Shown here: positions 1-63,625 of the stretch, one piece after another
How positions within the stretch are numbered: the first letter of the stretch is position 1
Layout: each line of letters starts with the position of its first letter
The notes under the pieces: generated by a model
Told to the model about the DNA's origin: nothing
What the model saw: only the letters and a program-made list of their open reading frames with translations
The model's database searches: none
Program-made: the position numbers and the translations under genes
Origin: Pollutibacter soli
GTDB taxonomy: Bacteria > Bacteroidota > Bacteroidia > Chitinophagales > Chitinophagaceae
Direction: 5' to 3'
DNA: 63,625 bases
Assembly: GCA_029269725.1 (NCBI GenBank)
Contig: JARJHS010000016.1
Span: forward strand, 1 to 63,625

Positions 1-57
1 TTCCTAACCTCCTTTTTATACAGCTCAATTGTGTATAAACCTATATCCAAAACTGAA

Positions 58-94
58 AATAAAAAAAGCTGCCTCATTTTACTTTTGAGACAGC
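58..94 (-). terminator. Rho-independent terminator after PBP1A
   Basis: On the minus strand a stem GCTGTCTCA / TGAGGCAGC (one G-T type mismatch) closes a loop of about nine bases and is followed by seven T residues. It lies 25 bases past the stop codon of the PBP1A gene and would end that transcript. Confidence 0.75.
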
Positions 95-118
95 CTCCCA
101 ATGATATTGTATACCTCG

Positions 119-2515
119 TTAATCTTTCTTTTTCTTGAAGATTCGTTTGAAAAACGGTACTTTCTTTTTTGTAGTATCGGTTGCTTCTTTTTTGTCCCTT
201 CCGTTATCATCATCTTTCGCTCCCTTTCTTGCTTCTTTCAACACTTCTTTTTCATCTTCATCGATTACCTTCTGAGACTCTGTAACCACTTTCTCCCGAC
301 CATCACTTACAGGAATATCGATAAAATCTGATGCACTTCCACTACCTGCATTCTCCCCTTCAGCAGGAGGAGCGGTTTCGCCACGTGCGAGTTCCTGGTA
401 ATCATAAATTGCTTCGTTATGCAGTTTTTCAGGAACCATAAATTTCGCTTCCTGATCGATACCCAGCGATTTATCTTTAAACACCTGCTGGTAATAATAT
501 GCCCATGCCGGCATCGCCATCTGCGCGCCACCTGTAGTATTCAGTAACCTTAGTAACGGATCATCACAACCTACCCATACACCGGTGAGTAACTGTGCAT
601 TGAAACCGATAAACCAGCCGTCAGCATTATCATTTGTGGTACCGGTCTTACCAGCAATCTCACCAGGCACTGCATATGCTCCGCGTAATGCACGGCCAGT
701 ACCAAAATTGACAACGCCTTCCATCATCTTTGTCATCACATATGAATCAGCTTCGCTGATCACTTCTTTGCTTTCGCTGTGGAAAGATTCGAGCACGTTT
801 CCGTTGCGATCTTCAATACGATTAATATAATAAGGCTTAACATTGAATCCACGACCAGGGAACATCGTATATGAACGCACCATTTCATAAAGAGAAATAT
901 CTGCTGAGCCCAATGCAATTGAGGGCACGGCAGGAATTTTACTTTCAATGCCGCATTCTTTCGCGAAGTCAATAGTACGCTGAACGCCTAACTGGTTAAT
1001 GAGGAAAACAGCTCCCGGGTTTTTCGAGTAGGCGAGACAGATAGCCATCGGGCCGCCACTTCCGGTGATCACTTTATTTCCCATATTGATCGGCCCAGGC
1101 GGAAATTCTGTATCGGGCTGATATCCATTCAGTACGCCAACAGTATAAAGCAGCGGTTTGAAAGTGGATCCCACCTGTCTTTTGGTACTTATGTTTACGT
1201 GGTCAAATTTGAAATTTTTGAAGCTGCTACCACCAACCCATGCCCGAACTTCGCCCGTCAGCGGATCCATCGACAAAAATCCGATCTGCATGATCTGTTT
1301 GTGATATTTTATAGAATCCAGTGGGGTCATGATTGTATCCTTCTCACGTTTCTCATTCCATGCAAAAACCTTCATCGGAACTTTTACATCAAAAGTCTTA
1401 CGGATATCCGCCTCACTCATTTCATCTTCCTTTGCATTCCTCCAGCGATCACTTTGCTTCATTGCTGATTCAATGATCACACGACCATCCTTTGATTTCC
1501 AGATACTGCCATCTTTAATGTTTTTCTGATTGCTGAAAACCTTTTGCAGATTCTGCATATGCCGGTAAACAGCTATCTCTGCATACTCCTGCATGCGTGG
1601 ATTGATCGTTGTAAAAATGCGCAGACCATCCTTATAGATATCATAGGGATTTCCTGTCTTCGGATTCTTGTGTTCCTTGCACCATTTTTTTATATCATCT
1701 CTCAACACCTCACGGAAATAAGGTGCTATACCTGCATTCTCGTCAAGCCTCCTGTATTTCAGTTTGATGAAATCTTTTTTGAGTTTATCTGCTTCAGGTG
1801 CCGGCAGAAAATTATTACGCACCATCTGATCAAGTACAGTGTTCCTTCGGTCCAGAGCAGCTTTAGGATTTCTGCGAGGATTGTATTTTGTAGTTCCTTT
1901 CAGCAATCCAACCAACACTGCCGCTTCCTGCACTTCAAGTCTGCCAGGTTCCTTCTGAAAATAAGTACGGGCTGCATTCCGGATCCCATAAATCTCATCT
2001 CCGTAAGTAACCATATTGAGATAAAGTGCAATGATTTCTTCTTTAGTAAAATTCCTTTCGAGTTTGATTGCTACGATCCATTCTTTGAACTTCTGGATCA
2101 TGCGCATAAACATGTTCTTACTTCCTTCCCCGAAGAGCAGGTTTTTTGCAAGCTGCTGTGTGATCGTACTTGCACCACCTTCACGCCCCAGGTAGAATAC
2201 AGCGCGTGCAGAGCTTTTCGGATCGATGCCGGAGTGATCATAAAAACGTTCGTCTTCAGTGGCGATCAAGGCCTTGATCACATTCTGCGAAATATCCTGG
2301 TACTGTACATTGATCCTGTCCTTTGTATAATATTTACCCATGAGAGAACCATCGGAGGCGTAAATTTCTGAGGAGGAAAGTACGGATGGATTTTCCAGTT
2401 CTACCAACGAAGGCAGTTTGCCGAAAAGGCCGAGGTTAATCGAAAGGATCAATACAATAAAAGCGGCCCAGCAGATGAAGAATACTTTCCAGAATATACT
2501 AACCCATTTTGTCAT
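119..2515 (-). CDS. Penicillin-binding protein 1A, bifunctional transglycosylase/transpeptidase
   Basis: Class A PBP that polymerises lipid II glycan strands and cross-links them in the periplasm. The 798-residue protein has a membrane anchor at about residues 9-32, then a GT51 glycosyltransferase domain (catalytic Glu of ATEDERFYD near residue 87, and the GGASTITQQLAKNLL signature). The transpeptidase domain shows the SxxK motif in GSTFKP, an S-x-N-like SKN in LAYSKNPGA, and KTGT in AGKTGTTND, so all catalytic boxes are present. The C-terminal tail is highly charged, alternating acidic and lysine-rich, and ends in FFKRIFKKKKD. Length is normal for Bacteroidota PBP1A. It lies 75 bp downstream of SprE/PorW on the same strand, so the two may be cotranscribed. 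Confidence 0.95.
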   Translation of the reverse strand: MTKWVSIFWKVFFICWAAFIVLILSINLGLFGKLPSLVELENPSVLSSSEIYASDGSLMGKYYTKDRINVQYQDISQNVIKALIATEDERFYDHSGIDPKSSARAVFYLGREGGASTITQQLAKNLLFGEGSKNMFMRMIQKFKEWIVAIKLERNFTKEEIIALYLNMVTYGDEIYGIRNAARTYFQKEPGRLEVQEAAVLVGLLKGTTKYNPRRNPKAALDRRNTVLDQMVRNNFLPAPEADKLKKDFIKLKYRRLDENAGIAPYFREVLRDDIKKWCKEHKNPKTGNPYDIYKDGLRIFTTINPRMQEYAEIAVYRHMQNLQKVFSNQKNIKDGSIWKSKDGRVIIESAMKQSDRWRNAKEDEMSEADIRKTFDVKVPMKVFAWNEKREKDTIMTPLDSIKYHKQIMQIGFLSMDPLTGEVRAWVGGSSFKNFKFDHVNISTKRQVGSTFKPLLYTVGVLNGYQPDTEFPPGPINMGNKVITGSGGPMAICLAYSKNPGAVFLINQLGVQRTIDFAKECGIESKIPAVPSIALGSADISLYEMVRSYTMFPGRGFNVKPYYINRIEDRNGNVLESFHSESKEVISEADSYVMTKMMEGVVNFGTGRALRGAYAVPGEIAGKTGTTNDNADGWFIGFNAQLLTGVWVGCDDPLLRLLNTTGGAQMAMPAWAYYYQQVFKDKSLGIDQEAKFMVPEKLHNEAIYDYQELARGETAPPAEGENAGSGSASDFIDIPVSDGREKVVTESQKVIDEDEKEVLKEARKGAKDDDNGRDKKEATDTTKKKVPFFKRIFKKKKD

Positions 2516-2590
2516 AAGATCTAGATTTTCCTGATGCTTTCGCAGCGTATAAAACTAAAAAAAATCCCTTTCCCGGTTTAATAAGATTAG

Positions 2591-5590
2591 CTAAAATTTA
2601 CCAGGAATTGCCTGCTGTAGAAATTTAATATACTCATCGACATTTTTCTTTTCCTGAAGTACATCAAGATTAGTGCCCGACAGCAGGATAAACTTCCATT
2701 TACCTGCTGGTAACCAGGGGAATATCTCGGCTTGCGCCACTTTCCTTGTGTTTTCGAGATAATTTACCGCCGCACCTGCGTCAGGGAAGGAGTCGATGAT
2801 CACCAGTTTAACATCATCATTCAGCGGCTTTATGGAAATTTCTAAAGGTGTGCTATAATATTTTTCCCTGTTGTATCTGTTCAATGCCTGCCGCGCTTCA
2901 TTTACATAAACGATGTCAACTTTGTCCAGCACCAGCGCCACTTTTTGCGGTTCCGCTGCATTGAAACTATATCCTGCCGCCTTTTTCGTAATCTCAGGCG
3001 CTTTAAACTGTGTAGTATCCACCTGTTTGACAATCGTCTTTGGAGGAGCCGCTACTTCAGCCTGTGGTTTTGGAGCCTGCGTGATCTGTTGTTTTTCTTT
3101 AGGTATGTACAAATCCTCCACCTGGTAAATGCTATCTTCTTTCATCCTGGTTACCTGGAGATTGGTTAGATAATCCTCTATTTCGCCACGCCTGCTGAGT
3201 ACATTTAAAAGATTTCCCGCCTTCATGATCAGGTTGGACTGAGGATAAAGACGGATCAGGTTATTGAGTGTCGACATGGCGAGACTGTCCTGGCGATTTT
3301 TTATATAGTAGACAGATTCGATGTACAAAAGTTGTGGCGTCCAGTAGTTTTCGCCATAGGTACTGTCCGCTTTCTTTTTTGCTTCCAGCGCCTGGTCGAA
3401 TTTTCCTTCGATGAAGGAATTATAGACGTCTTCATAGCTTTTTGTCGCGGCGGTATTGAAAGCATTTTCATCTTTTTTCGCCTGTACGGGACTGTTAATA
3501 TAACGGAGATACTTACCCGAACTGAAGTTTTTTTCAAGAAATCCCTTGTAGAAATTTGCCTTTGCGGTATTTCCCGCTTTCGCGTAGCAGCTGTACAAAC
3601 CAAACAAAGCTTCTTCCTGCTTATTTGTTTCCGGGAACTTATTAAGCAGGTTCTCATAATTGATGATGGTTTCGTCGCAATCATCCAGCCTGTCTTTAAA
3701 AATCTTTCCTAATTGATAATAGCTGCTTTCCAAAGTATCGTTTGACACTTTAAGCGCTTCAGGCGTCAACGGAATATTTTCCATCAGTCCTTCAGATGTG
3801 ATATCATCGGGAACTGTTTTTGCATTTGGTTTTGCATCACCATCCTCGCGCGTATTTATGGCGATGGCCTGCGTATTGATGGCTGTTATTCTTCGCCAGT
3901 TGTCCACATTAGGGCGGTTTCCCCATTTCCCCTTAAACATGCGATAACCCTGTGACCTGAGAGAACTGTTACTAAAATACCATTCGCCACCGCGACCAGC
4001 ATTTTCAGCAAAAATATCTGCGGGAACATTTGCATCAAATGCACTGGGCACAGCTGCTGTGCCGGTAACAGGTGCTGCCTCTTCTTCTTTAAGACCCCTT
4101 TCTTTTCTTAGCTTTTTTGCAAGTACTTTGACATACTTTTTTCTTTCTTCTTCCGGCATCCGTGCGATATGCTGAAGGCTGTCTTCTACGCGAATATTTT
4201 CCTGGAGTTTAACAACTTCTCCTAGAATGGATTTACGATGTGCCAGCATCGCTCCATCCGGAATATCAGGTTGATCAAGATTTACACTGTCATATGCTGC
4301 ATAAGCCGGTCCCCATTTCTTCATGCTGTAATTCAATTCAGCCATGAGAAGAAAAGACCTCTGTTTGTGCGCGTCATCGACGAGGTTTTCATTTATGCTT
4401 TTCCTTAAATATGCAACGGCAGCATCAGGTTGATGTCTCAGCATTTCCATTTGCGCAGCGGCATAGAAAATCATATAGCGGTATTCTTCATACCGGCTTT
4501 TTTTTGCCATACTGTTGAGTGCGGCAAGATTTTCTTTTATGCGTAGCTCTTCATTTTCACCGGTGACCAGCCTGATCTGGCTGATTCTTGCCCAGGCCTC
4601 CATGATCGGGTCCGTAGTATGTTTCATTGACCTGGCATACCAGTCTTCAGCCATGTCTTTTTTACCGGACCGTTCATACATCTGTGCAATGAGGTATTCC
4701 CAACGGGACTTTTCAGTATTGCTTTCTGCATTATCCAAAGCCTCTTCAAGATGAAACGCTGCGCTGTCATAAATCTCCTGTTTATAAAACCATAATGCTT
4801 CCAGTTCTTCCAGATCAGGTTTTAATCTTGAAGGAAACTGAACATCGCGTCGAAGTGTTTCAAGCAGACCCCAGGATTCATTATAATTTCCTTTTTCGAT
4901 CATAGTGCGTACATACCAGAGCAACGCATCATTTCTTTTAGGCTTGTTTTTGAAGGTATTGGCAAAGACGTTGTTTTTTTCTTTTGTTGAAATCGTATAC
5001 ACGTTTCCGGTAGCGTTCATATTACTGCCGATCTTCTTATCATATCCAAGTTCATCTTTGGTACGCGGCTGGAAAGCAAAATTGATGTACTGAAAAACGA
5101 TGGCGGCTGAATCTAGGTTGTCCTGGTAAAAATAGGAGAGACCCATGAGCATATACATATCATCGACCCAATCGCTTCGCAGATCATGGAGCAGTATGCC
5201 ATTGTTGGTTTTGTGAATTACTGAATCAAGCTCAGCTTTCTGGCCTTTGGTGTCCTGCAGGGAATAATTATAAAACGATAGGAGTTTGCTGAAATCGTCC
5301 TTGTACGACTGCTTGGCGCTGGTCACCACATCGTTCAGCTCGTTATAGGCGTTGAACTGGTAATTATAATGGGAGGTAACATTCTGGGTAAAACGCCTGA
5401 GTCCGCCGATTTTTTTGTCGGTATCTTTTTCAGATGCCAGTTTACGGTTCTCAAATTTTTTCGGTTTTTCCAGGTCGGATACGGACGCACCGGGTTGAGC
5501 AGACGAATAGCCGCCGCAATGAATTAATAGCCATATTGAAAATATCCGGAGATATGATCTCTGTATCAATACGTTAACATTGATCCGCAC
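2591..5590 (-). CDS. sprE: T9SS/gliding lipoprotein of the SprE/PorW family (TPR protein)
   Basis: About 1000 residues. After the N-terminal signal the segment FTQNVTSHYNYQFNAYNEL matches the start of SprE/PorW proteins, periplasmic TPR lipoproteins needed for type IX secretion and gliding. The middle is helical TPR-like repeats with several D-SAA motifs (for example LDSAAIVFQYINF and YDSAAFHLEEAL); the C-terminus is a smaller alpha/beta region. No ATG precedes the signal peptide. I chose GTG at 5590, giving a short basic n-region, a hydrophobic IFSIWLLIH and Cys25 in IHCGG as a probable lipidation site; TTG at 5665 or 5569 are alternatives. A T9SS client is encoded at 51.7-55.2 kb, so the pathway is in use. 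The family call is by sequence recollection; TPR lipoprotein is certain, SprE likely. Confidence 0.75.
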   Translation of the reverse strand: MRINVNVLIQRSYLRIFSIWLLIHCGGYSSAQPGASVSDLEKPKKFENRKLASEKDTDKKIGGLRRFTQNVTSHYNYQFNAYNELNDVVTSAKQSYKDDFSKLLSFYNYSLQDTKGQKAELDSVIHKTNNGILLHDLRSDWVDDMYMLMGLSYFYQDNLDSAAIVFQYINFAFQPRTKDELGYDKKIGSNMNATGNVYTISTKEKNNVFANTFKNKPKRNDALLWYVRTMIEKGNYNESWGLLETLRRDVQFPSRLKPDLEELEALWFYKQEIYDSAAFHLEEALDNAESNTEKSRWEYLIAQMYERSGKKDMAEDWYARSMKHTTDPIMEAWARISQIRLVTGENEELRIKENLAALNSMAKKSRYEEYRYMIFYAAAQMEMLRHQPDAAVAYLRKSINENLVDDAHKQRSFLLMAELNYSMKKWGPAYAAYDSVNLDQPDIPDGAMLAHRKSILGEVVKLQENIRVEDSLQHIARMPEEERKKYVKVLAKKLRKERGLKEEEAAPVTGTAAVPSAFDANVPADIFAENAGRGGEWYFSNSSLRSQGYRMFKGKWGNRPNVDNWRRITAINTQAIAINTREDGDAKPNAKTVPDDITSEGLMENIPLTPEALKVSNDTLESSYYQLGKIFKDRLDDCDETIINYENLLNKFPETNKQEEALFGLYSCYAKAGNTAKANFYKGFLEKNFSSGKYLRYINSPVQAKKDENAFNTAATKSYEDVYNSFIEGKFDQALEAKKKADSTYGENYWTPQLLYIESVYYIKNRQDSLAMSTLNNLIRLYPQSNLIMKAGNLLNVLSRRGEIEDYLTNLQVTRMKEDSIYQVEDLYIPKEKQQITQAPKPQAEVAAPPKTIVKQVDTTQFKAPEITKKAAGYSFNAAEPQKVALVLDKVDIVYVNEARQALNRYNREKYYSTPLEISIKPLNDDVKLVIIDSFPDAGAAVNYLENTRKVAQAEIFPWLPAGKWKFILLSGTNLDVLQEKKNVDEYIKFLQQAIPGKF

Positions 5591-5798
5591 GTAGAGTAAA
5601 CTGATTTTCCGCAAAATTATTTTAAAAATATCGCAAATATTTCGCTGTAACTTTATGAATTCCAATCTGAAAGCATATTTAACAGCGCATTGGGCAAGTG
5701 AAAATTTTATGCCAGTTGCGGCCGCGTAACCGGTTTTTTGTTGTTAATTCGATTTTTCATTTGAAAGGTCAGGGAAAAATTATCAATTAGTAGGAAAA

Positions 5799-6197
5799 AT
5801 GGCCAAATCCCAGGAGGAGTTATCCACATTAAAGCGTTTAAAGAATCATTATCGCCTTGTTGTGATGAATGATGATACTTACGAGGAAGTTGTTACGTTT
5901 AAGTTGAACCGATTAAGCGTTTATATCGCTTTGTGCACAATTTTTGTGGTGTTGGTAGGTCTTACGGTGTCCCTGATTGTTTTTACCCCATTGAAGTATT
6001 ATATACCGGGTTATGGCAGCCAGGCGGAGCGGAGAGAGATGATTCAGCTGAAAATCAGGGCTGATTCGCTGGAGACACAGGTAAAATACAAAGAGGCTTA
6101 CTGGAATAATGTGAAAAATGTTTTATCGGGACAGGTGCCTGTCAATCTGGATACTACCCAGATCAATGTACCTGAAGCAGAAAAGAGCGTCGATTAA
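5799..6197 (+). CDS. Membrane anchor of an M23-family protein lacking the peptidase domain
   Basis: 132 residues. The N-terminus (NHYRLVVMNDDTYEEVVTFK), a membrane segment at about 41-63, and the following TPLKYYIPGYG match the start of the Bacteroidota M23 peptidoglycan endopeptidase that normally sits just before bactofilin and AtpZ. That family is usually about 290 residues with a C-terminal LytM/M23 domain. Here translation stops after a short coiled segment at EAEKSVD, and only 31 bases separate the stop from bactofilin, so no room remains for the catalytic domain. The bactofilin frame is open upstream across the stop, so a one-base shift near 6185 would join the anchor to bactofilin. 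It may be a reduced but functional membrane scaffold, a decayed gene, or an assembly error; conserved codon use in the remaining part argues for a retained product. Confidence 0.75.
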   Translation: MAKSQEELSTLKRLKNHYRLVVMNDDTYEEVVTFKLNRLSVYIALCTIFVVLVGLTVSLIVFTPLKYYIPGYGSQAERREMIQLKIRADSLETQVKYKEAYWNNVKNVLSGQVPVNLDTTQINVPEAEKSVD

Positions 6198-6228
6198 ATC
6201 CAAAATTGATACATTAAAATCTGAAGCC

Positions 6229-6684
6229 ATGTTTAACTCAAAATCCAAATCCGACTCAGGGTCAGTTACATCATTCTCTTCAAGTTCTTCATCCTCCTCT
6301 TCATCATCACCGGCGGGTAACAGCCTTATCGGCGTAGGTACCACCATCAAAGGCGATATTGTAAGCAATGGTGACGTGCGTATAGATGGTATTCTGAAAG
6401 GAAACATCACCGGTTCTGCAAAAATTCTGATCGGCCAGGACGGGCTGGTAGAAGGTGATATCGAAGGCCAGACTGCCGACATCCTCGGGAAAGTGACAGG
6501 TAAACTCGTAATTAAGGAATTACTTAATCTTCGCGGCCAGGCTCATATCCGTGGAAATATTCACGCCGGCAAGTTACAGATCGAACCAACAGTTACCTTT
6601 AATGGTCAATGCCATATGGGTAAGGAAGCCAGTGTGGTGGAATTGCCAAAAGCTGAGGAAGCAAAACATGCCATCGCCAAATAA
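6229..6684 (+). CDS. Bactofilin (polymer-forming cytoskeletal protein)
   Basis: 151 residues starting at MFNSKSKSDS. A run of eleven serines (about residues 15-25) forms a flexible N-terminal linker, followed by the right-handed beta-helix of bactofilins: GNSLIGVGTTIKGDIVSNGD, then VRIDGILKGNITGSAKILIG and the GxVxGDIxxQxADILGKVxG ladder, and a short hydrophilic tail. Bactofilins self-assemble without nucleotide and position cell-wall enzymes; the normal partner in this gene order is an M23 endopeptidase, which is truncated just upstream. An in-frame upstream extension to 6118 exists but has no family similarity, so the ATG at 6229 is preferred. Confidence 0.9.
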   Translation: MFNSKSKSDSGSVTSFSSSSSSSSSSSPAGNSLIGVGTTIKGDIVSNGDVRIDGILKGNITGSAKILIGQDGLVEGDIEGQTADILGKVTGKLVIKELLNLRGQAHIRGNIHAGKLQIEPTVTFNGQCHMGKEASVVELPKAEEAKHAIAK

Positions 6685-6898
6685 TCAAAAAGACAACTCA
6701 GGCAATCGTAATAAGTTACTCTTTCGCTATGCCGGTTTGGCCACTCAGTTCCTGGTGTCCACCGGCATAGCTGTTTTTATCGGTTATAAGGCTGATCGTT
6801 GGTTATCTATCAGGTTCCCGGTATTTGTTTGGTTATTACCTTTGATTGTTATTGCAATCACTATTTATAAGGTAGTGCGAGATACATCAAAAGAGTAA
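6668..6898 (+). CDS. atpZ: AtpZ/AtpI-type F1F0 ATPase accessory protein
   Basis: 76 residues beginning MPSPNNQKDNSG, overlapping the end of bactofilin by 17 bases. Two membrane segments (LATQFLVSTGIAVFIGYKAD and the following FPVFVWLLPLIVIAITIYKV) carry the pattern of the AtpZ family, small proteins encoded next to F0 genes and linked to assembly of the c-ring or Mg2+ handling. The overlap with bactofilin and the two-base gap to the next gene indicate one transcript. atpB/E/F do not follow here. Confidence 0.75.
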   Translation: MPSPNNQKDNSGNRNKLLFRYAGLATQFLVSTGIAVFIGYKADRWLSIRFPVFVWLLPLIVIAITIYKVVRDTSKE

Positions 6899-6900
6899 GT

Positions 6901-7296
6901 ATGGCAGCCCGGAAATCCCTTTCCCCCTTAATCATTCTTTTTGTTTTACTGAATATGCTCTTTATCGTTTTCAGGAGTTTCCTGGAAAAGAAAGGGTTTA
7001 ATGTCGATGTGCTGTTGATTGGCAACCTTGTCCTCTGGCTGATCACTTTATTTTCAGCGGTGATGTTGCAGAAAGGACTGAGAGCAACTTCGACTGCGGG
7101 TTTTCTTCGATCGGTCTATGGATCATTTATGATCAAGCTTTTTCTAGTGGCAGCATTGGTATTCGGATACCTGATGCTGAATAAAGAGAATTTTAATAAG
7201 CCGGCCATATTTAGCTGCATGTTCCTCTACCTGGTGTATACTTTTATTGAGATCCGCGGACTATTAAAACTTTCGAAGCAAAATCCGGATGCCTAA
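6901..7296 (+). CDS. AtpI-like four-helix membrane protein
   Basis: 131 residues with four predicted membrane helices (about 8-25, 38-56, 74-94, 102-119) and few charged residues. Size, topology and position directly after AtpZ match the AtpI-like subunit that in Bacteroidota lies between atpZ and atpB. No enzymatic motif is visible. The stop overlaps the start of the SprT gene by eight bases, giving translational coupling. The call as ATP-synthase associated rests on position and topology, not on a motif. Confidence 0.65.
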   Translation: MAARKSLSPLIILFVLLNMLFIVFRSFLEKKGFNVDVLLIGNLVLWLITLFSAVMLQKGLRATSTAGFLRSVYGSFMIKLFLVAALVFGYLMLNKENFNKPAIFSCMFLYLVYTFIEIRGLLKLSKQNPDA

Positions 7297-7906
7297 AGAG
7301 GAAAAGCCGTTAGACACACTTGCCAGATACCTGCCGGAAGGAACCTACCCGATGGTAGAGCAGTTTCTGCATCAGCACAAAATTCACCTCACTATTACGC
7401 GTGAACGAAGTTCAATACTTGGCGACTACCGGCATGCTGTAAACGGTAAAAATCATCGCATCTCTGTGAATGGCAACCTGAATAGTTACGCGTTTCTGTT
7501 AACGCTTCTTCATGAGATTGCGCACTTGCTCACCTTTCAACAATATGGCAACCGGGTTCAATCGCACGGCAAGGAATGGAAAAAAGATTTTTCGCAATTG
7601 CTCCGCTATTTTCTGCAATCACACACATTTCCCCCCGATATTGAAAATGCTGTAAGGAATTCTTTGAATAATCCTGCTGCAAGCTCATGCGCTGATGATG
7701 ACCTTACGCGTGTGCTTAGGCGTTATGATAAAGATGGCGATCAGCTTTTATTTGTAGAAGACCTGCCGCCGGCGAGTTTATTCAGGATAAAAGGTAATAG
7801 AATATTCAGGAAAGGAGAGAAGATCAGGAAAAGAATTCAATGTACGGAAGTGAAAACAGGGAGGGTTTATTTGTTTAGTCCGGTGTATGAAGTGGAAAAG
7901 GTTTGA
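7289..7906 (+). CDS. SprT-like zinc metalloprotease
   Basis: 205 residues. The HEIAH zinc-binding site is at residues 75-79, and a third likely ligand is His93 in SHGKEWKKDF, as in SprT/WSS1-like domains. The C-terminal part (about 150-205) is a small beta-rich module with GEKIRKRIQCTEV and YLFSPVYEV typical of Bacteroidota SprT-like proteins that lack a zinc ribbon. Role in the cell is not established for this group; eukaryotic relatives process DNA-protein crosslinks. It is the last gene of the overlapping run beginning with the M23-like anchor. Its last codons and stop merge into a repeat island (GTTTGAAGTTGAAAG). Confidence 0.85.
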   Translation: MPKEEKPLDTLARYLPEGTYPMVEQFLHQHKIHLTITRERSSILGDYRHAVNGKNHRISVNGNLNSYAFLLTLLHEIAHLLTFQQYGNRVQSHGKEWKKDFSQLLRYFLQSHTFPPDIENAVRNSLNNPAASSCADDDLTRVLRRYDKDGDQLLFVEDLPPASLFRIKGNRIFRKGEKIRKRIQCTEVKTGRVYLFSPVYEVEKV

Positions 7907-8135
7907 AGTTGAAAGTTGAAAGTTTAAGGTTGAAAATTATTTGATGATTAAATCGTAGAGACGCCCTGCATAGCGTCTCTACGATTTAATCTTTATAATT
8001 GTCACAAGACTACAATGATCTTTTGTTCAGGGTTCGAAATTAATTTAGTCACTCGATGAATACAGTTTAGTCCGGTGTATGAAGTGGAGCAAGTTTAAGG
8101 TTGAAAGTTAAAAGTTGAAGGTTCAAGGCCCCCTG
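7873..8135 (+). repeat. Duplicated gene tail plus word island downstream of the SprT gene
   Basis: The last 24 bases of coding sequence (7873-7896, GTTTAGTCCGGTGTATGAAG...) recur at 8065-8088, and both copies are followed by the same word family (AAGTTGAAAGTTGAAAG at 7905 and AAGTTTAAGGTTGAAAG at 8090). The duplication carries the junction of gene end and word island, so the island was copied as a unit together with the gene end. The 365-base gap to the next gene also contains two palindromes (listed separately). Confidence 0.85.
7946..7991. repeat. Palindromic repeat, GTAGAGACGC type
   Basis: Near-perfect inverted repeat: GATTAAATCGTAGAGACGC, eight-base loop, then GCGTCTCTACGATTTAATC. It belongs to the same family as 38001-38024, 38118-38143, 36117-36150, 8230-8265, 24254-24280 and 61788-61821. 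A long stem such as this could act as a bidirectional terminator or as a REP-like mobile palindrome. Confidence 0.85.
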
Positions 8136-8229
8136 CCGGCACAGGTTATCAATGGTAAGTTATATGTCATCCTTCGCGAGTGACAAATTCAACTTTTCCT
8201 GCAAAATGCCATGCCTGCAATGATTGTTT

Positions 8230-8265
8230 AAATGTAGATAAAAGGCATGCCTTGTATCTGCATTT
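8230..8265. repeat. Palindromic repeat, AAGGCATGCCTT core
   Basis: Arms AAATGTAGATA and TATCTGCATTT flank the core AAAAGGCATGCCTTG. The core is shared with 36117-36150 and 38001-38024. It lies 162 bases upstream of the outer-membrane protein gene. Confidence 0.75.
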
Positions 8266-8427
8266 AGACTTTTGAACCAAACATATTCTAAATTCACACG
8301 CATACGCCGGCTGTTCCTGTTGCCTTTGTACTATTGCCTATTGCCTCTGCTGTCTTTTCATTCCGCTGCCCACTGCCAATTTACCTATATTTACCCCGTT
8401 ATATCATTACCAAAACCAACCCGAATT

Positions 8428-8979
8428 ATGAGTAAGATCCTGATTGCGATAGCATTGATTTTTTCTTTCAATATTGTCAACGCACAGACCGAACGTGGCG
8501 ACTGGATGGTAGGGGGAGGATTGGAACTGAACACTTCAAAAAACAAAACTGTCTTTGTTTTCAATCCCAATATCGCATGGTTCATCGCTAAAGATTTTGC
8601 ACTCGGCGCACAGTTTTCTTATAGTTATTTAAGTCTTGGCGATAACAGGATCAATACTTACGGAGCCGGGCCTTTCATCCGTTATTATATCCCAACAAAA
8701 AATGTAAGACCGTTTCTTCATGGTGATGTCGATTTTCAAACCAATAAGATCAAGAACAATACGATCACAACCACTGAAAATGCTTTCAGCTTTTATATTG
8801 CCGGCGGTGCTGCATTTTTTATCAATGAAAGTCTTGCTTTCGAATCAAAAATTGGCTACCGATATACTGATCTGAAAAATCAGAGTGGTGCTGGCGGAGT
8901 TGGTTTGAGTCTCGGCTTCCAGGTATATATCAATCGGAGACAGGCAGAAGCGGCAAGGTCGACGATTAATGGTAAATGA
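8428..8979 (+). CDS. Outer-membrane beta-barrel protein
   Basis: 183 residues from MSKILIAIALIF. A cleavable signal peptide ends at NAQ (about residue 20), and the mature part alternates hydrophobic and polar residues with a terminal aromatic strand pattern, as in eight-stranded OmpW/OmpA-like barrels (GAGPFIRYYIPTKNVRPF, then FYIAGGAAFFINESLAFESK). The upstream in-frame region to 8272 is rich in the TTGCCTATTGCC words and is not credible coding sequence, so the internal ATG is chosen. Ligand unknown. Confidence 0.8.
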   Translation: MSKILIAIALIFSFNIVNAQTERGDWMVGGGLELNTSKNKTVFVFNPNIAWFIAKDFALGAQFSYSYLSLGDNRINTYGAGPFIRYYIPTKNVRPFLHGDVDFQTNKIKNNTITTTENAFSFYIAGGAAFFINESLAFESKIGYRYTDLKNQSGAGGVGLSLGFQVYINRRQAEAARSTINGK

Positions 8980-8995
8980 GGTTTAACGTATAACG

Positions 8996-9496
8996 TTAAA
9001 CTTCCCGTATCATCCACACATCACACCCATGATGCCCGGAATTTCCAAGTGGTTTATCGAGAGCGATGAAGCCGAATTTCTGGTAATTGGAAATGGCTTT
9101 TCTCAGTTCGGGCATCGTTTCGAGGTAGATCTTTTTGAAACCATGCTGGCGTGCGAGAGCAAGGCATTCTTCCATCAAAGCTGCACCCAGACCGAAGCCG
9201 CGGGCTTCAGGAATAAGATACATTTTCACCAGTTCGCAGGTATCTTCCGGTAATCCGTCTGTAGGAAATATTCCTGCGCCGCCCTGTATGACTTGGTTCT
9301 TTTCAGCGATCAGGTAAGCGGATTTCTTCGCCTGGAAGAGTTCGTATAAATGATCCGTGGTTTCATCATAATACACTGTTCCTGGTTTATTGGCACCGAA
9401 CTCAGCGAGAGAATTTCGAATGATCGCAGCGATGGCAGCATTGTCACGCGCTTCAATTGGTCTGATACTAAATCCTGAAACGGGCTTGATCTTCAT
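8996..9496 (-). CDS. GNAT-family N-acetyltransferase
   Basis: 166 residues from MKIKPVSGFSIRPIEARDNA. The acetyl-CoA binding motif A is visible in VKMYLIPEARGFGLGAALME (the RGFGLGAA loop), followed by KIYLETMPELRKAISNYQKF and a terminal FGFIALDKPL, so the fold is complete. Substrate unknown. The longer ORF runs through an AACGTAAAACGTT repeat array encoding FTFYVER repeats and is not credible. It is convergent with the barrel gene; both stops lie in one shared word (GTTTAACGTATAACGTTAAAC at 8980-9000). Confidence 0.85.
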   Translation of the reverse strand: MKIKPVSGFSIRPIEARDNAAIAAIIRNSLAEFGANKPGTVYYDETTDHLYELFQAKKSAYLIAEKNQVIQGGAGIFPTDGLPEDTCELVKMYLIPEARGFGLGAALMEECLALARQHGFKKIYLETMPELRKAISNYQKFGFIALDKPLGNSGHHGCDVWMIREV

Positions 9497-9513
9497 GTGA
9501 CGAAGATACTGGA

Positions 9514-9568
9514 GGTAGAACGTAAAACGTTCAACGTAAAACGTAAAACGTTCAACGTAAAACGTAAA
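9514..9568 (-). repeat. AACGTAAAACGTTC word array
   Basis: Three tandem imperfect copies of a 19-20 base word (AACGTAAAACGTTCAACGTA on the plus strand) directly upstream of the acetyltransferase start. The same family is found at 39549-39586, 49180-49236, 59700-59740, 61733-61762 and 61925-61961. Confidence 0.85.
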
Positions 9569-9592
9569 AAACCGCTCCCAAAAGGCAGCGGT
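9566..9592 (-). terminator. Rho-independent terminator after the lipocalin-like gene
   Basis: On the minus strand ACCGCTGCC, loop TTTTG, GGAGCGGT, then six T residues. It lies 26 bases past the stop of the lipoprotein gene at 9618-10091 and upstream of the acetyltransferase, separating the two transcripts. Confidence 0.75.
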
Positions 9593-9617
9593 CTTTTCTG
9601 ACGGTTGATTATAGAAA

Positions 9618-10091
9618 TTATTTCGGCTGATAGACGCCCACCAGTTTGATCTCCATTCCTGTTGAGTTATCAACAAGAGATCCTTTGAAACTGGTTTCGG
9701 TTAATTCTTCGATGGTAAGTGTTTGTGGATCTTCATCCGCGGGATCAATGATCACTTTAGTATCATTTTCCACCAGTTGCCAGGTTCCGGTAGTCACAAT
9801 ATCGTTTGCACTGCATTTTACAGTGTTTTCTGTGAGAACGAAAGTACCGTCGGAATTAAGGGTGAATATGTTATCCTGGGCACACGCTTCGATTTCGTCG
9901 TCAAAAACGCTTTGGGAAAGTCCACCCACGCTGGCGATCAGGTCTGTTTGGATCCACGCGCGGACAATCAGGTCTTTTTTTGTTTTTGGTTTATCCTGGT
10001 CAGGGTTTTTATCCTTGCTGCAGGAACCTAAAGTGACGATAAGAACGAGTGCGGGAATCAGAGCCCGGGTTTTTAGATTGAATTTCTTCAT
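9618..10091 (-). CDS. Lipocalin-like lipoprotein
   Basis: 157 residues with a lipoprotein signal ending at LGSC (Cys24), followed by a charged linker and a small beta-barrel domain: LIVRAWIQTDL at the start, IFTLNSDGTFVLTE and the strand TGTWQLVENDTKVII in the middle. That succession is the usual lipocalin_4/5-like pattern of Bacteroidota surface or periplasmic lipoproteins. Two internal cysteines (CAQD, KCSAND) could form a disulfide. Ligand unknown. Confidence 0.75.
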   Translation of the reverse strand: MKKFNLKTRALIPALVLIVTLGSCSKDKNPDQDKPKTKKDLIVRAWIQTDLIASVGGLSQSVFDDEIEACAQDNIFTLNSDGTFVLTENTVKCSANDIVTTGTWQLVENDTKVIIDPADEDPQTLTIEELTETSFKGSLVDNSTGMEIKLVGVYQPK

Positions 10092-10168
10092 GGTATCAGA
10101 TTATAAAATAGATGAATGCTTTCGGTAAAGAAATGCAAATTCATTGAACATCAGTGTAGTTTTTTTCC

Positions 10169-10252
10169 TCAGCAAATCCAGGCCATCACCGTATACAAAA
10201 GCGAAATCGCTGCAACGATGATGAGGATAAAAGGACGATCTGCGTGTTTCAT
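10169..10252 (-). CDS. Possible 27-residue single-pass membrane peptide
   Basis: An ATG-initiated ORF reads MKHADRPFILIIVAAISLLY followed by TVMAWIC and a stop: a short basic N-terminus and one hydrophobic segment long enough to span the membrane, ending in Cys. It lies alone in a 555-base gap between the lipoprotein and cyclase genes. Support is composition and clean start/stop only; no recognised family. Confidence 0.35.
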   Translation of the reverse strand: MKHADRPFILIIVAAISLLYTVMAWIC

Positions 10253-10426
10253 AAAGCCGGATATTAAAATTTAGTTAGTGAGTACGTAAACTGAACGAAG
10301 CTGGCAGAAGAAAATTGTGATTTTCCTAATTTTAACGCCTTTTTCATTGGCAACGTTATAATACGCACGTAAAATGGTGTTTATTAATGTGATAATTTTT
10401 AGAAATTCAACGCTGTGAGAGAAAAA

Positions 10427-10646
10427 ATCATGCCAGTGATTTTACGTGGAAGGTTTTAAGTTGGAGGTTATAAGTTAGGCCCTGTGATTGGGCCTTATCT
10501 CCATTGTATTAAACCGTTTCGGTTTGCGGAAAAACTTCTTTAATCAGGTAACAAATTTGTAAGCAAAATTCCAGACTAAACCATTTAAAAAGCCCGACCG
10601 TTTGCTCTTAGGCTTACTTAAAACATAGAACCTAAAACTTACAACT
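10427..10646 (-). repeat. Inverted word pair between cyclase gene and upstream small ORF
   Basis: At 10449-10486 the plus strand reads GGAAGGTTTTAAGTTGGAGG then TTATAAGTTAGG; at 10615-10650 it reads the opposite orientation (TTAAAACATAGAACCTAAAA, CTTACAACTTTAC). The second copy begins at the stop codon of the cyclase gene. Between them nothing coding was seen. Confidence 0.6.
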
Positions 10647-12326
10647 TTACTTCACCTGAATATGTTCCACTCCACTCCAGTCGTCCGGAACGCCATGATT
10701 GAGAAAATTCAGCGCGTTGGAAATAAATAATTTAGCCGCATGATCCGTGGGGAAATATTCCATCCCTGCCCGGAAGGAACTGATAGCGGATTCAAATGAA
10801 CGGTTCAGGTAAAGATGCATCCCTTCCGTGAAGTAGGGCAGGGTAATGAGTTTATCATTCTTTTCATCGGCTTCGTTGCCGCTGAAGCACTCATGAATAT
10901 TGATCGCCTCGTGTTTACCTTTCAGCCTTACGCGACCCAGGGGTCTGAAATGAAAATGACTGTTGTCAGCGATGTGCTGAAGGGTCGCTTCACTTAATAT
11001 AATGCTGGATTTATAATACTTGGTCAGGCTTTCAATCCGGGAAGCGGTATTAACCGTATCCGAAATAGTGGCAGCGTCCATCCTGTCCTGGTCGCCGGTG
11101 ATTCCCATAATCAACGGGCCCGTATGCATTCCGATCCCGATCCTGATCGGGTCCCGCCCGCTCATTGTCCATCGCTCATTAAAATTCCTGACCTGGACTT
11201 CAATTTCCACTGCGGCAGCCAGGGCATCTCCCGGGCTGCCCGGAAAAATGGCCATGATCGCATCACCTAAGTATTGATTGATAAAACCGGAATGGCTCCT
11301 TATTACCGGACCCATCATGAGATTAAAGTCACACACAAAATTGAAATTCTCTGCCGGCGTCATCTTTTCCGCGATTGTTGTATATCCGCGGATATCAGTA
11401 AAAAGTACGGTCACGATTTTTTCAACCTGGTCGCCTAACCGAACATCAGTTATTACCTCCCGGCCAAGCGAACGTAGAAATTCAAACGGCACAAACTTTC
11501 CGGCGGCGGCATAAATTTTTCGCATGGCTTCTTCCTTCTCCCGCGATTCCTGGATATTCTTTTCATACAGCATTGCACTTTCTATTGTGGTAGAAGATTG
11601 TTGGGCAAGTGTTGTCAGAAGTTTCAGGTCATTCGCATGATACAGGTCAGCTTCTGTGTGCGCCAATACAATCGCACCCATCACCCTACGGTTAACCTTA
11701 AGCGAAGAAAAAATCAATGAATTGACTTCTTCCGCAATTATGCCGGTTTCTTTGAGTTCACTAAGATCGCTCATGATTTCGGACTGACCATCCAGTAAAA
11801 TATTCTGCAGCATCTGGTGATACTCTAACACAAGTCTTTTATTCACCAGCGGCAGACCTTCCGATGCAAGAATATTCAGCTGCTTTGTTTTTTCGTCCCA
11901 GATAATTATCCATCCTGCTGCGAAACGAATAACATGACCTGCTTCTTCAAGGGTAATCTGTGCAATTGCGGCAGGTTCAATAGCCTGCGCCAATTTCCCC
12001 GCAAAATTGAACATCAGGTTAACTTCCTGGTACATATTCAGTACTTCTGCACCTAGTTTCTTTTTTTCCTGTTCCTTGTTCACGATCATCCGAAGCATGT
12101 CTGCTACCAGCAATGCCTGTTCATTGCAGGTTACCCATCCCAGTAAGCTGCTGTCTGATTCTATCGGAATTTTTTCAGCATCGGTCGAATCCGGCAGACC
12201 GAACAGAGCTATTCCCTTCGCATCTTCTATATATAGTGAAGCACCGGGCAAACCCTGGAAGTGATCCAGCAGCCTGCCGAGTTCTTTATTCGACTGAATG
12301 ATGTTTTTAAGACTTAGTTTTCCCAT
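10647..12326 (-). CDS. GAF-domain class III adenylate/guanylate cyclase
   Basis: 559 residues, no signal peptide. Residues 1-90 form a small sensor-like region, about 100-250 a GAF domain, about 260-300 a helical linker, and about 303-480 the class III cyclase catalytic domain: VTVLFTDIRGYTTIAEKM with metal-binding Asp311, QYLGDAIMAIFPG with the second metal Asp355, then RIGIGMHTGPLIMGITGDQ and SDTVNTASRIESLTK. The C-terminal 70 residues are helical, TPR-like. It makes cyclic nucleotide in the cytoplasm; cAMP versus cGMP is not settled by eye. The start is 21 bases past the response regulator, so the two share an operon, with the giant hybrid kinase upstream. The stop codon opens a word island. 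Confidence 0.9.
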   Translation of the reverse strand: MGKLSLKNIIQSNKELGRLLDHFQGLPGASLYIEDAKGIALFGLPDSTDAEKIPIESDSSLLGWVTCNEQALLVADMLRMIVNKEQEKKKLGAEVLNMYQEVNLMFNFAGKLAQAIEPAAIAQITLEEAGHVIRFAAGWIIIWDEKTKQLNILASEGLPLVNKRLVLEYHQMLQNILLDGQSEIMSDLSELKETGIIAEEVNSLIFSSLKVNRRVMGAIVLAHTEADLYHANDLKLLTTLAQQSSTTIESAMLYEKNIQESREKEEAMRKIYAAAGKFVPFEFLRSLGREVITDVRLGDQVEKIVTVLFTDIRGYTTIAEKMTPAENFNFVCDFNLMMGPVIRSHSGFINQYLGDAIMAIFPGSPGDALAAAVEIEVQVRNFNERWTMSGRDPIRIGIGMHTGPLIMGITGDQDRMDAATISDTVNTASRIESLTKYYKSSIILSEATLQHIADNSHFHFRPLGRVRLKGKHEAINIHECFSGNEADEKNDKLITLPYFTEGMHLYLNRSFESAISSFRAGMEYFPTDHAAKLFISNALNFLNHGVPDDWSGVEHIQVK

Positions 12327-12347
12327 GTTTCAATATATCTGGCTATT

Positions 12348-12731
12348 TCAACCGTTCAGCTGTAAAACTTCCCTCGCTTTTATCAGCAGGCTTTCCGGAT
12401 CGAAAGGTTTTGTCATATATACATCAGCACCTACTTCTGATCCTTTTTGCCTGTCAAGTTCCTGGCCTTTTGCTGTGAGCAATACGATAAATACCTGGTT
12501 CATGCCCAGTTCTTTTTTCACTTTTCTGCAAACCTCCATTCCATTCATCCGGGGCATCATTACATCAAGGAAAACCAAATCCGGCGTTTCCCTCCGAATC
12601 AGGTCGAGGGCTTTTTCTCCATTATCAGCTGTGAGGAATTCAACACCATCATCTTCCAATTCCTCGAGCGTCTGTTCAATCAGCATCCGGATATGTTGTT
12701 CATCATCTACGATCAGAATTTTTTTACTCAT
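12348..12731 (-). CDS. Single-domain response regulator (CheY-like)
   Basis: 127 residues from MSKKILIVDDEQHIRMLIEQ, a lone receiver domain. The acidic pair is in IVDDE, the phosphoacceptor Asp in LVFLDVMMPRMNGME, Thr in VLLTAKG and Lys in YMTKPFDPESL, so it is phosphorylation-competent. With no output domain it probably works by protein contact, either as a phosphate shuttle from the hybrid kinase encoded upstream or on the cyclase encoded 21 bases downstream. The in-frame upstream extension passes through word repeats and is rejected. Confidence 0.9.
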   Translation of the reverse strand: MSKKILIVDDEQHIRMLIEQTLEELEDDGVEFLTADNGEKALDLIRRETPDLVFLDVMMPRMNGMEVCRKVKKELGMNQVFIVLLTAKGQELDRQKGSEVGADVYMTKPFDPESLLIKAREVLQLNG

Positions 12732-13021
12732 GTATTCGTGTTTCTTTTTAGTTGTCAGTTGTTGGTTGTAAGTCAGGCAGCAGTGCGCAGGCAGCAGATA
12801 CATTCAAACTCACCTGACATATTCATATCATTTGAACTTGAAAACCTCAATCGCTTTATCCTGATTATTCCTTTTGCTTTTGTTTCTTATTTTGCCTTTT
12901 CCTGACTGTTTTATTTCTTTTCTCATTTCAGTTTTTTGTTTTTCCCAAATACGCCTGATCTCCCAATCGCCGTTTGTTCCTGTTGCCTGTTTACTATTGC
13001 CTGTATTCTGTCCCCTCTCTT

Positions 13022-16000
13022 TTATTGGTATACTAAAAACAACACATTTTCCATTCCTTTTTCCAAACGCAAACTCTGCGTCAGATCATGCTTTTCTGAA
13101 ATCAGGGAATTCAGAATGATGATATCCGGTTGCGTATCCATAGCTTTTGTAACGAGTTCTTTTCCGTCAGATTCCACCACCTGGTATCCTTTACTTTTCA
13201 ATACATCAACAAGCGTACGTACTGTCGTCTGATCTTCATCAACAACCAATACTTTTTTCCTTGATTTGCCTTGCTGTAGTAATGAATCTACTTCATTGAA
13301 AAGAATTCCGGTATCGATTGGCTTGGTGAGATACCGGTCTACCCCGATTCGAAAACCGCGTGCTTTATCCTGAACAATTGACAATACGATGATCGGGATA
13401 TCAAGTGTCTGCGGATCATTTTTCAATACTGCCGCAACATCAAATCCGTTCATTTCCGGCATCATGACATCCAGTATCACGAGGTCGGGGCGGTTGGCAC
13501 GGATGCTTGCCAATGCTTCCTTTCCATTTGTCGCCTCTTCAATCAGGTACCCCGCATCACTGAGTTCCTGGTACAGTAAAGAGCGTATCGAATCATCGTC
13601 ATCAACAATCAATATAGTGGACGTTTGGGTTTTGTTGTTCAGCCGTGATTGTGCCATCTGTTCTTTCAGCTGAGCAACGAGATCGTTTAATGGAACAGGT
13701 TTCAGCTCTTCATTTACTTCAATAGGAATAGAAAACGAGAATGTACTGCCTTTGCCGATCTCGCTTTCCAGCCAGATCCTTCCTCCATGATGTTCGATGA
13801 TTTCCTTACAGATCGGCAGACCGAGGCCGGTTCCCTTAGGCTTATCCGTTAGTGTGTCTCCCACCTGCCGGAACTGTTCGAACACAGCATTATGATCAAT
13901 TGCGGCAATTCCGATTCCGGTATCAGTGACGTCGACAATGATATCTGAATCAGTGCGGCTGACCTTACATGTTACTATGCCCTGGTCGGTGAATTTTACG
14001 GCATTGGACAAGAGGTTAACAACCACCTGTATAAGTTTGTCGCGATCGCCGCGAATTTCAGGAAGATCTGATCCATATATTTTTTCAATTGCCAGACCTT
14101 TCTGATCAAACAACGCAGATGTTGCCGAAGATGCACGCTCCACAATTTCCGGGATCGATACCCATTCTTCACTCCACTCCATTTTACCCGCTTCGATTTT
14201 TGCCAGATCGAGTACATCATTGATCAGGTGCGTGAGCCTTTCACCTTCAGCTACAACAACATTCAGGTTTTCTGATACCTGCTGTATTACTTTTTCTGTT
14301 TTTGGATCTGATTGATTCGTGAGCGGAAATATTTTTTCTTCGAGTCTTTTCCTGATGATTTTTGCAAAACCAAGAACAGAAGTTAATGGTGTACGCAATT
14401 CATGACTTACTGTAGACAGAAATGCACTCTTTGCTTCATTGGCTTTCTCCGCAATCTTCGATGCTGTTTCCGCTTCAAGTTTTGCCAGTTGAACTTCTTC
14501 GAACAGTCTTGCATTTCGAAGGGCAACTCCTACAGACGCGGCAATAGTAGATAACACGCGTTGATCATTTTCAGTAAACCGGTTTTCCTGTTCAGTTGAT
14601 TGAACACTGAGTACGCCGATAATTTTATCACCGTCAGGAATGGGAACACCGAGATAGGAAGCTGCAGGTAAGCCAACACGTTGAAAACCCAGGGCAGTTG
14701 TTGAACTTTCAATTTCACTATTCAGTAAAAGCGGCTCTCCTGTGATCAGTACCTGTGAAGTAAGGCCCTCTCCGATTTTGCGCGGATTCATTACTTCTCC
14801 ATATTGATAAGGGAAAAAGATGGTTCTTGTTTTTTCATTCAGCAATGCCAGGTAAACAATATTTGCATTGAACAGCTCTTTCATCTGGTTCCCGACACGT
14901 GCGATCAGCTCGTCGGCGTTGAGTTGAGATGCCAGAGTCTTGCTCACATTATTAACTGTCTGCAATTCTGCACTGCGTTGTTTTGCCTGGTTGAGCAGGC
15001 GGTTGGTTTCTTCAAAAAGTCTTGCATTCTGCAGGGCAATACTTAAACTGTTCGACAGTGTTACAAGCATTTTTACATCTGAATCAGTGAATGCGTTTTC
15101 TTCATCGAGGTTCTGCAGGCTGACGATCCCTGTTACTTCATTACCCTCAAACATCGGTACAAATACTGCGGACTTTGCACCCTGGCCAACAAAAATCGGG
15201 TTTACAAACTTCTCTTCATAATCCCGCATGCCGCTGTTGATCAGCAGCATTTGTTTTGTTTCAATGATGTGTTTGCGTATGCCGTATGGTTCACGTGCAG
15301 CCACCTTACTTCTATCGCCTTTTTCGTATGCATAACGATCTTCGATAATATTCGCCTTGCGGTCATAAGTAACGATGTCGACTACCTGCGCGTTGAATAC
15401 TTCACGCATTTTTTCGCCCACCATTTCATAGATCGATTCTGCATTCATCTCACGAACCAAACCTTCCTGAACTTTGTTGATCGTAGCAAGCTCTGCTGTT
15501 CGTTGTTCTGTTTCTTTCAGCAGGCGTTTCGTTTCATCGAACAGTCTTGCGTTCTGAAGGGCAATGCTAAGACTGTTCGAAAGGGTAACAAGCAATCGCA
15601 GATCTGATTCACTGAATGCATTTTCCTGGTCGATATTCTGAAGACTGACAATTCCTGTGACTTCATTTGCTTCTATCAACGGAACAAAAACTGCTGACTT
15701 CGTCATCTCACCAACGATCACTTCATTACCATAGAACGCCGCATGTCTTTCCATGTCTGAATTCAACAGCAACATTTGTTTACTTTCAATCACGTATTTG
15801 CGATATCCGTTCGGTTGCCTTGGCGCAAGCAATGTGCGGTCGCCTTTCTCAAAAGCATATTTGTCAGAAATGATGTTTTTGTTTTTATCATAAGTAACGA
15901 TGTCGATCACCTGTGCGTTGAAGATCTCACGCATTTTTTCGCCGACAAGGTTATATATCGCCTGTTCGTCTATTTCTCTCACCAAACCTTCCTGTACCAC

Positions 16001-19000
16001 ATTAATCACACCAAGTTCGGCTGTCCGCTGTTCAGTTTCAAGAAGCAATCGTTTGGTTTCATCAAACAACCTTGCACTTTCCAATGCGACACTCATACTA
16101 TTGGAGAGTGTCGTGAGCAGGCGAACATCCGATTCTTTGAAGGCAAATTCTTTATCGAGGTTCTGGAGGCTGATAATACCTTTTATTTCTCCGCCTGCAA
16201 TCATCGGAACGAATACCTGCGATTTGGGTTGTACTCCATACATTACTTCATTTCCGAATTTCTTCGATTCCTCTGCTACGTTTTCATTGTGTAAGAGTAC
16301 CTGCCTGGTTTCGATTACATGTTTTCTGAAACCAGATGGAATACGAGCGGGCAGGGTGGTACGATCGCCATTCTCATATGCGTAGCGATCTTCAATAAGG
16401 TTTGATTTTGAATCGTAGGTAACGATATCTATTACTTGAGCATTGAAGATTTCCCTGATCTTTTCTCCCACTAAATCATAAATCTCCTGGATATCCATAT
16501 GCGCAACCAGCCCTTCCTGTACACTGTTGATCACGGCAAGCTCGGCATTGCGTTGTTCTGTTTCTTTGAGAAGCCTTGTGGTTTCATCAAACAGGCGTGC
16601 GCTTTCCAGCGCAACACTCATACTGTTGGACAGGGTGGTGAGCAGGCTATGGTCGGATTCACTGAAAGCATATTCCTTATCAAGGTTCTGCAGACTGATA
16701 ATTCCTTTCACTTCATTGCCCGCAATAAGTGGAACAAGGGCGGCGGATTTTGGTGTCTCACCAAAAATGATTGCATTATCATATTTCGCGGCAGCGGATG
16801 AATAGTTGGCATCAATAAATATCGGCTGCAAGGTTTGTATGATATGCTTGCGGAATCCACTGGGTGTTCTGGGACCTATCAGAGAACGGTCACCTTTTTC
16901 ATATGCATAGCGGTCCTCGATGGTGTTGGAATCTTTATCGTACATAACAATATCGATCACCTGTGCATTGAATATCTCCCTGATCTTTTCTCCCACGAGA
17001 TCAAAAATTCCCTGCATATTCATTTCCCTCACCAATCCATCCTGTACACTATTGATTACAGCGAGTTCCGCATTGCGTTGTTCCGTTTCTTTCAGCAATC
17101 TTGCCGTCTCATCAAACAACCTTGCACTCTCTAATGCAACACTCATACTATTGGAAAGTGTATTGAGAAGGTTATGATCTGCATCTGAAAAAGCATTTTC
17201 ACGGTCCAGGTTTTGCAGACTGATCACCCCCTTAACTTCATTCCCGGCGATCAAAGGGAAAAAAGCAGCTGATTTCGGAAGATCTCCGACGTGTACGGAA
17301 TTATTTGCTGCTCTTGCAGCGGCTTCAAAATTATCAGTTACAAAAATGGGTTGCCTGTTTTCAATCACCAGTTTCCGGAAACCTTCGGGTTTGCGTGCGC
17401 CAACCAGTGTGCGATCACCTTTCTCAAAAGAATACCTGTCTTCAATCTGGTTCAGCTTGGAATCATACATCACAATGTCGATCACCTGCGCATTGAAGAT
17501 CTCGCGGATTTTTTCACCCACGAGATCAAATATGCCCTGGATATTCATTTCGCGTACAAGACCATCCTGCACTCTGTTAATTACATCCAGTTCGGCATTG
17601 CGTTGCTCAGTTTCCTTCAATAGTCGTTTTGTTTCATCGAAACGACGCGCGCTTTCCAATGCAACAGTCATACTGTTGGCAAGTGTCTTCAGCAGACTGA
17701 TATCTGATTCCGTATACGCATTTTCGCGTTCCATATCCTGCAGGCTGATCATTCCGCTAACCTGGTTATTTACCATCATAGGAACAATCACAATCGATTT
17801 TGGAACCTCACCAATCAGAGCGCCGATATTTTTTTGTCTGGCAATTTCGTCAAGGTTGGAATTGATGACCATTACTTCACCGCTTTCTGCGACTTCTTTT
17901 CTGAATCCCTGCAGGGGGCGGGGGCCGAGCTTCGTGAGATCACCTTTTTCAAAAGCATACCTGTCTTCAATGGTGTTGTTTTCTCTGTCGTACATCACGA
18001 TATCCATAACATCAGCATGGAAAATTCCCCTGATCTTTTCACCCACCAGGTCAAATATTCCCTGCATACTCAGTTCGCTTACCAATCCTTCCTGCACACT
18101 GTTGATAACGCCTAATTCGGCATTTCGCTGTTCTGTTTCTTTCAATAATCTCTTAGTCTCATCAAATCGTTTTGCACTTTCCAACGCAACGCTCATGCTA
18201 TTGGAAAGGGTTTTGAGCAGGTTGACGTCACTCTCAGAAAAAGCATTTTCTTTGTCGAGGTCCTGCAGACTGATCATTCCCGTCAGTTTCTTGTTGGAGA
18301 TCATTGGAACGATTACAACAGATTTCGGAATTTCTCCGATAACGGCAATGACATTTTTTTCCTTTGAAATCCTGGCTACATCTTTATTTAGCAATACAAC
18401 TTCGCCGGTTTCAGCTACCGATTTTCTGAAACCCTGCAATGGCCGTGGTCCCAGTAATGTAGTATCGCCTTTTTCGTATGAGTACTTGTCCTCTATAACC
18501 CGGGAATTTTCGTCGTAACTAACGATATCGATCACCTGCGCATGAAATATTTCGCGGATTTTTTCACCGATCATCCGGTAAATGGAATTAATGTCCTGTT
18601 CGCTTACCAGGCTTTCCTGCACTTTGTTGATTACCGCAAGCTCTTCTACACGTTGTGACAGCTGTTTGGTGCGGTCGTTTACTATTTTTTCAAGCTCACG
18701 ATGCTGTTCATGCAGGTGTTTTGTGCGCCAGCGAACGAGTAAAGAAATCAGTGCGATTGCCGCTATTGCATAAATAGTCCATGCCCACCAGGTGAAATAC
18801 CAGGGTGTAGTTATGATAAAAGTATAACTGGCTTCTTTACTGATGGTGCCATACACATTCTGTGCACGAACGCGGAAGGTATATTTTCCCGAAGGCAGGT
18901 TGGTGTATTCTTTATAGTTGCTATTGCTGAAACTGCTCCAGTCGTCATCATATCCATCAAGCATGGTCTGGTATTCAGTTCTTGTTTCATTATCGTAATA

Positions 19001-21100
19001 CGGAGCGGTAAAATCGAACCTGAGTGAATTGTTTTTGAAAGGGAAGTGTAATAACGACCCGGATGTTTGATGCAGTTCCGGATTATAAGTGGTTTTACCG
19101 TTTCTGACAAAGCGAAGAATCGCGGGGAAACTATTGTTCTCTTCCGCTGCAAGTTTAGAATCATACCGGATCATAGCATCAGTTGCGGCCAGCCAGGAGA
19201 TGCCATCCTGGTCATGATAAATCTGGGCGATCGAATATTTCGCCAGCGGTTCCATACTGGTGCTGTCGATAGAGTAGCCATTTCCGTTAGGCGTGAGTAT
19301 ATTTGTCCGATGGCCGATTCTCAACCAGATACGGCCTGCTTTGTCAGTACCAATAAGAGATTCATTTATCCCACCTCCCCTGGGATATATTCCCAGTAGG
19401 GTGTCCTGGTAAAAGTTCTCCGTTTTGTAGTTAAAACGATAAAATCCGGAATCACCTGTAAATATCGGATGGCCTAGCAGGCTGGTTGTAATACCAGGCA
19501 ACTTGCCGAAACCGTTTGAAGCATCGTATTTTTTTACTTTCAGATCGGTTTTTTTTGGCTTTCCAGTCAACGGAAATTGAACCCGGTACACCGCACTGTT
19601 TTGCGTTCCGGCCCAGCATTCTCCCGGATGATCAATGTCTTCAGAAAATGTCCATACACTTTCATTTATACCAGGTGCTGATCCGAGTAATTCCCATTCA
19701 GCACTTCTGATAGTACTGTCCCTGTAAAAAATAAAAAAGCTCTCATTTGACCCCACAAAAAGCAGGTTCCGGTTAGCCTTCGGTCTAAAAATAACCAACG
19801 TTGAAAAATCGCCGCTTACTGATTCCCTGATTGTTTTGACTTTCCCGTTTTTTAAAGAGTAGAACCCATCATTGGAAACCAACAATTGATCCCGGTCAAC
19901 GTGCAGATCAAAAATCTGGCTTTGAGGGATAGCAGTAACCCTTTCAAATGCCTGCTTTTCTGGATTTAGTTTTAATAACCCCGATGCCACACCGGTATAT
20001 AAAGAACCTTCGAATCTCGTCAGCGACAATGGAGATGAAGTAATTCCCTGGAGAGATCTGAAATAAGTAAAAGGACTGCTGAGCTTGACCTTTGAAATAC
20101 CTACGTCGTGGCCAACCCAAAGATTTTTATCCCGGTCGATTAACATGGAATAAACAAGGTCATCGGCCAGACCACTTGTTTTGTTGATTCTTTGAACAAT
20201 TTTTCCTGATTGATCAATTATGATAATACCAGCCCCGATGGTTCCCAACGCATATGTTTTATCGGGTAAAAGCATGGCCTTGTATACTGAATATTGCGTA
20301 ATAATTTCATTCGCTTCGGAGCTGAATCTTTCAAAGGTTTTTCCGTCGAACAGGTAAAGTCCTGCATTGAATAAAGCAATCAGAAATTTTTTATTACCCT
20401 TACCATCATCAAACGGTAGCATTACCTGCATCCGGTCTTTGCCTATAAATTCACTTCCCGGGATCAACGTAAGGCTGTCATTGATCAGCTTATACAATCC
20501 TTTGTTTTGCTCATGAACAAAATATTCACCGTTCACGAAAAAACTATACATAAAAGAAGTGGTTGGGGTCCACACTTTTACCCTTTTGTCAGGAGACACC
20601 CGAAACAGATGGGACCGAACCTGGAAATAAGTACCCTGGGGTGTAATTTGTATTGAGCGTACATCCTGGAATTTCCGGTATTGTTCAGGAACTAAATTCA
20701 GTAATGAAGACTTTTTATTGTTTCCAATGCTGTCTTTAATGAGATATCCAAAATCACCACTGGTGCCATAATACAATACGCCGTTGCTATCTGCTTCCAG
20801 TGCACGATAAACGCTGGAAACTACTTCTCCCGGTAAGTTAAGAGCCCGCCACCTTGATCCGTCATATTGGAAAATATCCAGTGTTCCCCCGAAGTAAAGA
20901 AAGCCCTGTTTATCCTGGGTGACAGCCCACATCTGGGAATTGGTGAGTCCGTTGACAGTGTAATCATCGATTTCAGGCACACCTCGTTCATTTTGAGATT
21001 GCCCGAAAGTGTTCAGCCTCGAAAAAAGACAACCAATTACAATAAAATACCTGATAAACTTCGCTCTGCGAATGAAAAAACTAATGCTTGTTGCCGGCAT
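13022..21100 (-). CDS. Giant hybrid sensor histidine kinase with propeller, eight GAF domains and two receivers
   Basis: 2692 residues. A signal peptide is followed by a periplasmic two-component regulator propeller (about 40-690; GLADDLVYSMLIDRDKNLWV is typical) and a Y_Y_Y domain (to about 762), one membrane helix (about 766-788) and a short coiled coil. Then come seven near-identical 175-residue GAF units (about 820-2044), an eighth divergent GAF (2045-2210), HisKA with His2233 in STVSHELRTPLTSVLGF, a HATPase with DTGIGI and GTGLGLPICKEI, a receiver with Asp2544 (VILDVMMPEMNG) and a second receiver where the acceptor is Asn2664 (IIILNSLISEK) and the C-terminal Lys region is missing. The first receiver is intact, the second degenerate. 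The architecture suggests extracellular glycan or nutrient sensing with an expanded cytoplasmic ligand array. RR and cyclase genes lie downstream on the same strand. Confidence 0.93.
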   Translation of the reverse strand: MPATSISFFIRRAKFIRYFIVIGCLFSRLNTFGQSQNERGVPEIDDYTVNGLTNSQMWAVTQDKQGFLYFGGTLDIFQYDGSRWRALNLPGEVVSSVYRALEADSNGVLYYGTSGDFGYLIKDSIGNNKKSSLLNLVPEQYRKFQDVRSIQITPQGTYFQVRSHLFRVSPDKRVKVWTPTTSFMYSFFVNGEYFVHEQNKGLYKLINDSLTLIPGSEFIGKDRMQVMLPFDDGKGNKKFLIALFNAGLYLFDGKTFERFSSEANEIITQYSVYKAMLLPDKTYALGTIGAGIIIIDQSGKIVQRINKTSGLADDLVYSMLIDRDKNLWVGHDVGISKVKLSSPFTYFRSLQGITSSPLSLTRFEGSLYTGVASGLLKLNPEKQAFERVTAIPQSQIFDLHVDRDQLLVSNDGFYSLKNGKVKTIRESVSGDFSTLVIFRPKANRNLLFVGSNESFFIFYRDSTIRSAEWELLGSAPGINESVWTFSEDIDHPGECWAGTQNSAVYRVQFPLTGKPKKTDLKVKKYDASNGFGKLPGITTSLLGHPIFTGDSGFYRFNYKTENFYQDTLLGIYPRGGGINESLIGTDKAGRIWLRIGHRTNILTPNGNGYSIDSTSMEPLAKYSIAQIYHDQDGISWLAATDAMIRYDSKLAAEENNSFPAILRFVRNGKTTYNPELHQTSGSLLHFPFKNNSLRFDFTAPYYDNETRTEYQTMLDGYDDDWSSFSNSNYKEYTNLPSGKYTFRVRAQNVYGTISKEASYTFIITTPWYFTWWAWTIYAIAAIALISLLVRWRTKHLHEQHRELEKIVNDRTKQLSQRVEELAVINKVQESLVSEQDINSIYRMIGEKIREIFHAQVIDIVSYDENSRVIEDKYSYEKGDTTLLGPRPLQGFRKSVAETGEVVLLNKDVARISKEKNVIAVIGEIPKSVVIVPMISNKKLTGMISLQDLDKENAFSESDVNLLKTLSNSMSVALESAKRFDETKRLLKETEQRNAELGVINSVQEGLVSELSMQGIFDLVGEKIRGIFHADVMDIVMYDRENNTIEDRYAFEKGDLTKLGPRPLQGFRKEVAESGEVMVINSNLDEIARQKNIGALIGEVPKSIVIVPMMVNNQVSGMISLQDMERENAYTESDISLLKTLANSMTVALESARRFDETKRLLKETEQRNAELDVINRVQDGLVREMNIQGIFDLVGEKIREIFNAQVIDIVMYDSKLNQIEDRYSFEKGDRTLVGARKPEGFRKLVIENRQPIFVTDNFEAAARAANNSVHVGDLPKSAAFFPLIAGNEVKGVISLQNLDRENAFSDADHNLLNTLSNSMSVALESARLFDETARLLKETEQRNAELAVINSVQDGLVREMNMQGIFDLVGEKIREIFNAQVIDIVMYDKDSNTIEDRYAYEKGDRSLIGPRTPSGFRKHIIQTLQPIFIDANYSSAAAKYDNAIIFGETPKSAALVPLIAGNEVKGIISLQNLDKEYAFSESDHSLLTTLSNSMSVALESARLFDETTRLLKETEQRNAELAVINSVQEGLVAHMDIQEIYDLVGEKIREIFNAQVIDIVTYDSKSNLIEDRYAYENGDRTTLPARIPSGFRKHVIETRQVLLHNENVAEESKKFGNEVMYGVQPKSQVFVPMIAGGEIKGIISLQNLDKEFAFKESDVRLLTTLSNSMSVALESARLFDETKRLLLETEQRTAELGVINVVQEGLVREIDEQAIYNLVGEKMREIFNAQVIDIVTYDKNKNIISDKYAFEKGDRTLLAPRQPNGYRKYVIESKQMLLLNSDMERHAAFYGNEVIVGEMTKSAVFVPLIEANEVTGIVSLQNIDQENAFSESDLRLLVTLSNSLSIALQNARLFDETKRLLKETEQRTAELATINKVQEGLVREMNAESIYEMVGEKMREVFNAQVVDIVTYDRKANIIEDRYAYEKGDRSKVAAREPYGIRKHIIETKQMLLINSGMRDYEEKFVNPIFVGQGAKSAVFVPMFEGNEVTGIVSLQNLDEENAFTDSDVKMLVTLSNSLSIALQNARLFEETNRLLNQAKQRSAELQTVNNVSKTLASQLNADELIARVGNQMKELFNANIVYLALLNEKTRTIFFPYQYGEVMNPRKIGEGLTSQVLITGEPLLLNSEIESSTTALGFQRVGLPAASYLGVPIPDGDKIIGVLSVQSTEQENRFTENDQRVLSTIAASVGVALRNARLFEEVQLAKLEAETASKIAEKANEAKSAFLSTVSHELRTPLTSVLGFAKIIRKRLEEKIFPLTNQSDPKTEKVIQQVSENLNVVVAEGERLTHLINDVLDLAKIEAGKMEWSEEWVSIPEIVERASSATSALFDQKGLAIEKIYGSDLPEIRGDRDKLIQVVVNLLSNAVKFTDQGIVTCKVSRTDSDIIVDVTDTGIGIAAIDHNAVFEQFRQVGDTLTDKPKGTGLGLPICKEIIEHHGGRIWLESEIGKGSTFSFSIPIEVNEELKPVPLNDLVAQLKEQMAQSRLNNKTQTSTILIVDDDDSIRSLLYQELSDAGYLIEEATNGKEALASIRANRPDLVILDVMMPEMNGFDVAAVLKNDPQTLDIPIIVLSIVQDKARGFRIGVDRYLTKPIDTGILFNEVDSLLQQGKSRKKVLVVDEDQTTVRTLVDVLKSKGYQVVESDGKELVTKAMDTQPDIIILNSLISEKHDLTQSLRLEKGMENVLFLVYQ
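14975..18645 (-). repeat. Seven tandem 525-bp GAF-coding repeats
   Basis: Seven head-to-tail units of 175 codons inside the hybrid kinase gene. Each opens with a VINxVQ(E/D)GLV segment and closes with ETEQR(N/T)AEL. Landmarks recur with about 525-base spacing (near 15504, 16028, 16551, 17081, 17606, 18131). Units in the middle are most alike; the first two share GPRPLQGFRK, later ones vary the loop after PKS. Such a repeat can gain or lose units by recombination in frame. Confidence 0.93.
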
Positions 21101-21353
21101 GGAAAATTTAGTCTTTAGAAAAGAATGGTGGAAGTAAATCGGGAGGCTTTCACCGGCAACGGATAGACAGAACGCGATGCTGATACAGCGTTTGTAAATA
21201 TAGGTGATTTAAAATGCAATTCACAGCGATTCCGATGCAGAAAAGTTTGCCCTTTTCGGCAGTTTCGTAACACTAATGACAGCTTATAGAAAACTGCAAT
21301 TGAACCGGCAAAGAACTTTCTGTGATTTTGACTGTAAAGGATTTGATTGACAA
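21101..21353. other. Gap with no gene seen
   Basis: 253 bases between the kinase start and the end of the GDYXXLXY gene. It presumably holds the kinase promoter, but no convincing TAnnTTTG element with a -33 TTTG was found, and no repeat words occur here. Confidence 0.5.
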
Positions 21354-21848
21354 TCAACGGGCGGGCCTGATCAATGAGAATTTATTGTCATACAAGCCAA
21401 TGAGTATGCCCTCTCCATTTTTATCGACTTTTAAGCCTCCATACCTTGCGCTGTCGTAGTCCGCTAGTCCTTCCTGGAAAAAATAGCTGTCGGCTCCAAC
21501 CTTTACGAACATGTCTTTAACAACGGTATAGCGTAAGGGAAGTTCTCCTTCTGCCAACGGTTCCGGTTTTTCCTGAACCCTGATCTTTTTTGCAACACCA
21601 TTTGAATCAGGTACTATTACAAAATAGCCCTTAACAGGAATAGAATCGTGATTTTGTGACCTGCTGATTGCATAATCCAGGCGCATATAGTCGCCCTGGA
21701 AAAGAGACCTGGGATCAACAGGTGCGAGCTCAAGTAAAACAATTTTACCGTTTTTTAAAGTTTGCTCTTTCTGATATACACTCCATGCAAAAAAGGCAAG
21801 AACCAGTACCAGGTTGATCGCGATCAAAAAGAGGTTACGCTTTTTCAT
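21354..21848 (-). CDS. GDYXXLXY-domain protein
   Basis: 164 residues: an N-terminal membrane helix (residues 6-23) and a periplasmic domain with the family motif GDYMRLDY at 52-59. The preceding LELAPVDPRSLFQ and the later GLADYDSARYGGLKV are also typical of the GDYXXLXY family, whose function is unknown. It overlaps the end of the DUF4401 gene by 14 bases and always travels with DUF2157/DUF4401 proteins, suggesting one membrane complex. Confidence 0.9.
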   Translation of the reverse strand: MKKRNLFLIAINLVLVLAFFAWSVYQKEQTLKNGKIVLLELAPVDPRSLFQGDYMRLDYAISRSQNHDSIPVKGYFVIVPDSNGVAKKIRVQEKPEPLAEGELPLRYTVVKDMFVKVGADSYFFQEGLADYDSARYGGLKVDKNGEGILIGLYDNKFSLIRPAR

Positions 21849-22911
21849 CGGTTATTTTTTGTGAACGGATAAACAGCCATAACAGGCTTATGACAATTCC
21901 TGACAAACATAGAATACCAGATTTGACAAGCAGAGTTAAACGGAGATCGTAATAATAACGAGATAGTCCATACAACAGGAACACCAGGCTGATGACCAGT
22001 TCAGTGATCAAACCATAATGAAAACAAAGAAGTATGAGTAACAACGCTCCGGAAACATAGCTTGCAAAAAACAGCGGTACGGCGATGAGCGCAAGAAAAG
22101 CCATTACGATCATTATGTTGCGAAACTTTACTCCAATCTCAAACATTAAATTGTACGCAGTAAAGCCGATGGCCAACCAGATGGCGACAGATGCAATCCA
22201 TTGCGTGCCTGTTCCAACCCTTGTGTTATAGTATGGATACTGGTGCAGGAAATAAAGACAGCCGACAAATGTGATAAAAAAGCCCGCCTGTAATGGCTTG
22301 AGCATCGAATTCAGTTTTTTTCCTGAGGCAAGTATGTCTGGCTCGTTTACAGTAAGCCATACCAGACCTGCTTCAATGAGTATCAACGGGAACTCAAGAA
22401 GGTCATTCCAGTTATTGACTGCGAAGTAGCCAATGAAAGCTCCGAGACTGAATAATGTTCCCAGGAAAACCGGAACGAAGCGATCAGAAAAAATAATTGC
22501 TGAAAGACCACAAAAGAAAATGCAATATATCCAGATGATCTCTTTATCCAGCATCTGGTAAAGGCCCAGGCCAAGCAAAAAAGTACCAAAGATGAAGAAA
22601 CAGATGATCGCTGTATCCAGCACAAGGTTATCTACCAATCTGCCAATGACGAGGCTTGCTGCTACCGAAACCAGGCCGATCACAACACATGCAGCATCGG
22701 ATTCGAAAATATTAATCATGGCCAGGAACCCGAATAGAAACGAAGAGCCAAGAATTCCGCCGAGAATAGACAGCACTTTAATGATGATCTGTGAGTATGC
22801 AGATTGAATCTGGTTATTGGCTGCAACAATTTCGGTTTCATTGACAAAAAGATCCTGTCTTTCTGTTGCCCGAAGATTCGATAAATATGCTGTTAACTGA
22901 TCAGGTTTCAA
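21835..22911 (-). CDS. DUF4401-domain multi-pass membrane protein
   Basis: 358 residues with a cytoplasmic N-terminus and about ten hydrophobic helices from residue 40 on, including the short paired helices usual for DUF4401. No enzymatic motif. Its start overlaps the DUF2157 stop by 11 bases and its stop overlaps the GDYXXLXY start by 14, so the three are translationally coupled. Function unknown in the family. Confidence 0.85.
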   Translation of the reverse strand: MKPDQLTAYLSNLRATERQDLFVNETEIVAANNQIQSAYSQIIIKVLSILGGILGSSFLFGFLAMINIFESDAACVVIGLVSVAASLVIGRLVDNLVLDTAIICFFIFGTFLLGLGLYQMLDKEIIWIYCIFFCGLSAIIFSDRFVPVFLGTLFSLGAFIGYFAVNNWNDLLEFPLILIEAGLVWLTVNEPDILASGKKLNSMLKPLQAGFFITFVGCLYFLHQYPYYNTRVGTGTQWIASVAIWLAIGFTAYNLMFEIGVKFRNIMIVMAFLALIAVPLFFASYVSGALLLILLCFHYGLITELVISLVFLLYGLSRYYYDLRLTLLVKSGILCLSGIVISLLWLFIRSQKITDEKA

Positions 22912-23869
22912 TGTTCCATTTTTTATGTAACTGAACTAGTTTGATGATGAGAGCTGTTATGCCGGCGACAAAAAACAAGCTCACAAACAAAAAAACAGCA
23001 GCAGATCCGTTAAATGATTTAAATATCCACGCTGACAAAATGCAGATCAGGGCAAATCCCATAATTGCAAGTGGAAATATCGATTTTTCAAATATGCTCC
23101 ACGCGAAAATCAATGGAAAAAAAACAAGTCCAAACACAAGAGAAATTACAGCATGCATCCCTGGTGTACTATAAATCCCTGATATGATAGCTACGGTCAG
23201 AAAGTACAAGGCACCGGATAATACCAGGTGTATAAACCATGGGGGCTTTAGTGCTATTATTTTCCTGCGACTGAGCCACTCCGTTAGAATGCAGATGTAT
23301 ATGTTAACGATGAAAAGAATATTTAGCTGCGCTCCATCTTTCCATATGCGGCTGTCCTGTATGAAATAAAAATAAACTGTGAGATTAATCAGGAAAACTC
23401 CGACGAGCCAGAGCGGAGGGAAGGACGATGCGAGGGTCCATACAGCAATACATATCAACCAGACAAGAAAATAATCATAAGTATCTGCACCGGTCTGGTA
23501 AACCTGTCCAAATACGGCCCATAGTGTCCCGACAAGCAATGCTGTTGCCGTCAGGCAGATTCGTTTAACCAATGGCGTGGTGCGTTTAAGAAATACCGGG
23601 ATGATACCCGCAATGATTAATAAGATCAGGATGCCGAATTTCTGGAAGGGCTTCATATCCTGCCAGTTGTAGGCAAAAAAGAAAAATACGCCTGCAGTAA
23701 ATAATCCTATTCCCAACGCCGATAAAAAGTATTCGAGAAATTTTCTCCAGCTGGATGCTGTTGCGCGAATTTCATTATCCCTGAACGCGTTGTTGATCTC
23801 AACCGGCGTCCAGTTGCTGAAACGGGAAATTATATGGATAAGGTTTCTACTGAGTTTAGTCCCAGGCAT
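22901..23869 (-). CDS. DUF2157-domain multi-pass membrane protein
   Basis: 322 residues. The N-terminal cytoplasmic segment (HIISRFSNWTPVEINNAFRD, then the WRKFLEYFLSALG entry into the first helix) and about ten membrane helices are typical of DUF2157 proteins; FFFAYNWQDMKPFQKFGIL is a recognisable family segment. It is the first gene of the three-gene coupled operon. Upstream are TGACAACCGACAACC words (minus-strand sense), as before the response regulator and pdxJ. Confidence 0.85.
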   Translation of the reverse strand: MPGTKLSRNLIHIISRFSNWTPVEINNAFRDNEIRATASSWRKFLEYFLSALGIGLFTAGVFFFFAYNWQDMKPFQKFGILILLIIAGIIPVFLKRTTPLVKRICLTATALLVGTLWAVFGQVYQTGADTYDYFLVWLICIAVWTLASSFPPLWLVGVFLINLTVYFYFIQDSRIWKDGAQLNILFIVNIYICILTEWLSRRKIIALKPPWFIHLVLSGALYFLTVAIISGIYSTPGMHAVISLVFGLVFFPLIFAWSIFEKSIFPLAIMGFALICILSAWIFKSFNGSAAVFLFVSLFFVAGITALIIKLVQLHKKWNIET

Positions 23870-24327
23870 CGGGTTGAGTTGTGATTCTAAAATAAGAAAG
23901 AATTATTGGGAGGGAATTGATTAAAGTCAAAAAAGTTCGGTTCAGAAAAGTTGTCGGTTGTCGGTTGTCAGGAACAGCCTGTTGATCGTTTATAAGGCCG
24001 CGGGAAGCAGATCGGTGCAGAGCGTTTAATTGAACGCAATCAGTTTGGTTTAAGGCAGCAGGCATCCGGTAACAGATATACTCGAATAGAGTACTGTTTA
24101 CGAAAACTGCCGAGATCGTAGAGCTGGCTTTCCGTTTTTTTTATCATAATATATAATGTGAACAGCAGTCAATAATTCCAGGAGAGCCGATCATTTGCCA
24201 GCTGTTTGAGATTGTGCAGGGAAGAAATTGCTCTATGCAAAGTCGGTTATTTTGCAGAGACAAGGATGCTTTGACTCTACAAAAAAACCAAACGAAAAAT
24301 GATGAACGAAAAAAGTTGAACGAAAAA
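23870..24327 (-). repeat. Intergenic gap with GTTGTCGG words, decayed palindrome and AGTTCATAG words
   Basis: 458 bases without a gene. 23946-23988 carries GTTGTCGGTTGTCGGTTGTC on the plus strand; 24254-24280 is a decayed member of the palindrome family (GCAGAGACAAGGATGC...CTCTAC); 24288-24336 carries GATGAACGAAAAAAGTTGAA words that run into the amidase stop codon. Nothing coding was seen. Confidence 0.75.
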
Positions 24328-25935
24328 CTATGAACTATACCTGATCGTCTTCACAAATTCCGGCTTCTTCCGGTTTTTCGAAATCTGCTCATAAGCATAT
24401 GCCAATCCGATCAACCGGCCCTCATCAAGTGATCTCCCGAAAAAACAAATACCCACCGGGAGACCGTTTACCATTCCCAGGGGTACTGTGACTGAAGGAT
24501 AGCCGGTTTTTGCCGCGAAAGAATATCCACCATAACCGGTGAATGCATCACCATTGACAAGATCGATATTCCAGCTGGCGCCATTTGCGGTTATACAAAG
24601 CGCATCGAGATTATTTTTATTCATCAGATCGGTCAGGAATTTTTTGCCGGTTGCCATTTTCGTGATGGCATCTGTATATTCTTTCGATTTCAGATTGCCC
24701 TTTGCTTCGCAGGCTATCAGAATTTCCTGCCTGAACCAGGGCATCGCAGATTCTTCATGGTCATTATTAAACTTTATAACATCTGCCAACGATTTAACTG
24801 ACGCATCCGCGGTTTTTAAATAATGGTTTAAACCGTCTTTGAATTCATATTGAAGTACCAGGTATTCTGCGTCACCGAGTTTGTCATTTTGTTTGTCAAA
24901 TGCAACAGGTACCAGTTTGGCTCCTGCAGTTTTCAGTTGACCGATGGCAGTATTGAACGCTTTATCAACCAACTCATGTCTTTTTACTGAAGGATCATAA
25001 CCGATCCTTTTTCCCTTCAGAAAGTCTGCATCCAGGAATTGAGTGTAATCCGGAATTTTTTTTGATTTCAGGATGGATGTTGTCGGGTCCCTGGGATCAT
25101 CACCGGCAATAGCAGTCAATAGTATCGCTGCATCAGTTACCGTGCGTGCCATGGGGCCCGCCGTATCCTGCGATTTCGAAATCGGGATAATTCCGGATCG
25201 GCTTACCAGTCCTACGGTTGGTTTTATGCCGACAATTCCGTTGATACTTGAAGGGCAGGAGATAGATCCGTCGGTTTCCGTACCAATGGCAACGGCACAA
25301 AGGTTTGCGGCTACAGCCGTACCAGATCCCGAACTCGACCCACAGGGGGAACGATCGAGAACATAAGGATTGAGTGTTTGTCCGCCTCTGCTGCTCCAGC
25401 CACTCGACGACCTGGAAGAACGGAAGTTGGCCCATTCGCTGAGATTGGTTTTGCCCAATATAACGGCACCGGATGCCCGAAGACGGGAAACCAGCCCTGC
25501 ATCTTTTTGCGCTTTATGACCTGCAAGTGCAACAGAACCGGCAGTAGTCTGCATTTGGTCAGCAGTATCGATATTGTCTTTGATCAACACCGGAATTCCA
25601 TGCATTTTGCTCCTGGTCTTACCCGCTTTTCTCTCCTGGTCAAGTTCATCTGCAATGGCCAACGCATCCGGATTCAATTCAATAACAGCATTCAGCTGGT
25701 ATCCGGCCTTGTCGATTTCGGATATGCGTTGCAGATATAACTCAGTGATCTTTCTTGAGGTCAGTTCTCCTGAAGTCATTTTGCTTTGCAATTCATCAAT
25801 GGTGATTTCTTCAAGGATAAAATCTGACCTGACAGGGGATTTTGTTTTATTAAAGTTTTTACTGAAACCTTCAGGCAAAAAACCAATAGCAGTGCCGGTG
25901 AGAATACTGTTCAGGATAAAATTTCTTCTTTTCAT
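24328..25935 (-). CDS. Amidase-signature hydrolase, exported
   Basis: 535 residues. A Tat-like N-terminus (MKRRNFILNSILTGTAIGF) is followed by the amidase-signature domain with the Ser-cisSer-Lys triad: Lys119 in HGIPVLIKDNIDT, the cis-Ser in CGSSSGSGTAVAAN (about residue 200) and the nucleophile Ser224 in GTETDGSISCPSS. It hydrolyses an amide bond, with the substrate not deducible; related periplasmic amidases act on peptides or amino-acid amides. The last two residues (Ser-Ser) and the stop are written by the word AGTTCATAG. The 227 bases upstream hold no recognisable feature. Confidence 0.92.
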   Translation of the reverse strand: MKRRNFILNSILTGTAIGFLPEGFSKNFNKTKSPVRSDFILEEITIDELQSKMTSGELTSRKITELYLQRISEIDKAGYQLNAVIELNPDALAIADELDQERKAGKTRSKMHGIPVLIKDNIDTADQMQTTAGSVALAGHKAQKDAGLVSRLRASGAVILGKTNLSEWANFRSSRSSSGWSSRGGQTLNPYVLDRSPCGSSSGSGTAVAANLCAVAIGTETDGSISCPSSINGIVGIKPTVGLVSRSGIIPISKSQDTAGPMARTVTDAAILLTAIAGDDPRDPTTSILKSKKIPDYTQFLDADFLKGKRIGYDPSVKRHELVDKAFNTAIGQLKTAGAKLVPVAFDKQNDKLGDAEYLVLQYEFKDGLNHYLKTADASVKSLADVIKFNNDHEESAMPWFRQEILIACEAKGNLKSKEYTDAITKMATGKKFLTDLMNKNNLDALCITANGASWNIDLVNGDAFTGYGGYSFAAKTGYPSVTVPLGMVNGLPVGICFFGRSLDEGRLIGLAYAYEQISKNRKKPEFVKTIRYSS

Positions 25936-26162
25936 ATTTGAATCTGGAAAGGTTGTTGGAGCAGATGGTTCTTCTAATTTACAGGAAATACGGGTGCTAA
26001 GTAAAGCCAGCTTTATTCAACAGCCTCAATGCGGAGGGAGCGCGGAAACAGGCCGCGGCTGCGCACTCAACAATGAAAAAGTCAGCCCATGGGATGTAGT
26101 GCTGATGGGCGGTAATGGGAACAGGCTATTTGCAAAGCCGGTATTTGATTGATGACCGGGCA

Positions 26163-26474
26163 CTAACTCCTTACTGTTTTATAAGCAAGGGCAACAATTT
26201 CTTTAAGCAGCGGTTGTTTTATTTTTTTCAATTCAATCATGGTCCATCCTTTAATGCCCCAGTTTCCTTCAACAGGATATATTACAGTCGGATCGATCCT
26301 GCAATAAATAAATTGATCTTCAGGTTTTAGTTTTACGACTACCCGCTGTTTTATTTCATCCAGGGTCGCAAAAATTTTCTTCCTCGTCCGGTAAGATTTT
26401 TTTTCAAAATGAGGATGTTCTTCCGCTTCCGGAAGTTCCATCGCCAGTTGTGTGAAAAATTTTATGGAGGCCAT
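26163..26474 (-). CDS. MmcQ/YjbR-family protein
   Basis: 103 residues with the family pattern: ELPEAEEHPHFEKKSYRTRK near the start, IFATLDEIKQRVVVKLKPED in the middle and GWTMIELKKIKQPLLKEIVA at the end. Proteins of this group have a double-wing, DNA-binding-like fold of uncertain role. Complete length for the family. It stands alone, followed by a short gap to the amidase and preceded by a composite repeat. Confidence 0.85.
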   Translation of the reverse strand: MASIKFFTQLAMELPEAEEHPHFEKKSYRTRKKIFATLDEIKQRVVVKLKPEDQFIYCRIDPTVIYPVEGNWGIKGWTMIELKKIKQPLLKEIVALAYKTVRS

Positions 26475-26475
26475 T

Positions 26476-26767
26476 TCTATATGGGCTAAAGCCCAAAATT
26501 CAATATTAATTTATAATCCCCAGGCTGAATCCAGGGGCAATTGAAAATACATTTTTATCAGGGATACAATAAATCTTGTCGCAGTTAAAGCTGCATTTAA
26601 CATGTGTGCGGGCTAACGCTCAGCCAATAATTGAAACTATTACTTACCTCATACCTTTGACCTCATTTCCGCCCTTCGGGCGGCTGGAAACAAAATGGTC
26701 CTACCGGAACATAACCTTGCCTCTGATCGCAATGTTATATGCATTTAACACTCGCGGAGGCTAACTT
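26476..26767. repeat. Composite interspersed element with small hairpins (parts A and B)
   Basis: Part A (26476-26640) is a chain of small inverted repeats: TGGGCTAAAGCCCA, CCCCAGGCTGAATCCAGGGG and GCGGGCTAACGCTC. Part B (26667-26767) opens with the hairpin CCGCCCTTCGGGCGG, continues CTACCGGAACATAACC and ends TCGCGGAGGCTAACTT. Part B recurs twice at 46185-46417. It encodes no ORF and lies in a 346-base gap that ends in GTTGAAAG words next to the stop of the plug-domain gene. Confidence 0.75.
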
Positions 26768-26820
26768 GAAAATTACCACTTAAAACCTTCCACTTTAAAC
26801 TTTACACTTTCAACGGCTGT

Positions 26821-29259
26821 TCACTGCTTACTATCCGGGATCACCTGACTAAAATACACTGGTGCCGACTCTGATTTCAAAAAACCAATAATGGTCACCT
26901 GGATTTTTTTCAGCTCATCATTGTTGTAAAAGCTGATGGGCTCGGGCGTTGCAGATTCACTTCTCCAGAAAGGGTTCCAGTATAAAACAGACCGCGTGTC
27001 TTTACCTTCGGGTTGTTGCGCAGGATTTGAATAGTTGGCCAGGGGGAACTCATTGATTTTATTAAATCCTGGTAATGTGGAATTGGTCATGCCGTCAGCT
27101 GTTGGCATCCAGGAGCTTTTGGTGCCATTTCTATGTGTATAAATCAGGACCACAGATGCTGTCGTAGATGCATCTGCTCCCGATGCTCCGGAAAAAACAC
27201 CTCTGGTTACTTTTACCATCGCAATATTACTCACTGGTATGGCGCTTACCATGTCAACATCGACTAAATTTTCATCTACATATACCGATGCTCTTCCCCC
27301 TCGTATAATCGGAACCCAATCGGCACCATCGCGCATTACCTGTAAACCCGGTACGCGGCCTTGCAGATATTGCAGAATATTCTGATAGTTGACCGCTGTT
27401 TTGTTGTCATTTACCATATCAAAAACAATCTCGTTATTTCGCCTGTACATGGGCGTTGATAACTGCTCGTTCAAAAGTTCCGTGGGCGTTTTCTTTTTGC
27501 CCTTAACCAGAACGGTTTCAAGACTTTTGATTTTTTCATCAACAACTTTGTAGTTGTCGTGCGCGAGAATGGCCCTGGCAACTTCAGGATCTGTTGGAAT
27601 TGAACGATCCCGCGCCAATGCCTGGTAACCACTGCCCGGCAGTGGTAAATTGTATGGTGCTGTTTTGTTTAGCTGAACAAAACTTACTTTCAGGTTCTTC
27701 TTGTTGATCTTTTTATCATTCAGCTGATAATATACCTGCACAGAGTTTTCAAACAACATCCCATACAGATTAAACTGACCCTTGTCATCAGTTTGTACCA
27801 GCTGCATCTGTGATGATGAATCAGCATATTTAAAAATCAGGTTGAGTTCCATATTACCTGCCGGTTGATTGGACAATGTGGCAGTACCCTGGTAACTGAG
27901 GTAGGGTAGCGGTTTGAAATTAATCGAAGGGAATTTTTCATTAACAACATCTTCCCATTCAAAACGCTGCCATTCTTCCGTCATCAGAAATGCGTCCAGC
28001 GCGGCAGGACTTTTACCGGAAGCAAAAAATGATTCAGGTTTATAAATTTTATTCTTGGGAAAATCCGAATTCAGCCATAGCTGCCCATAGTAGGTTTGAT
28101 CAATGGTGATCGGATCTGCACCAGCTTCTGAAATCAACACACTATAATGATCGAAACTCGTGTCCGGGAAAATGCTGATGCTGTTAGAGGCTCTTGCTTT
28201 ATCTGTGAAGTCAGGTGAAGCTACAGCAGGAAATTTCATTTTCAGATTTGCAGCATCAATAAAACAAAGTCGCTTAATCAAAACTTTATTCGATGCGTCG
28301 AATACCGTAAGTTGAAAAACGCCATTCTCCATATCTTTCGTAGGAATGGTTGCCACGATACCAGATGCTGTAATGGCGCCATTGGCTTTATAAACAACAG
28401 TATTGTTAACTGTACCTACAATAAAACATGGTACAGATGCGACGGTGGGATTTACACTCCGTAAAGCATAATGTATTATTCCTTTGCCTGTGTTCAGTTG
28501 AATGCTCACCCCTGATGGTGCAGCAGCGGGAAGATCAACATAACTGCTTTTTCCAGCGCCATCCTCAACCACCACCTGGTATTGCTGATTCAGTTCGGGT
28601 GCCAAAAAGAAAAATCCAACATTGGGATCAAGTGATTCAAAAGTGGTTATTTTTTCCGCTGGCTTTGATTTCTCAATGACATAACCTGTCCAGGTATCCG
28701 GCAATTTTCCATCTGAAAAAAGTCGAACCGCAACTTTTGTATTTACTCCCTGGATAAAATTACCGGCTTCGGGAAAAGCAGCCGCTTTCCATACAGAAGT
28801 TTTATTCGGAATGAGTTGAGTTGTTGAAGATGGATTGTAAATGCGAAGAGGTTGGATATATTGAAACGCTTCGTTGAAATTGAGCATCCATTCAGTATAT
28901 GCCCGGATATAATAAGTTGATTCAGGAAGTGAATCCTTCAGTTCGATGTTTCCGTTCGTTTCACCATCGAGTACTGGCAGAAATAATTTTGCGACTGTTT
29001 GTTTTTGTGCATCTAAAAGTTCAACATGTAACGATGTTGAGATGAAACTTTTCTGGTATCCTTCAAACACAATGGCTTTGAACCAGATGGTTTCCCCGGA
29101 AACGTAAAAATCTTTATTATACTCGATGTAGATTTTTTCCTGCGAAAAACTACTGTCAAGTTTTTGTAAACCCTGTTCAACTTTATTCTGGGAAATGCCT
29201 TTGATACCCAATAATAAAACAGGTACGAGCAGTAGTAGGTGTTTGTAAAAGGAGCGCAT
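26821..29259 (-). CDS. Barrel-less TonB-plug/macroglobulin-like protein, paralogue 1
   Basis: 812 residues with a signal peptide ending near SQNK. The N-terminal part (KIYIEYNKDFYVSGETIWFK through YYIRAYTEWMLN) resembles an MG2 domain of alpha-2-macroglobulins; the middle is a series of beta domains including a carboxypeptidase-regulatory-like strand set; residues about 620-720 are a TonB-receptor plug (NILQYLQGRVPGLQVMRDGA, VPIIRGGRASVYVDENLVDV, VSNIAMVKVTRGVFSGASG). No 22-strand barrel follows, so it cannot be a receptor by itself. It is a tandem paralogue of the gene at 29398-31809. Function unknown; surface or periplasmic adhesion or protection is a guess. The last residues SKQ and stop lie in repeat words. 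Confidence 0.8.
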   Translation of the reverse strand: MRSFYKHLLLLVPVLLLGIKGISQNKVEQGLQKLDSSFSQEKIYIEYNKDFYVSGETIWFKAIVFEGYQKSFISTSLHVELLDAQKQTVAKLFLPVLDGETNGNIELKDSLPESTYYIRAYTEWMLNFNEAFQYIQPLRIYNPSSTTQLIPNKTSVWKAAAFPEAGNFIQGVNTKVAVRLFSDGKLPDTWTGYVIEKSKPAEKITTFESLDPNVGFFFLAPELNQQYQVVVEDGAGKSSYVDLPAAAPSGVSIQLNTGKGIIHYALRSVNPTVASVPCFIVGTVNNTVVYKANGAITASGIVATIPTKDMENGVFQLTVFDASNKVLIKRLCFIDAANLKMKFPAVASPDFTDKARASNSISIFPDTSFDHYSVLISEAGADPITIDQTYYGQLWLNSDFPKNKIYKPESFFASGKSPAALDAFLMTEEWQRFEWEDVVNEKFPSINFKPLPYLSYQGTATLSNQPAGNMELNLIFKYADSSSQMQLVQTDDKGQFNLYGMLFENSVQVYYQLNDKKINKKNLKVSFVQLNKTAPYNLPLPGSGYQALARDRSIPTDPEVARAILAHDNYKVVDEKIKSLETVLVKGKKKTPTELLNEQLSTPMYRRNNEIVFDMVNDNKTAVNYQNILQYLQGRVPGLQVMRDGADWVPIIRGGRASVYVDENLVDVDMVSAIPVSNIAMVKVTRGVFSGASGADASTTASVVLIYTHRNGTKSSWMPTADGMTNSTLPGFNKINEFPLANYSNPAQQPEGKDTRSVLYWNPFWRSESATPEPISFYNNDELKKIQVTIIGFLKSESAPVYFSQVIPDSKQ

Positions 29260-29397
29260 AAGAATGGAATTGAGAAAATTCTGGTTATCGAAATTTACTT
29301 ATTTCAAATCCAAAAGTCTTTACCGAATTGTTAAAACTCAGGTAGGCTTATCTGTTAGCAATCGTAAGGATAAAAAAGGGAAACAGAACAGGTGAAA

Positions 29398-31809
29398 TCA
29401 CCGTATAATCTCATTGTAAAATAAGGGTGTATCGTCGTTTTTTGAAAATCCGATAATAATCACCCTGATTGATTTTGCATCATCGTTGTTGAAAAACCGG
29501 ATGGGTATGTTTTTCTGACCGTCTACCTCCTGGTTAGGTTCCCAATAGAGGAGATCCCTGGTGTCCTTCTGAATCGGGCGCATAGCCGGATCCTTATAAT
29601 CAGGAGTGCTGAAGACAACCGTTTTATCGTACCCGGCAAGAATAGAATTGTTAAGCGTCGTTGTAAGACCGGGGGCAGTATTCGCCGGTTGGGTATCTCC
29701 GCGACGGGTGTAGATCGCAACTGCTGCTCCACCGCCGCCACCGGCCGAACTACCGACGAAACCACTTTTTATCACTTTCACCATGGCGATATCCGACACT
29801 GCAATAGACCCTGCGCCACTCGGATCGATAAGCATTTCATTCAGATAAATTGCCGCCTGTTGTCCGCGGATCATAGGTACAAAAGTGCCGTTCCGGTTTT
29901 CAACAGTCAGACCCGCGACGCGACCCTGCAGGTACTGGATAACACTCGAGTACGCGAAGGCACTTTGATTTTCATTCACAAAATCAATTACGGTTTCATT
30001 CATGGTCCGGAACATGGCCGTACTCAGTTTATTATTCAGCTCCTGCGTCGGATTTTTCTTTTTCGCTGTGATCTTTACTTCTTCCAGTTCCTTGATCTTC
30101 ATCTCATTCATCTTGAAATTATCCCTTGCCTGCACCGCTCTGGCAATATCAGGCTTCAACACATCCTTCGGATTTCTTGCTACAAGCACAAATCCGGAAG
30201 GAGGAAGTGCTGATTTGTAATCGGCCGTGTTATTTAATGGTTCAAAAGTTATTTTAAGGTCCCTTGTACCTGCATTCTTGTCGTTCAGTTGATAAAATAT
30301 TTTGACAGCATCCTCGAAGCCGAGACCTGTCAATTCGAAGTTGCCTCTGCTGTCTGTTTTGACCTGTTGAAACTGTGTTGAAGAATCAGAAAATTTCAGA
30401 ATAAGATTGAGTTCTGCATTGGCAGCGACATTACCACGACCGAAAGCCGTGCCTTTGAAACCCAGATAGGAGGTGGGCTTGTATTTTATTTCGGGATATT
30501 TTCCGGCAAGAAAATCTTCCCAGCTAAATCTGGTCCATTGTTCAGTGATGAGTAAAGCATCGAGAGCGGCGACATCTCCATCATAACCGAGATATCTTGC
30601 CGGGTTATGAATTTTTTCTTTAAGATCTTCCGTTAGCCAGAGGCTCGTGAGAATATTATTCTCTGCAAGAAAATTTGGTGTGCTTCCGTCAACTACCAGG
30701 ATTTCGTAATGTATGCTGTTGGTATCGGGAAGTAACTCAAACGTATTTAAATCTCTTGCGTTGTGATTAAGGTAGATGCGTGCAAATGAAGGTTCATTCA
30801 ATTTCAGCTCGGTTGGTTCGATAAAACTTATTCTTTTCGCAAGAACCTGGCCCGCGCTGTCTATCACTGCCAGTTGCAGAATTCCATTTACTAACCTTTC
30901 TGTCGGGATGTTAGCTGCAACACCGGCCTGGTCGATACGGGCCTGTGCTTTGTAGACCATGATATTGTTGATGGTGCCAACGATGGTACAAGTCGCAAAG
31001 CCCTGGCTGGCCGTCTTATTTCTTATCGCATAATGTACAAGACCTTTTGCGGAATTGATTTGCATGGTCAATCCCGTTTCGGTTACTGGCGGGAGTGAGA
31101 TGGTTGATTTTCGTTTTTTGTCGTCCTCTACAACGACCTGGTATTTTTTATCTTTTTCAGGGATGATATAAAATGTACCGATATTTTTATCCAGCGATTG
31201 GAAGCTGATTATTTTTTCTGTTGGTTTTTCAGCATCGATGACATAACCCGTCCATTTCGCAGGCAGCACTCCATCACTCGTTAAACGAACAGCAACTTTT
31301 GAATTGTTTCCAGCTACAAAAGTTCCTCCTTCTGTATATGCTTTTGCGGTCCATGCAGAGAGAGTATCGGCAACAAGTTTTTTCGCTGACGCGGGATTGT
31401 AAACTTCGATGGGATGTACATACTGGAAAGATTCGTCGAAGTTCAGCATCCACTGCGTATATGCGCGGATATAGTAAATGCCTTCAGGAAGGGAATCCTG
31501 CAGAACAAAATTTCCGTTTCCCTCACCTTCAAAAAGCGGTATGAATTTCCGGGAGATAACCTGTTTTTTATCGTTATACAGAACGAGATGAAGACTCGTG
31601 GAAATGGCACTCCGGTTATATCCATCAAACACATAGGCTTTGAACCAAAGCTGGTCGCCTGCTACATAGCTTGCTTTTGAATACTGTAAATAAATTTTTT
31701 CCTGCGGATATTTTTCACCCAGTGTTTGTAAGGCTGTTTCAATTTTCGTTTGTGCAGACAGCGTTCCAAATCCCAGGCACAGAAGGAGTAGAAAGGGTAA
31801 CTTTTTCAA
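29398..31809 (-). CDS. Barrel-less TonB-plug/macroglobulin-like protein, paralogue 2
   Basis: 803 residues with a signal peptide ending at SAQ. The layout equals that of paralogue 1: MG2-like start (KIYLQYSKASYVAGDQLWFK, YYIRAYTQWMLNFDESFQYV), beta-rich middle, and plug-like segment (SVIQYLQGRVAGLTVENRNG, VPMIRGQQAAIYLNEMLIDP, VSDIAMVKVIKSGFVGSSAG) with a glycine stretch, then a C-terminal LYWEPNQE/IPIRFFNNDDAKSIRVIIIG motif also present in the partner. The two are clearly an ancient tandem duplication with strong divergence. They are separated by 138 bases. Upstream lies one arm of a perfect 33-bp inverted repeat. Confidence 0.8.
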   Translation of the reverse strand: MKKLPFLLLLCLGFGTLSAQTKIETALQTLGEKYPQEKIYLQYSKASYVAGDQLWFKAYVFDGYNRSAISTSLHLVLYNDKKQVISRKFIPLFEGEGNGNFVLQDSLPEGIYYIRAYTQWMLNFDESFQYVHPIEVYNPASAKKLVADTLSAWTAKAYTEGGTFVAGNNSKVAVRLTSDGVLPAKWTGYVIDAEKPTEKIISFQSLDKNIGTFYIIPEKDKKYQVVVEDDKKRKSTISLPPVTETGLTMQINSAKGLVHYAIRNKTASQGFATCTIVGTINNIMVYKAQARIDQAGVAANIPTERLVNGILQLAVIDSAGQVLAKRISFIEPTELKLNEPSFARIYLNHNARDLNTFELLPDTNSIHYEILVVDGSTPNFLAENNILTSLWLTEDLKEKIHNPARYLGYDGDVAALDALLITEQWTRFSWEDFLAGKYPEIKYKPTSYLGFKGTAFGRGNVAANAELNLILKFSDSSTQFQQVKTDSRGNFELTGLGFEDAVKIFYQLNDKNAGTRDLKITFEPLNNTADYKSALPPSGFVLVARNPKDVLKPDIARAVQARDNFKMNEMKIKELEEVKITAKKKNPTQELNNKLSTAMFRTMNETVIDFVNENQSAFAYSSVIQYLQGRVAGLTVENRNGTFVPMIRGQQAAIYLNEMLIDPSGAGSIAVSDIAMVKVIKSGFVGSSAGGGGGAAVAIYTRRGDTQPANTAPGLTTTLNNSILAGYDKTVVFSTPDYKDPAMRPIQKDTRDLLYWEPNQEVDGQKNIPIRFFNNDDAKSIRVIIIGFSKNDDTPLFYNEIIR

Positions 31810-31869
31810 ATCGACAGCTTAAAATCGGGTTAATGCTAATTCTTAAAAATAGCATTAAATGTACGAAAA

Positions 31870-32177
31870 TAGGCAATAGTAAGTAGGCAATAGGCAATAG
31901 GAACAGCCGGCTGTTGGCAATGTCAAAGACTGCTAAGGCAACAGGCGCAGGCAACAGATCGGAGCCATCGGATTTATCAATAGTAATCAACTTGTTTTTT
32001 CAGTGGCTTTGACGAAGGGAAAATGTTATAGCCTGTATATAAATGAAAAAGTTCCTGATGGATCAGAAATTCTAATGCAAGTTTAATTTCTGCAATTTGT
32101 TAATGGAATTTGAATTTCATCACTACAAACCAGATACTATAAACTCCTATTGCCTATTGCCTACTTACTATTGCCTA
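31870..32177. repeat. Perfect 33-bp inverted repeat flanking 242 bp
   Basis: 31870-31902 (starting TAGGCAATAGTAAGTAGGCA) and 32145-32177 (starting TCCTATTGCCTATTGCCTAC) are exact reverse complements over 33 bases. The left arm continues into GAACAGCCGGCTG. The right arm ends ten bases before the hydrolase stop codon, which is itself inside the next word copy. The 242-base interior has no credible ORF. It occupies the whole gap between two minus-strand genes. Confidence 0.92.
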
Positions 32178-32186
32178 AGCCATTGC

Positions 32187-33002
32187 CTAATCGATCGTAT
32201 CCAAAAACTCCGCCAGTGTGTTATTAAACGCTTCAGGATTCTCAAGATTGGGAAAATGACCGGCGCCAGGAATTATTTTCAAAGTTGATCCCGAAATTTT
32301 TTCATTCATAAACTTCGACTTCTCCGGGGGAGTGACGACATCTTCTTCCCCGCAAATGACCAGCGTAGGCTTTACGATGGTTTTTAGAAAGGTGCAGGTT
32401 TCACTTCTTTCGGCAAGTGCTTCCAGGGAATTGGTAATGGTTGTTGTATTAGTGTTGAGAATTTGATCCAGCGTGCGATCAACCAGTTCCTTATTTTTCT
32501 CATGAGTAGTTTTGCCGAATGCATTTTTTACAAATGCCTCTGCAAATTTTTTAAGATCGCCATTCTTTATCAGCTCAATATTGTCATAACGTTTCTTTTT
32601 TCCTTCTTCTGAATCTGCAACACATTGCGTATCGCTCAAAATGAGCCCTTTGAATTTATCAGGGAATCGTGTGATCATATTCAACGCTATATATCCTCCC
32701 ATCGAAAGACCACACAGAACGGGTTTTTCTACTTCTAACGCTTCCAGCAATAGCAACAGATCATTTGCCATCAAGGTGATCGTGGTTTTTTCTTCGCTGT
32801 CGCTGCTATTGCCAAAGCCACGGATATCGTAAACGATTACACGGTAATTTTCCGACAGTTTTTCTAACTGCACTTTCCACGATGATTTGTTCAACGGAAA
32901 TGCGTGAATGAAAATTAAAGTCAAAGGACCTTTTCCCAGGTCATCATAGCTGATATCAATACCGTTAATTTTTATAGCCAGGTCGTTGCCGGAATTGCGC
33001 AT
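32187..33002 (-). CDS. Alpha/beta hydrolase (3-oxoadipate enol-lactonase-like)
   Basis: 271 residues with a complete alpha/beta-hydrolase core: oxyanion segment FIHAFPLNKSSW, nucleophile elbow CGLSMGGYIALNM, acid residue in VICGEEDVVTPPEKS and histidine in GAGHFPNLENPEAF. The whole-length pattern is closest to PcaD-like enol-lactonases and non-haem haloperoxidases, but no aromatic-degradation genes are nearby, so substrate is open. No signal peptide: cytoplasmic. Stop codon TAG is the start of the word TAGGCAATGG. Confidence 0.88.
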   Translation of the reverse strand: MRNSGNDLAIKINGIDISYDDLGKGPLTLIFIHAFPLNKSSWKVQLEKLSENYRVIVYDIRGFGNSSDSEEKTTITLMANDLLLLLEALEVEKPVLCGLSMGGYIALNMITRFPDKFKGLILSDTQCVADSEEGKKKRYDNIELIKNGDLKKFAEAFVKNAFGKTTHEKNKELVDRTLDQILNTNTTTITNSLEALAERSETCTFLKTIVKPTLVICGEEDVVTPPEKSKFMNEKISGSTLKIIPGAGHFPNLENPEAFNNTLAEFLDTID

Positions 33003-33119
33003 AGGTGAATATTTGGTTGCTTACCAAAGTTCAAAATTAATTCCAGCATAAATTACCCTGATAAACAGCGAAAAGAAGGAATTCGGGCACGGAATGGGGA
33101 GAATTTTCTTCAGGATGAA

Positions 33120-33647
33120 TTACCTGAGTTTGCCCTGGGCGCGCAGGGCCTCGATTAATTCTGTTTTGTTACGATCGTCAGTAATGGAAGAACCGGGAAG
33201 CTGACCGGGATATCCGAGGTTGACGAAGAGAATATTTTCATTATTTACTTTTAATGGGCTCATGGTAATCGATTGATCGCAGGATGAGCTGGATGTCATA
33301 TGTTTTAAAATTCCATAGTACACCGCCTTGCTGTTCACCGCTACAACAAAACCTGTGTTACCGGCGTAATTCTCAATTTTTTTAAAAGAGGTCAGTGTCA
33401 GGTAAAACTGGTGCTCACTCTCGGAATAGCCGAGGATATCTTCATTCCTGACAATTGGTGCGTGATCCACGTCGGATTTTGATTGATCTACCTGGCACAT
33501 TCCAGGAGTATACACTGTTTTGGACAGCATATGAATGGTAACCTGCCCATTTTTCGAGGCTTGTTCGGAGCCGGTACCCTGATCCTTGGAACAGGAAATC
33601 ATCAGTGTGAAAAAAGCCAGCAAGGCTGCAATGGAAATCCTATTCAT
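33120..33647 (-). CDS. Hypothetical lipoprotein
   Basis: 175 residues. Lipoprotein signal ends at LMISC (Cys19), followed by a short polar linker. The rest is beta-rich with two further cysteines (PGMCQVD and SSSCDQS) that could pair. No family recognised. It stands alone between the hydrolase and DinB genes on the same strand. Confidence 0.7.
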   Translation of the reverse strand: MNRISIAALLAFFTLMISCSKDQGTGSEQASKNGQVTIHMLSKTVYTPGMCQVDQSKSDVDHAPIVRNEDILGYSESEHQFYLTLTSFKKIENYAGNTGFVVAVNSKAVYYGILKHMTSSSSCDQSITMSPLKVNNENILFVNLGYPGQLPGSSITDDRNKTELIEALRAQGKLR

Positions 33648-33733
33648 AAAGCGCCAATTTTAGAACAATTCGAGGTATTGACAAAGAGAAATCAACGGCC
33701 GTTGCTTTTATCTGGCAATTCCTCGAATAATCC

Positions 33734-33769
33734 GAAAATAAAATCCGGGCAGATCAGAAGACCTGCCCG
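33734..33769 (-). terminator. Terminator after the DinB-family gene
   Basis: Minus strand: CGGGCAG, ten-base loop, CTGCCCG, followed by an A/T run ATTTTATTTT. Located seven bases past the DinB stop codon. Confidence 0.7.
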
Positions 33770-33775
33770 TTCTTA

Positions 33776-34282
33776 TTAAGCCGCAGCAATACTCATCTCA
33801 TCTGCGCTGGGGCCATAGCTGCCTGGTATGGGTACATCCAGCAAACGCAGGAATACACCCAGTTGCGCCCGGTGATGAATGATCTGGCTGAGCGACATCC
33901 TGATCATATAACTTTTCGGTTCTTCCACATAGATCTCTTCACCATTCCGCATCGTCCAGGTTTTTGACAATAGAGCTTCGTTTGATTCCACCAGTTGGGA
34001 ACGTCCGTTGATCAAAGATTTTTCAAACAGGTCCATTACCTCCGCCGTGGTATCTGCAATCGGCGGATCGTACGGGCTGGCTGCGAAATCCAGTTCGTCC
34101 GTGGTCAATGCCAGGGTAATCCAGGTTGGAAGTTCAGCAATATGCGTCGAGAGTTGCCTGATGGTCATGCTCTTAGGATGCGGTTTCCAGTCGTAACTGT
34201 CGTCTGGGATTCTGCTGAGCATTTTCCTGGTGGTCTCTGATTCGCGATTCAATTCTTCGAGGAACATTGAGATGAGTGACAT
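33776..34282 (-). CDS. DinB/YfiT-family metal-dependent protein
   Basis: 168 residues, a four-helix DinB bundle. Candidate metal ligands are His in RQLSTHIAELPTW and the paired histidines in LSQIIHHRAQLGVFLR, which fit the three-His site of the family. DKWKPHPKS-like DSYDWKPHPKSMTIRQL is also typical. Family members act as thiol-dependent S-transferases, for example with bacillithiol; the substrate here is unknown. Confidence 0.87.
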   Translation of the reverse strand: MSLISMFLEELNRESETTRKMLSRIPDDSYDWKPHPKSMTIRQLSTHIAELPTWITLALTTDELDFAASPYDPPIADTTAEVMDLFEKSLINGRSQLVESNEALLSKTWTMRNGEEIYVEEPKSYMIRMSLSQIIHHRAQLGVFLRLLDVPIPGSYGPSADEMSIAAA

Positions 34283-34352
34283 AGCTGTAAATTTTGATTG
34301 TTAAGTCAAAATAAATATAGCCGGGTGACAGCCCTATGGCAGTCAGTTTTTA

Positions 34353-34598
34353 AAAGTTTTAAGTTTTAGGTTTTAAGTTATAAGTAAGAGGATGAAGTTT
34401 TAAAGAGTACTTCGGAAGCGTAAAAAAATGTAGATGAGAATCATTTAGAATATAATACCTGCAGCACTGAGTTCTGTAAAATTTCAATAAATAAATCCGG
34501 TGAAGTATGTTGGCAATTAACAGGCCCGATCCGGATTGAAGTCTTTTATGCAGCTTTCATCACAGTAAAGTGCTTACTTATAACCTAAAACTTACAAC
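34353..34598. repeat. Inverted word pair between YafY-type regulator and DinB gene
   Basis: 34361-34388 (AAGTTTTAGG...TTATAAGTAAG) and 34573-34598 (CTTACTTATAACCTAAAACT, TACAAC) are reverse complements apart from a six-base insertion in the first. The right arm is immediately past the regulator stop; the left arm lies before the DinB start. Between them (34391-34572) nothing coding was seen. Confidence 0.8.
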
Positions 34599-34614
34599 AT
34601 ATTACTTGCATCTG

Positions 34615-35304
34615 CTACCACTTCACCGGTAGCATCTTCATATACTCATCCATATCAATATGGTCATCCTTGGTGAATGGGGAACTGGTATTGCGTAGAC
34701 TTCGGATATTAGAGATCTTAAAATCACGGTAGTCTTTGCGGAGATGGCACCAGCCGATCAGATGCCAGCTGAATGCATAGAAAATCAATCCTAACGGTTC
34801 GAGGCGGCGAATGCTGACTTCTTCTTTATTGTTCGTGTATTGTATTTCGACGACGCATTTGCCAGAGATGGCAGATTGTAATGCGGTCATGTATTCCACT
34901 TCGTAATGCAGTCTGTCTGGTACCTGCATTTTGATTTTATCGGTCAGGCTTTCCAGTTGGTCCTTCTCCTGTGAACGCATAACCGCTTTTACTTTGTTTA
35001 ATGCGGATGCGTAGTTTTTCTGAATGGATTTATCAGCGAAACCAGGAACCATCTTCTCCATCAATAGAAAAGCGCTGGCTTCTTCCATGGTAAATGAAAC
35101 CGGTGGCAGAAAATATCCCTGTACAATGAAGTAACCCCTATACTGTTCAAAACTGATGGGAATGCCGGATTCGCACAATGCTTTCACATCACGATACACT
35201 GTACGTATACTGATCTTAAATTTTTCCGAGATCTTTTCTGCCGGAACAAATTTTTTCGACTGAAGTAAAACCAGGATACCAAAAAGTCTGTCGATACGGT
35301 TCAT
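34615..35304 (-). CDS. YafY-type transcriptional regulator (HTH + WYL)
   Basis: 229 residues. An HTH of the DeoR/HTH_11 type occupies residues 1-60 (RLFGILVLLQSKKFVPAEKI, then ISIRTVYRDVKALCESGIPI), followed by a WYL-type ligand domain (about 135-225) with YNN-like IQYTNNKEEVSIRRLEPLGL and YAFSWHLIGWCHLRKDYRDF. WYL regulators sense small molecules or nucleic-acid ligands. One base separates its start from the O-methyltransferase stop, so it is the second gene of a two-gene operon and may control it. Confidence 0.9.
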   Translation of the reverse strand: MNRIDRLFGILVLLQSKKFVPAEKISEKFKISIRTVYRDVKALCESGIPISFEQYRGYFIVQGYFLPPVSFTMEEASAFLLMEKMVPGFADKSIQKNYASALNKVKAVMRSQEKDQLESLTDKIKMQVPDRLHYEVEYMTALQSAISGKCVVEIQYTNNKEEVSIRRLEPLGLIFYAFSWHLIGWCHLRKDYRDFKISNIRSLRNTSSPFTKDDHIDMDEYMKMLPVKW

Positions 35305-35305
35305 A

Positions 35306-35971
35306 CTATTTCACAATGGCAATAGCAATTCCGTCGTGCATTTTTTCTCCAACGGTTTGCAGAATACTAGCATCTACTTCAGGTGTTTCTGAAATCAATT
35401 TATTGAATCGTGCAATGCCTGCTGCATCTTCATCAGTAGTTGCTTTATCAAGAATGCGACCTTCACGCACGACATTATCTGCAACAATCACGGTACCTGG
35501 TTTTGACAGCTTCAATGACTGTTTGAAATACTCTGCGTATGGGGGTTTGTCGGCATCAATAAAAATAAAGTCGAAGGGTTCTGTTTTGCCTTTGATCATC
35601 TGATCGAGCGACTCTCCGGCTGGACCAACCAGGATCTGTACTTTGTCCGAAAGTCCTGCGTTCTCAATATTTTTTAATGCGATATCTGCATGTTGCTGTT
35701 CCAACTCCAGTGTGACCAACACGCCATCTGATGGCAGAGCTCTTGCGAGCCAGATCGTACTGAAGCCTGCGAGTGTTCCGATCTCCAGAATTCTTTTTGG
35801 CTTCGACATTTTCGCCAGCAGAAACAACATCTTTCCCTGCGTATAGGAAACACTGATGGAAGGAATTCCTGTTTCACTGATCGAATTCATCGTTTTATTC
35901 AGCGCCTCATCTTCAGGAATAAAAAGTTCATGTATATATTGATCAACGTCGGTGAATATTGAGCTGCTCAT
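35306..35971 (-). CDS. SAM-dependent O-methyltransferase (class I, CCoAOMT-like)
   Basis: 221 residues from MSSSIFTDVDQYIHELFIPE. The Rossmann core shows motif I in ILEIGTLAGFSTIWLARALP, the acidic residue in VLVTLELEQQHADIA and the metal-site region in FDFIFIDADKPPYAEYF and VIVADNVVREGRI, as in cation-dependent catechol or caffeoyl-CoA O-methyltransferases. The in-frame extension upstream passes through ATTGCCTATTGCC words and is rejected. Cotranscribed with the YafY-type regulator one base downstream. Confidence 0.9.
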   Translation of the reverse strand: MSSSIFTDVDQYIHELFIPEDEALNKTMNSISETGIPSISVSYTQGKMLFLLAKMSKPKRILEIGTLAGFSTIWLARALPSDGVLVTLELEQQHADIALKNIENAGLSDKVQILVGPAGESLDQMIKGKTEPFDFIFIDADKPPYAEYFKQSLKLSKPGTVIVADNVVREGRILDKATTDEDAAGIARFNKLISETPEVDASILQTVGEKMHDGIAIAIVK

Positions 35972-36005
35972 GAGAGAAATTTTAGGGAAGGCAAAGTAGG
36001 GATTT

Positions 36006-36150
36006 TTAGGCAATAGTGAGCAGGCAATAGGCAACAGGAACAGCCGGGCAGCAGGCAAAAGGAACTGCCGGCTTTTGCGGGTGAATTTAGTAATTGTCTG
36101 GTGTAACAGATTTAATTGCAGAGGCAAGGCATGCCTTGTCTCTGAAATTA
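36006..36150. repeat. TAGGCAATAG phrase plus GGCATGCC palindrome
   Basis: 36007-36050 repeats the phrase found at 31870 (TAGGCAATAGTGAGCAGGCA, then ATAGGCAACAGGAACAGCCGG), and a degraded second pass follows. 36117-36150 is a palindrome (TGCAGAGGCAAGGCATGCCT, TGTCTCTG) of the family at 38001. Together they fill the 256-base gap; 36205-36245 carries ACTTACCACTTACAACTTTA words that end in the next stop codon. Confidence 0.8.
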
Positions 36151-36227
36151 AAGCAATCATAAATTCATTTGATATCGCGGAAACCTATAAATCCTTCATT
36201 CGCGAACGATAACTTATAACTTACCAC

Positions 36228-36740
36228 TTACAACTTTAAACTCAACTCACTTACCAATTCATACCTCTGCTCCACAACAGGTTTCCCAAATCTTTCCGAT
36301 GGGATAGATTCTGTAAGTACAAAGCCGGCTTTTTTATAAAGGTGTGCTGCCGCGGGTAATTCTGATGAAGTGTACAAAAATGCACGGGTATAATTTCTTT
36401 CACGCATACAATCCAGAAATTCATTCATCCATTTATTTCCGATACCGCGGCCACGCAATTGAGGAGATAAAACAAAATACCTGAGCTGAACCAGTTGATC
36501 ATCGTGATGCAGGAGTAAAAGAAAACCCAGCAATTCTTCCTCGCTTTTGCAAAGCCAGACTTTATCTTTTAATGGATCGTATCGGGAATAGAATTCATCA
36601 AGCGTTGTGTCGACATATTCCATAAACGATTCACCATATCCATATTCCGTTGTATAAATCTTACGATGAAGCTCAGACACTCCAGCTATATCTGAAGGAA
36701 GAAGCTGGTTTGAAAATTTGAGTGTTGACAGCGTTTGCAT
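36228..36740 (-). CDS. GNAT-family N-acetyltransferase
   Basis: 170 residues. Motif A is VLSPQLRGRGIGNKWMNEFL, with the acetyl-CoA loop RGRGIG, and motif B is LYTSSELPAAAHLYKKAGFV. Those two segments give a complete GNAT fold, here of the MarR-associated type. Substrate unknown. The last residues LSLKL and the TAA stop are written by GAGTTTAAAGTTGTAAG, a member of the GTTGAAAG word family, suggesting the original C-terminus was altered. Confidence 0.87.
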   Translation of the reverse strand: MQTLSTLKFSNQLLPSDIAGVSELHRKIYTTEYGYGESFMEYVDTTLDEFYSRYDPLKDKVWLCKSEEELLGFLLLLHHDDQLVQLRYFVLSPQLRGRGIGNKWMNEFLDCMRERNYTRAFLYTSSELPAAAHLYKKAGFVLTESIPSERFGKPVVEQRYELVSELSLKL

Positions 36741-36795
36741 CGCAGTTTAATTGGTATGCAAGGATCGAAATATTTGTCAATACGGTAATGAAAAA

Positions 36796-37914
36796 CTACC
36801 GGATGCTGATTGTTTTTCCTGATTTAGCTGATTCCCTTGCTGCTGCAAGGATTTTCACCACAAGCACATTATTCTCGAGTGAGTATAATCCGAAATCCGG
36901 AACTTTTATTTCTCCCCTCACGACATCAGTGAAATAAGCAAAAGGATCTGTGTACACACCCAATGCTGATGCAGACACTTTTAATGGTTGGGTTTGCTGC
37001 ATACCAACTTTTCGTATGCGCATATCCGTATTGTTGTCTGCATATACCAAACCTGTTTCACCATACACTTCCATATCCTTTCTTCCAAAAGGCCAGTTCC
37101 AGGATCCCTGGATCACGCCATTTGCCGTGGAGTAATGCACGAGGATCACGGCATCGTCATCCACTTTTGGATAGGTCTGTGGTTTAAAAGTGCTGGTGAT
37201 TGCCGTTACGGCGGAAGGTGTTTCACCTTTCATCAGCCAGGTCATCAGGTTGGCACCATAACAACCGAAATCTACAACAGCGCCGCCACCGTTAAGTACC
37301 GGATCGGTCAGCCAGTCAAAAAATTCTTTGCCCACACCGATTTCCTTTGGTCCGTTATGTCCGTCATTCACCACCATCTTCCTGATCTTTCCGATATAAT
37401 TACTATCGTATATCAGCTGGTAGGTTTTTTCTGTTGAAGGATACCAGGAAGTTTCATAATTCGTCAATAAATAGACTTTGTGTTTTTTCGCGAGCGCCTG
37501 CATTTTTTCTGCATGTTCATTACTCACTGCGAGCGGTTTCTCCACCATCACGTGTATGCCACGCGGAGCACAGGCTTCCACTGCTGCAAGATGCGCATGT
37601 ATCGATCCAAAAGCCACGACCGCTTCGGGCTTTGTTTTTTCCAGCATATCATTGAGGTTGGTAAAAAAGAGTTGGGGATCAAGTTTGTACCTTCGGATAA
37701 ATTTTCCTGCGAGAGCAGTATCAGGTTCATAAACACCTACAACATTCAAGGGCTGTTCTCTTCCTTTCCAATCAAAAATCCATCCCGAGTGACCGTGGGA
37801 TATACCTGCAACGCCCAGCCGAAGCGGTGTTTTGCTTTTCTGCTGTGCAACAGATAGGATCGAACCAAGAAGAAATATTAGAAACACCGTAATCCCGATA
37901 AAGATCTTTTTCAT
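36796..37914 (-). CDS. Gfo/Idh/MocA-family oxidoreductase, exported
   Basis: 372 residues from MKKIFIGITVFLIFLLGSIL, a signal peptide; the in-frame Met seven residues upstream is less likely. The NAD(P)-binding Rossmann fold has LGVAGISHGHSGWIFDWKG, and the family signature is VEKPLAVSNEHAEKMQALAK (EKP). The C-terminal half is the usual open beta sheet with GGGAVVDFGCYGANLMTWLM. Exported Gfo/Idh proteins in Bacteroidota often handle sugars or sugar acids. No neighbouring sugar genes. Confidence 0.88.
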   Translation of the reverse strand: MKKIFIGITVFLIFLLGSILSVAQQKSKTPLRLGVAGISHGHSGWIFDWKGREQPLNVVGVYEPDTALAGKFIRRYKLDPQLFFTNLNDMLEKTKPEAVVAFGSIHAHLAAVEACAPRGIHVMVEKPLAVSNEHAEKMQALAKKHKVYLLTNYETSWYPSTEKTYQLIYDSNYIGKIRKMVVNDGHNGPKEIGVGKEFFDWLTDPVLNGGGAVVDFGCYGANLMTWLMKGETPSAVTAITSTFKPQTYPKVDDDAVILVHYSTANGVIQGSWNWPFGRKDMEVYGETGLVYADNNTDMRIRKVGMQQTQPLKVSASALGVYTDPFAYFTDVVRGEIKVPDFGLYSLENNVLVVKILAAARESAKSGKTISIR

Positions 37915-37941
37915 ATGGATGCTTTCTGAATTCAATATAAC

Positions 37942-37979
37942 AAAAAGACCTGTCAGGGTTGAATCTGACAGGTCTTTTA
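37942..37979. terminator. Bidirectional terminator AAAAGACCTGTCAG
   Basis: Perfect 14-base inverted repeat AAAAGACCTGTCAG (37943-37956) and its complement (37965-37978) with an eight-base loop; A-run and T-run on either side allow termination in both directions. It would end transcripts that cross from sucC and it lies just before the exported oxidoreductase start. Confidence 0.8.
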
Positions 37980-38000
37980 ATTTCTTATCTCATTGTGCCC

Positions 38001-38199
38001 GAGACAAGGCATGCCTTGTCTCTACAAATTTATCCGGGTGTAAGCATGATCATTTAATCCACCTCATTGCAATCGCAGCACTTCGGCATTCGCAATTCGT
38101 CCTTCGTATTTACAAAAAGAGCCAAGACATACCTTGGCTCTACAATTTATTAGGGTAAGAATGATCATATAATCCACCTCATTCCAATCGCAGCACTTC
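38001..38199. repeat. Duplicated 83-bp unit carrying a palindrome
   Basis: 38001-38084 and 38119-38199 are diverged direct copies. Each starts with a palindrome (GAGACAAGGCATGCCTTGTC TCTAC in the first, GAGCCAAGACATACCTTGGC TCTAC in the second) and continues TAAGCATGATCATTTAATCC or TAAGAATGATCATATAATCC, then ACCTCATT-CAATCGCAGCACTTC. The palindrome and its flank therefore moved together. The island ends in TCTCATTTCTCACTTCTAAC words at the sucC stop. Confidence 0.87.
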
Positions 38200-38227
38200 T
38201 TACCTCTCATTTCTCACTTCTAACCTG

Positions 38228-39439
38228 TTATGCGACTGCTTTCTTCACCAGGTCCGCAGCTTCGCTCAGCAAAATCGCGCTCTGTACTTTCAATCCGCTT
38301 TCATCGATCAGTTTTTTCGCTTCGGCAGCATTTGTTCCCTGCAAACGAACGATGATGGGGATATTTATGTTTCCAAGATTTTTATATGCTTCAATAACGC
38401 CCGCGGCTACGCGATCGCAACGTACAATACCACCAAAGATGTTGATCAGGATAGCTTTTACATTCGGATCTTTCATAATGATCTTGAATCCTGCTTCTAC
38501 TGTCTGTGCATTTGCAGTACCGCCCACATCCAGGAAGTTAGCCGGTTCACCACCACTGAGTTTGATCATATCCATCGTTGCCATCGCCAGACCAGCACCA
38601 TTAACCATACAACCCACATTACCATCCAGCTTCACAAAATTCAGATTATATTTCCCTGCTTCAACTTCGGTAGGATCTTCTTCGCTGATATCACGCAATG
38701 AAGAAAGATCAGCATGACGTGTAAGCGCATTATCATCAAGATTCATCTTACAGTCAACTGCAATGATTTTATCATCAGCGGCCTTGAACAGCGGGTTGAT
38801 TTCAAGCATCGCACAATCCAGTCCGACATATGCATTGTAAAGATTGGTAACAAATTTCACCAGGTTCTTAAATGCTTCGCCGCTAAGACCAAGGTTGAAT
38901 GCAATTTTTCTTGCCTGGAAAGGAAGCAATCCGCCTGAAGGGCTAACCCACTCTTTGAATATTTTTTCAGGTGTATCGTGTGCAACATCTTCAATATTCA
39001 TTCCACCTTCGGTGCTGTACATAATCACATTCTGTCCTTTACTTCGATCCAGCAGGATAGACAGATAAAATTCTTTTCTTGGTGAAGGTCCATCATAGTA
39101 CATGTCCTGTGTGATCAGAACTTTATTAACGACTTTCCCAGCAGGCCCGGTCTGGATGGTTACTAGCGTTCCACCAAGTATCTTCTTTGAAAAATCAATC
39201 ACTTCTTCCAGGTTTTTGGCCACTTTCACGCCGTTGATACCGGTTTCTTTTATGGTACCTTTTCCGCGACCACCTGCATGAATCTGGGCTTTCACCACCG
39301 CGAAACTGCTACCGAACTGGTTTTTAATCTGGCGGTAAGCTTCTTCCGCTTCATGGATGGTACTGCATGCAAATCCTTCCTGAACCGGTACATTGTATTT
39401 TTTTAGTAATTCCTTAGCCTGGTATTCGTGAAGATTCAT
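38228..39439 (-). CDS. sucC: Succinyl-CoA synthetase, ADP-forming, beta subunit
   Basis: 403 residues, normal length. TCA-cycle enzyme making ATP or GTP from succinyl-CoA with the alpha subunit SucD, which is not in this window. The ATP-grasp part has MNLHEYQAKELLKKYNVPVQ, VVKAQIHAGGRGKGTIKETG and the nucleotide site, and the C-terminal half has CMVNGAGLAMATMDMIKLSG and GGTANAQTVEAGFKIIMKDP followed by INIFGGIVRCDRVAAGVIEA. Single-gene transcription unit, cytoplasmic. Confidence 0.97.
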   Translation of the reverse strand: MNLHEYQAKELLKKYNVPVQEGFACSTIHEAEEAYRQIKNQFGSSFAVVKAQIHAGGRGKGTIKETGINGVKVAKNLEEVIDFSKKILGGTLVTIQTGPAGKVVNKVLITQDMYYDGPSPRKEFYLSILLDRSKGQNVIMYSTEGGMNIEDVAHDTPEKIFKEWVSPSGGLLPFQARKIAFNLGLSGEAFKNLVKFVTNLYNAYVGLDCAMLEINPLFKAADDKIIAVDCKMNLDDNALTRHADLSSLRDISEEDPTEVEAGKYNLNFVKLDGNVGCMVNGAGLAMATMDMIKLSGGEPANFLDVGGTANAQTVEAGFKIIMKDPNVKAILINIFGGIVRCDRVAAGVIEAYKNLGNINIPIIVRLQGTNAAEAKKLIDESGLKVQSAILLSEAADLVKKAVA

Positions 39440-39635
39440 GATTGAAAAAATTTTTGCGAAGATAACGGAAGAAGGACGAAGTGCGAACTGCGAAGGCCGA
39501 ATTCAAGGATACAGGATACAGACTACAGGCTTGTAAGAGGGTAGACGGTACGTTAGAACGTAAAACGTTGAACGTAAAACGTTCCCTGCCTCCATTCTCC
39601 TGCCTCCTGCCTATATTTGCGCCTCAATTAATACC
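39440..39635 (+). promoter_or_regulatory. Divergent upstream region of sucC and purine nucleoside phosphorylase
   Basis: The gap holds words GTTAGAACGTAAAACGTTGA (39552 on) and CCTGCCTCCATTCTCCTGCC TCCTGCC, directly followed by a Bacteroidota -7 element TATATTTG at 39612-39619, 17 bases before the phosphorylase ATG. No TTTG was found at the usual -33 distance, so the word region occupies the place of the -33 element. Confidence 0.55.
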
Positions 39636-40454
39636 ATGACCATCCCTGAGCAGATCGGCGCAGCAGTGGATTTTATAAAAACCAGGTACGCACACCAGCC
39701 CGATGTCGGCATTGTGCTTGGCAGCGGACTGGGAAATTTCAGCAAAGAGCTATTTGTTGATATCTCCATCCCATACGAGGAAATTCCGCATTTTCCGGTA
39801 GCTACCGTAGTTGGGCACCAGGGAAAACTGATTTTTGGATCTGTCGGCGGAAAAAGGGTGGTGGCGATGGCGGGTCGCTTTCATTATTATGAAGGATATA
39901 CGCCAACGGAAGTGGTTTTTCCGATCAGGGTAATGAAAGCCCTGGGGATTGAAACTTTGTTGGTGTCAAATGCAGCAGGTGGTGTTAATCCGGAATTCAA
40001 AGTGGGGGAGCTGATGATCATCACGGATCATATCAGTATGGCGATTGTAAATCCGTTACTGGGCAGGAATATTGAAGAACTGGGACCGCGTTTCCCGGAC
40101 ATGAGTCAGCCATATTCCCGCGACCTTATTCAAAAAGCTGCGGCCATTGCGGAGGAACAAAAAATCAGAATCAAATATGGCGTATACTTTGGCGTTACCG
40201 GTCCGACCTTTGAAACCAGGGCTGAATATAAAATGATAAAAATACTCGGTGCGGATGCGGTGGGGATGAGTACTGTGCAGGAAGTGATTGCTGCCTGTCA
40301 CATGGGTTTAAAAGTGTTTGCGATAAGTGTCATAACGGACCTGGGTATACGAGAGGAGGACAACACCATCACTCACCAGGAAGTGCTGGAGGCGGCAGTT
40401 GCTGCTGAACCGTTACTTTCTTCCATCCTGACCAGGCTGATCGCCGTTTGCTGA
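39636..40454 (+). CDS. punA: Purine nucleoside phosphorylase, trimeric type
   Basis: 272 residues. Cleaves purine nucleosides with phosphate to base and (deoxy)ribose-1-phosphate, in the cytoplasm. Phosphate-site motifs GIVLGSGLGNF and TVVGHQGKLIFG, followed by GRFHYYEGYTPTEVVFP, LLVSNAAGGVNPEFKVGELM and the base site with GVTGPTFETRAEYKMIKILG and ADAVGMSTVQEVIAACHMGL. This is the PNP-II (PunA/DeoD-type trimer) pattern with Glu in PTFETRAEY. Preceded by a -7 element TATATTTG. Confidence 0.95.
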   Translation: MTIPEQIGAAVDFIKTRYAHQPDVGIVLGSGLGNFSKELFVDISIPYEEIPHFPVATVVGHQGKLIFGSVGGKRVVAMAGRFHYYEGYTPTEVVFPIRVMKALGIETLLVSNAAGGVNPEFKVGELMIITDHISMAIVNPLLGRNIEELGPRFPDMSQPYSRDLIQKAAAIAEEQKIRIKYGVYFGVTGPTFETRAEYKMIKILGADAVGMSTVQEVIAACHMGLKVFAISVITDLGIREEDNTITHQEVLEAAVAAEPLLSSILTRLIAVC

Positions 40455-40599
40455 TTTATGAATTATTTAAGTGATTGGTTTTGTGAGGTGGCTAATTTTG
40501 ATTGTCTGGAGGGTTAATGAAAAGAATTACATAAACAATAGAGGAATTTCGTACAGATCAGATAAAATTAACATCCAACCGTATCCGCGTAATAACTGC

Positions 40600-42618
40600 A
40601 TGATAAAATTTCTGCCATTAAAAATTGTTTTCATTTTAATGCTGTTAAGCAGTAATTACGCGCTTGCACAGGTGCCGATCCGGGGTATGCCGCGTTTTGG
40701 TGGTGGTCGTAGTGGCGGTGGAGGCGATTCTCTTCAGTTTGAAAAACGCGATTTCAAAGCAGATACGATCACTGTGCAATACAGGTATCTGGATACGGCG
40801 AGATATTATTTGCTTGATTCATCAATCAGCGATTTTTACAGGCGTATCCCTTTGAAGCCGGAATATATTTACCTGGGTAACAATGGTAATGCCATCCGGA
40901 ATTTTCTCTTCTCACCCATTATGAAACCCGGTTGGGATGCGGGGTTTCATGCATTTGATCCATTCGCGTATACGATTGCGGATACCCGCTTTATGAATAC
41001 GACGCGGCCTTACACAGAACTGAATTATCTGATCGGATCCAAGGCAGAACAACAGATCGGTATTCTGCATACGCAGAACATTATGCCCAACTGGAATTTT
41101 GTCGGGCAGTTCAGGCTCGTGAATTCACCGGGAAGTTTTAATTCGCAGAATACCAATCACCGGAGTTTCAGATTCAATACGGATTATCAGACCAACGACC
41201 AGCGTTATTCCGTTTATTTAATAATTCTGAATAACAGCCTTCAGTCTTCAGAAAATGGTGGAATCACGAGTGATACTTTCCTTGTTAACCAGAACCCGGC
41301 TTATAATGATCGCTTTAATATTCCGACCAATATTGCCGACAGCGTTTTCACTACGAGAAACTTTTTTAATGTCGCACTGCGTACAGGAAATAAATATTCG
41401 GACACAAAAATTTTCCTGCGTCAGCATTATGATTTTGGAATAAAAGACTCCATTGTTACTGATTCGACGGTTCATCGGTTCTTCCTGCCTAAACTTCGAC
41501 TGGAGTATAATTTTGGCTTCAATAAGTACCAGTATAAGTTCCTGGATGTGCAGGGCAGTCTTGACAGTCAGTTCTTTCAAAAGAATTACGACAATTATTT
41601 TACGCCGATTCCGGATACCATAAATTTCACGGACAACTGGAAGGAGATGACCAATGATTTTTCGGTGATCCAGTTTCCGGATTCAAGAAATCCATTGCAA
41701 TTCATCAAGGTGGGGGTGACCCTTCAGAATATCAGGGGAAATTTCGCTGATGGCAGTTCTGATAAATTTTCCACTATGCAACTGCATGGAGAGTACCGTA
41801 ACCGAACGCGTAACCGAAAATGGGATATGCTGCTCAACGGAAGTTTTTTTGCAGGCGGAAGATATACCGGTGATTTTGAAGTTGCCGCCAGGCTTAAGCG
41901 AATGATCAGCCCGAAGATCGGTTACATCGAACTGGGGTTTAATAATGTAAACAGAACGCCATCTTATTTATACGAGCGCCAAACCGGTTTTCCTGTACAA
42001 TTAGCGCCCGGACTGAACAGGGAAAATATCACGAAGTTTTCAGGTATCCTGGAAGTACCACGGTTGCAGATGCAGTTGACCGGATATTACTATCTCGTCA
42101 GCAACTATACTTATTTGGAAAACTTCAACGATGTAAAACAGGCTTCATCGATATTCAATTTTTTGAGGATCGGCGCAAATAAGGTGTTTCGGATCGGAAG
42201 GTCATGGCGATGGTATGCAGATATCTATGTACAAACAAAAGCAGGTAATGCGCCGGTTAATCTGCCGCTCATTTTCACCCGTCAGCGTTTTGCGTACGAA
42301 GGAAAATTATTTAAGAACCTGAATCTTTCCACCGGAGTTGATCTTCGTTACAACACTCCATATAAGGCCGATAATTATTCACCTGTACTCGGCCAGTTTT
42401 TCTTCCAGGATCAGCAATCGATTTCGGTCAGGCCGGATATCGCGCTGTATGTCAATTTCAAGATCATGAAGCTCGCTACGTTCGCCAGACTGGAGAACTT
42501 AAATACACTAAGCTTTAAGTATGGCTTTGGTTTCAAGGACAGTAACCTTGCGGCGGATCTGTATTCTTATCCAGGGTTGGTTTTCAGGTTGGGATTCTTT
42601 TGGGATTTTGTTAATTAG
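40600..42618 (+). CDS. Putative porin (Bacteroidota outer-membrane barrel)
   Basis: 672 residues from MIKFLPLKIVFILMLLSSNY, a signal peptide ending at LAQ. A glycine/arginine-rich linker (FGGGRSGGGGDS) follows, then a long antiparallel barrel with frequent aromatic residues and no plug. LQFEKRDFKADTITVQYRYL and FLSPIMKPGWDAGFHAFDPF match the Bacteroidota putative porin family with Pfam-type Porin_10 layout. In-frame upstream Met at 40471 has no signal peptide and is rejected. The stop is followed directly by GGCAGGAGGCGGGAG words. Confidence 0.85.
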   Translation: MIKFLPLKIVFILMLLSSNYALAQVPIRGMPRFGGGRSGGGGDSLQFEKRDFKADTITVQYRYLDTARYYLLDSSISDFYRRIPLKPEYIYLGNNGNAIRNFLFSPIMKPGWDAGFHAFDPFAYTIADTRFMNTTRPYTELNYLIGSKAEQQIGILHTQNIMPNWNFVGQFRLVNSPGSFNSQNTNHRSFRFNTDYQTNDQRYSVYLIILNNSLQSSENGGITSDTFLVNQNPAYNDRFNIPTNIADSVFTTRNFFNVALRTGNKYSDTKIFLRQHYDFGIKDSIVTDSTVHRFFLPKLRLEYNFGFNKYQYKFLDVQGSLDSQFFQKNYDNYFTPIPDTINFTDNWKEMTNDFSVIQFPDSRNPLQFIKVGVTLQNIRGNFADGSSDKFSTMQLHGEYRNRTRNRKWDMLLNGSFFAGGRYTGDFEVAARLKRMISPKIGYIELGFNNVNRTPSYLYERQTGFPVQLAPGLNRENITKFSGILEVPRLQMQLTGYYYLVSNYTYLENFNDVKQASSIFNFLRIGANKVFRIGRSWRWYADIYVQTKAGNAPVNLPLIFTRQRFAYEGKLFKNLNLSTGVDLRYNTPYKADNYSPVLGQFFFQDQQSISVRPDIALYVNFKIMKLATFARLENLNTLSFKYGFGFKDSNLAADLYSYPGLVFRLGFFWDFVN

Positions 42619-42892
42619 GCAGGAGGCGGGAGCCTGCTTGCCGGCAGGCAGGTGAGCAGGCGGGAGAAGAAGTGAGCAGTCGGCAGTCCCAGGCATGTAA
42701 CCAGAACTCTAAAGGTAAATTGCGGGGAGAGAAGAAAACAACTGAAATTTGGGTCAATCTTTATTCAATTCTAACGTTTTATCACCGGACGAAGCCGGCA
42801 GTTTCTTCTGTCTGCTTGCTCCTTACTTCTGCCTGTTTTAACTATAAACACTAAACTCTTTTAAAAATTTCGATTATTTTTGCTGAATCGGC
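42619..42892 (+). repeat. Gap with GGCAGGAGG words and a -7 element
   Basis: 274 bases. 42619-42690 has AGGCAGGAGGCGGGAGCCTG, CTTGCCGGCAGGCAGG and AGCAGTCGGCAG; 42800-42860 has CTGTCTGCTTGCTCCTTACT. A Bacteroidota -7 element TATTTTTG lies at 42875-42882, 11 bases before the HYC_CC_PP start, without a clear -33 box. Confidence 0.55.
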
Positions 42893-43279
42893 ATGAAAAA
42901 AGTCCTTGTCATATTCCTGGCTACAGTCTACCTCGCTATCAGCAGCGGTGTGATCGTCAACACCCATTATTGCATGGGAAAGATCGCCGAAGTTGTTTTC
43001 GGGCATGACGAATCAGGGAATGATTGTGATACCTGCGGAATGAAAGCAAAAGAGGGTTGCTGCAGGGACGAAGTAAAAGTGGTTAAACTCGCCGACAGTC
43101 ATTCCTTTGTTCAGCAAACCATTGACTTTGTAAAAGCACCCGTTATTCTCCCGGACCTCATCGCTACTGGCAATACCGAAACAGTCATTGCTTCTTCGGG
43201 TACTGTTTACGGTATTCATGGTCCACCTGAAGGATCGAATGTTCCCCTCCATGTGCGCAACTGCGTTTTCAGGATTTGA
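42893..43279 (+). CDS. HYC_CC_PP-family protein
   Basis: 128 residues, signal peptide at residues 1-18. The three family signatures are visible: HYC at 25-27 (NTHYCMGK), a CxxC and CC at 45-57 (DCDTCGMKAKEGCCRDE) and Pro-Pro at 111-112 (GIHGPPEG). The family is common in Bacteroidota next to HMA-domain metal chaperones and TonB receptors; the conserved Cys and His suggest metal binding in the periplasm, but its function is not established. First gene of the metal locus that runs to the TonB receptor. Confidence 0.85.
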   Translation: MKKVLVIFLATVYLAISSGVIVNTHYCMGKIAEVVFGHDESGNDCDTCGMKAKEGCCRDEVKVVKLADSHSFVQQTIDFVKAPVILPDLIATGNTETVIASSGTVYGIHGPPEGSNVPLHVRNCVFRI

Positions 43280-43361
43280 TAAATAATCAGCATTAGTTAA
43301 CCGGTATTTTTTACCGCAGATGTTCTGTTTTATTTATCCATCATTTTTAAACTTTTTTACA

Positions 43362-43847
43362 ATGAAATCGCAGTTTAAATTTTTCAGTCTTACTATAGTT
43401 TTATTTTTTTCTCTCTCTGCAATAGCACAAAAGAAAGTGACTACCGACAGCATTAAGGTTTGGGGTAACTGTGGCATGTGCAAGAAAACCATCGAAACAG
43501 CAGCAAAATCTGCAGGCGCGGATTCAGCAAACTGGAGCACAGAAACACATATGCTCACTGTTTCGTACAAAAGCAAAAAATCTAAAAACCAGGACATTCA
43601 GAAAGCTGTAGCAGCTGCGGGTTACGACACACAGGATTTTACTGCTCCTGATGATGCTTACAACAAATTGCATTCATGCTGCCAGTATGATCGCAAAGCA
43701 GATACTGTTGCTACAGATAACGCGCAACTGAAATCAGCAACGTCGATGGATTGCAGCGATTGTTGCAAAGATGGCAAATGCACTAAAGACAAAGAATGCT
43801 GCAAGGACGAAGCTGCCTGCAAAGCAAAAGGTTGTGCTAAAAGCTAA
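43362..43847 (+). CDS. HMA-domain metal chaperone with cysteine-rich tail, exported
   Basis: 161 residues from MKSQFKFFSLTIVLFFSLSA, a signal peptide ending IAQ. The HMA fold has the metal site GNCGMCKKTIETAAKSAGA (CxxC as C-G-M-C) followed by SYKSKKSKNQDIQKAVAAAG. A cysteine-rich tail then has HSCCQYD, MDCSDCCKDGKCTKDKECCK and DEAACKAKGCAKS, a metallothionein-like region with about a dozen Cys. It probably binds Cu(I) or another soft metal in the periplasm. In-frame upstream start at 43320 lacks a signal peptide and is rejected. Second gene of the metal locus, 82 bases after the HYC_CC_PP gene. Confidence 0.88.
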   Translation: MKSQFKFFSLTIVLFFSLSAIAQKKVTTDSIKVWGNCGMCKKTIETAAKSAGADSANWSTETHMLTVSYKSKKSKNQDIQKAVAAAGYDTQDFTAPDDAYNKLHSCCQYDRKADTVATDNAQLKSATSMDCSDCCKDGKCTKDKECCKDEAACKAKGCAKS

Positions 43848-43867
43848 TCAGCTCTGAATCTTTTTTT

Positions 43868-43889
43868 CCCGACGACTTTGTCGTCGGGA
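43868..43889 (+). other. Hairpin between the two HMA genes
   Basis: Perfect nine-base stem CCCGACGAC / GTCGTCGGG with a four-base loop, 19 bases before the second HMA start. The T-run lies before, not after, the stem on the plus strand, so it is not a standard terminator; it may tune mRNA stability or translation of the downstream gene. Confidence 0.65.
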
Positions 43890-43907
43890 TCACTTCAACA
43901 TATTTCC

Positions 43908-44453
43908 ATGAAAAAATTAATTGTAATAGCATTAATGCTGATATCCGGCATTGTTGCAAAAGCGCAATTTTCAGAAGTGCACGTTCAGGCCAGTGGCCTT
44001 ACCTGCGCGATGTGCGCGAAATCAATCTTTAAAAATCTTGAGACATTGTCTTTTGTTGACAAAATCGAAACTGATCTCAATACCTCAACATTTGTACTGG
44101 TTGTAAAGCCATCTGCTGATGTTGATCCCGACCTTATACGCAAGAAAGTGGAAGATGCTGGTTTTGCCATTGCAGGACTTACATTGAAAGGCAGGTTTGA
44201 TGGTTTAGCGGTGGGAAATGATGGGCATTTTAATTATGGCGGGCAGACGTTCCATATGCTGACTGCGGGGGATAAAAAAATCGAAGGTGATGCTTCAATG
44301 AGGCTGGTAGACAAATCTTTTGTATCCGAAAAAGATTTTAAGAAATACAGCAAGACAACATCGATGGAATGTTTCAAAACCGGGTATGCAGGCAAATGCT
44401 GTGAGAAAGAAGGCATTGCCCAGGGTACGCGCATTTATCATGTTGTGATATGA
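43908..44453 (+). CDS. HMA-domain protein, exported
   Basis: 181 residues from MKKLIVIALMLISGIVAKAQ, a signal peptide. The HMA domain starts FSEVHVQASGLTCAMCAKSI (site TCAMC with both Cys) and ends near VEDAGFAIAGL. The C-terminal half (GHFNYGGQTFHMLTAGDKKI and ECFKTGYAGKCCEKEGIAQG) carries a second CC pair and may bind a second ion or fold as a small beta domain. The stop overlaps the start of the barrel gene by four bases (ATGA). Acts presumably with the neighbouring chaperone and thioredoxin. Confidence 0.87.
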   Translation: MKKLIVIALMLISGIVAKAQFSEVHVQASGLTCAMCAKSIFKNLETLSFVDKIETDLNTSTFVLVVKPSADVDPDLIRKKVEDAGFAIAGLTLKGRFDGLAVGNDGHFNYGGQTFHMLTAGDKKIEGDASMRLVDKSFVSEKDFKKYSKTTSMECFKTGYAGKCCEKEGIAQGTRIYHVVI

Positions 44454-45328
44454 TGACGCTGAATGGAAACTGTCGTCCACGAAATTGGATGGCAGCAGGC
44501 AGAGGCCTCGCCGTTTTTGTAATGCTTGGATTTTTCTCCGGACAATTGCAGGCTCAGGAGCTGTATGTATTTACAGAACCAGCTTCCAATATGCCTGCTA
44601 AATCTGCATCGTTAAAATACAAGGGTAAATTTCTCGAAGGATATCATTCCCAAAAGCTTGAACAACGTCATTCCATCGATGCGGAATTTGGTTTGAGCAA
44701 TAAACTGATGTTTCATGTCGGAAGCACATTTTCTGATATGTACTCGTATCCGGAATTTCAATGGGAGTCTGTTAATGCATATCTGAAATATCGGTTTCTG
44801 TCCAAGGATGAAATACATAAACATTTCCGCGCTGCTGTATTTATGGAAGGATCTTATAGCAGGAATGATATGTTTTACGATGAAATTTCTTTTGACGGTG
44901 ATCAGAGCGGTATACGCACAGGCGTAATCGCAACGCAGCTTTTGCATAAGCTGGCGCTGTCGACGACTCTAAGTGTAAGCCAGGTATTGAATGAGCAGCG
45001 ATGGGATAAGACAACACCGGATCCATATAGTTATCAGTCGTTCAACTATAGTCTTTCTGCCGGCTATCTTATTTTCCCTTTTAAATACACGAGTTTTAAA
45101 CAGACCAATTTCAATCTGTATCTTGAATTGCTGGGAAGCCAGGCTTTAGATAAAAAATTATACTACGTGGACCTGGCACCTGCAATGCAGTTTATTTTCA
45201 ACAGTACTATAAAACTGAATTTCGGATACCGGTTCCAGCTGGATGGTAATATGCATCGCATGGCTAAACAAAGCTACATGGTGAGCCTTGAAACCGTATT
45301 TCTGAATCTCTTAAAAAAACGATCATGA
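44450..45328 (+). CDS. Outer-membrane barrel-like protein of the metal locus
   Basis: 292 residues with a signal region ending LQAQ (about residue 36; the N-terminus is long and basic before the hydrophobic part, so an internal start such as MAAGRGLAVFVML is possible). The mature part has alternating strands rich in Tyr and Phe (LSNKLMFHVGSTFSDMYSYP, EIHKHFRAAVFMEGSYSRND) and resembles a 12-14 strand outer-membrane barrel. Coupled by ATGA overlaps to the HMA gene before and to a 25-residue peptide after. A role in metal efflux or uptake at the outer membrane is inferred from context. Confidence 0.75.
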   Translation: MMTLNGNCRPRNWMAAGRGLAVFVMLGFFSGQLQAQELYVFTEPASNMPAKSASLKYKGKFLEGYHSQKLEQRHSIDAEFGLSNKLMFHVGSTFSDMYSYPEFQWESVNAYLKYRFLSKDEIHKHFRAAVFMEGSYSRNDMFYDEISFDGDQSGIRTGVIATQLLHKLALSTTLSVSQVLNEQRWDKTTPDPYSYQSFNYSLSAGYLIFPFKYTSFKQTNFNLYLELLGSQALDKKLYYVDLAPAMQFIFNSTIKLNFGYRFQLDGNMHRMAKQSYMVSLETVFLNLLKKRS

Positions 45329-45402
45329 AACTCACAGTAATGCTCAGTCGAATTCTGGGTTTTATAGGAGGATTATTCATAAAAAAACAATGTTGTAAAT
45401 GA
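45325..45402 (+). CDS. 25-residue peptide coupled to both neighbours
   Basis: MKLTVMLSRILGFIGGLFIK then KQCCK and stop. The ATG overlaps the preceding TGA (ATGA at 45325-45328) and the peptide TGA overlaps the next ATG (ATGA at 45399-45402), so translation can pass across three genes in relay. It has a basic N-terminus, one hydrophobic stretch (about residues 8-19) and a terminal Cys-Cys. No recognised family. The exact double overlap in three different frames is hard to get by chance; metal or thiol handling is suggested by context only. Confidence 0.6.
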   Translation: MKLTVMLSRILGFIGGLFIKKQCCK

Positions 45403-45893
45403 GGCCATTTCTAATACTGATTTCGTTTATCCTGCTGAACAATGCTGTTCAGTCGCAAACTGTAGCAACAATCAAAACCGGAATGCCTGCGCCGGAGATC
45501 AATCTTCCCGGACTCGTGGATACAACCATTTCCCTGGCCAGCTTAAAAGGGAAAGTTGTTCTCGTGGATTTCTGGGCGAGCTGGTGCTTGCCATGCAGGA
45601 AAAATAATCCCGAACTCGTAAAAGTATATTCAGAGTTTCGTGACAAGGGGTTTGAGATCTATGGTGTTTCCATCGATCAGAAAAAAAATGATTGGAAAGA
45701 AGCCATCAATAAAGATCAGTTGGGGTGGTTGCAGGTGGTGGACCAAAAGGGTTGGTATGCACAATCGACATACGATTACGGACTGGAAGGTATTCCTGCA
45801 TCATTTTTATTAGATAAAAATGGAGTGATCCAGGGCATAAACCTGACCGGAAAAGAACTCTACAGAAAAATCAATGCCCTTTTAAAAAACTAA
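45399..45893 (+). CDS. TlpA/ResA-family thioredoxin, exported
   Basis: 164 residues with signal peptide ending VQSQ. The thioredoxin fold has DFWASWCLPCRKNN (active-site Cys63 and Cys66), GVSIDQKKNDWKEAI and cis-Pro in LEGIPASFLLDKNGVI. Periplasmic disulfide reductase; in a metal locus it could keep the HMA and HYC_CC_PP cysteines reduced. Last gene of the coupled run, followed 21 bases later by a strong terminator. Confidence 0.92.
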   Translation: MRPFLILISFILLNNAVQSQTVATIKTGMPAPEINLPGLVDTTISLASLKGKVVLVDFWASWCLPCRKNNPELVKVYSEFRDKGFEIYGVSIDQKKNDWKEAINKDQLGWLQVVDQKGWYAQSTYDYGLEGIPASFLLDKNGVIQGINLTGKELYRKINALLKN

Positions 45894-45913
45894 AGTACCT
45901 GGTGATAGAGGTA

Positions 45914-45943
45914 ACGACGGGCCGGCTGCCCGTCGTTTTTTTT
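45914..45943 (+). terminator. Strong rho-independent terminator ending the metal operon
   Basis: Stem ACGACGGGC / GCCCGTCGT with a short CGGCT loop followed by eight T residues. It separates the HYC_CC_PP-to-TlpA transcript from the TonB receptor. Confidence 0.88.
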
Positions 45944-46474
45944 AATTCTTTGTCAAAGCAAAACCGTACAAATAGCATGATTTTGAAAAATCAACGTACG
46001 TCAGGTCGGATCTATGGAAAAATTGGCCCATGAATGAACACGTTTCAGGCGATTCAACGTGAACGGCCCCTATCACAACTATTGATGAATTTGACACCCA
46101 CAGAGGTTAGCTTAGAACACATCATCTCAAACCTGCCTCTGCCGGCAGGCAGGCCTTCAACTTTCAACTTTTTCCAATCATTATTTCCGCCCTTCGTGTG
46201 GGTACAAACAGGATGCTCCTGCCGGAGCATGAGCATCGCTTCTGGTCGTAATAAGAGATGAATTTGGCTTTCGCGTGGGCTAACTTATAACTTGACACAT
46301 ATAACCTTCATCTTCCGCCCTTCAGGTGGCTACAAACAGGATGCTCCTACCGGAGCATGGGCGCATCATCTGGTCGCAGTTATAGATGAATCTGGCTTCC
46401 GCAGAGGCTGACTTATAACCTATCACCTGTTATCACCTATAACTTTCAACTTTCAACTTTGCACTCTCAACTTA
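45944..46474 (+). repeat. Word island with two tandem copies of element B
   Basis: 46185-46287 and 46313-46417 are diverged copies (128-base period) of element B also found at 26667-26767: TTCCGCCCTTC, ACAAACAGGATGCTCCT, CCGGAGCATG, then a TGGCTTTCGCG or TGGCTTCCGCA end and GGCTAACTTATAAC or GGCTGACTTATAAC. A partial third copy starts near 46087. CCTGCCTCTGCCGGCAGGCA and CTTTCAACTTTCAACTTTGC words flank it. No ORF of substance. Confidence 0.85.
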
Positions 46475-46505
46475 TTTGCTTTTTCTAAATCTTTTTTTAT
46501 ATTTG
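46475..46505 (+). promoter_or_regulatory. Bacteroidota promoter of the TonB receptor gene
   Basis: A -33 TTTG at 46475-46478 and a perfect -7 TATATTTG at 46498-46505, separated by 19 bases, fit the Bacteroidota consensus TTTG-N19-TAnnTTTG. The gene starts 31 bases after the -7 element. Confidence 0.8.
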
Positions 46506-46516
46506 TCTTAAATAAA

Positions 46517-46534
46517 TTTTAGACAAGCCTAAAA
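46517..46534 (+). promoter_or_regulatory. Probable metal-repressor operator (DtxR/MntR-like)
   Basis: TTTTAGACAAGCCTAAAA is an inverted repeat between the -7 element and the ATG. It is close to the Fe/Mn-responsive DtxR-family box type TTTAGrCTArYCTAAA. A second, overlapping dyad, TTGTCTTAAAT and ATTTTAGACAA, spans 46503-46526. A repressor bound here would block transcription; the ion sensed (Fe, Mn or Cu) cannot be read. Confidence 0.5.
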
Positions 46535-46535
46535 A

Positions 46536-48635
46536 ATGGAACGCTTTGTAATTCTTTTTTTGTGTTTAACTGTAGCTTGGCTGGGGTCAATTGCCCAGAC
46601 GAAAGACAGTTTACCTCCCAAAAAGGAAGACTCCGCTTTTAATGCAGCGATGAATGAAATCGTTGTATCGGGAACTTTGAGAGCCGTACACAGATTAGAA
46701 AGCCCGGTGGCAGTGGAAGTGTATTCACCAAAATTTCTGAAAATGAATCCATCGCCCAGTGTGTTTGAAGCATTGCAACTGGTAAACGGTGTAAGGCCAC
46801 AGTTGAATTGTAATATTTGTAACACAGGCGATATTCATATCAACGGCCTTGAAGGGCCTTATACGATGGTGACGATTGATGGAATGCCCATTGTCAGTAG
46901 CCTTTCTTCCGTATATGGTTTGTTTGGAATACCCAATCAATTAATTGAAAGAATTGAAGTAGTGAAGGGTCCGGCTTCAGGATTGTACGGTTCAGAAGCT
47001 GTGGGAGGTCTGATCAACATCATCACAAAAAATCCATCGACGGCACCGGTATTGAACGTGGATCTGATGTCGACCACCTGGAATGAATACCTCGCTGATG
47101 TTGGAGTAAAATGGCATGCCGGGAAAAAAGTTTCTGCGATACTCGGCGTGAATTACTTCAATTACCAGGATCCCAAAGATGATAACCAGGATGGCTTTAC
47201 GGATATGGCTTTGCAGCACAGGATTTCTGTTTTTAATAAATGGAGCTGGCAGAGAAAAGAAAACAGGCAGGCCAATATTGCTGTCCGTTATTTCTACGAG
47301 GACCGGTGGGGTGGAGAAATGGACTGGTCGGGAAAGTTCAGGGGGACGGATTCTGTATATGGTGAAAGCATTTATACCAACCGTTTTGAACTGATTGGAA
47401 ATTATCAGTTACCGGTACGCGAGCCGATTCTTTTTTCCTGGTCTTATAATTACCATAACCAGGATTCGCGCTATGGAGATATCCCTTATCTCGGAAAACA
47501 ACATATTGGTTTTGGTCAGTTCACCTGGAACAAAAAGGTCCGAAATAATGAACTGTTGACGGGCCTTGCATTGCGTTACAATTTTTATGATGATAATAGC
47601 ATTGCCACCGCTGATCCGTTGACTCAGACCAACAACCCATCAAAAGTTTTTCTGCCGGGAATATTTGTGCAGGATGAAATAAAATTTTCTTCCAAACATT
47701 TGTTACTGGCGGGGTTGAGATATGATCATCACCCGGTACATGGAAATATTTTCACACCAAGGATCGCGTGGAAATGGAAAACAGAAAATGCAGGTATTTT
47801 AAGACTGAATGCAGGAACCGGTTTCCGGGTTGTGAATCTTTTTACAGAGGAACATGCAGCGCTTACCGGTGCCCGTGAGGTAGTGATTAACGAGGAACTG
47901 GATCCGGAAACCAGCTACAATATTAATCTGAATTACAATTATCATCTGCCTGTCAGGAAAGGATTTGTAAAATTTGATGCCAGTGCATGGTATACTTATT
48001 TTTCGAACCAGATTATTCCTGATTATGATACAGATCCGAACAAGATCATTTATCAGAATCTCGATGGTTATGCAACATCTACAGGTTTCAGTTTGAATAC
48101 TGAATTCAGTTTCACCAACCGCATTCGTGCGATGGTAGGCGGAACGATCCAGGACATCCGCAGACATGACCGTGATGCGACTGGTAAAATGGTGTCTGTC
48201 CAGCCGGTACTTACAGAAAAATGGAGTGCAGTCTGGAACATGACTTATGTGTTTGTAAATGCTGGTCTGACCGTCGATTATACAGGCAACCTATATGGAC
48301 CGATGAGATTACCGCTTGCCGGTCCATTGGATCCGCGGAAACCTTACTCGCCTGTATGGAGTATTCAGAACATTCAGCTTACAAAAAAGCTCGGAAAGAA
48401 GATTGAAATCTACGGAGGCATAAAAAATCTGCTTGACTGGACGCCGGTAAAGGGAAATCCGTTCATCATCGCCCGCGCCAATGATCCTTTTGATAAGCAT
48501 GTGCAATACGATGCTAACGGTCAGATCATGCAGACGCCTGATAATCCTTATGCCCTCAGTTTTGATCCCACATATGTTTACGGACCGAACCAGGGGAGGA
48601 GAGGGTTTTTTGGAGTGAGGATGGTGATTCAGTGA
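46536..48635 (+). CDS. TonB-dependent receptor of the metal locus
   Basis: 699 residues with signal peptide ending SIAQ. The plug is at about 40-165 and carries a Cys92-x-x-Cys95 site in RPQLNCNICNTGDIHINGLE, then TMVTIDGMPIVSSLSSVYGL and RIEVVKGPASGLYGSEAVGG; the 22-strand barrel follows and ends FGVRMVIQ with a terminal aromatic-type strand. The Cys-containing plug is shared by a Bacteroidota receptor group found beside HYC_CC_PP and HMA genes, so a metal ion or metal chelate is the likely substrate. It uses its own promoter and operator. The stop is followed by GGCAGGAGGCAGGAG words. Confidence 0.92.
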   Translation: MERFVILFLCLTVAWLGSIAQTKDSLPPKKEDSAFNAAMNEIVVSGTLRAVHRLESPVAVEVYSPKFLKMNPSPSVFEALQLVNGVRPQLNCNICNTGDIHINGLEGPYTMVTIDGMPIVSSLSSVYGLFGIPNQLIERIEVVKGPASGLYGSEAVGGLINIITKNPSTAPVLNVDLMSTTWNEYLADVGVKWHAGKKVSAILGVNYFNYQDPKDDNQDGFTDMALQHRISVFNKWSWQRKENRQANIAVRYFYEDRWGGEMDWSGKFRGTDSVYGESIYTNRFELIGNYQLPVREPILFSWSYNYHNQDSRYGDIPYLGKQHIGFGQFTWNKKVRNNELLTGLALRYNFYDDNSIATADPLTQTNNPSKVFLPGIFVQDEIKFSSKHLLLAGLRYDHHPVHGNIFTPRIAWKWKTENAGILRLNAGTGFRVVNLFTEEHAALTGAREVVINEELDPETSYNINLNYNYHLPVRKGFVKFDASAWYTYFSNQIIPDYDTDPNKIIYQNLDGYATSTGFSLNTEFSFTNRIRAMVGGTIQDIRRHDRDATGKMVSVQPVLTEKWSAVWNMTYVFVNAGLTVDYTGNLYGPMRLPLAGPLDPRKPYSPVWSIQNIQLTKKLGKKIEIYGGIKNLLDWTPVKGNPFIIARANDPFDKHVQYDANGQIMQTPDNPYALSFDPTYVYGPNQGRRGFFGVRMVIQ

Positions 48636-48841
48636 GGCTGGATCAGGCAGGAGGCAGGAGTATGAAGGCAGGAGATTTAGTTTATAGCAGATAGAGATAA
48701 GCACCACTGAATAACACCCGTTATAGCTTAACATTTATCGATCTGACTAACAATTGTAAACTGCAAACTTCCTATTGCCCCTCCCTGTATGGTGAGGAGT
48801 TGCTTAATAGTGTCTCCTTTTGCCTTATTACATTTGCCTCC

Positions 48842-49162
48842 CTACTGCGTTTTATACTCCTCCCTCACCGGCACAAACACATCGATTACTCTGCAATTTC
48901 CATGAGCAAAAGCGCCATGTGGTGTATTTGATGGAATCACATGAACCATTCCTGGCCTGAGTAAAAAAATCTCATTTCCGATTTCCATTTCAAGTGTTCC
49001 CTCCAGTATAAATGTGACCTGCTCGTGCGGGTGCTGATGAACAGGCATTACTGTTCCGTCTGAAATAATTACTTCTCCAAATGTTACCGATTCCCCATGT
49101 ACATAACGGCCATCAATACCTGACATCAGGTGCTTCACCGGAACATCTTTAATATCAATCAT
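48842..49162 (-). CDS. Cupin-domain protein
   Basis: 106 residues, a single small cupin barrel. The metal-binding motif is VMPVHQHPHEQVTFILEGTL (His-x-His-x4-Glu type) and the second motif PGMVHVIPSNTPHGAFAHGN. Probably cytoplasmic; metal-dependent enzyme or sugar/acid-binding module of unknown substrate. Its start is 57 bases before the ATP-grasp stop, through an AACGTTCAACG word array, and both are on the minus strand. Confidence 0.87.
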   Translation of the reverse strand: MIDIKDVPVKHLMSGIDGRYVHGESVTFGEVIISDGTVMPVHQHPHEQVTFILEGTLEMEIGNEIFLLRPGMVHVIPSNTPHGAFAHGNCRVIDVFVPVREEYKTQ

Positions 49163-49179
49163 AAGTTTGGTTTAATATT

Positions 49180-49236
49180 TTGGTTTAACGTAGAACGTTC
49201 AACGTTCAACGTTTAACGTTCAACGTTGAACGTAGC
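49180..49236 (-). repeat. AACGTTCAACGT array overlapping the ATP-grasp stop
   Basis: About 50 bases of GTTTAACGTAGAACGTTCAA CGTTCAACGTTTAACG type words, plus strand. The terminal residues YVQR and the stop of the ATP-grasp gene are inside it (codons TAC GTT CAA CGT TGA). Confidence 0.85.
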
Positions 49237-50413
49237 ACACACTTCCTCCCACCCATTCCTTATCCTTATTGTAGCGAACGCCAATCATTTTTCCCTTACT
49301 GAGTCTTGCCAGATTTGTCAGCAGTGTGGGTCTTGCATCTCCGTCTTTCCAGATATACATCAGCCGGATCTCTGCTTTCGCCGGGATATCTGGCGTCTGA
49401 ATCACATCAGCATATTTTACTTTCCGTTGAAGGATCCAGTTTTGCGGGTCTTCGATTTTGTCGATATCCTCCGGTTTTACATCAATCACTACTCCCTGTC
49501 CTGCAAATGAAAACAAAGGTTTCAATACATAATTCTCCAGGTCAGTCGGCAGTTGTTTGATTTCACTTAAGAAATATGTTTTGGGTATATATCGGTGATT
49601 CAGGAAAGGTAATGTGAACTTACTGATCCTGTAAAACCAGTTGGGATGCGGTATCCATTGAACATCAAGATCAGCTGTAATGTCAGGTATATCACCCAGC
49701 TCTTCTTTTTTTGCATACAGATCATCAAATATCACACGGTTATAAATCCTTTTGATCTTCACTTTTTTATCATGGTTCATGTAGAACAGCTCCCTCCCTT
49801 CGCGAATCAGGTCCGTAAGACAAACAATAGAAATCCCAAGATATTCTTCGGTGCAATAAAAATCAATCCTTGTTTTTTGCTCATGCGGTTTTATTTCCAG
49901 GAGAACAACTTCTTCCGGATTTGCATCACCGATAATGAGTTCTTTTAATTGTTTGATATAAGATTCTTTATCGAGACCATTGAAGTAGTGACTATAATTA
50001 TCCGGAATCTTCCAGTATTTCTCCAATACTTCCGGATAGTAAGCCTGGAAACCAAATAACGTGGGAAACCCCTGCATTTCGATCAGTTGCGGTTCATACT
50101 CACCCGATTCATTTTCACAAATACCAAAATCAAAAGCGATAAAATGCGATTGACGGTTTTCATTCGGTACATATTCTGATTCGGGAATGGCTCTTTCTGT
50201 AAGTTCAGCGAATTGCGGATCAAGTATAAAATCAATAATGGATTCACAGGTATCAATCATCTTATTTCTGAAATCTGCAGGAACAAAAACGGGTGTTTCG
50301 GCGACCCTGAATTCAATAGCACCCGGATACTTGCTGTGCAGATCAGTCAGAAAGGTTTTGTACAATGCTGCTGAAAATGATTCATTGAATTTTTTCCTTA
50401 GTTCAGGTACCAT
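49220..50413 (-). CDS. ATP-grasp-type ligase, Bacteroidota-specific
   Basis: 397 residues, no signal peptide. It resembles the circularly permuted or glutathionylspermidine-synthase-like ATP-grasp group: HFIAFDFGICENESGEYEPQ and LIEMQGFPTLFGFQAYYPE early, then the nucleotide-binding lysine and glycine loop in NYVLKPLFSFAGQGVVIDVK and WILQRKVKYADVIQTPDIPA. Predicted to make an amide or peptide bond with ATP; substrate not known. Together with the GCS2 ligase, second ATP-grasp, glutamine amidotransferase and esterase further on, it belongs to an amidoligase set in this window. The C-terminal YVQR is encoded by repeat words. Confidence 0.75.
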   Translation of the reverse strand: MVPELRKKFNESFSAALYKTFLTDLHSKYPGAIEFRVAETPVFVPADFRNKMIDTCESIIDFILDPQFAELTERAIPESEYVPNENRQSHFIAFDFGICENESGEYEPQLIEMQGFPTLFGFQAYYPEVLEKYWKIPDNYSHYFNGLDKESYIKQLKELIIGDANPEEVVLLEIKPHEQKTRIDFYCTEEYLGISIVCLTDLIREGRELFYMNHDKKVKIKRIYNRVIFDDLYAKKEELGDIPDITADLDVQWIPHPNWFYRISKFTLPFLNHRYIPKTYFLSEIKQLPTDLENYVLKPLFSFAGQGVVIDVKPEDIDKIEDPQNWILQRKVKYADVIQTPDIPAKAEIRLMYIWKDGDARPTLLTNLARLSKGKMIGVRYNKDKEWVGGSVCYVQR

Positions 50414-50538
50414 GTGTGCTGGATTGAAGTAAGGAAATTACGGAAGATTCAGGAACAACATAACATTGTCTTGGGTATTTCATTTTTTGACAATGGTCAA
50501 ATTTTATCAAAGCATCGATCCTGAAATTTGTTGGGGAG

Positions 50539-51042
50539 ATGCTAAAGATGAGAATGACATTATCGCCAAAGGGGTTACTGGCTTTATTACCTATGATTAT
50601 AATTTGTTCTTACCTAACAATTGGTTATGCGAGCAGCTATATCGGATGGTATGGATATAAAAAATGGCAACATCGTAAAAGAAGTGCATCTATACTGGAG
50701 TCGAAAGAACGAAATGTATTTTTAACTCAACTTCGGTACAGTGTGGAAGGGGATATCAAAATGAACAATTTGGAAGTATATATGGAGAAAGGATTTTATT
50801 ATGGCAAACATACTTCCAAAGTGACCGACACCTCCCATCGTGAAAATTTTCCGTACCAGATCACTTTCCGTAATCCTGATGATAAAAGACTTTTCATATT
50901 TATACCTGAAGAAGAATTTTCGCGTTACGACAGTTGTGCAAGTCACAGTATTTTCCTTAAAATACAAGAGTTCACTGACACGCTTGAACTTCATGTCCTG
51001 GATTCTGCAGGAACATCTGCTACTATAAAGGCCTGGAAATAG
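50539..51042 (+). CDS. Hypothetical membrane-anchored protein
   Basis: 167 residues from MLKMRMTLSPKGLLALLPMI. One membrane segment (about 10-32), a basic stop-transfer YGYKKWQHRKR, and a soluble C-terminal part of about 125 residues with beta strands, ending TLELHVLDSAGTSATIKAWK. No family recognised. It stands between convergent words and the decayed transporter gene; codon use is like the neighbours. Confidence 0.55.
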   Translation: MLKMRMTLSPKGLLALLPMIIICSYLTIGYASSYIGWYGYKKWQHRKRSASILESKERNVFLTQLRYSVEGDIKMNNLEVYMEKGFYYGKHTSKVTDTSHRENFPYQITFRNPDDKRLFIFIPEEEFSRYDSCASHSIFLKIQEFTDTLELHVLDSAGTSATIKAWK

Positions 51043-51221
51043 GATGGACGCATTTTTATTAATTTTTAACTTAGTTTAAAAGTTATCGGATATAATTAAG
51101 TCAGCGACAATTTGAGAGCTTTGCAGCAAATAGCCGGTAATACCCATTCAGTTCAGATATTATGAAAACGCTGTGCATAGTTGTTGCAATCAATAATGTC
51201 AACCGACACTGTATTTGATGA

Positions 51222-51634
51222 ACAAAAGAGGATTTCTTTACATCAGCATTATGGGTACTCATTGCACTGACGATCGTCCAGCGCATCGATAATTATTTCG
51301 TTGAGCCAAATGTTGTCGGGGGCGAGGTAAGGCTGACTGCATTGAGTACTATCCTTTCCATCTTCGCGGGAGGATTCCCTGGGGGATTGCAGGAATGGCG
51401 CTGTTTATTCCACTGCTTAATATTGTCAAAATTGTTTGCGACGGTGTGGAAGTGTTCAAGCCTTTCGGTTATCTTATCGGTGATGATGATAAAAGTCCGG
51501 GTTCTAAAATAAAAGACTGGGTGAAAAATTTTTCCGTTAAAACACCCAAAATTCAAATTGATTTTTTTTTATATTACATTAATTCTTCGAAGCATTCTCT
51601 CCTGAAATCAATAAAAGATTCTCTCGCTGCATGA
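51222..51634 (+). pseudogene. Decayed AI-2E-family transporter, C-terminal remnant
   Basis: In one frame 51222-51370 reads FTSALWVLIALTIVQRIDNY, FVEPNVVGGEVRLTALSTIL and SIFAGGFPGG, and after a shift of one base the next frame continues IAGMALFIPLLNIVKIVCDG, VEVFKPFGYLIGDDDKSPGS. This is the last third of an AI-2E/PerM transporter (compare the family IxNxFIxPxIVG, and GxxGMxLAIPLLAIxK, then KPxGFLLGD). The frame is broken at about 51375, there are two stops just upstream, and the first two thirds are missing. It is a remnant in the gap before the exported GloVer protein. Confidence 0.65.
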
Positions 51635-51745
51635 TTTGGGTAAGGTTGTACATGCCTCAACCCGATTGATGTAAGTAATCTTTTGTCCTGCCCAAAATGT
51701 TGCCGTACAGCTAATAATTTCCATTGATGTAAATACCGTTGATAT

Positions 51746-54700
51746 ATGAAAAAATGCACCCTTGTTACAAGTATTGTATTCCTGTTCTTTTCTGTTTCAA
51801 TAAGCCAGCCTGTTTTCTGGGGAACTACTTCAAAAGGCGGCGGCGGTGGAAATATTTTTAAATATGCTGTTGCGGGCAACAAACTAAATACCGTATTTGC
51901 ATGGGCAGACAATGGCCGCAATCCTGATAGCCAATCAGACCTTGTAGAAGCTGCTAATAAAAAATTGTATGGTGTTACAAGATATGGCGGAAGTAAAGGT
52001 TATGGAACCGTGTTTGTATACGATCCGGTTACCAATCAACACACAGCGATTCACCATTTTTCAAAAACTGATGGATCCAATCCCCTTGGATCACTGGTAA
52101 GAGCGAATGATGGAAAATTATATGGTGTTACACAAATGGGAGGAACCGGCGATGGAACAATTTTCAGTGTCGATCCTGCGACTAATAAGGTGACCCGAGT
52201 ATATAATTTTCTGGCGGCAAACATTTCGCATCCATTTGCAGGACTGATGCTTGCCTCCAACGGGAAATTGTATGGCACCACCGCGCACAGCAGGAACCTT
52301 GGTTTGGGTGGTGGTTCGATATTTTCTTTTGATCCGGTGACTAAAGCGGTTGTAAAGCTGGCTGATCTTGAAGGAACAGGAATCGTTTTGCCAAAGAGTG
52401 CAATGGTGCAGCTCAGCAATGGCTTGATGTATGGTATTTCAACTTTTGTGGGCTCTGACGGTAAAGGTGCGATGTTTGAATTTAATCCTGTAACTAATAA
52501 GGTTGAAAAGATTTATGAATACAATATTGACCTTGGTTGCATACCCAACGGTCTGATTGTTGGCACCGATCAGAAGTTATACGGAACAACGTCTCTTGGC
52601 GGAATGAATTTCGGAGGAAGTTTGGGTGGAACCATTTATTCTTTTGATCCCGTGATACGCAAGTATACTCCGCTGTACAATTTCAGCGATCCTACCGGCA
52701 GTTCACCAGCCGGGAATTTGTTTCTTGCCAGGGACGGACTTTTTTACGGTACTGCATCAGGTGGTAAAAATGGGAGAGGCGTTGTGTTTTCTTTTGGAAA
52801 TAACAACACCTACCGTGTGTTGTACGAGTTTCGCGCAACAGACGAGGGATATCCTAAAGGAGGATTCATCGAAGCTACCGTTGATGGGCAGATGTATGCA
52901 TTGGCAAGTGGAGACGGAGCGGGATTGGGCGGAGTGTTTTCTTTTTCCCGGCAGACGGGCATATACAAATCACTTGCATCATTTACATCAGCCGACGGAG
53001 CTGCACCCTATACAGGTCTCGAACAGGCGCCAAACGGAAAATTATATGGTACGCTGACGGCATCGGGAACGCCTGGCACTACAGGAGCTATTTTTTCAAT
53101 CGATACCGCAACCGGCACATTTACGAAAATTTATTCTTTCACTGAAAAAGATGGTTCACGAATAGTAAACGAACTTACATTAGGCGCTGATGGAAAATTG
53201 TATGGATTGGCAACGATCGGTGGTTCCAATGCAGGAGGAACGCTGTTTTCATTAGATCCGGTTACAAATAAATTCGCTGTGTTATACTCATTTAGTTCAA
53301 CACTTGGAATTTATCCTACAGGAAAACTTGCCAGACGAATAGATAATGGTTTGTTGTATGGTACAACCACCGCTGGGGGTGCAAATGCGCAGGGTACTAT
53401 TTTTTCTTTTGATCCAGCCACAAAAAAGTATACCAAGCTCTATGATTTCAGTACTGCGCAGAGTGGTCAACCTGTAGGCAATCTTACCATTGGGACTGAC
53501 GGTCTTTTATATGGGTACACAGATCAGACTTTTTTTATTCCTGATAACAGGGGTAGTATATATTCTTTCAATCCCCTGACAAAGCAAATCAACTTTCTGC
53601 ACACATTCAATGGAACGAATGGTGCCTCACCGCGTGGAGGCTTGCTGGTCTCGGGCAGTAAATTGTATGGTGTAACAAATAGCGGAGGTACTGGTTTTTA
53701 TGGTACTGTTTTTTCTTTCGATCCGCTGGCAAAAAAGCATACGATAATGTACAACCTCACCCTGGTTAATGGTGCCTACCCTTTAGGAAGTTTAGCCCTT
53801 GGTTCTGACGGGCTGATTTATGGGCTGACCTCAATAGGAGGCACCGGGGGCGTCGGCGTACTGTTCTCTGTAAATCCGGTAAATAATGCATTTAGAAAAC
53901 TGCAGAATTTTACAACAACCAATGGTGCCAACCCCCAGTTTGTCAGCCTGGTTGAATTAAAAACCTGCGTTCCCATCAAGGAAATCTGTGACGGAATAGA
54001 CAATGATTGTGATGGGTTGATTGATGAGGACGTTAAAAAAACTTTTTATCCTGATAAAGATGGCGACGGTTATGGAACGCTCACCGGTGGTATATCGGCA
54101 TGTACAGCACCTGCAGGATATGTTGCCAATAACAAAGATTGCAATGATGCCGATGTGAAGATCAATCCAAAGGCAATTGAGATCTGCGGAAATAAAATCG
54201 ATGACGATTGTGATGGACTCGTCGATGAAAATTGTGCCGGCAGCACAAATCCTGCAATTACCGCATCCGCTGTAAACGTCATTGAAGGAAATGCGGGAGC
54301 AATCAATGCAGTCTTTGAGATAAAACTCAGTGTTGCGTCCGGTGTTCCGGTGGGCGTTACTTATACTACGGAATCTGCATCAGCAATTGCCGGAACAGAT
54401 TTCGTGACCAAATCGGGAACAATTGTATTCCCCGCAAATACCTTGACTATGACCGTACCGGTTGCCATCAAGCCAGACAAGCTGGATGAAGAAGATGAGA
54501 AGTTCGTTTTCAAACTTAGTGCGCCTGCAAACGCAACGTTGGCTACCGCGGAAGTTTATGGTACGATCATCGATGACGATGCTGAGCCTGTTTTGAAGAT
54601 TTATGATCTGACTGTGCAGGAAAACGCTGGAACGGGATCGGTACGTGTGAGCCTTTCAGCAGCCAGCGGGAAAACCGTGCAGGTATATTACGATTCACGG

Positions 54701-55228
54701 GACAGTACGGCCACCGCACTTGCTGATTATACCTCCCAGCAAAATAAGTTGTTGACTTTCCTGCCGGGAGAGATAACAAAATTAATCCCGGTCGAAATCA
54801 AGTACGACCAGGTGAAAGAAGGCACAGAAAGGTTCTTGCTGATATTGCGCTCGTCTGTTAATGCCGGCTTGCCTCCAGCCACCGGCGCCGATGACAGAGC
54901 AATTATTTCGATTTATAATGTCGTCCAGCCGGCAAATACAAGATCGATCGCTGACTATATTGAATCTGCTGCCGGCGACAAGGAGTTACAGATACGTGTT
55001 GCGCCAAATCCAAGTAGCAGTTTATTCCAGATTACGTTTGATGGGAATGGCCGATCATCCACACGTGTACGCATAACTGATATCTCGGGCCGACTGGTAC
55101 AGGAGAAGGTGTTGTTGCCGGGTGTGAGCCGTATCAACCTCGGTGACAACTGGGTGAACGGAACATATATAGCAGAAATAATTCAGGGCGAAAGGAGAAA
55201 AACCATTCAACTGATCAAACTGAAATAA
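51746..55228 (+). CDS. T9SS-exported GloVer-repeat protein with MopE and Calx-beta domains
   Basis: 1160 residues, signal peptide ending SISQ. Residues about 20-740 are about 13 GloVer-type tandem repeats (TIGR03803-like) marked by KLYGVTRYGG, KLYGTTSLGG, LLYGTTTAGG and similar, separated by TIFSFDP or IYSFDP strands; these should form propeller-like blades. Then a MopE-type Ca or metal-binding stretch (EICDGIDNDCDGLIDED and EICGNKIDDDCDGLVDEN, about 740-830), two Calx-beta modules (about 835-945 and 946-1055), and a T9SS sorting domain (about 1075-1160; VAPNPSSSLFQITFDG, ISGRLVQEKVLLPGVSRINL). Thus it is exported and probably surface attached. Ligand unknown. Confidence 0.9.
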   Translation: MKKCTLVTSIVFLFFSVSISQPVFWGTTSKGGGGGNIFKYAVAGNKLNTVFAWADNGRNPDSQSDLVEAANKKLYGVTRYGGSKGYGTVFVYDPVTNQHTAIHHFSKTDGSNPLGSLVRANDGKLYGVTQMGGTGDGTIFSVDPATNKVTRVYNFLAANISHPFAGLMLASNGKLYGTTAHSRNLGLGGGSIFSFDPVTKAVVKLADLEGTGIVLPKSAMVQLSNGLMYGISTFVGSDGKGAMFEFNPVTNKVEKIYEYNIDLGCIPNGLIVGTDQKLYGTTSLGGMNFGGSLGGTIYSFDPVIRKYTPLYNFSDPTGSSPAGNLFLARDGLFYGTASGGKNGRGVVFSFGNNNTYRVLYEFRATDEGYPKGGFIEATVDGQMYALASGDGAGLGGVFSFSRQTGIYKSLASFTSADGAAPYTGLEQAPNGKLYGTLTASGTPGTTGAIFSIDTATGTFTKIYSFTEKDGSRIVNELTLGADGKLYGLATIGGSNAGGTLFSLDPVTNKFAVLYSFSSTLGIYPTGKLARRIDNGLLYGTTTAGGANAQGTIFSFDPATKKYTKLYDFSTAQSGQPVGNLTIGTDGLLYGYTDQTFFIPDNRGSIYSFNPLTKQINFLHTFNGTNGASPRGGLLVSGSKLYGVTNSGGTGFYGTVFSFDPLAKKHTIMYNLTLVNGAYPLGSLALGSDGLIYGLTSIGGTGGVGVLFSVNPVNNAFRKLQNFTTTNGANPQFVSLVELKTCVPIKEICDGIDNDCDGLIDEDVKKTFYPDKDGDGYGTLTGGISACTAPAGYVANNKDCNDADVKINPKAIEICGNKIDDDCDGLVDENCAGSTNPAITASAVNVIEGNAGAINAVFEIKLSVASGVPVGVTYTTESASAIAGTDFVTKSGTIVFPANTLTMTVPVAIKPDKLDEEDEKFVFKLSAPANATLATAEVYGTIIDDDAEPVLKIYDLTVQENAGTGSVRVSLSAASGKTVQVYYDSRDSTATALADYTSQQNKLLTFLPGEITKLIPVEIKYDQVKEGTERFLLILRSSVNAGLPPATGADDRAIISIYNVVQPANTRSIADYIESAAGDKELQIRVAPNPSSSLFQITFDGNGRSSTRVRITDISGRLVQEKVLLPGVSRINLGDNWVNGTYIAEIIQGERRKTIQLIKLK

Positions 55229-55246
55229 AAGTTGTTTTAGAAAATT

Positions 55247-55283
55247 GAATTCCCCGGATCCTATTAAAGGCCGGGGAATTTTA
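55247..55283. terminator. Terminator after the T9SS client
   Basis: Inverted repeat AATTCCCCGG (55248-55257) and CCGGGGAATT (55271-55280) followed by TTATTT. It lies 19 bases past the stop codon. Confidence 0.75.
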
Positions 55284-55453
55284 TTTAAGTTGCGTTGACC
55301 GCTTATTACCGGTGAAAAGTTTTGCTCGCCGTGATTACCCAGCACATTAATAATCCAGTGTGCGTCAAACCTGTCAACTGGCAACCAACAACGGAGAATT
55401 GAAAAATCAGTATTCTGTCATCTTTTCAAACTCTTCCAGGTGAAACGCTACCT

Positions 55454-55807
55454 TCATCCTGTTCTGGCGGATTTATACATTGCCTGTATAATGCGCATTT
55501 CCCTTAGCCCCATTTCTGCAGGCACTAGCTTTTCCCGATCATATCTTACACACTGGGCAAAATCATCCATTTGTGCAGCTTGTTGATTTACCGGGTGAAA
55601 ATCCATTTCTCCTTCTGAAGTTTTGCCTTTCAGGCCGCCATATTCATATCCAGGTTCTAGCCCGAACCAAACTCGCACTGCATCCGCATGCATTGAATGC
55701 TGATGTTTCGAGTAGCCCGTCCCGCAAACAGCAACAGATCCTTCATCAAAGCACATCTTTCATTCTATACCTTCTTCGACTTCACCAAATCTCACCGCAT
55801 CTGATAC
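55454..55807 (-). pseudogene. Decayed Gfo/Idh/MocA oxidoreductase, C-terminal part
   Basis: The minus strand reads SDAVRFGEVEEGIE, a TGA stop where the family has Trp, then KMCFDEGSVAVCGTGYS and PGYEYGGLKGKTSEGEMDFH, ending GLREMRIIQAMYKSARTG. This is the last third of a Gfo/Idh/MocA protein; the N-terminal Rossmann domain is absent. The upstream break is next to a half copy of the palindrome family (AAACCTTGCCTCTAC at about 55812). Confidence 0.65.
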
Positions 55808-55997
55808 GGTACAAACCTTGCCTCTACGGCGACAGGTAACTGGCCTGTGATATATAGCTGCCTGCACGCGATAATATTCACGCTTATGCCACCGGCCATC
55901 AGCCCCTTTCGCATCCGGTAAAAGAATGCGGAATTACATCGATAGGAATAATGAGCCTATACTGGAGCCTGCTAGCAGGAAATGCTTCGATACTTCG
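55808..55997. other. Gap with a half palindrome
   Basis: 190 bases without a gene. A half palindrome AAACCTTGCCTCTAC is present near 55812. Nothing else was recognised. Confidence 0.5.
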
Positions 55998-56846
55998 TTA
56001 AATATTTACAACCGCCCCTTGCAGATGACCAACAGCATCCCTGAGGAAGTTGGGAATAATATGCGCGTAGGTCCACAATATCTTATCGGGGTCGTTCAAT
56101 TGTGTGATCATCGATTCCCACTTTTCATAACCATGGGTTTCCACAACTACTTTCTTCTTTTCTTCCGTTTGCAGATGGATGCTCATGCCGTGCGCGTCAG
56201 CTTCAGGATGAAATTGCATGCCCACGATATATTCTGAAAACCTGATCCCCATAACGGCTCTTTCGAGAGGCACATGTGGTCTTTCTTTCTCGATGCAGAG
56301 CAATTTAGCGCCGATCTGTTTTATTTTATTGTGAAAAGGCTGCAGCACCTGGTAATCGCGGCTGTCTACTGCATAAAACGGATCATGCAATCCTGCAAAT
56401 ACGGGATCATTCTCCCCATCCGGGAGAATATGAACAGGAAAAACGCCGAAGGCTGTGGATTTTCTTTTCGTCACATGAGCAATTTTATGATGCCTGCAAA
56501 CGAGCTGAAATGAATGGCAGATAAAAAACACAAATTTTTTTACCCGGCGCGCAGGATTTGCATTCCATTTTTCTACCTGGGACAGCCAATGAAAGTAATG
56601 ACGTTCCCATGCTGATCCTTCACTTTCCAAAGGGCTTCCGGGCCCGCCGCTGGAAATGTAAATATCATAATCAAGATTTGGCACCTCATGTTTTATCCTA
56701 ACATCAAACTCATCCCAGGTGAGATTCAACTGGCTTTCCTGGGCATAACTTTTCAGTAGGTCACGAATACAGCGCATACCCTGGTTGGGTGCACCGGCAT
56801 ATAGATCGAGGATAGCTACTTTTATTTCTGATTTATCAGCGTCCAT
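55998..56846 (-). CDS. Class I glutamine amidotransferase-like protein
   Basis: 282 residues from MDADKSEIKVAILDLYAGAP. The domain starts with the AILDLYAGAPNQGMRCI loop and ISSGGPGSPLESEGSAWERH; the nucleophile Cys is in FFICHSFQLVCRHH and the His-Glu pair in GMQFHPEADAHGMSIHLQTE, so all three catalytic residues are present. It would supply ammonia from glutamine or cut a gamma-glutamyl bond. The in-frame upstream part overlaps the divergent peptidase gene and is rejected. A -7 element TAAATTTG lies at 56858-56865 on this strand. It fits with the GCS2 and ATP-grasp ligases. Confidence 0.85.
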   Translation of the reverse strand: MDADKSEIKVAILDLYAGAPNQGMRCIRDLLKSYAQESQLNLTWDEFDVRIKHEVPNLDYDIYISSGGPGSPLESEGSAWERHYFHWLSQVEKWNANPARRVKKFVFFICHSFQLVCRHHKIAHVTKRKSTAFGVFPVHILPDGENDPVFAGLHDPFYAVDSRDYQVLQPFHNKIKQIGAKLLCIEKERPHVPLERAVMGIRFSEYIVGMQFHPEADAHGMSIHLQTEEKKKVVVETHGYEKWESMITQLNDPDKILWTYAHIIPNFLRDAVGHLQGAVVNI

Positions 56847-56966
56847 AGTATAATCGGCAAATTTACAAATTTTAGCGTCTGAAGACGCCAGTATTCCTTT
56901 GCTAAAACGCTGACCGGACCTCGATATGATGCTAATTTGCTTTAACTTGACAGCAACCGGTAAAAC

Positions 56967-57995
56967 ATGAGAAAAACTGCACATGTTTGTTGTCTGATGC
57001 TGTCCTGCTTGTCGTTCGCTTACTGCTCTCAAAAAAAACAGGTGACAGATATAAAAGTCACATATTTCGCCCGCGTTGACAGCGGCGTCCAGGTAGCAGG
57101 AATAAAAATGATACCGGTAGAAACTCCTGTTGGAAAATTCCGCGTGTGGACGAAAAGGTTTGGCAATAATCCACGCATTAAAGTCCTGTTGCTCCATGGC
57201 GGGCCGTCCATGACACATGAGTATATGGAGTGTTTTGAAAGCTTTTTTCCCTCGGAAGGAATTGAATTTTATGAATATGATCAGCTTGGATCGTACTATT
57301 CTGATCAACCGACGGACAGCAGTTTGTGGACCACGGAAAGATTTGTTGAAGAAGTTGAACAGGTCAGGAAGGCTTTAGGACTGAATAAAGACAATTTCTA
57401 TCTGCTTGGAAATTCGTGGGGAGGAATTCTTGGTATGGAATACGCGTTTAAATACCAGGATAACATGAAGGCATTGATCATCTGTAATATGATGGCAAGT
57501 GCGGGTGCGTATGACCGTTATGCTGACGAAGTTCTTGCAAAGCAGATGGATCCAAAAGTCCTGGATACATTGCGGAGGCTTGAAAGTTCCGGTAACACAC
57601 AGGATCCGGCCTATATGCGTTTATTGATTCCGAATTATTATAACCAGCACATCATCCGCCTGCCGGAGTGGCCGGACCCGGTGAATCGTTCTTTCAAACA
57701 TGCTAACACTACCGTGTACACGATTATGCAGGGTCCTTCTGAATTCGGTATTTCCGGAAGATTGGGAAACTGGGAACGCGAAAAGGATTTGCCAAAGATT
57801 AAAATACCCGTTCTCACCGTAGGAGCAAAATACGATACGATGGATCCGGAGCATATGAAATGGATGAGCACGCAATTTAAAAAAGGGGAGTATCTCTATT
57901 GTCCGAATGGTTCGCATCTGTCGATGTGGGATGACCAGGAAGTTTTTATGAATGGAGTGGTTTCGTTTATTAAAAAAGTTGATGCAGGAAAATAG
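56967..57995 (+). CDS. Proline iminopeptidase-like lipoprotein (S33)
   Basis: 342 residues. Lipoprotein signal ends at FAYC (Cys20). The S33 alpha/beta hydrolase core shows VLLLHGGPSMTHEYMECF (HGGP oxyanion motif), EYDQLGSYYSDQP, nucleophile GNSWGGILGMEYA, acid in VGAKYDTMDPEHM and His in CPNGSHLSMWDDQ. It removes N-terminal proline or small residues from peptides, here in the periplasm. It is divergent from the amidotransferase gene, and its stop is followed by GGAGGCGGGAG words. Confidence 0.87.
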   Translation: MRKTAHVCCLMLSCLSFAYCSQKKQVTDIKVTYFARVDSGVQVAGIKMIPVETPVGKFRVWTKRFGNNPRIKVLLLHGGPSMTHEYMECFESFFPSEGIEFYEYDQLGSYYSDQPTDSSLWTTERFVEEVEQVRKALGLNKDNFYLLGNSWGGILGMEYAFKYQDNMKALIICNMMASAGAYDRYADEVLAKQMDPKVLDTLRRLESSGNTQDPAYMRLLIPNYYNQHIIRLPEWPDPVNRSFKHANTTVYTIMQGPSEFGISGRLGNWEREKDLPKIKIPVLTVGAKYDTMDPEHMKWMSTQFKKGEYLYCPNGSHLSMWDDQEVFMNGVVSFIKKVDAGK

Positions 57996-58574
57996 GGGGG
58001 AGGCGGGAGAACGGAGGCAGGAGAAAGACAGTAGAAGTGAGTAGTAGCTAGTAAGTAGTAAGCAGGGAACCGCCGGCTAATGTGGATGATAGAATCTTTT
58101 ATCTGGAAAAAAATGCACAGGGCCGCAGGCAATTGACAGCAGATGGGTGCAAGCTGATTTAATATTGACAAAGAATGCCCTTATAAAATAAGATGGTGTT
58201 AGAAAATACGATATTCAAATTGTAAACAGCCGGCTCAAAACATGTAAACCTTCGGTAACTCCCAATAATGAGCAACCTCTAAGAACAATGTGGTAAGCAG
58301 GGAACCGCCGGCTAATCTGGATGATAGAATCTTTTATCTGGAAAAAATGCACAGGGCCGCAGGCAATTGACAGCAGATGGGTGCAAGCTGATTTAATATT
58401 GACAAAGAATGCCTTGATAAAATAAAGATGGTGTTAGAAAATACGATATTCAAATTGTAAGCAGCCGGCTCAAAACATGTAAACCTTCGGTAACTCACAA
58501 AAATGAGCAGCCTCTAAAAACTATGAACTAAGAACTAAGAACTAAGAACTAAGAACTAAGAACTAAGAACTTCC
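57996..58574 (+). repeat. Tandem 235-bp duplication, words and 7-bp microsatellite
   Basis: After GGAGGCGGGAGAACGGAGGC words, a 235-base unit occurs twice (58058-58292 and 58293-58527), nearly identical. It holds GTAAGCAGGGAACCGCCGGC and a gene remnant in frame (VDDRIFYLEKNAQGRR, then QLTADGCKLI and a stop); copy 2 has one A fewer in the A-run, which breaks that frame. It is followed by six copies of AAGAACT (58526-58570) reaching the GCS2 stop. Confidence 0.9.
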
Positions 58575-59687
58575 TCAAAGATTTCTCAAAAAACTATCAT
58601 GAATAAAATCGGCTACGCTGATTAAATTCCTGGTATTCTCAAAAACTTTCAGCTGGCGGTCCGCACCTGTGCCATTGTCAAGAATTTTCTGAACAAGACT
58701 CAATGCTCCGCGACAGCCCAGTTCATCTGCCACATCATCAACAAAATCGAGAAGTTCATAGATCAGCACACGTGTGTTCGCTTCTTCTTCCTTACCAAAA
58801 TCGATCAGCCTTCCGTCGATACCATACCTTGATGCGCGCCATTTGTTTTCGTTGACGAGTGCGCGAGGGTAAATAATAAAATTCAGGTTTTGCGATTTCA
58901 GCTTAAATAATTTTGCGCAGATGCATTGAAATAATGCAGTAATCGCGATTGTTTCATCTACCGTCATCGGTACATCGCAAATGCGGAACTCAACAGTACC
59001 AAAGAACGGATGTACACGCAGGTCCCACCAGATCTTTTTTGCATTGTCGATACAATTCGTTTTGATCAGCAGGTTCACATAACTTTCGTAAGCGCCATAG
59101 CTCTCAAAATAATCGGGTATGCCTGTACGTGGGAATTTGTCAAATACTTTTGTGCGGAATGATTTAAATCCGGTGAGTCGGCCTTCCCAGAATGGGGAAT
59201 TGGTTGACAAAGCGAACACGTGGGGCAAAAAATATCTTGCAGAATTGGCAATATGCACTGCCATTTCTTTTGACGGCATACCCACATGTACATGAAGCCC
59301 GAAGATGAGGTTGCTTCTTGCTGCCTCCTGCATTTCATTTACAATCTCAGCATAACGAGCGTGATCGGTGATCAGCTGGCTTTCCCAATGGCTGAAAGGA
59401 TGAGTACCGGCGGCCCCCATCCACAATCCAAGATCACCCGCAACTTTCGAAATCGTCTGACGAAGTGTTGCAACATCTTTATATGCCTCTTCAATATTCT
59501 GACAGATATCTGTACCCACTTCAACGACTGCCTGGTGCATTTCGGCCTTAACCTTATCCTTAATGATCTTCTGACCTTCCGTCACAATTTTTTGCTCATG
59601 ACTTTTGAGTTCACGGGTGGTGGGATCAATCACCATGTATTCTTCCTCAACACCAATGGTGAAATGTTTATAATTTATACTTGCCAT
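58575..59687 (-). CDS. Carboxylate-amine ligase, GCS2/YbdK family
   Basis: 370 residues from MASINYKHFTIGVEEEYMVI. The GCS2 pattern is clear: GVEEEYMVIDPTTRELKSHE, EMHQAVVEVGTDICQNIEEA, LIFGLHVHVGMPSKEMAVHI and GTVEFRICDVPMTVDETIAI. The fold ligates an amine to a gamma-carboxylate with ATP; members of the YbdK branch have weak glutamate-cysteine ligase activity but the natural substrate is often unknown. The next gene upstream, 56 bases away on the same strand, is an ATP-grasp ligase, separated by an AACGTTGAACGT word array, so both are cotranscribed. The start at 59741 runs through the array and is rejected. Confidence 0.9.
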   Translation of the reverse strand: MASINYKHFTIGVEEEYMVIDPTTRELKSHEQKIVTEGQKIIKDKVKAEMHQAVVEVGTDICQNIEEAYKDVATLRQTISKVAGDLGLWMGAAGTHPFSHWESQLITDHARYAEIVNEMQEAARSNLIFGLHVHVGMPSKEMAVHIANSARYFLPHVFALSTNSPFWEGRLTGFKSFRTKVFDKFPRTGIPDYFESYGAYESYVNLLIKTNCIDNAKKIWWDLRVHPFFGTVEFRICDVPMTVDETIAITALFQCICAKLFKLKSQNLNFIIYPRALVNENKWRASRYGIDGRLIDFGKEEEANTRVLIYELLDFVDDVADELGCRGALSLVQKILDNGTGADRQLKVFENTRNLISVADFIHDSFLRNL

Positions 59688-59743
59688 ATTGAAGTTTGGT
59701 TCAACGTTAAACTTTATACGTTCAACGTTGAACGTATTCATAA

Positions 59744-60694
59744 TTAAATAGATTTTCCGGAGCTGCTTCGTTTGATATATTCACCCCAGCTGAGGTTGTC
59801 TTTGCCTGGTTCCTGTGCCAGGGCTCTTTCAATCGCGTAGTTGGCCATCGTTTCTACCACCCATGCAAAATTTTCTTCTCCGACACTTTTGATTTCAGCA
59901 TCAGGTGCGGGATTACAGAAATCAATTGCATATGGAATTCCATCACGTACAGCCAATTCAACTGTATTGAAATCGTAACCCAGGTACTGATTAATGCGAA
60001 GTACAATTTCCTGCATCTGCTGAAGTCTTTCATGCGAAGGGGTAAAGCTTGCTACATAACGGAGATGATGCGGATTGCGCGGCTCGTATGGCATGATGCG
60101 CACATGTTTCCTGCCAATGCAATAACAACGATAGTATTCTTCGAAAATAATTTCTTCCTGCAACAGCATTACAAGCTGTCCGGTCTCCTGGTGTTTTTCA
60201 AAAAAATCATCCATGGAATCCAGGCGATAAACATTTTTCCAGCCACCTCCTGCAAATGGTTTCATGTATGCGGGAAATCCTACGTATTTGAATATCCCCT
60301 CCCAATCCAGCGGATAAATAAGATTGCTGAATGATTCGTTGCTGGTATCATCAGGCAATGCGTGCGAAGGAAGAATCACTGTTTTGGGGACAGGAACATT
60401 GATCTTTGTTGCCAATGCATTATTGAAAAATTTCTCATCAGCACTCCACCAGAATGGATTATTGATAACAGCAGTTCCGCTGAGGGCTGCGTTTTTCAGG
60501 AAAGCCCGGTAAAATGGAACGTCCTGTGAAATACGGTCAACAATCACCGCATAACCCGAGTCCGCACCCTGTGCTACTTTATCAATCATCACCGGTTCCG
60601 CGATAATACCTTCCACATTTTTACTATTGATGCGCTCAACAAATGCATTCGGAAATGATCTTTCTTTTCCGAATAGAATTCCGATCTTTTTCAT
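59744..60694 (-). CDS. RimK/Ddl-like ATP-grasp ligase
   Basis: 316 residues. The ATP-grasp core: KYVGFPAYMKPFAGGGWKNV (adenine and glycine loop), VMLLQEEIIFEEYYRCYCIG, and the Mg2+ site VELAVRDGIPYAIDFCNPAP with Glu, Asp and Asn. N-terminal domain (KIGILFGKERSFPNAFVERI) is pre-ATP-grasp. It would form a peptide or amide bond, probably using a carboxylate-containing acceptor. It is encoded next to the GCS2 ligase, with the esterase gene divergent upstream. Conserved Cys in IDFCNPAP is unusual: it replaces a residue at the Mg2+ site neighbourhood. Confidence 0.87.
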   Translation of the reverse strand: MKKIGILFGKERSFPNAFVERINSKNVEGIIAEPVMIDKVAQGADSGYAVIVDRISQDVPFYRAFLKNAALSGTAVINNPFWWSADEKFFNNALATKINVPVPKTVILPSHALPDDTSNESFSNLIYPLDWEGIFKYVGFPAYMKPFAGGGWKNVYRLDSMDDFFEKHQETGQLVMLLQEEIIFEEYYRCYCIGRKHVRIMPYEPRNPHHLRYVASFTPSHERLQQMQEIVLRINQYLGYDFNTVELAVRDGIPYAIDFCNPAPDAEIKSVGEENFAWVVETMANYAIERALAQEPGKDNLSWGEYIKRSSSGKSI

Positions 60695-60922
60695 ATCAAT
60701 GATTTAATGGTTCTACAGGCCAGGTTTGCTGAAGGATATTGCAGTCACCGGATACAGCAGAGCAGCCGGGGAGAGGCCTGAATGCGGGAACTGCGTATGC
60801 ATGACCGGGTGTAATCAAATATATTTTTTAAGCCGGAGAATACCAAAAATCAAGAAAATTAATCATCTGTATACCATGCAGCTCCTTTTTCTGTTTTAAA
60901 GTATATTTGAAAGTTTTCGAAG

Positions 60923-61756
60923 ATGGTAAAGACATTGAACCTGATGTATGATACGGTACAGTTAATAGAGAAGTCTTTTCAGTCTGAACTCCTGGAACGG
61001 GAGGTACAGATAGATTTTTATTTTCCTTTGAATGTGCCAGCAGATTATCCCTGGGAACTGTTGCTGATCAATGATGGTCAGGACCTGGTGAAAATGGATT
61101 TTGCGGGTATCCTTGACCGCATGTATGCTCAGCATGAAATCTATCCGGTACTGGCTGTGGGTATATATGCAGGTAAAGATCGTAAGCTTGAATATGGTAC
61201 TGCAAAAGAACCGGATTATCTGAATCGCGGCAGTAAAGCAGAAGCTTACACGAAATTCATCTTTGAAGAACTCATTCCAAATATACGCGCCGTTTCAGGT
61301 ATTCAGAATTTCAGGAACAAATTTTTCTCCGGCTTTTCTCTTGGTGGCCTGATGGCGATGGATATCGTATGGAACTATCCTCAGGAGTTTAAAAGTGTTG
61401 GTGTATTCAGCGGTTCATTCTGGTGGAGAAGTGTGGGTCTGGATGAAGGTTATAATGAAGACACCGACCGCATCATGCATCGCCAGGTAAGAGAAGGAAC
61501 ATTTGCTCCCTGGCTCAGATTCTTTTTCGAAACCGGTGCATTTGATGAAACAGCCGATAGAAACAACAATGGCATCATTGATTCCATTGACGATACCCGC
61601 GCATTGATTGACGAGTTGAAAGCCAAGGGTTATACTTCAGATGATATTTTCTATCTTGAACTACACGATGGGCATCATGATATCGAAACCTGGGGGCGGG
61701 CTTTTCCGGCATTCCTTCGATGGGCTATTGGGTTGAACGTGGAACGTAAAACGTGA
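60923..61756 (+). CDS. Enterochelin-esterase-like alpha/beta hydrolase
   Basis: 277 residues. Esterase D/Fes-like: ELLLINDGQDLVKMDFAGIL, nucleophile in FFSGFSLGGLMAMDIVWNYP, FSGSFWWRSVGLDEGYNEDT, acid region near DETADRNNNGIIDSIDDTRA and His in LELHDGHHDIETWGRAFPAF. No signal peptide is evident, so it is cytoplasmic, though related esterases are often exported. Divergent from the ATP-grasp and GCS2 genes by 228 bases. Last residues LNVERKT and the stop are written by GTTGAACGTGGAACGTAAAACG. An alternative start is ATG at 60944. Confidence 0.88.
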   Translation: MVKTLNLMYDTVQLIEKSFQSELLEREVQIDFYFPLNVPADYPWELLLINDGQDLVKMDFAGILDRMYAQHEIYPVLAVGIYAGKDRKLEYGTAKEPDYLNRGSKAEAYTKFIFEELIPNIRAVSGIQNFRNKFFSGFSLGGLMAMDIVWNYPQEFKSVGVFSGSFWWRSVGLDEGYNEDTDRIMHRQVREGTFAPWLRFFFETGAFDETADRNNNGIIDSIDDTRALIDELKAKGYTSDDIFYLELHDGHHDIETWGRAFPAFLRWAIGLNVERKT

Positions 61757-61961
61757 AACGTTGCGGACGCAGTGATCATAACTGGATGAAGAGACGCGAT
61801 GCATCGCGTCACTACGATTTTACTTGCCAAATGCTGAACTTTAGCGACTGTTTCTACTTACTACTTACCACTCACTACTCACTAAAAAAAATGCGATTCC
61901 GGATACACTCCGAAACCGCAGGTTCTAACGTTCTACGTTAAACGTTCTACGTTGAACGTCT
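61733..61961. repeat. AACGTAAAACG island with palindrome between convergent genes
   Basis: 61733-61762 (esterase end), palindrome 61788-61821 with core GACGCGATGCATCGCGTC, TACTTACTACTTACCACTCA words at 61855, and inverted AACGTTCTACGTTAAACGTT words 61925-61961 that begin at the DUF2911 stop. The words after both stops are in opposite orientation on the plus strand, thus the same in the sense of each gene. Confidence 0.87.
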
Positions 61962-62475
61962 ACTGAACATTAAAGCTCACCGCAGTATTCTCCCATGCCA
62001 GTGTTACTTTGTTGCCCGCAATAGTATAGTTCAGTTTTTCAACCAATGATGGCGTTTTTGCAGGAGCCACTTTTACGCGAAGTGCATCATCTTCCTGTTT
62101 GTAACGGAAAGCACCCCACTGATTGGCGGTTTTATTAAAAATCAGCGTCCACTCGCTCTCGTTAGGAATTGCAAAAAATGCATACTTGCCTTTTGGAAGA
62201 GGCTGTCCGTTAATCTTTACGTCTTTGTCAAACTCAATAGTGGTGGCTTCGTTCGCACCAGCGCGCCATACTTTGCCCCAGGGTTCAAGACTTCCAAAGA
62301 TCTTACGTCCCTTTACTGAAGGCTGACTATAATCTATTGTTATATTAGCACCACCAGCTGTTCCGGTTACCTTAGCAGGAGGACTGGGACGTGCGTCTTT
62401 ATTATCCTGGCCACAGGCACTGAGCCCGATGTACAAAAATGCAGTTACCATTAAGAGTGATAATAACCTTTTCAT
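61960..62475 (-). CDS. DUF2911-family lipoprotein
   Basis: 171 residues. Lipobox LSAC (Cys21) and a short polar linker, then the DUF2911 beta-sandwich: ITIDYSQPSVKGRKIFGSLE, WGKVWRAGANEATTIEFDKD and LPKGKYAFFAIPNESEWTLI, WGAFRYKQEDDALRVKVAP. Function unknown; common in Bacteroidota as a secreted or lipid-anchored protein. The stop codon opens an ACGTTCAACGTAGAACG island. Confidence 0.88.
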   Translation of the reverse strand: MKRLLSLLMVTAFLYIGLSACGQDNKDARPSPPAKVTGTAGGANITIDYSQPSVKGRKIFGSLEPWGKVWRAGANEATTIEFDKDVKINGQPLPKGKYAFFAIPNESEWTLIFNKTANQWGAFRYKQEDDALRVKVAPAKTPSLVEKLNYTIAGNKVTLAWENTAVSFNVQ

Positions 62476-62544
62476 TGTGTCAATTTTTTTGGAAGAGTGA
62501 AAGTATGACTTATAACGTTAAGGTTTTATTTAAATATGATGGAA

Positions 62545-63264
62545 TCAATGGAGGAGTTGGCGCTTGTACAACTGGATCGCGTTTTCCAGGCCAAGGTAGA
62601 GTGCATCGCAGATCAATGCATGACCGATACTCACCTCTTTTAATTCCGGTATATGCTTGCTGAACCATCCCAGGTTATGCATATCAAGATCGTGCCCTGC
62701 ATTGATACCGAGCCCTAATGAATGGGCTGTTGCTGCTGCCGTGGCATAAGGACGAACTGCTTTCTCCCTGTTTGTGCTGAACTCCCGGGCATATCCTTCA
62801 GTGTATAATTCGATCCGGTCGGTTCCTGTTTTTGCTGCGCCGATGATCATGGCTTCCACGGGATCACAAAAAATGGAAGTACGTATACCGGCTTTTTTGA
62901 AAACACTGATCATTTCGATCAGATAATCTTTGTGTTTAACCGTATCCCAGCCATGATCAGAAGTAATCTGCCCCAATTCGTCAGGGACAAGTGTGACCTG
63001 GTCGGGTTGTACTTCGAGCACCAGGTCAACAAATTTTTGTTCACGACAATTCCCTTCGATATTGAATTCTGTCGTGATGATCTTTTTTATCTCCCGTACA
63101 TCTGAATAACGGATATGCCTTTCATCAGGTCGGGGATGAACAGTCACGCCATCAGCGCCAAATTTCTGAACATCTATGGCTGCTTTAATTACATCGGGAT
63201 TGTTTCCGCCACGACTGTTGCGTAATGTGGCGATTTTGTTGATGTTGACGGAGAGTTTGGTCAT
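62545..63264 (-). CDS. pdxJ: Pyridoxine 5'-phosphate synthase
   Basis: 239 residues, normal length. Condenses deoxyxylulose-5-phosphate with 3-amino-1-hydroxyacetone phosphate in vitamin B6 synthesis; cytoplasmic TIM barrel. MTKLSVNINKIATLRNSRGG, GADGVTVHPRPDERHIRYSD, VTLVPDE and NAGHDLDMHN are the family motifs with phosphate-binding and catalytic residues (Glu in VTLVPDE, His in NAGHD). Upstream, in the sense strand, TGACAACTGATAACCGACAA words precede the start. Confidence 0.95.
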   Translation of the reverse strand: MTKLSVNINKIATLRNSRGGNNPDVIKAAIDVQKFGADGVTVHPRPDERHIRYSDVREIKKIITTEFNIEGNCREQKFVDLVLEVQPDQVTLVPDELGQITSDHGWDTVKHKDYLIEMISVFKKAGIRTSIFCDPVEAMIIGAAKTGTDRIELYTEGYAREFSTNREKAVRPYATAAATAHSLGLGINAGHDLDMHNLGWFSKHIPELKEVSIGHALICDALYLGLENAIQLYKRQLLH

Positions 63265-63540
63265 TGGCTGTCAATTGTCGGTTGTCAGTTGTCGGTTATC
63301 AGTTGTCAGGACAGGTGAGGAACCGATGCTGAAAAGTAAAGTTACAGCAGAGTTGGTTATGGTTAGTTGTCGGTTGTCGGTTGCCACAGAACAGGTGAGA
63401 GACTGATGCTGACAACTATGACGGCGAGCATAAAATCTCCTCACCTTTAATTATGTTCGTTGCTATCGGTCTGACAACAAAAACGCGAGAAGAAAATCTC
63501 CACCCATTAATTAAGTTCATTGCATCAGTCTGACAACCTG
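63265..63540 (-). repeat. GTTGTCGG words and a 55-bp direct repeat
   Basis: 63265-63420 has GTCGGTTGTCAGTTGTCGGT type words. 63424-63478 and 63484-63537 are diverged direct copies: GCGAGCATAAAATCTCCTCA or GCGAGAAGAAAATCTCCACC, then TTAATTATGTTCGTTGCTAT or TTAATTAAGTTCATTGCATC and CGGTCTGACAAC or AGTCTGACAAC. Confidence 0.85.
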
Positions 63541-63558
63541 CCTGACGGCAGCTATCCC

Positions 63559-63625
63559 TTACCCAAATTTGAATGGGTAAAAATAATAGATGTTCTTTGA
63601 CATAAATACTTGCAGTGCATAAGAT
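63559..63625 (+). promoter_or_regulatory. Hairpin and strong promoter-like sequence at window edge
   Basis: A stem TTACCCA / TGGGTAA with loop AATTTGAA followed by AAATAAT lies at 63559-63584. Then GTTCTTTGACATAAATACTT precedes the window end. GTTCTTTGACAT-type sequences are often found in leaders of Bacteroidota rRNA operons, so a strongly expressed gene may lie just outside. Confidence 0.35.

What the first reader, a model, noticed from the sequence alone, without database searches (positions are those of the whole stretch)
7873..63420. Strand-specific word islands tied to stop and start codons
Several families of short words (AACGTAAAACGTT, GTTGAAAGTTTAAGG, TAGGCAATAGTAAG, GGCAGGAGGCGGGAG, GTTGTCGGTTGTC, AGTTCTTAG) fill intergenic gaps. 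Read in the sense of the neighbouring gene, the purine-rich form follows stops: SprT 7904, cyclase 10647, kinase 13022, amidase 24328, plug protein 26821, hydrolase 32187, YafY 34615, GNAT 36228, sucC 38228, porin 42618, receptor 48635, cupin 48842, PIP 57995, GCS2 58575. The pyrimidine-rich reverse complement precedes starts: barrel 8428, RR 12731, DUF2157 23869, paralogue 31809, DinB 34282, OMT 35971, PNP 39636, receptor 46536, pdxJ 63264. A word and its complement at opposite ends of transcripts could pair, terminate transcription, or mark gene borders. I know of no named family with this rule.
Basis: seen in the sequence. Interest (0 to 1): 0.88.

Follow-up and report, generated by a model that had tools for sequence, protein, structure and literature searches.

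The report
Outward-pointing seven-base repeats edging genes
Many gaps between genes in this bacterium are edged by short runs of seven-base repeats whose G-richer strand usually runs away from the nearest gene; a similar rule was published in 2015 for one kind of G-rich repeat, but here it holds for many unrelated words, and gap contents often differ completely between sister genomes.

Summary
The six "word families" are one class: degenerate tandem repeats with a unit of exactly 7 bases, nearly all between genes in this genome. In 60 further stretches (1.2 of 6.1 Mb) 41 of 47 strong arrays obey. The rule follows the side of the gap, not gene sense, and is best measured by G against C rather than purine against pyrimidine.

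It is not without precedent: Rehm et al. 2015 (PMC4692102) describe this geometry for GGGNATC-type heptamers of Xanthomonas and Nostoc. New here: about a dozen words (0 of 194 arrays have four GGG runs), a shared inner boundary motif (AACAGCC), arrays that begin on stop codons, same-word pairs within gaps, and gap contents replaced between sister species. The suggested pairing of the two ends of one transcript is not supported.

Most likely mechanism (inferred, about 0.35): outward DNA synthesis or copying during repair of breaks inside gaps, with selection protecting the genes. Rivals: mosaic mobile repeats, transcriptional insulation, slippage plus purging. New variant of a known kind.

The parts
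7898..7938 (+). heptamer array (GTTGAAA type), begins at the SprT stop codon; strand = G-richer strand
8091..8128 (+). second heptamer array in the same gap
8331..8346 (-). AGGCAAT array before barrel start 8428; further along the G strand follows GGAACAGCCGGC
9515..9569 (.). AACGTAA/AACGTTC array, no G skew
10440..10476 (+). array, inverted same-word partner of 10616-10647
10616..10647 (-). array touching cyclase stop 10647
12750..12769 (+). short GTTGT-type array beyond response-regulator start 12731
12774..12797 (+). CAGGCAG array, same side of the gap
12977..13004 (-). AGGCAAT-type array after kinase stop 13022
23950..23969 (+). GTTGTCG array followed by AGGAACAGCC, beyond DUF2157 start 23869
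24291..24335 (+).
26764..26814 (-). GTTGAAA/AAGTGTA array at plug-protein stop 26821
31867..31901 (+). AGGCAAT/AGTAAGT array; 33 bp at 31870-31902 are repeated exactly, inverted, at 32145-32177
31901..31910 (+). inner boundary motif GAACAGCCGG
32146..32177 (-). inverted copy of the array, 9 nt from hydrolase stop 32187; the orthologous gap of sister genome G033 has no array (139 against 377 bp)
34354..34385 (+). AAGTTTT array beyond DinB start
34576..34610 (-). array at YafY stop 34615
36008..36038 (+). AGGCAAT array beyond OMT start 35971, followed by GGAACAGCCGG; gap 256 bp here, 65 bp without arrays in G033
36209..36242 (-). array that runs into the 3' end of the GNAT gene and contains its stop codon
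38205..38224 (-). short array at sucC stop 38228
39467..39494 (+). array beyond sucC start 39439 (divergent gap)
39506..39531 (+). AGGATAC array, same gap
39554..39612 (-). AGGCAGG/ACGTTTT array before PNP start 39636
42618..42632 (+). GGCAGGAGGCGGGAG at porin stop (two units, below array threshold)
46156..46171 (-). GTTGAAA array in the gap before the receptor gene
46441..46473 (-). GTTGAAA array before receptor start 46536
48645..48674 (+). AGGCAGG array after receptor stop 48635
49183..49233 (.). ACGTTGA array in a 57-bp gap (G and C equal); runs over the stop of the gene that ends at 49220; orthologous gap 6 bp in G033
57999..58025 (+). GGAGGCGGGAGAAC array after PIP stop 57995; gap 579 bp here, 21 bp in G033
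58042..58065 (+). TAGTAAG array, same gap
58514..58571 (-). AGTTCTT array at GCS2 stop 58575
59699..59735 (-). ACGTTGA array at a gene junction, inside the called 5' end of the GCS2 frame
61732..61761 (+). AACGTGA array over the stop at 61756 (convergent gap, left side)
61851..61884 (-). TAGTGAG array, same convergent gap
61927..61959 (-). ACGTTCA/ACGTAGA array at the stop 61960 (convergent gap, right side)
63266..63309 (+). GTTGTCG/GTTATCA array at pdxJ start 63264
63366..63383 (+). second GTTGTCG array, same side

Best explanation
Shown: these are degenerate heptameric tandem repeats (the STRR / heptameric-SSR kind) that edge intergenic gaps with their G-richer strand running away from the neighbouring gene, at starts and stops alike. 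Inferred: they are scars and primers of break repair in gaps. When a gap breaks, both ends are trimmed back; trimming that reaches a gene is lost by selection. The 3' strand pointing into the gap (on each side the G-richer one) is then extended, either by iterative 7-nt slippage or by copying from another array and what follows it (hence AACAGCC after different words), and the two ends are joined. That would give outward arrays on both sides, arrays starting on stop codons, facing pairs, a reused genome-specific vocabulary, and gap contents that often differ completely between sister species. Why the unit is 7 and why the outgoing strand is G-rich is not explained; an end-processing preference like that of Chi-type sites (orientation recalled) is a guess. 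Class and geometry I put at about 0.95; the confidence given here is for the mechanism.
For: Unit 7, intergenic. Gap-sided rule in all gap types and in each of seven word families: AGGC 23/26, AGTTC 8/9, GTTGTC type 6/7, CGTTNTT 6/7, AATAC 6/8, GTTGAAA 12/14, AGTA 11/14. Neighbouring arrays within 300 nt: R-then-Y 25, Y-then-R 3, same direction 17 (60 own stretches and window). Same-word inverted pairs within a gap 10/49 against 119/3131 random, p 1.8e-5, and same-word direct pairs 6/49 against 110/3131; one exact 33-bp inverted copy. 5' edges at stop codons 65/187 against 18.4 expected. AACAGCC at the 3' side (from 6 nt inside to 25 nt beyond) of 24/139 non-ACGT arrays against 3 upstream; ACAGCC 26 to 4 over 79 arrays in sister G033. 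Gap replacement: flanking proteins 96% and 88% identical, gap 282 bp here against 50 bp of nearly all array in G033; a 2-bp convergent gap in G033 in which the array contains both stops; 20 gaps with arrays in either species differ in length by a median of 143 bp. Outward G skew 0-30 nt past convergent stops: 0.130 +- 0.024 here with arrays masked, -0.024 +- 0.040 in congeners.
Against: No break, end-extension enzyme or repair product was observed. RVT_1 has no match in this 99.99% complete genome, so a reverse-transcriptase version is unlikely. Ku is present here but was not found in G033, which has more of the two words counted (87% complete). Sequence of roughly 60-250 bp between paired arrays is unexplained; the one stretch tested has no other copy in the genome. 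Arrays do not always go with the longer gap: in the 8 gaps with arrays only in G033, the gap here is the longer one (median 317.5 against 212 bp). The ACGTTGA word breaks the rule in other phyla (7 of 37 outside Bacteroidota obey), and in Chloroflexota 28 of 49 other arrays lie inside called frames. In the 80 loci of other genomes facing pairs are 18 against 7 facing away, with 33 in one direction, weaker than here. G+T skew, the RecA preference that I recall, is a weak discriminator (105 of 188). Gain or loss was not polarised with an outgroup for most gaps.
Confidence: 0.35

Rival explanations
1. Mosaic interspersed repeats (BIME-like): non-autonomous modular units with heptamer arms and an AACAGCC inner end are inserted into gaps by a trans-acting transposase. 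A unit with inverted arms gives the same geometry whichever way it lands.
For: Inverted same-word arms; shared inner motif and, in G033, a segment of about 35 nt after it that recurs (by eye, at about eight sites, with related forms at more); in 5 gaps with arrays only here the gap is longer than in G033, median 256 against 31 bp; RAYT-type Y1_Tnp genes present, 4 matches here and 7 in G033.
Against: 39 of 49 non-palindromic array pairs in one gap are not same-word inverted; no second copy of the sequence between the arms of the 31867-32177 unit; arrays also occur alone in gaps of 25-57 bp; Y1_Tnp numbers overlap those of congeners, 0-4.
Confidence: 0.25
2. Transcriptional insulation by selection: RNA that enters a gene from the gap on either strand is C-rich and G-poor, as in Rho-utilisation sites (recalled), so arrays in that orientation are kept because they stop read-in and antisense transcription.
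For: G against C is the best discriminator of four tried; arrays are densest in convergent gaps (1.67 per kb, tandem 0.92, divergent 0.54); intrinsic terminators tend to be fewer after array-bearing stops (4/63 against 46/296, p 0.07).
Against: The skew at convergent stops is not seen in 33 stretches from 15 congeners, so it is not a general need of these bacteria; it does not explain the unit of 7, the inverted copies or AACAGCC; the reverse-strand control for terminators shows a similar difference (3/63 against 32/296).
Confidence: 0.2
3. Ordinary slippage plus purging: heptamers arise by polymerase slippage (an idea cited in PMC4692102), and orientations that harm translation or extend reading frames are removed.
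For: Heptameric SSRs are over-represented in many bacteria according to PMC4692102; the C-richer strand has no stop in any frame in 38 of 89 stop-side arrays, against 13 of 89 for the G strand, so the wrong orientation would often extend genes.
Against: The same words recur at many unlinked sites, an irregular array is copied exactly in inverted form, and different words share one boundary motif; start-side arrays obey the rule although stops have no obvious role there.
Confidence: 0.15

Closest known systems
GGGAATC / GGGGA(C/T)T heptamers of Xanthomonas and Nostoc (Rehm et al. 2015, PMC4692102; abstract and sections 3, 13, 14, 16 read)
   Same: Heptamer, intergenic, closer to the 5' neighbouring ORF irrespective of ORF orientation, sense strand within 50 bp after stops, non-coding strand before starts, inverted pairs exist, under-represented between divergent ORFs
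   Different: Here a dozen or so words, 0 of 194 arrays with four GGG runs, shared AACAGCC boundary; 7 of 20 array gaps have arrays in both sister species, against 83% of repeats kept between two Xanthomonas (close relatives)
TAACTGA repeats of Beggiatoaceae, Cyanobacteria and some Bacteroidetes (MacGregor 2015, PMC4679880; abstract and sections 10, 23 read)
   Same: Heptamer direct repeats, mostly just before starts in one orientation in the main species; the GTTATCA-type unit at 63266-63309 is the same word up to phase and strand; other heptamers mixed in some Bacteroidetes
   Different: One word studied there, many here; no general rule at stops in the parts read
Four-unit heptanucleotide elements of Geobacter metallireducens (PMC2700814; passages found by term only)
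   Same: Dispersed heptanucleotide tandem repeats, 49 places, between and within genes
   Different: One GC-rich word, also inside genes; no orientation rule in the passages seen
STRR repeats of heterocystous cyanobacteria (definition recalled; Calothrix heptamers cited in PMC4692102 section 3)
   Same: Heptamer tandem repeats
   Different: Orientation relative to genes not compared here
REP/BIME mosaic elements with RAYT transposases (search listing and abstract starts only)
   Same: Dispersed intergenic mosaics of modules
   Different: No palindrome was shown to be the repeating module here; link to a transposase not shown

Membership tests
Heptameric SSR / STRR class | Tandem unit of exactly 7 | tested here: met
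Heptameric SSR / STRR class | Mostly intergenic and dispersed | tested here: met
   58 intergenic, 1 coding in 1.26 Mb
Heptameric SSR / STRR class | Length change in 7-nt steps between strains | not tested
   no strain pair at hand; sister G033 is too distant
Rehm-type oriented G-rich heptamers | G-rich strand nearer its 5' ORF irrespective of ORF orientation | tested here: met
   41/47 and 110/141
Rehm-type oriented G-rich heptamers | Able to form G-quadruplex (four G runs) | tested here: not met
   0 of 194 arrays with four GGG runs; 32 of 194 with four GG runs; no folding test
Rehm-type oriented G-rich heptamers | Preference for four units | not tested
   arrays are degenerate; unit counts not tabulated
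Rehm-type oriented G-rich heptamers | Same gene context in sister species | tested here: inconclusive
   7 of 20 array gaps have arrays in both species, but the two genomes are at 66-78% nucleotide identity
TAACTGA repeats | The word TAACTGA in direct repeats | tested here: inconclusive
   single GTTATCA-type units inside GTTGTCA arrays
MITE | Terminal inverted repeats | tested here: inconclusive
   10 of 49 pairs in one gap
MITE | Conserved internal sequence in many copies | tested here: inconclusive
   one unit tested against the whole genome: only its ends match elsewhere
REP/BIME | Palindromic unit repeated in mosaics | tested here: inconclusive
   the one palindrome tried, GAACAGCCGGCTGTTC, is at 1 site in the genome; other palindromes not searched
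REP/BIME | RAYT-type transposase in the genome | tested here: met
   Y1_Tnp 4 matches, one with a stop inside; also in congeners
Product of a telomerase-like or other reverse transcriptase | RVT_1 protein in the genome | tested here: not met
   no match at E 0.001 among 7 candidates, genome 99.99% complete

The most novel reading that the evidence does not exclude
A 7-nt end-writing activity, spread over many phyla but with a vocabulary of its own in each genome, extends the 3' ends of breaks in intergenic gaps with G-rich heptamers, in the same geometry as a telomere fusion, so that gap DNA is repeatedly erased down to the gene edges and rewritten.
Probability: 0.1. Interest if true: 0.9.

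Novelty: new variant of a known kind. Interest (0 to 1): 0.52.

Why it matters
Over-representation of heptamers in bacteria and their odd orientation are on record (PMC4692102) with no function or cause settled there. That case was discussed in terms of G-quadruplexes. Here the same geometry holds for many words without GGG runs, in all gap types, and for non-bait arrays in loci of other phyla (28 of 37), so quadruplexes cannot be the general reason. The shared boundary motif and the replaced gaps between sisters turn the question into a testable one about how intergenic DNA is made and renewed.

Tried and rejected
Reverse transcriptase as generator: no RVT_1 match here. Ku/NHEJ: matched here, in none of the other 36 same-genus genomes searched, G033 included (many are incomplete); left open, not adopted. 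RAYT: counts not distinctive. Exact palindrome GAACAGCCGGCTGTTC as the unit: one site. Pairing across a transcript: 1 of 26 inverted, 2 of 26 direct. Quadruplex: 0 of 194 with four GGG runs. Purine, A-against-T and G+T skew as the rule: weaker than G against C.

All-or-none presence in the genus: I first thought so, because AACGTTNAACGTTNAACGT is in 2 of 99 genomes (own included) and 13 congener stretches had one strong lag-7 array. A larger sample (33 stretches, 561 kb, 15 congeners) showed 10 strong intergenic lag-7 arrays with other words, and AGGCARNAGGCARNAGG is in 13 of 99, several with one hit. So the vocabulary, not the phenomenon, is genome-specific. Orientation in congeners: 10 of 13, p 0.09.

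Other phyla: the first undivided count over the 80 loci gave no rule, 57 of 104. I then split off the bait word: other arrays 48 of 64, bait-word arrays 24 of 66. The split was made after the first result. The Bacteroidota group contains 11 loci of JAATGW, which appears to be the same genome as G033 (identical array flanks in L139 and L229, seen by eye). Phylum labels were given by me from record titles.

Sampling: the 18 further G033 contigs were mostly chosen because they had matches to window arrays, so they are enriched for arrays. Array thresholds were varied (8-14) and the threshold differs between counts. G against C was picked after comparing four measures; G033 (36 of 45) and the other-phylum loci are later checks. 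Arrays with zero G skew were dropped from the orientation counts (other phyla).

Confidence in the mechanism went from 0.37 to 0.35.


Full report
What is there. The six word families of the finding are one thing. In the window, stretches that match themselves at a fixed offset (18 of 21 bases) occur only at offsets of 7, 14, 21 and 28 among 2-29, and 43 of 50 rows of Tandem Repeats Finder have a period of 7, 14 or 21. GTTGAAA/GTTTAAG, AACGTAA/AACGTTC, TAGGCAA/TAGTAAG, GGCAGGA/GGCGGGA, GTTGTCG and TTAGTTC are all heptamers. In the window plus 60 stretches of 20 kb from the same genome (1.26 Mb; the genome is 6.12 Mb) strong lag-7 arrays are 58 between genes and 1 within; the highest count between genes at a lag that is not a multiple of 7 is 8.

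Of 14 stops and 9 starts, 21 have an array within -30..130 nt. At 20 of the 21 at least one array has its G-richer strand pointing away from the gene; by purine content this is 15 of 21. The amidase stop is the exception; the porin stop has the word but in a shorter run than my threshold, and the cupin stop shows none.

The rule in the genome sample. Outside the window, arrays lie nearer to the gene on the 5' side of their G-richer strand in 110 of 141 cases (threshold 9) and 41 of 47 (threshold 14); in the window 23 of 26 and 8 of 10. At threshold 9 outside the window it holds in divergent (20 of 24), convergent (38 of 43) and both kinds of tandem gap (27 of 38, 25 of 36). So the rule is about the gap: whatever the sense of the genes, the strand that leaves the gene is G-richer. 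Seven word families were tested one by one, with 6/8 the weakest and AGGC (23/26) the largest. Arrays touch stop codons: 65 of 187 begin between -25 and +12 of a stop, against 18.4 from random placement and 15 with the strand flipped. At starts they keep back: 3 begin within 10 nt, 11.6 expected; most lie 10-90 nt away. Convergent gaps are richest (1.67 per kb), divergent poorest (0.54).

Structure of the islands. Neighbouring arrays within 300 nt face each other 25 times, face away 3 times and run the same way 17 times (60 stretches and window); in the 80 loci from other genomes the figures are 18, 7 and 33. Within one gap, non-palindromic arrays share a word in inverted form in 10 of 49 pairs (random 119 of 3131) and in direct form in 6 of 49 (random 110 of 3131); across one gene 1 and 2 of 26. 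At 31870-32177 a 33-bp irregular array is repeated exactly, inverted, about 240 bp away; the sequence between has no other match in the genome beyond the array ends. On the G strand, arrays of different words end in AACAGCC: at 24 of 139 arrays without the ACGT word, against 3 upstream and 3 in reverse. In the sister genome G033 the motif is followed by a recurring segment of about 35 nt, by eye at about eight sites with related forms at more. Arrays with the ACGT word do not share this boundary.

Comparison with relatives. Sister genome G033 is collinear with window 29.4-45.9 kb at 66-78% nucleotide identity. Of 54 orthologous gaps found between the sampled parts, 34 have no array in either (median 59 and 51 bp), 7 have arrays in both, 5 only here (median 256 bp here, 31 in G033) and 8 only in G033 (median 317.5 bp here, 212 in G033). 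So arrays do not simply mean a longer gap. In several gaps the content is different altogether: between genes whose proteins are 96% and 88% identical, 282 bp here against 50 bp of nearly all array in G033; a 2-bp convergent gap in G033 in which the array contains both stop codons; a 57-bp gap with an array here against 6 bp. Near sucC, 11 of 11 congener loci lack arrays (12 genomes searched). The word AACGTTNAACGTTNAACGT is in 2 of 99 genomes, own included, and AGGCARNAGGCARNAGG in 13 of 99. Yet congeners have heptamers with other words: 10 strong intergenic arrays in 561 kb (54 kb intergenic) from 15 congeners, against 58 in 206 kb intergenic here. So each genome seems to have its own vocabulary.

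Other phyla. In them lag 7 dominates (178 strong arrays, bait included; at most 16 at a lag that is not a multiple of 7). Over all arrays the rule is not seen, 57 of 104. Split afterwards, arrays that were not the bait word follow it in 48 of 64 cases, 28 of 37 outside Bacteroidota, and the bait word does not, 24 of 66, 7 of 37 outside Bacteroidota. For this near-palindromic word G skew is a poor guide to direction, and frames that stay open through its C strand blur gene ends, but it remains an exception. In Chloroflexota 28 of 49 non-bait arrays lie inside called frames, so 'intergenic' is not shown there.

Is the skew just normal for gap DNA? At convergent stops, 0-30 nt, congeners show none (-0.024 +- 0.040) and this genome does even with arrays masked (0.130 +- 0.024); 30-160 nt before starts it is 0.024 +- 0.015 against 0.068 +- 0.008. 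Within 30 nt before starts both are skewed alike (0.184 and 0.163), a general feature. So the skew at stops goes with the islands; the congener sample is small.

How it may work. The geometry is that expected if DNA is added to, or copied from, the 3' ends that face a break inside a gap, after trimming that can go no further than the genes. It would put the same strand outward on both sides whatever the sense of the genes, begin arrays at stop codons, give facing arrays, and replace gap content between species. It is inferred, not shown. No enzyme is identified: this complete genome has no RVT_1 match; Ku is here but not found in G033. The rivals are mosaic mobile repeats, selection for C-rich incoming RNA (insulation), and slippage with purging; the evidence for and against each is in its entry.

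What is known. Rehm et al. 2015 (PMC4692102; abstract and sections 3, 13, 14 and 16 read) report for GGGAATC and GGGGA(C/T)T heptamers that repeats are almost exclusively closer to the 5' neighbouring ORF irrespective of ORF orientation, within 50 bp of stops on the coding strand and of starts on the non-coding strand, and cite earlier work for heptamer over-representation in many bacteria and for a slippage idea. MacGregor 2015 (PMC4679880; abstract and sections 10, 23) describes TAACTGA repeats in Beggiatoaceae, Cyanobacteria and five Bacteroidetes, mixed with other heptamers in some. Geobacter metallireducens has four-unit heptanucleotide elements (PMC2700814, passages). In seven searches of the held library, of which I saw the listings and read only the papers named, I saw no paper on a many-word vocabulary, the AACAGCC boundary or replaced gaps; most subscription papers are not held.

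Verdict. A real and strong pattern; its core rule is published for one kind of word; the extension to many words without GGG runs, the modular boundary and the turnover between sisters make it a new variant worth following. Gene boundaries rest on my own gene caller and on about 20% of the genome.

Noticed in passing
window 58058-58525: A 235-bp unit in two tandem copies (95% match) within the PIP-GCS2 gap, which is 21 bp in sister G033.
   Followed up: partly
window 46185-46419: A 128-bp unit in 1.8 tandem copies (81%) in the gap before the receptor gene, between two heptamer arrays.
   Followed up: no
L021 16558-19482: A Y1_Tnp (RAYT-type) gene about 17617-17958 lies between gaps that share a 120-bp repeat at 92.5% identity, like a REP/RAYT locus.
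   Followed up: no
L003 12348, L035 12550-12695, L043 585, L052 6864-14839: Another repeat style near AACAGCC: CACAGAG, CGCAAAG and CGCGGAG words with other spacing.
   Followed up: no
L005 1829-2491 and 11 other gaps (in L007, L022, L031, L032, L034, L035, L050, L060, L062): A dispersed intergenic repeat family linking 12 gaps by BLAST, listed pairs mostly 77-152 bp.
   Followed up: no
L293 (G000:C32:518875-519405): Ku is matched in this genome and in none of the other 36 same-genus genomes searched, many of them incomplete.
   Followed up: no
L222-L241 (sister genome G033): Islands there look more conserved and modular: array, then AACAGCC, then GGCGTTTGGAG-type or AGTGNNN modules, repeated in one direction.
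   Followed up: partly
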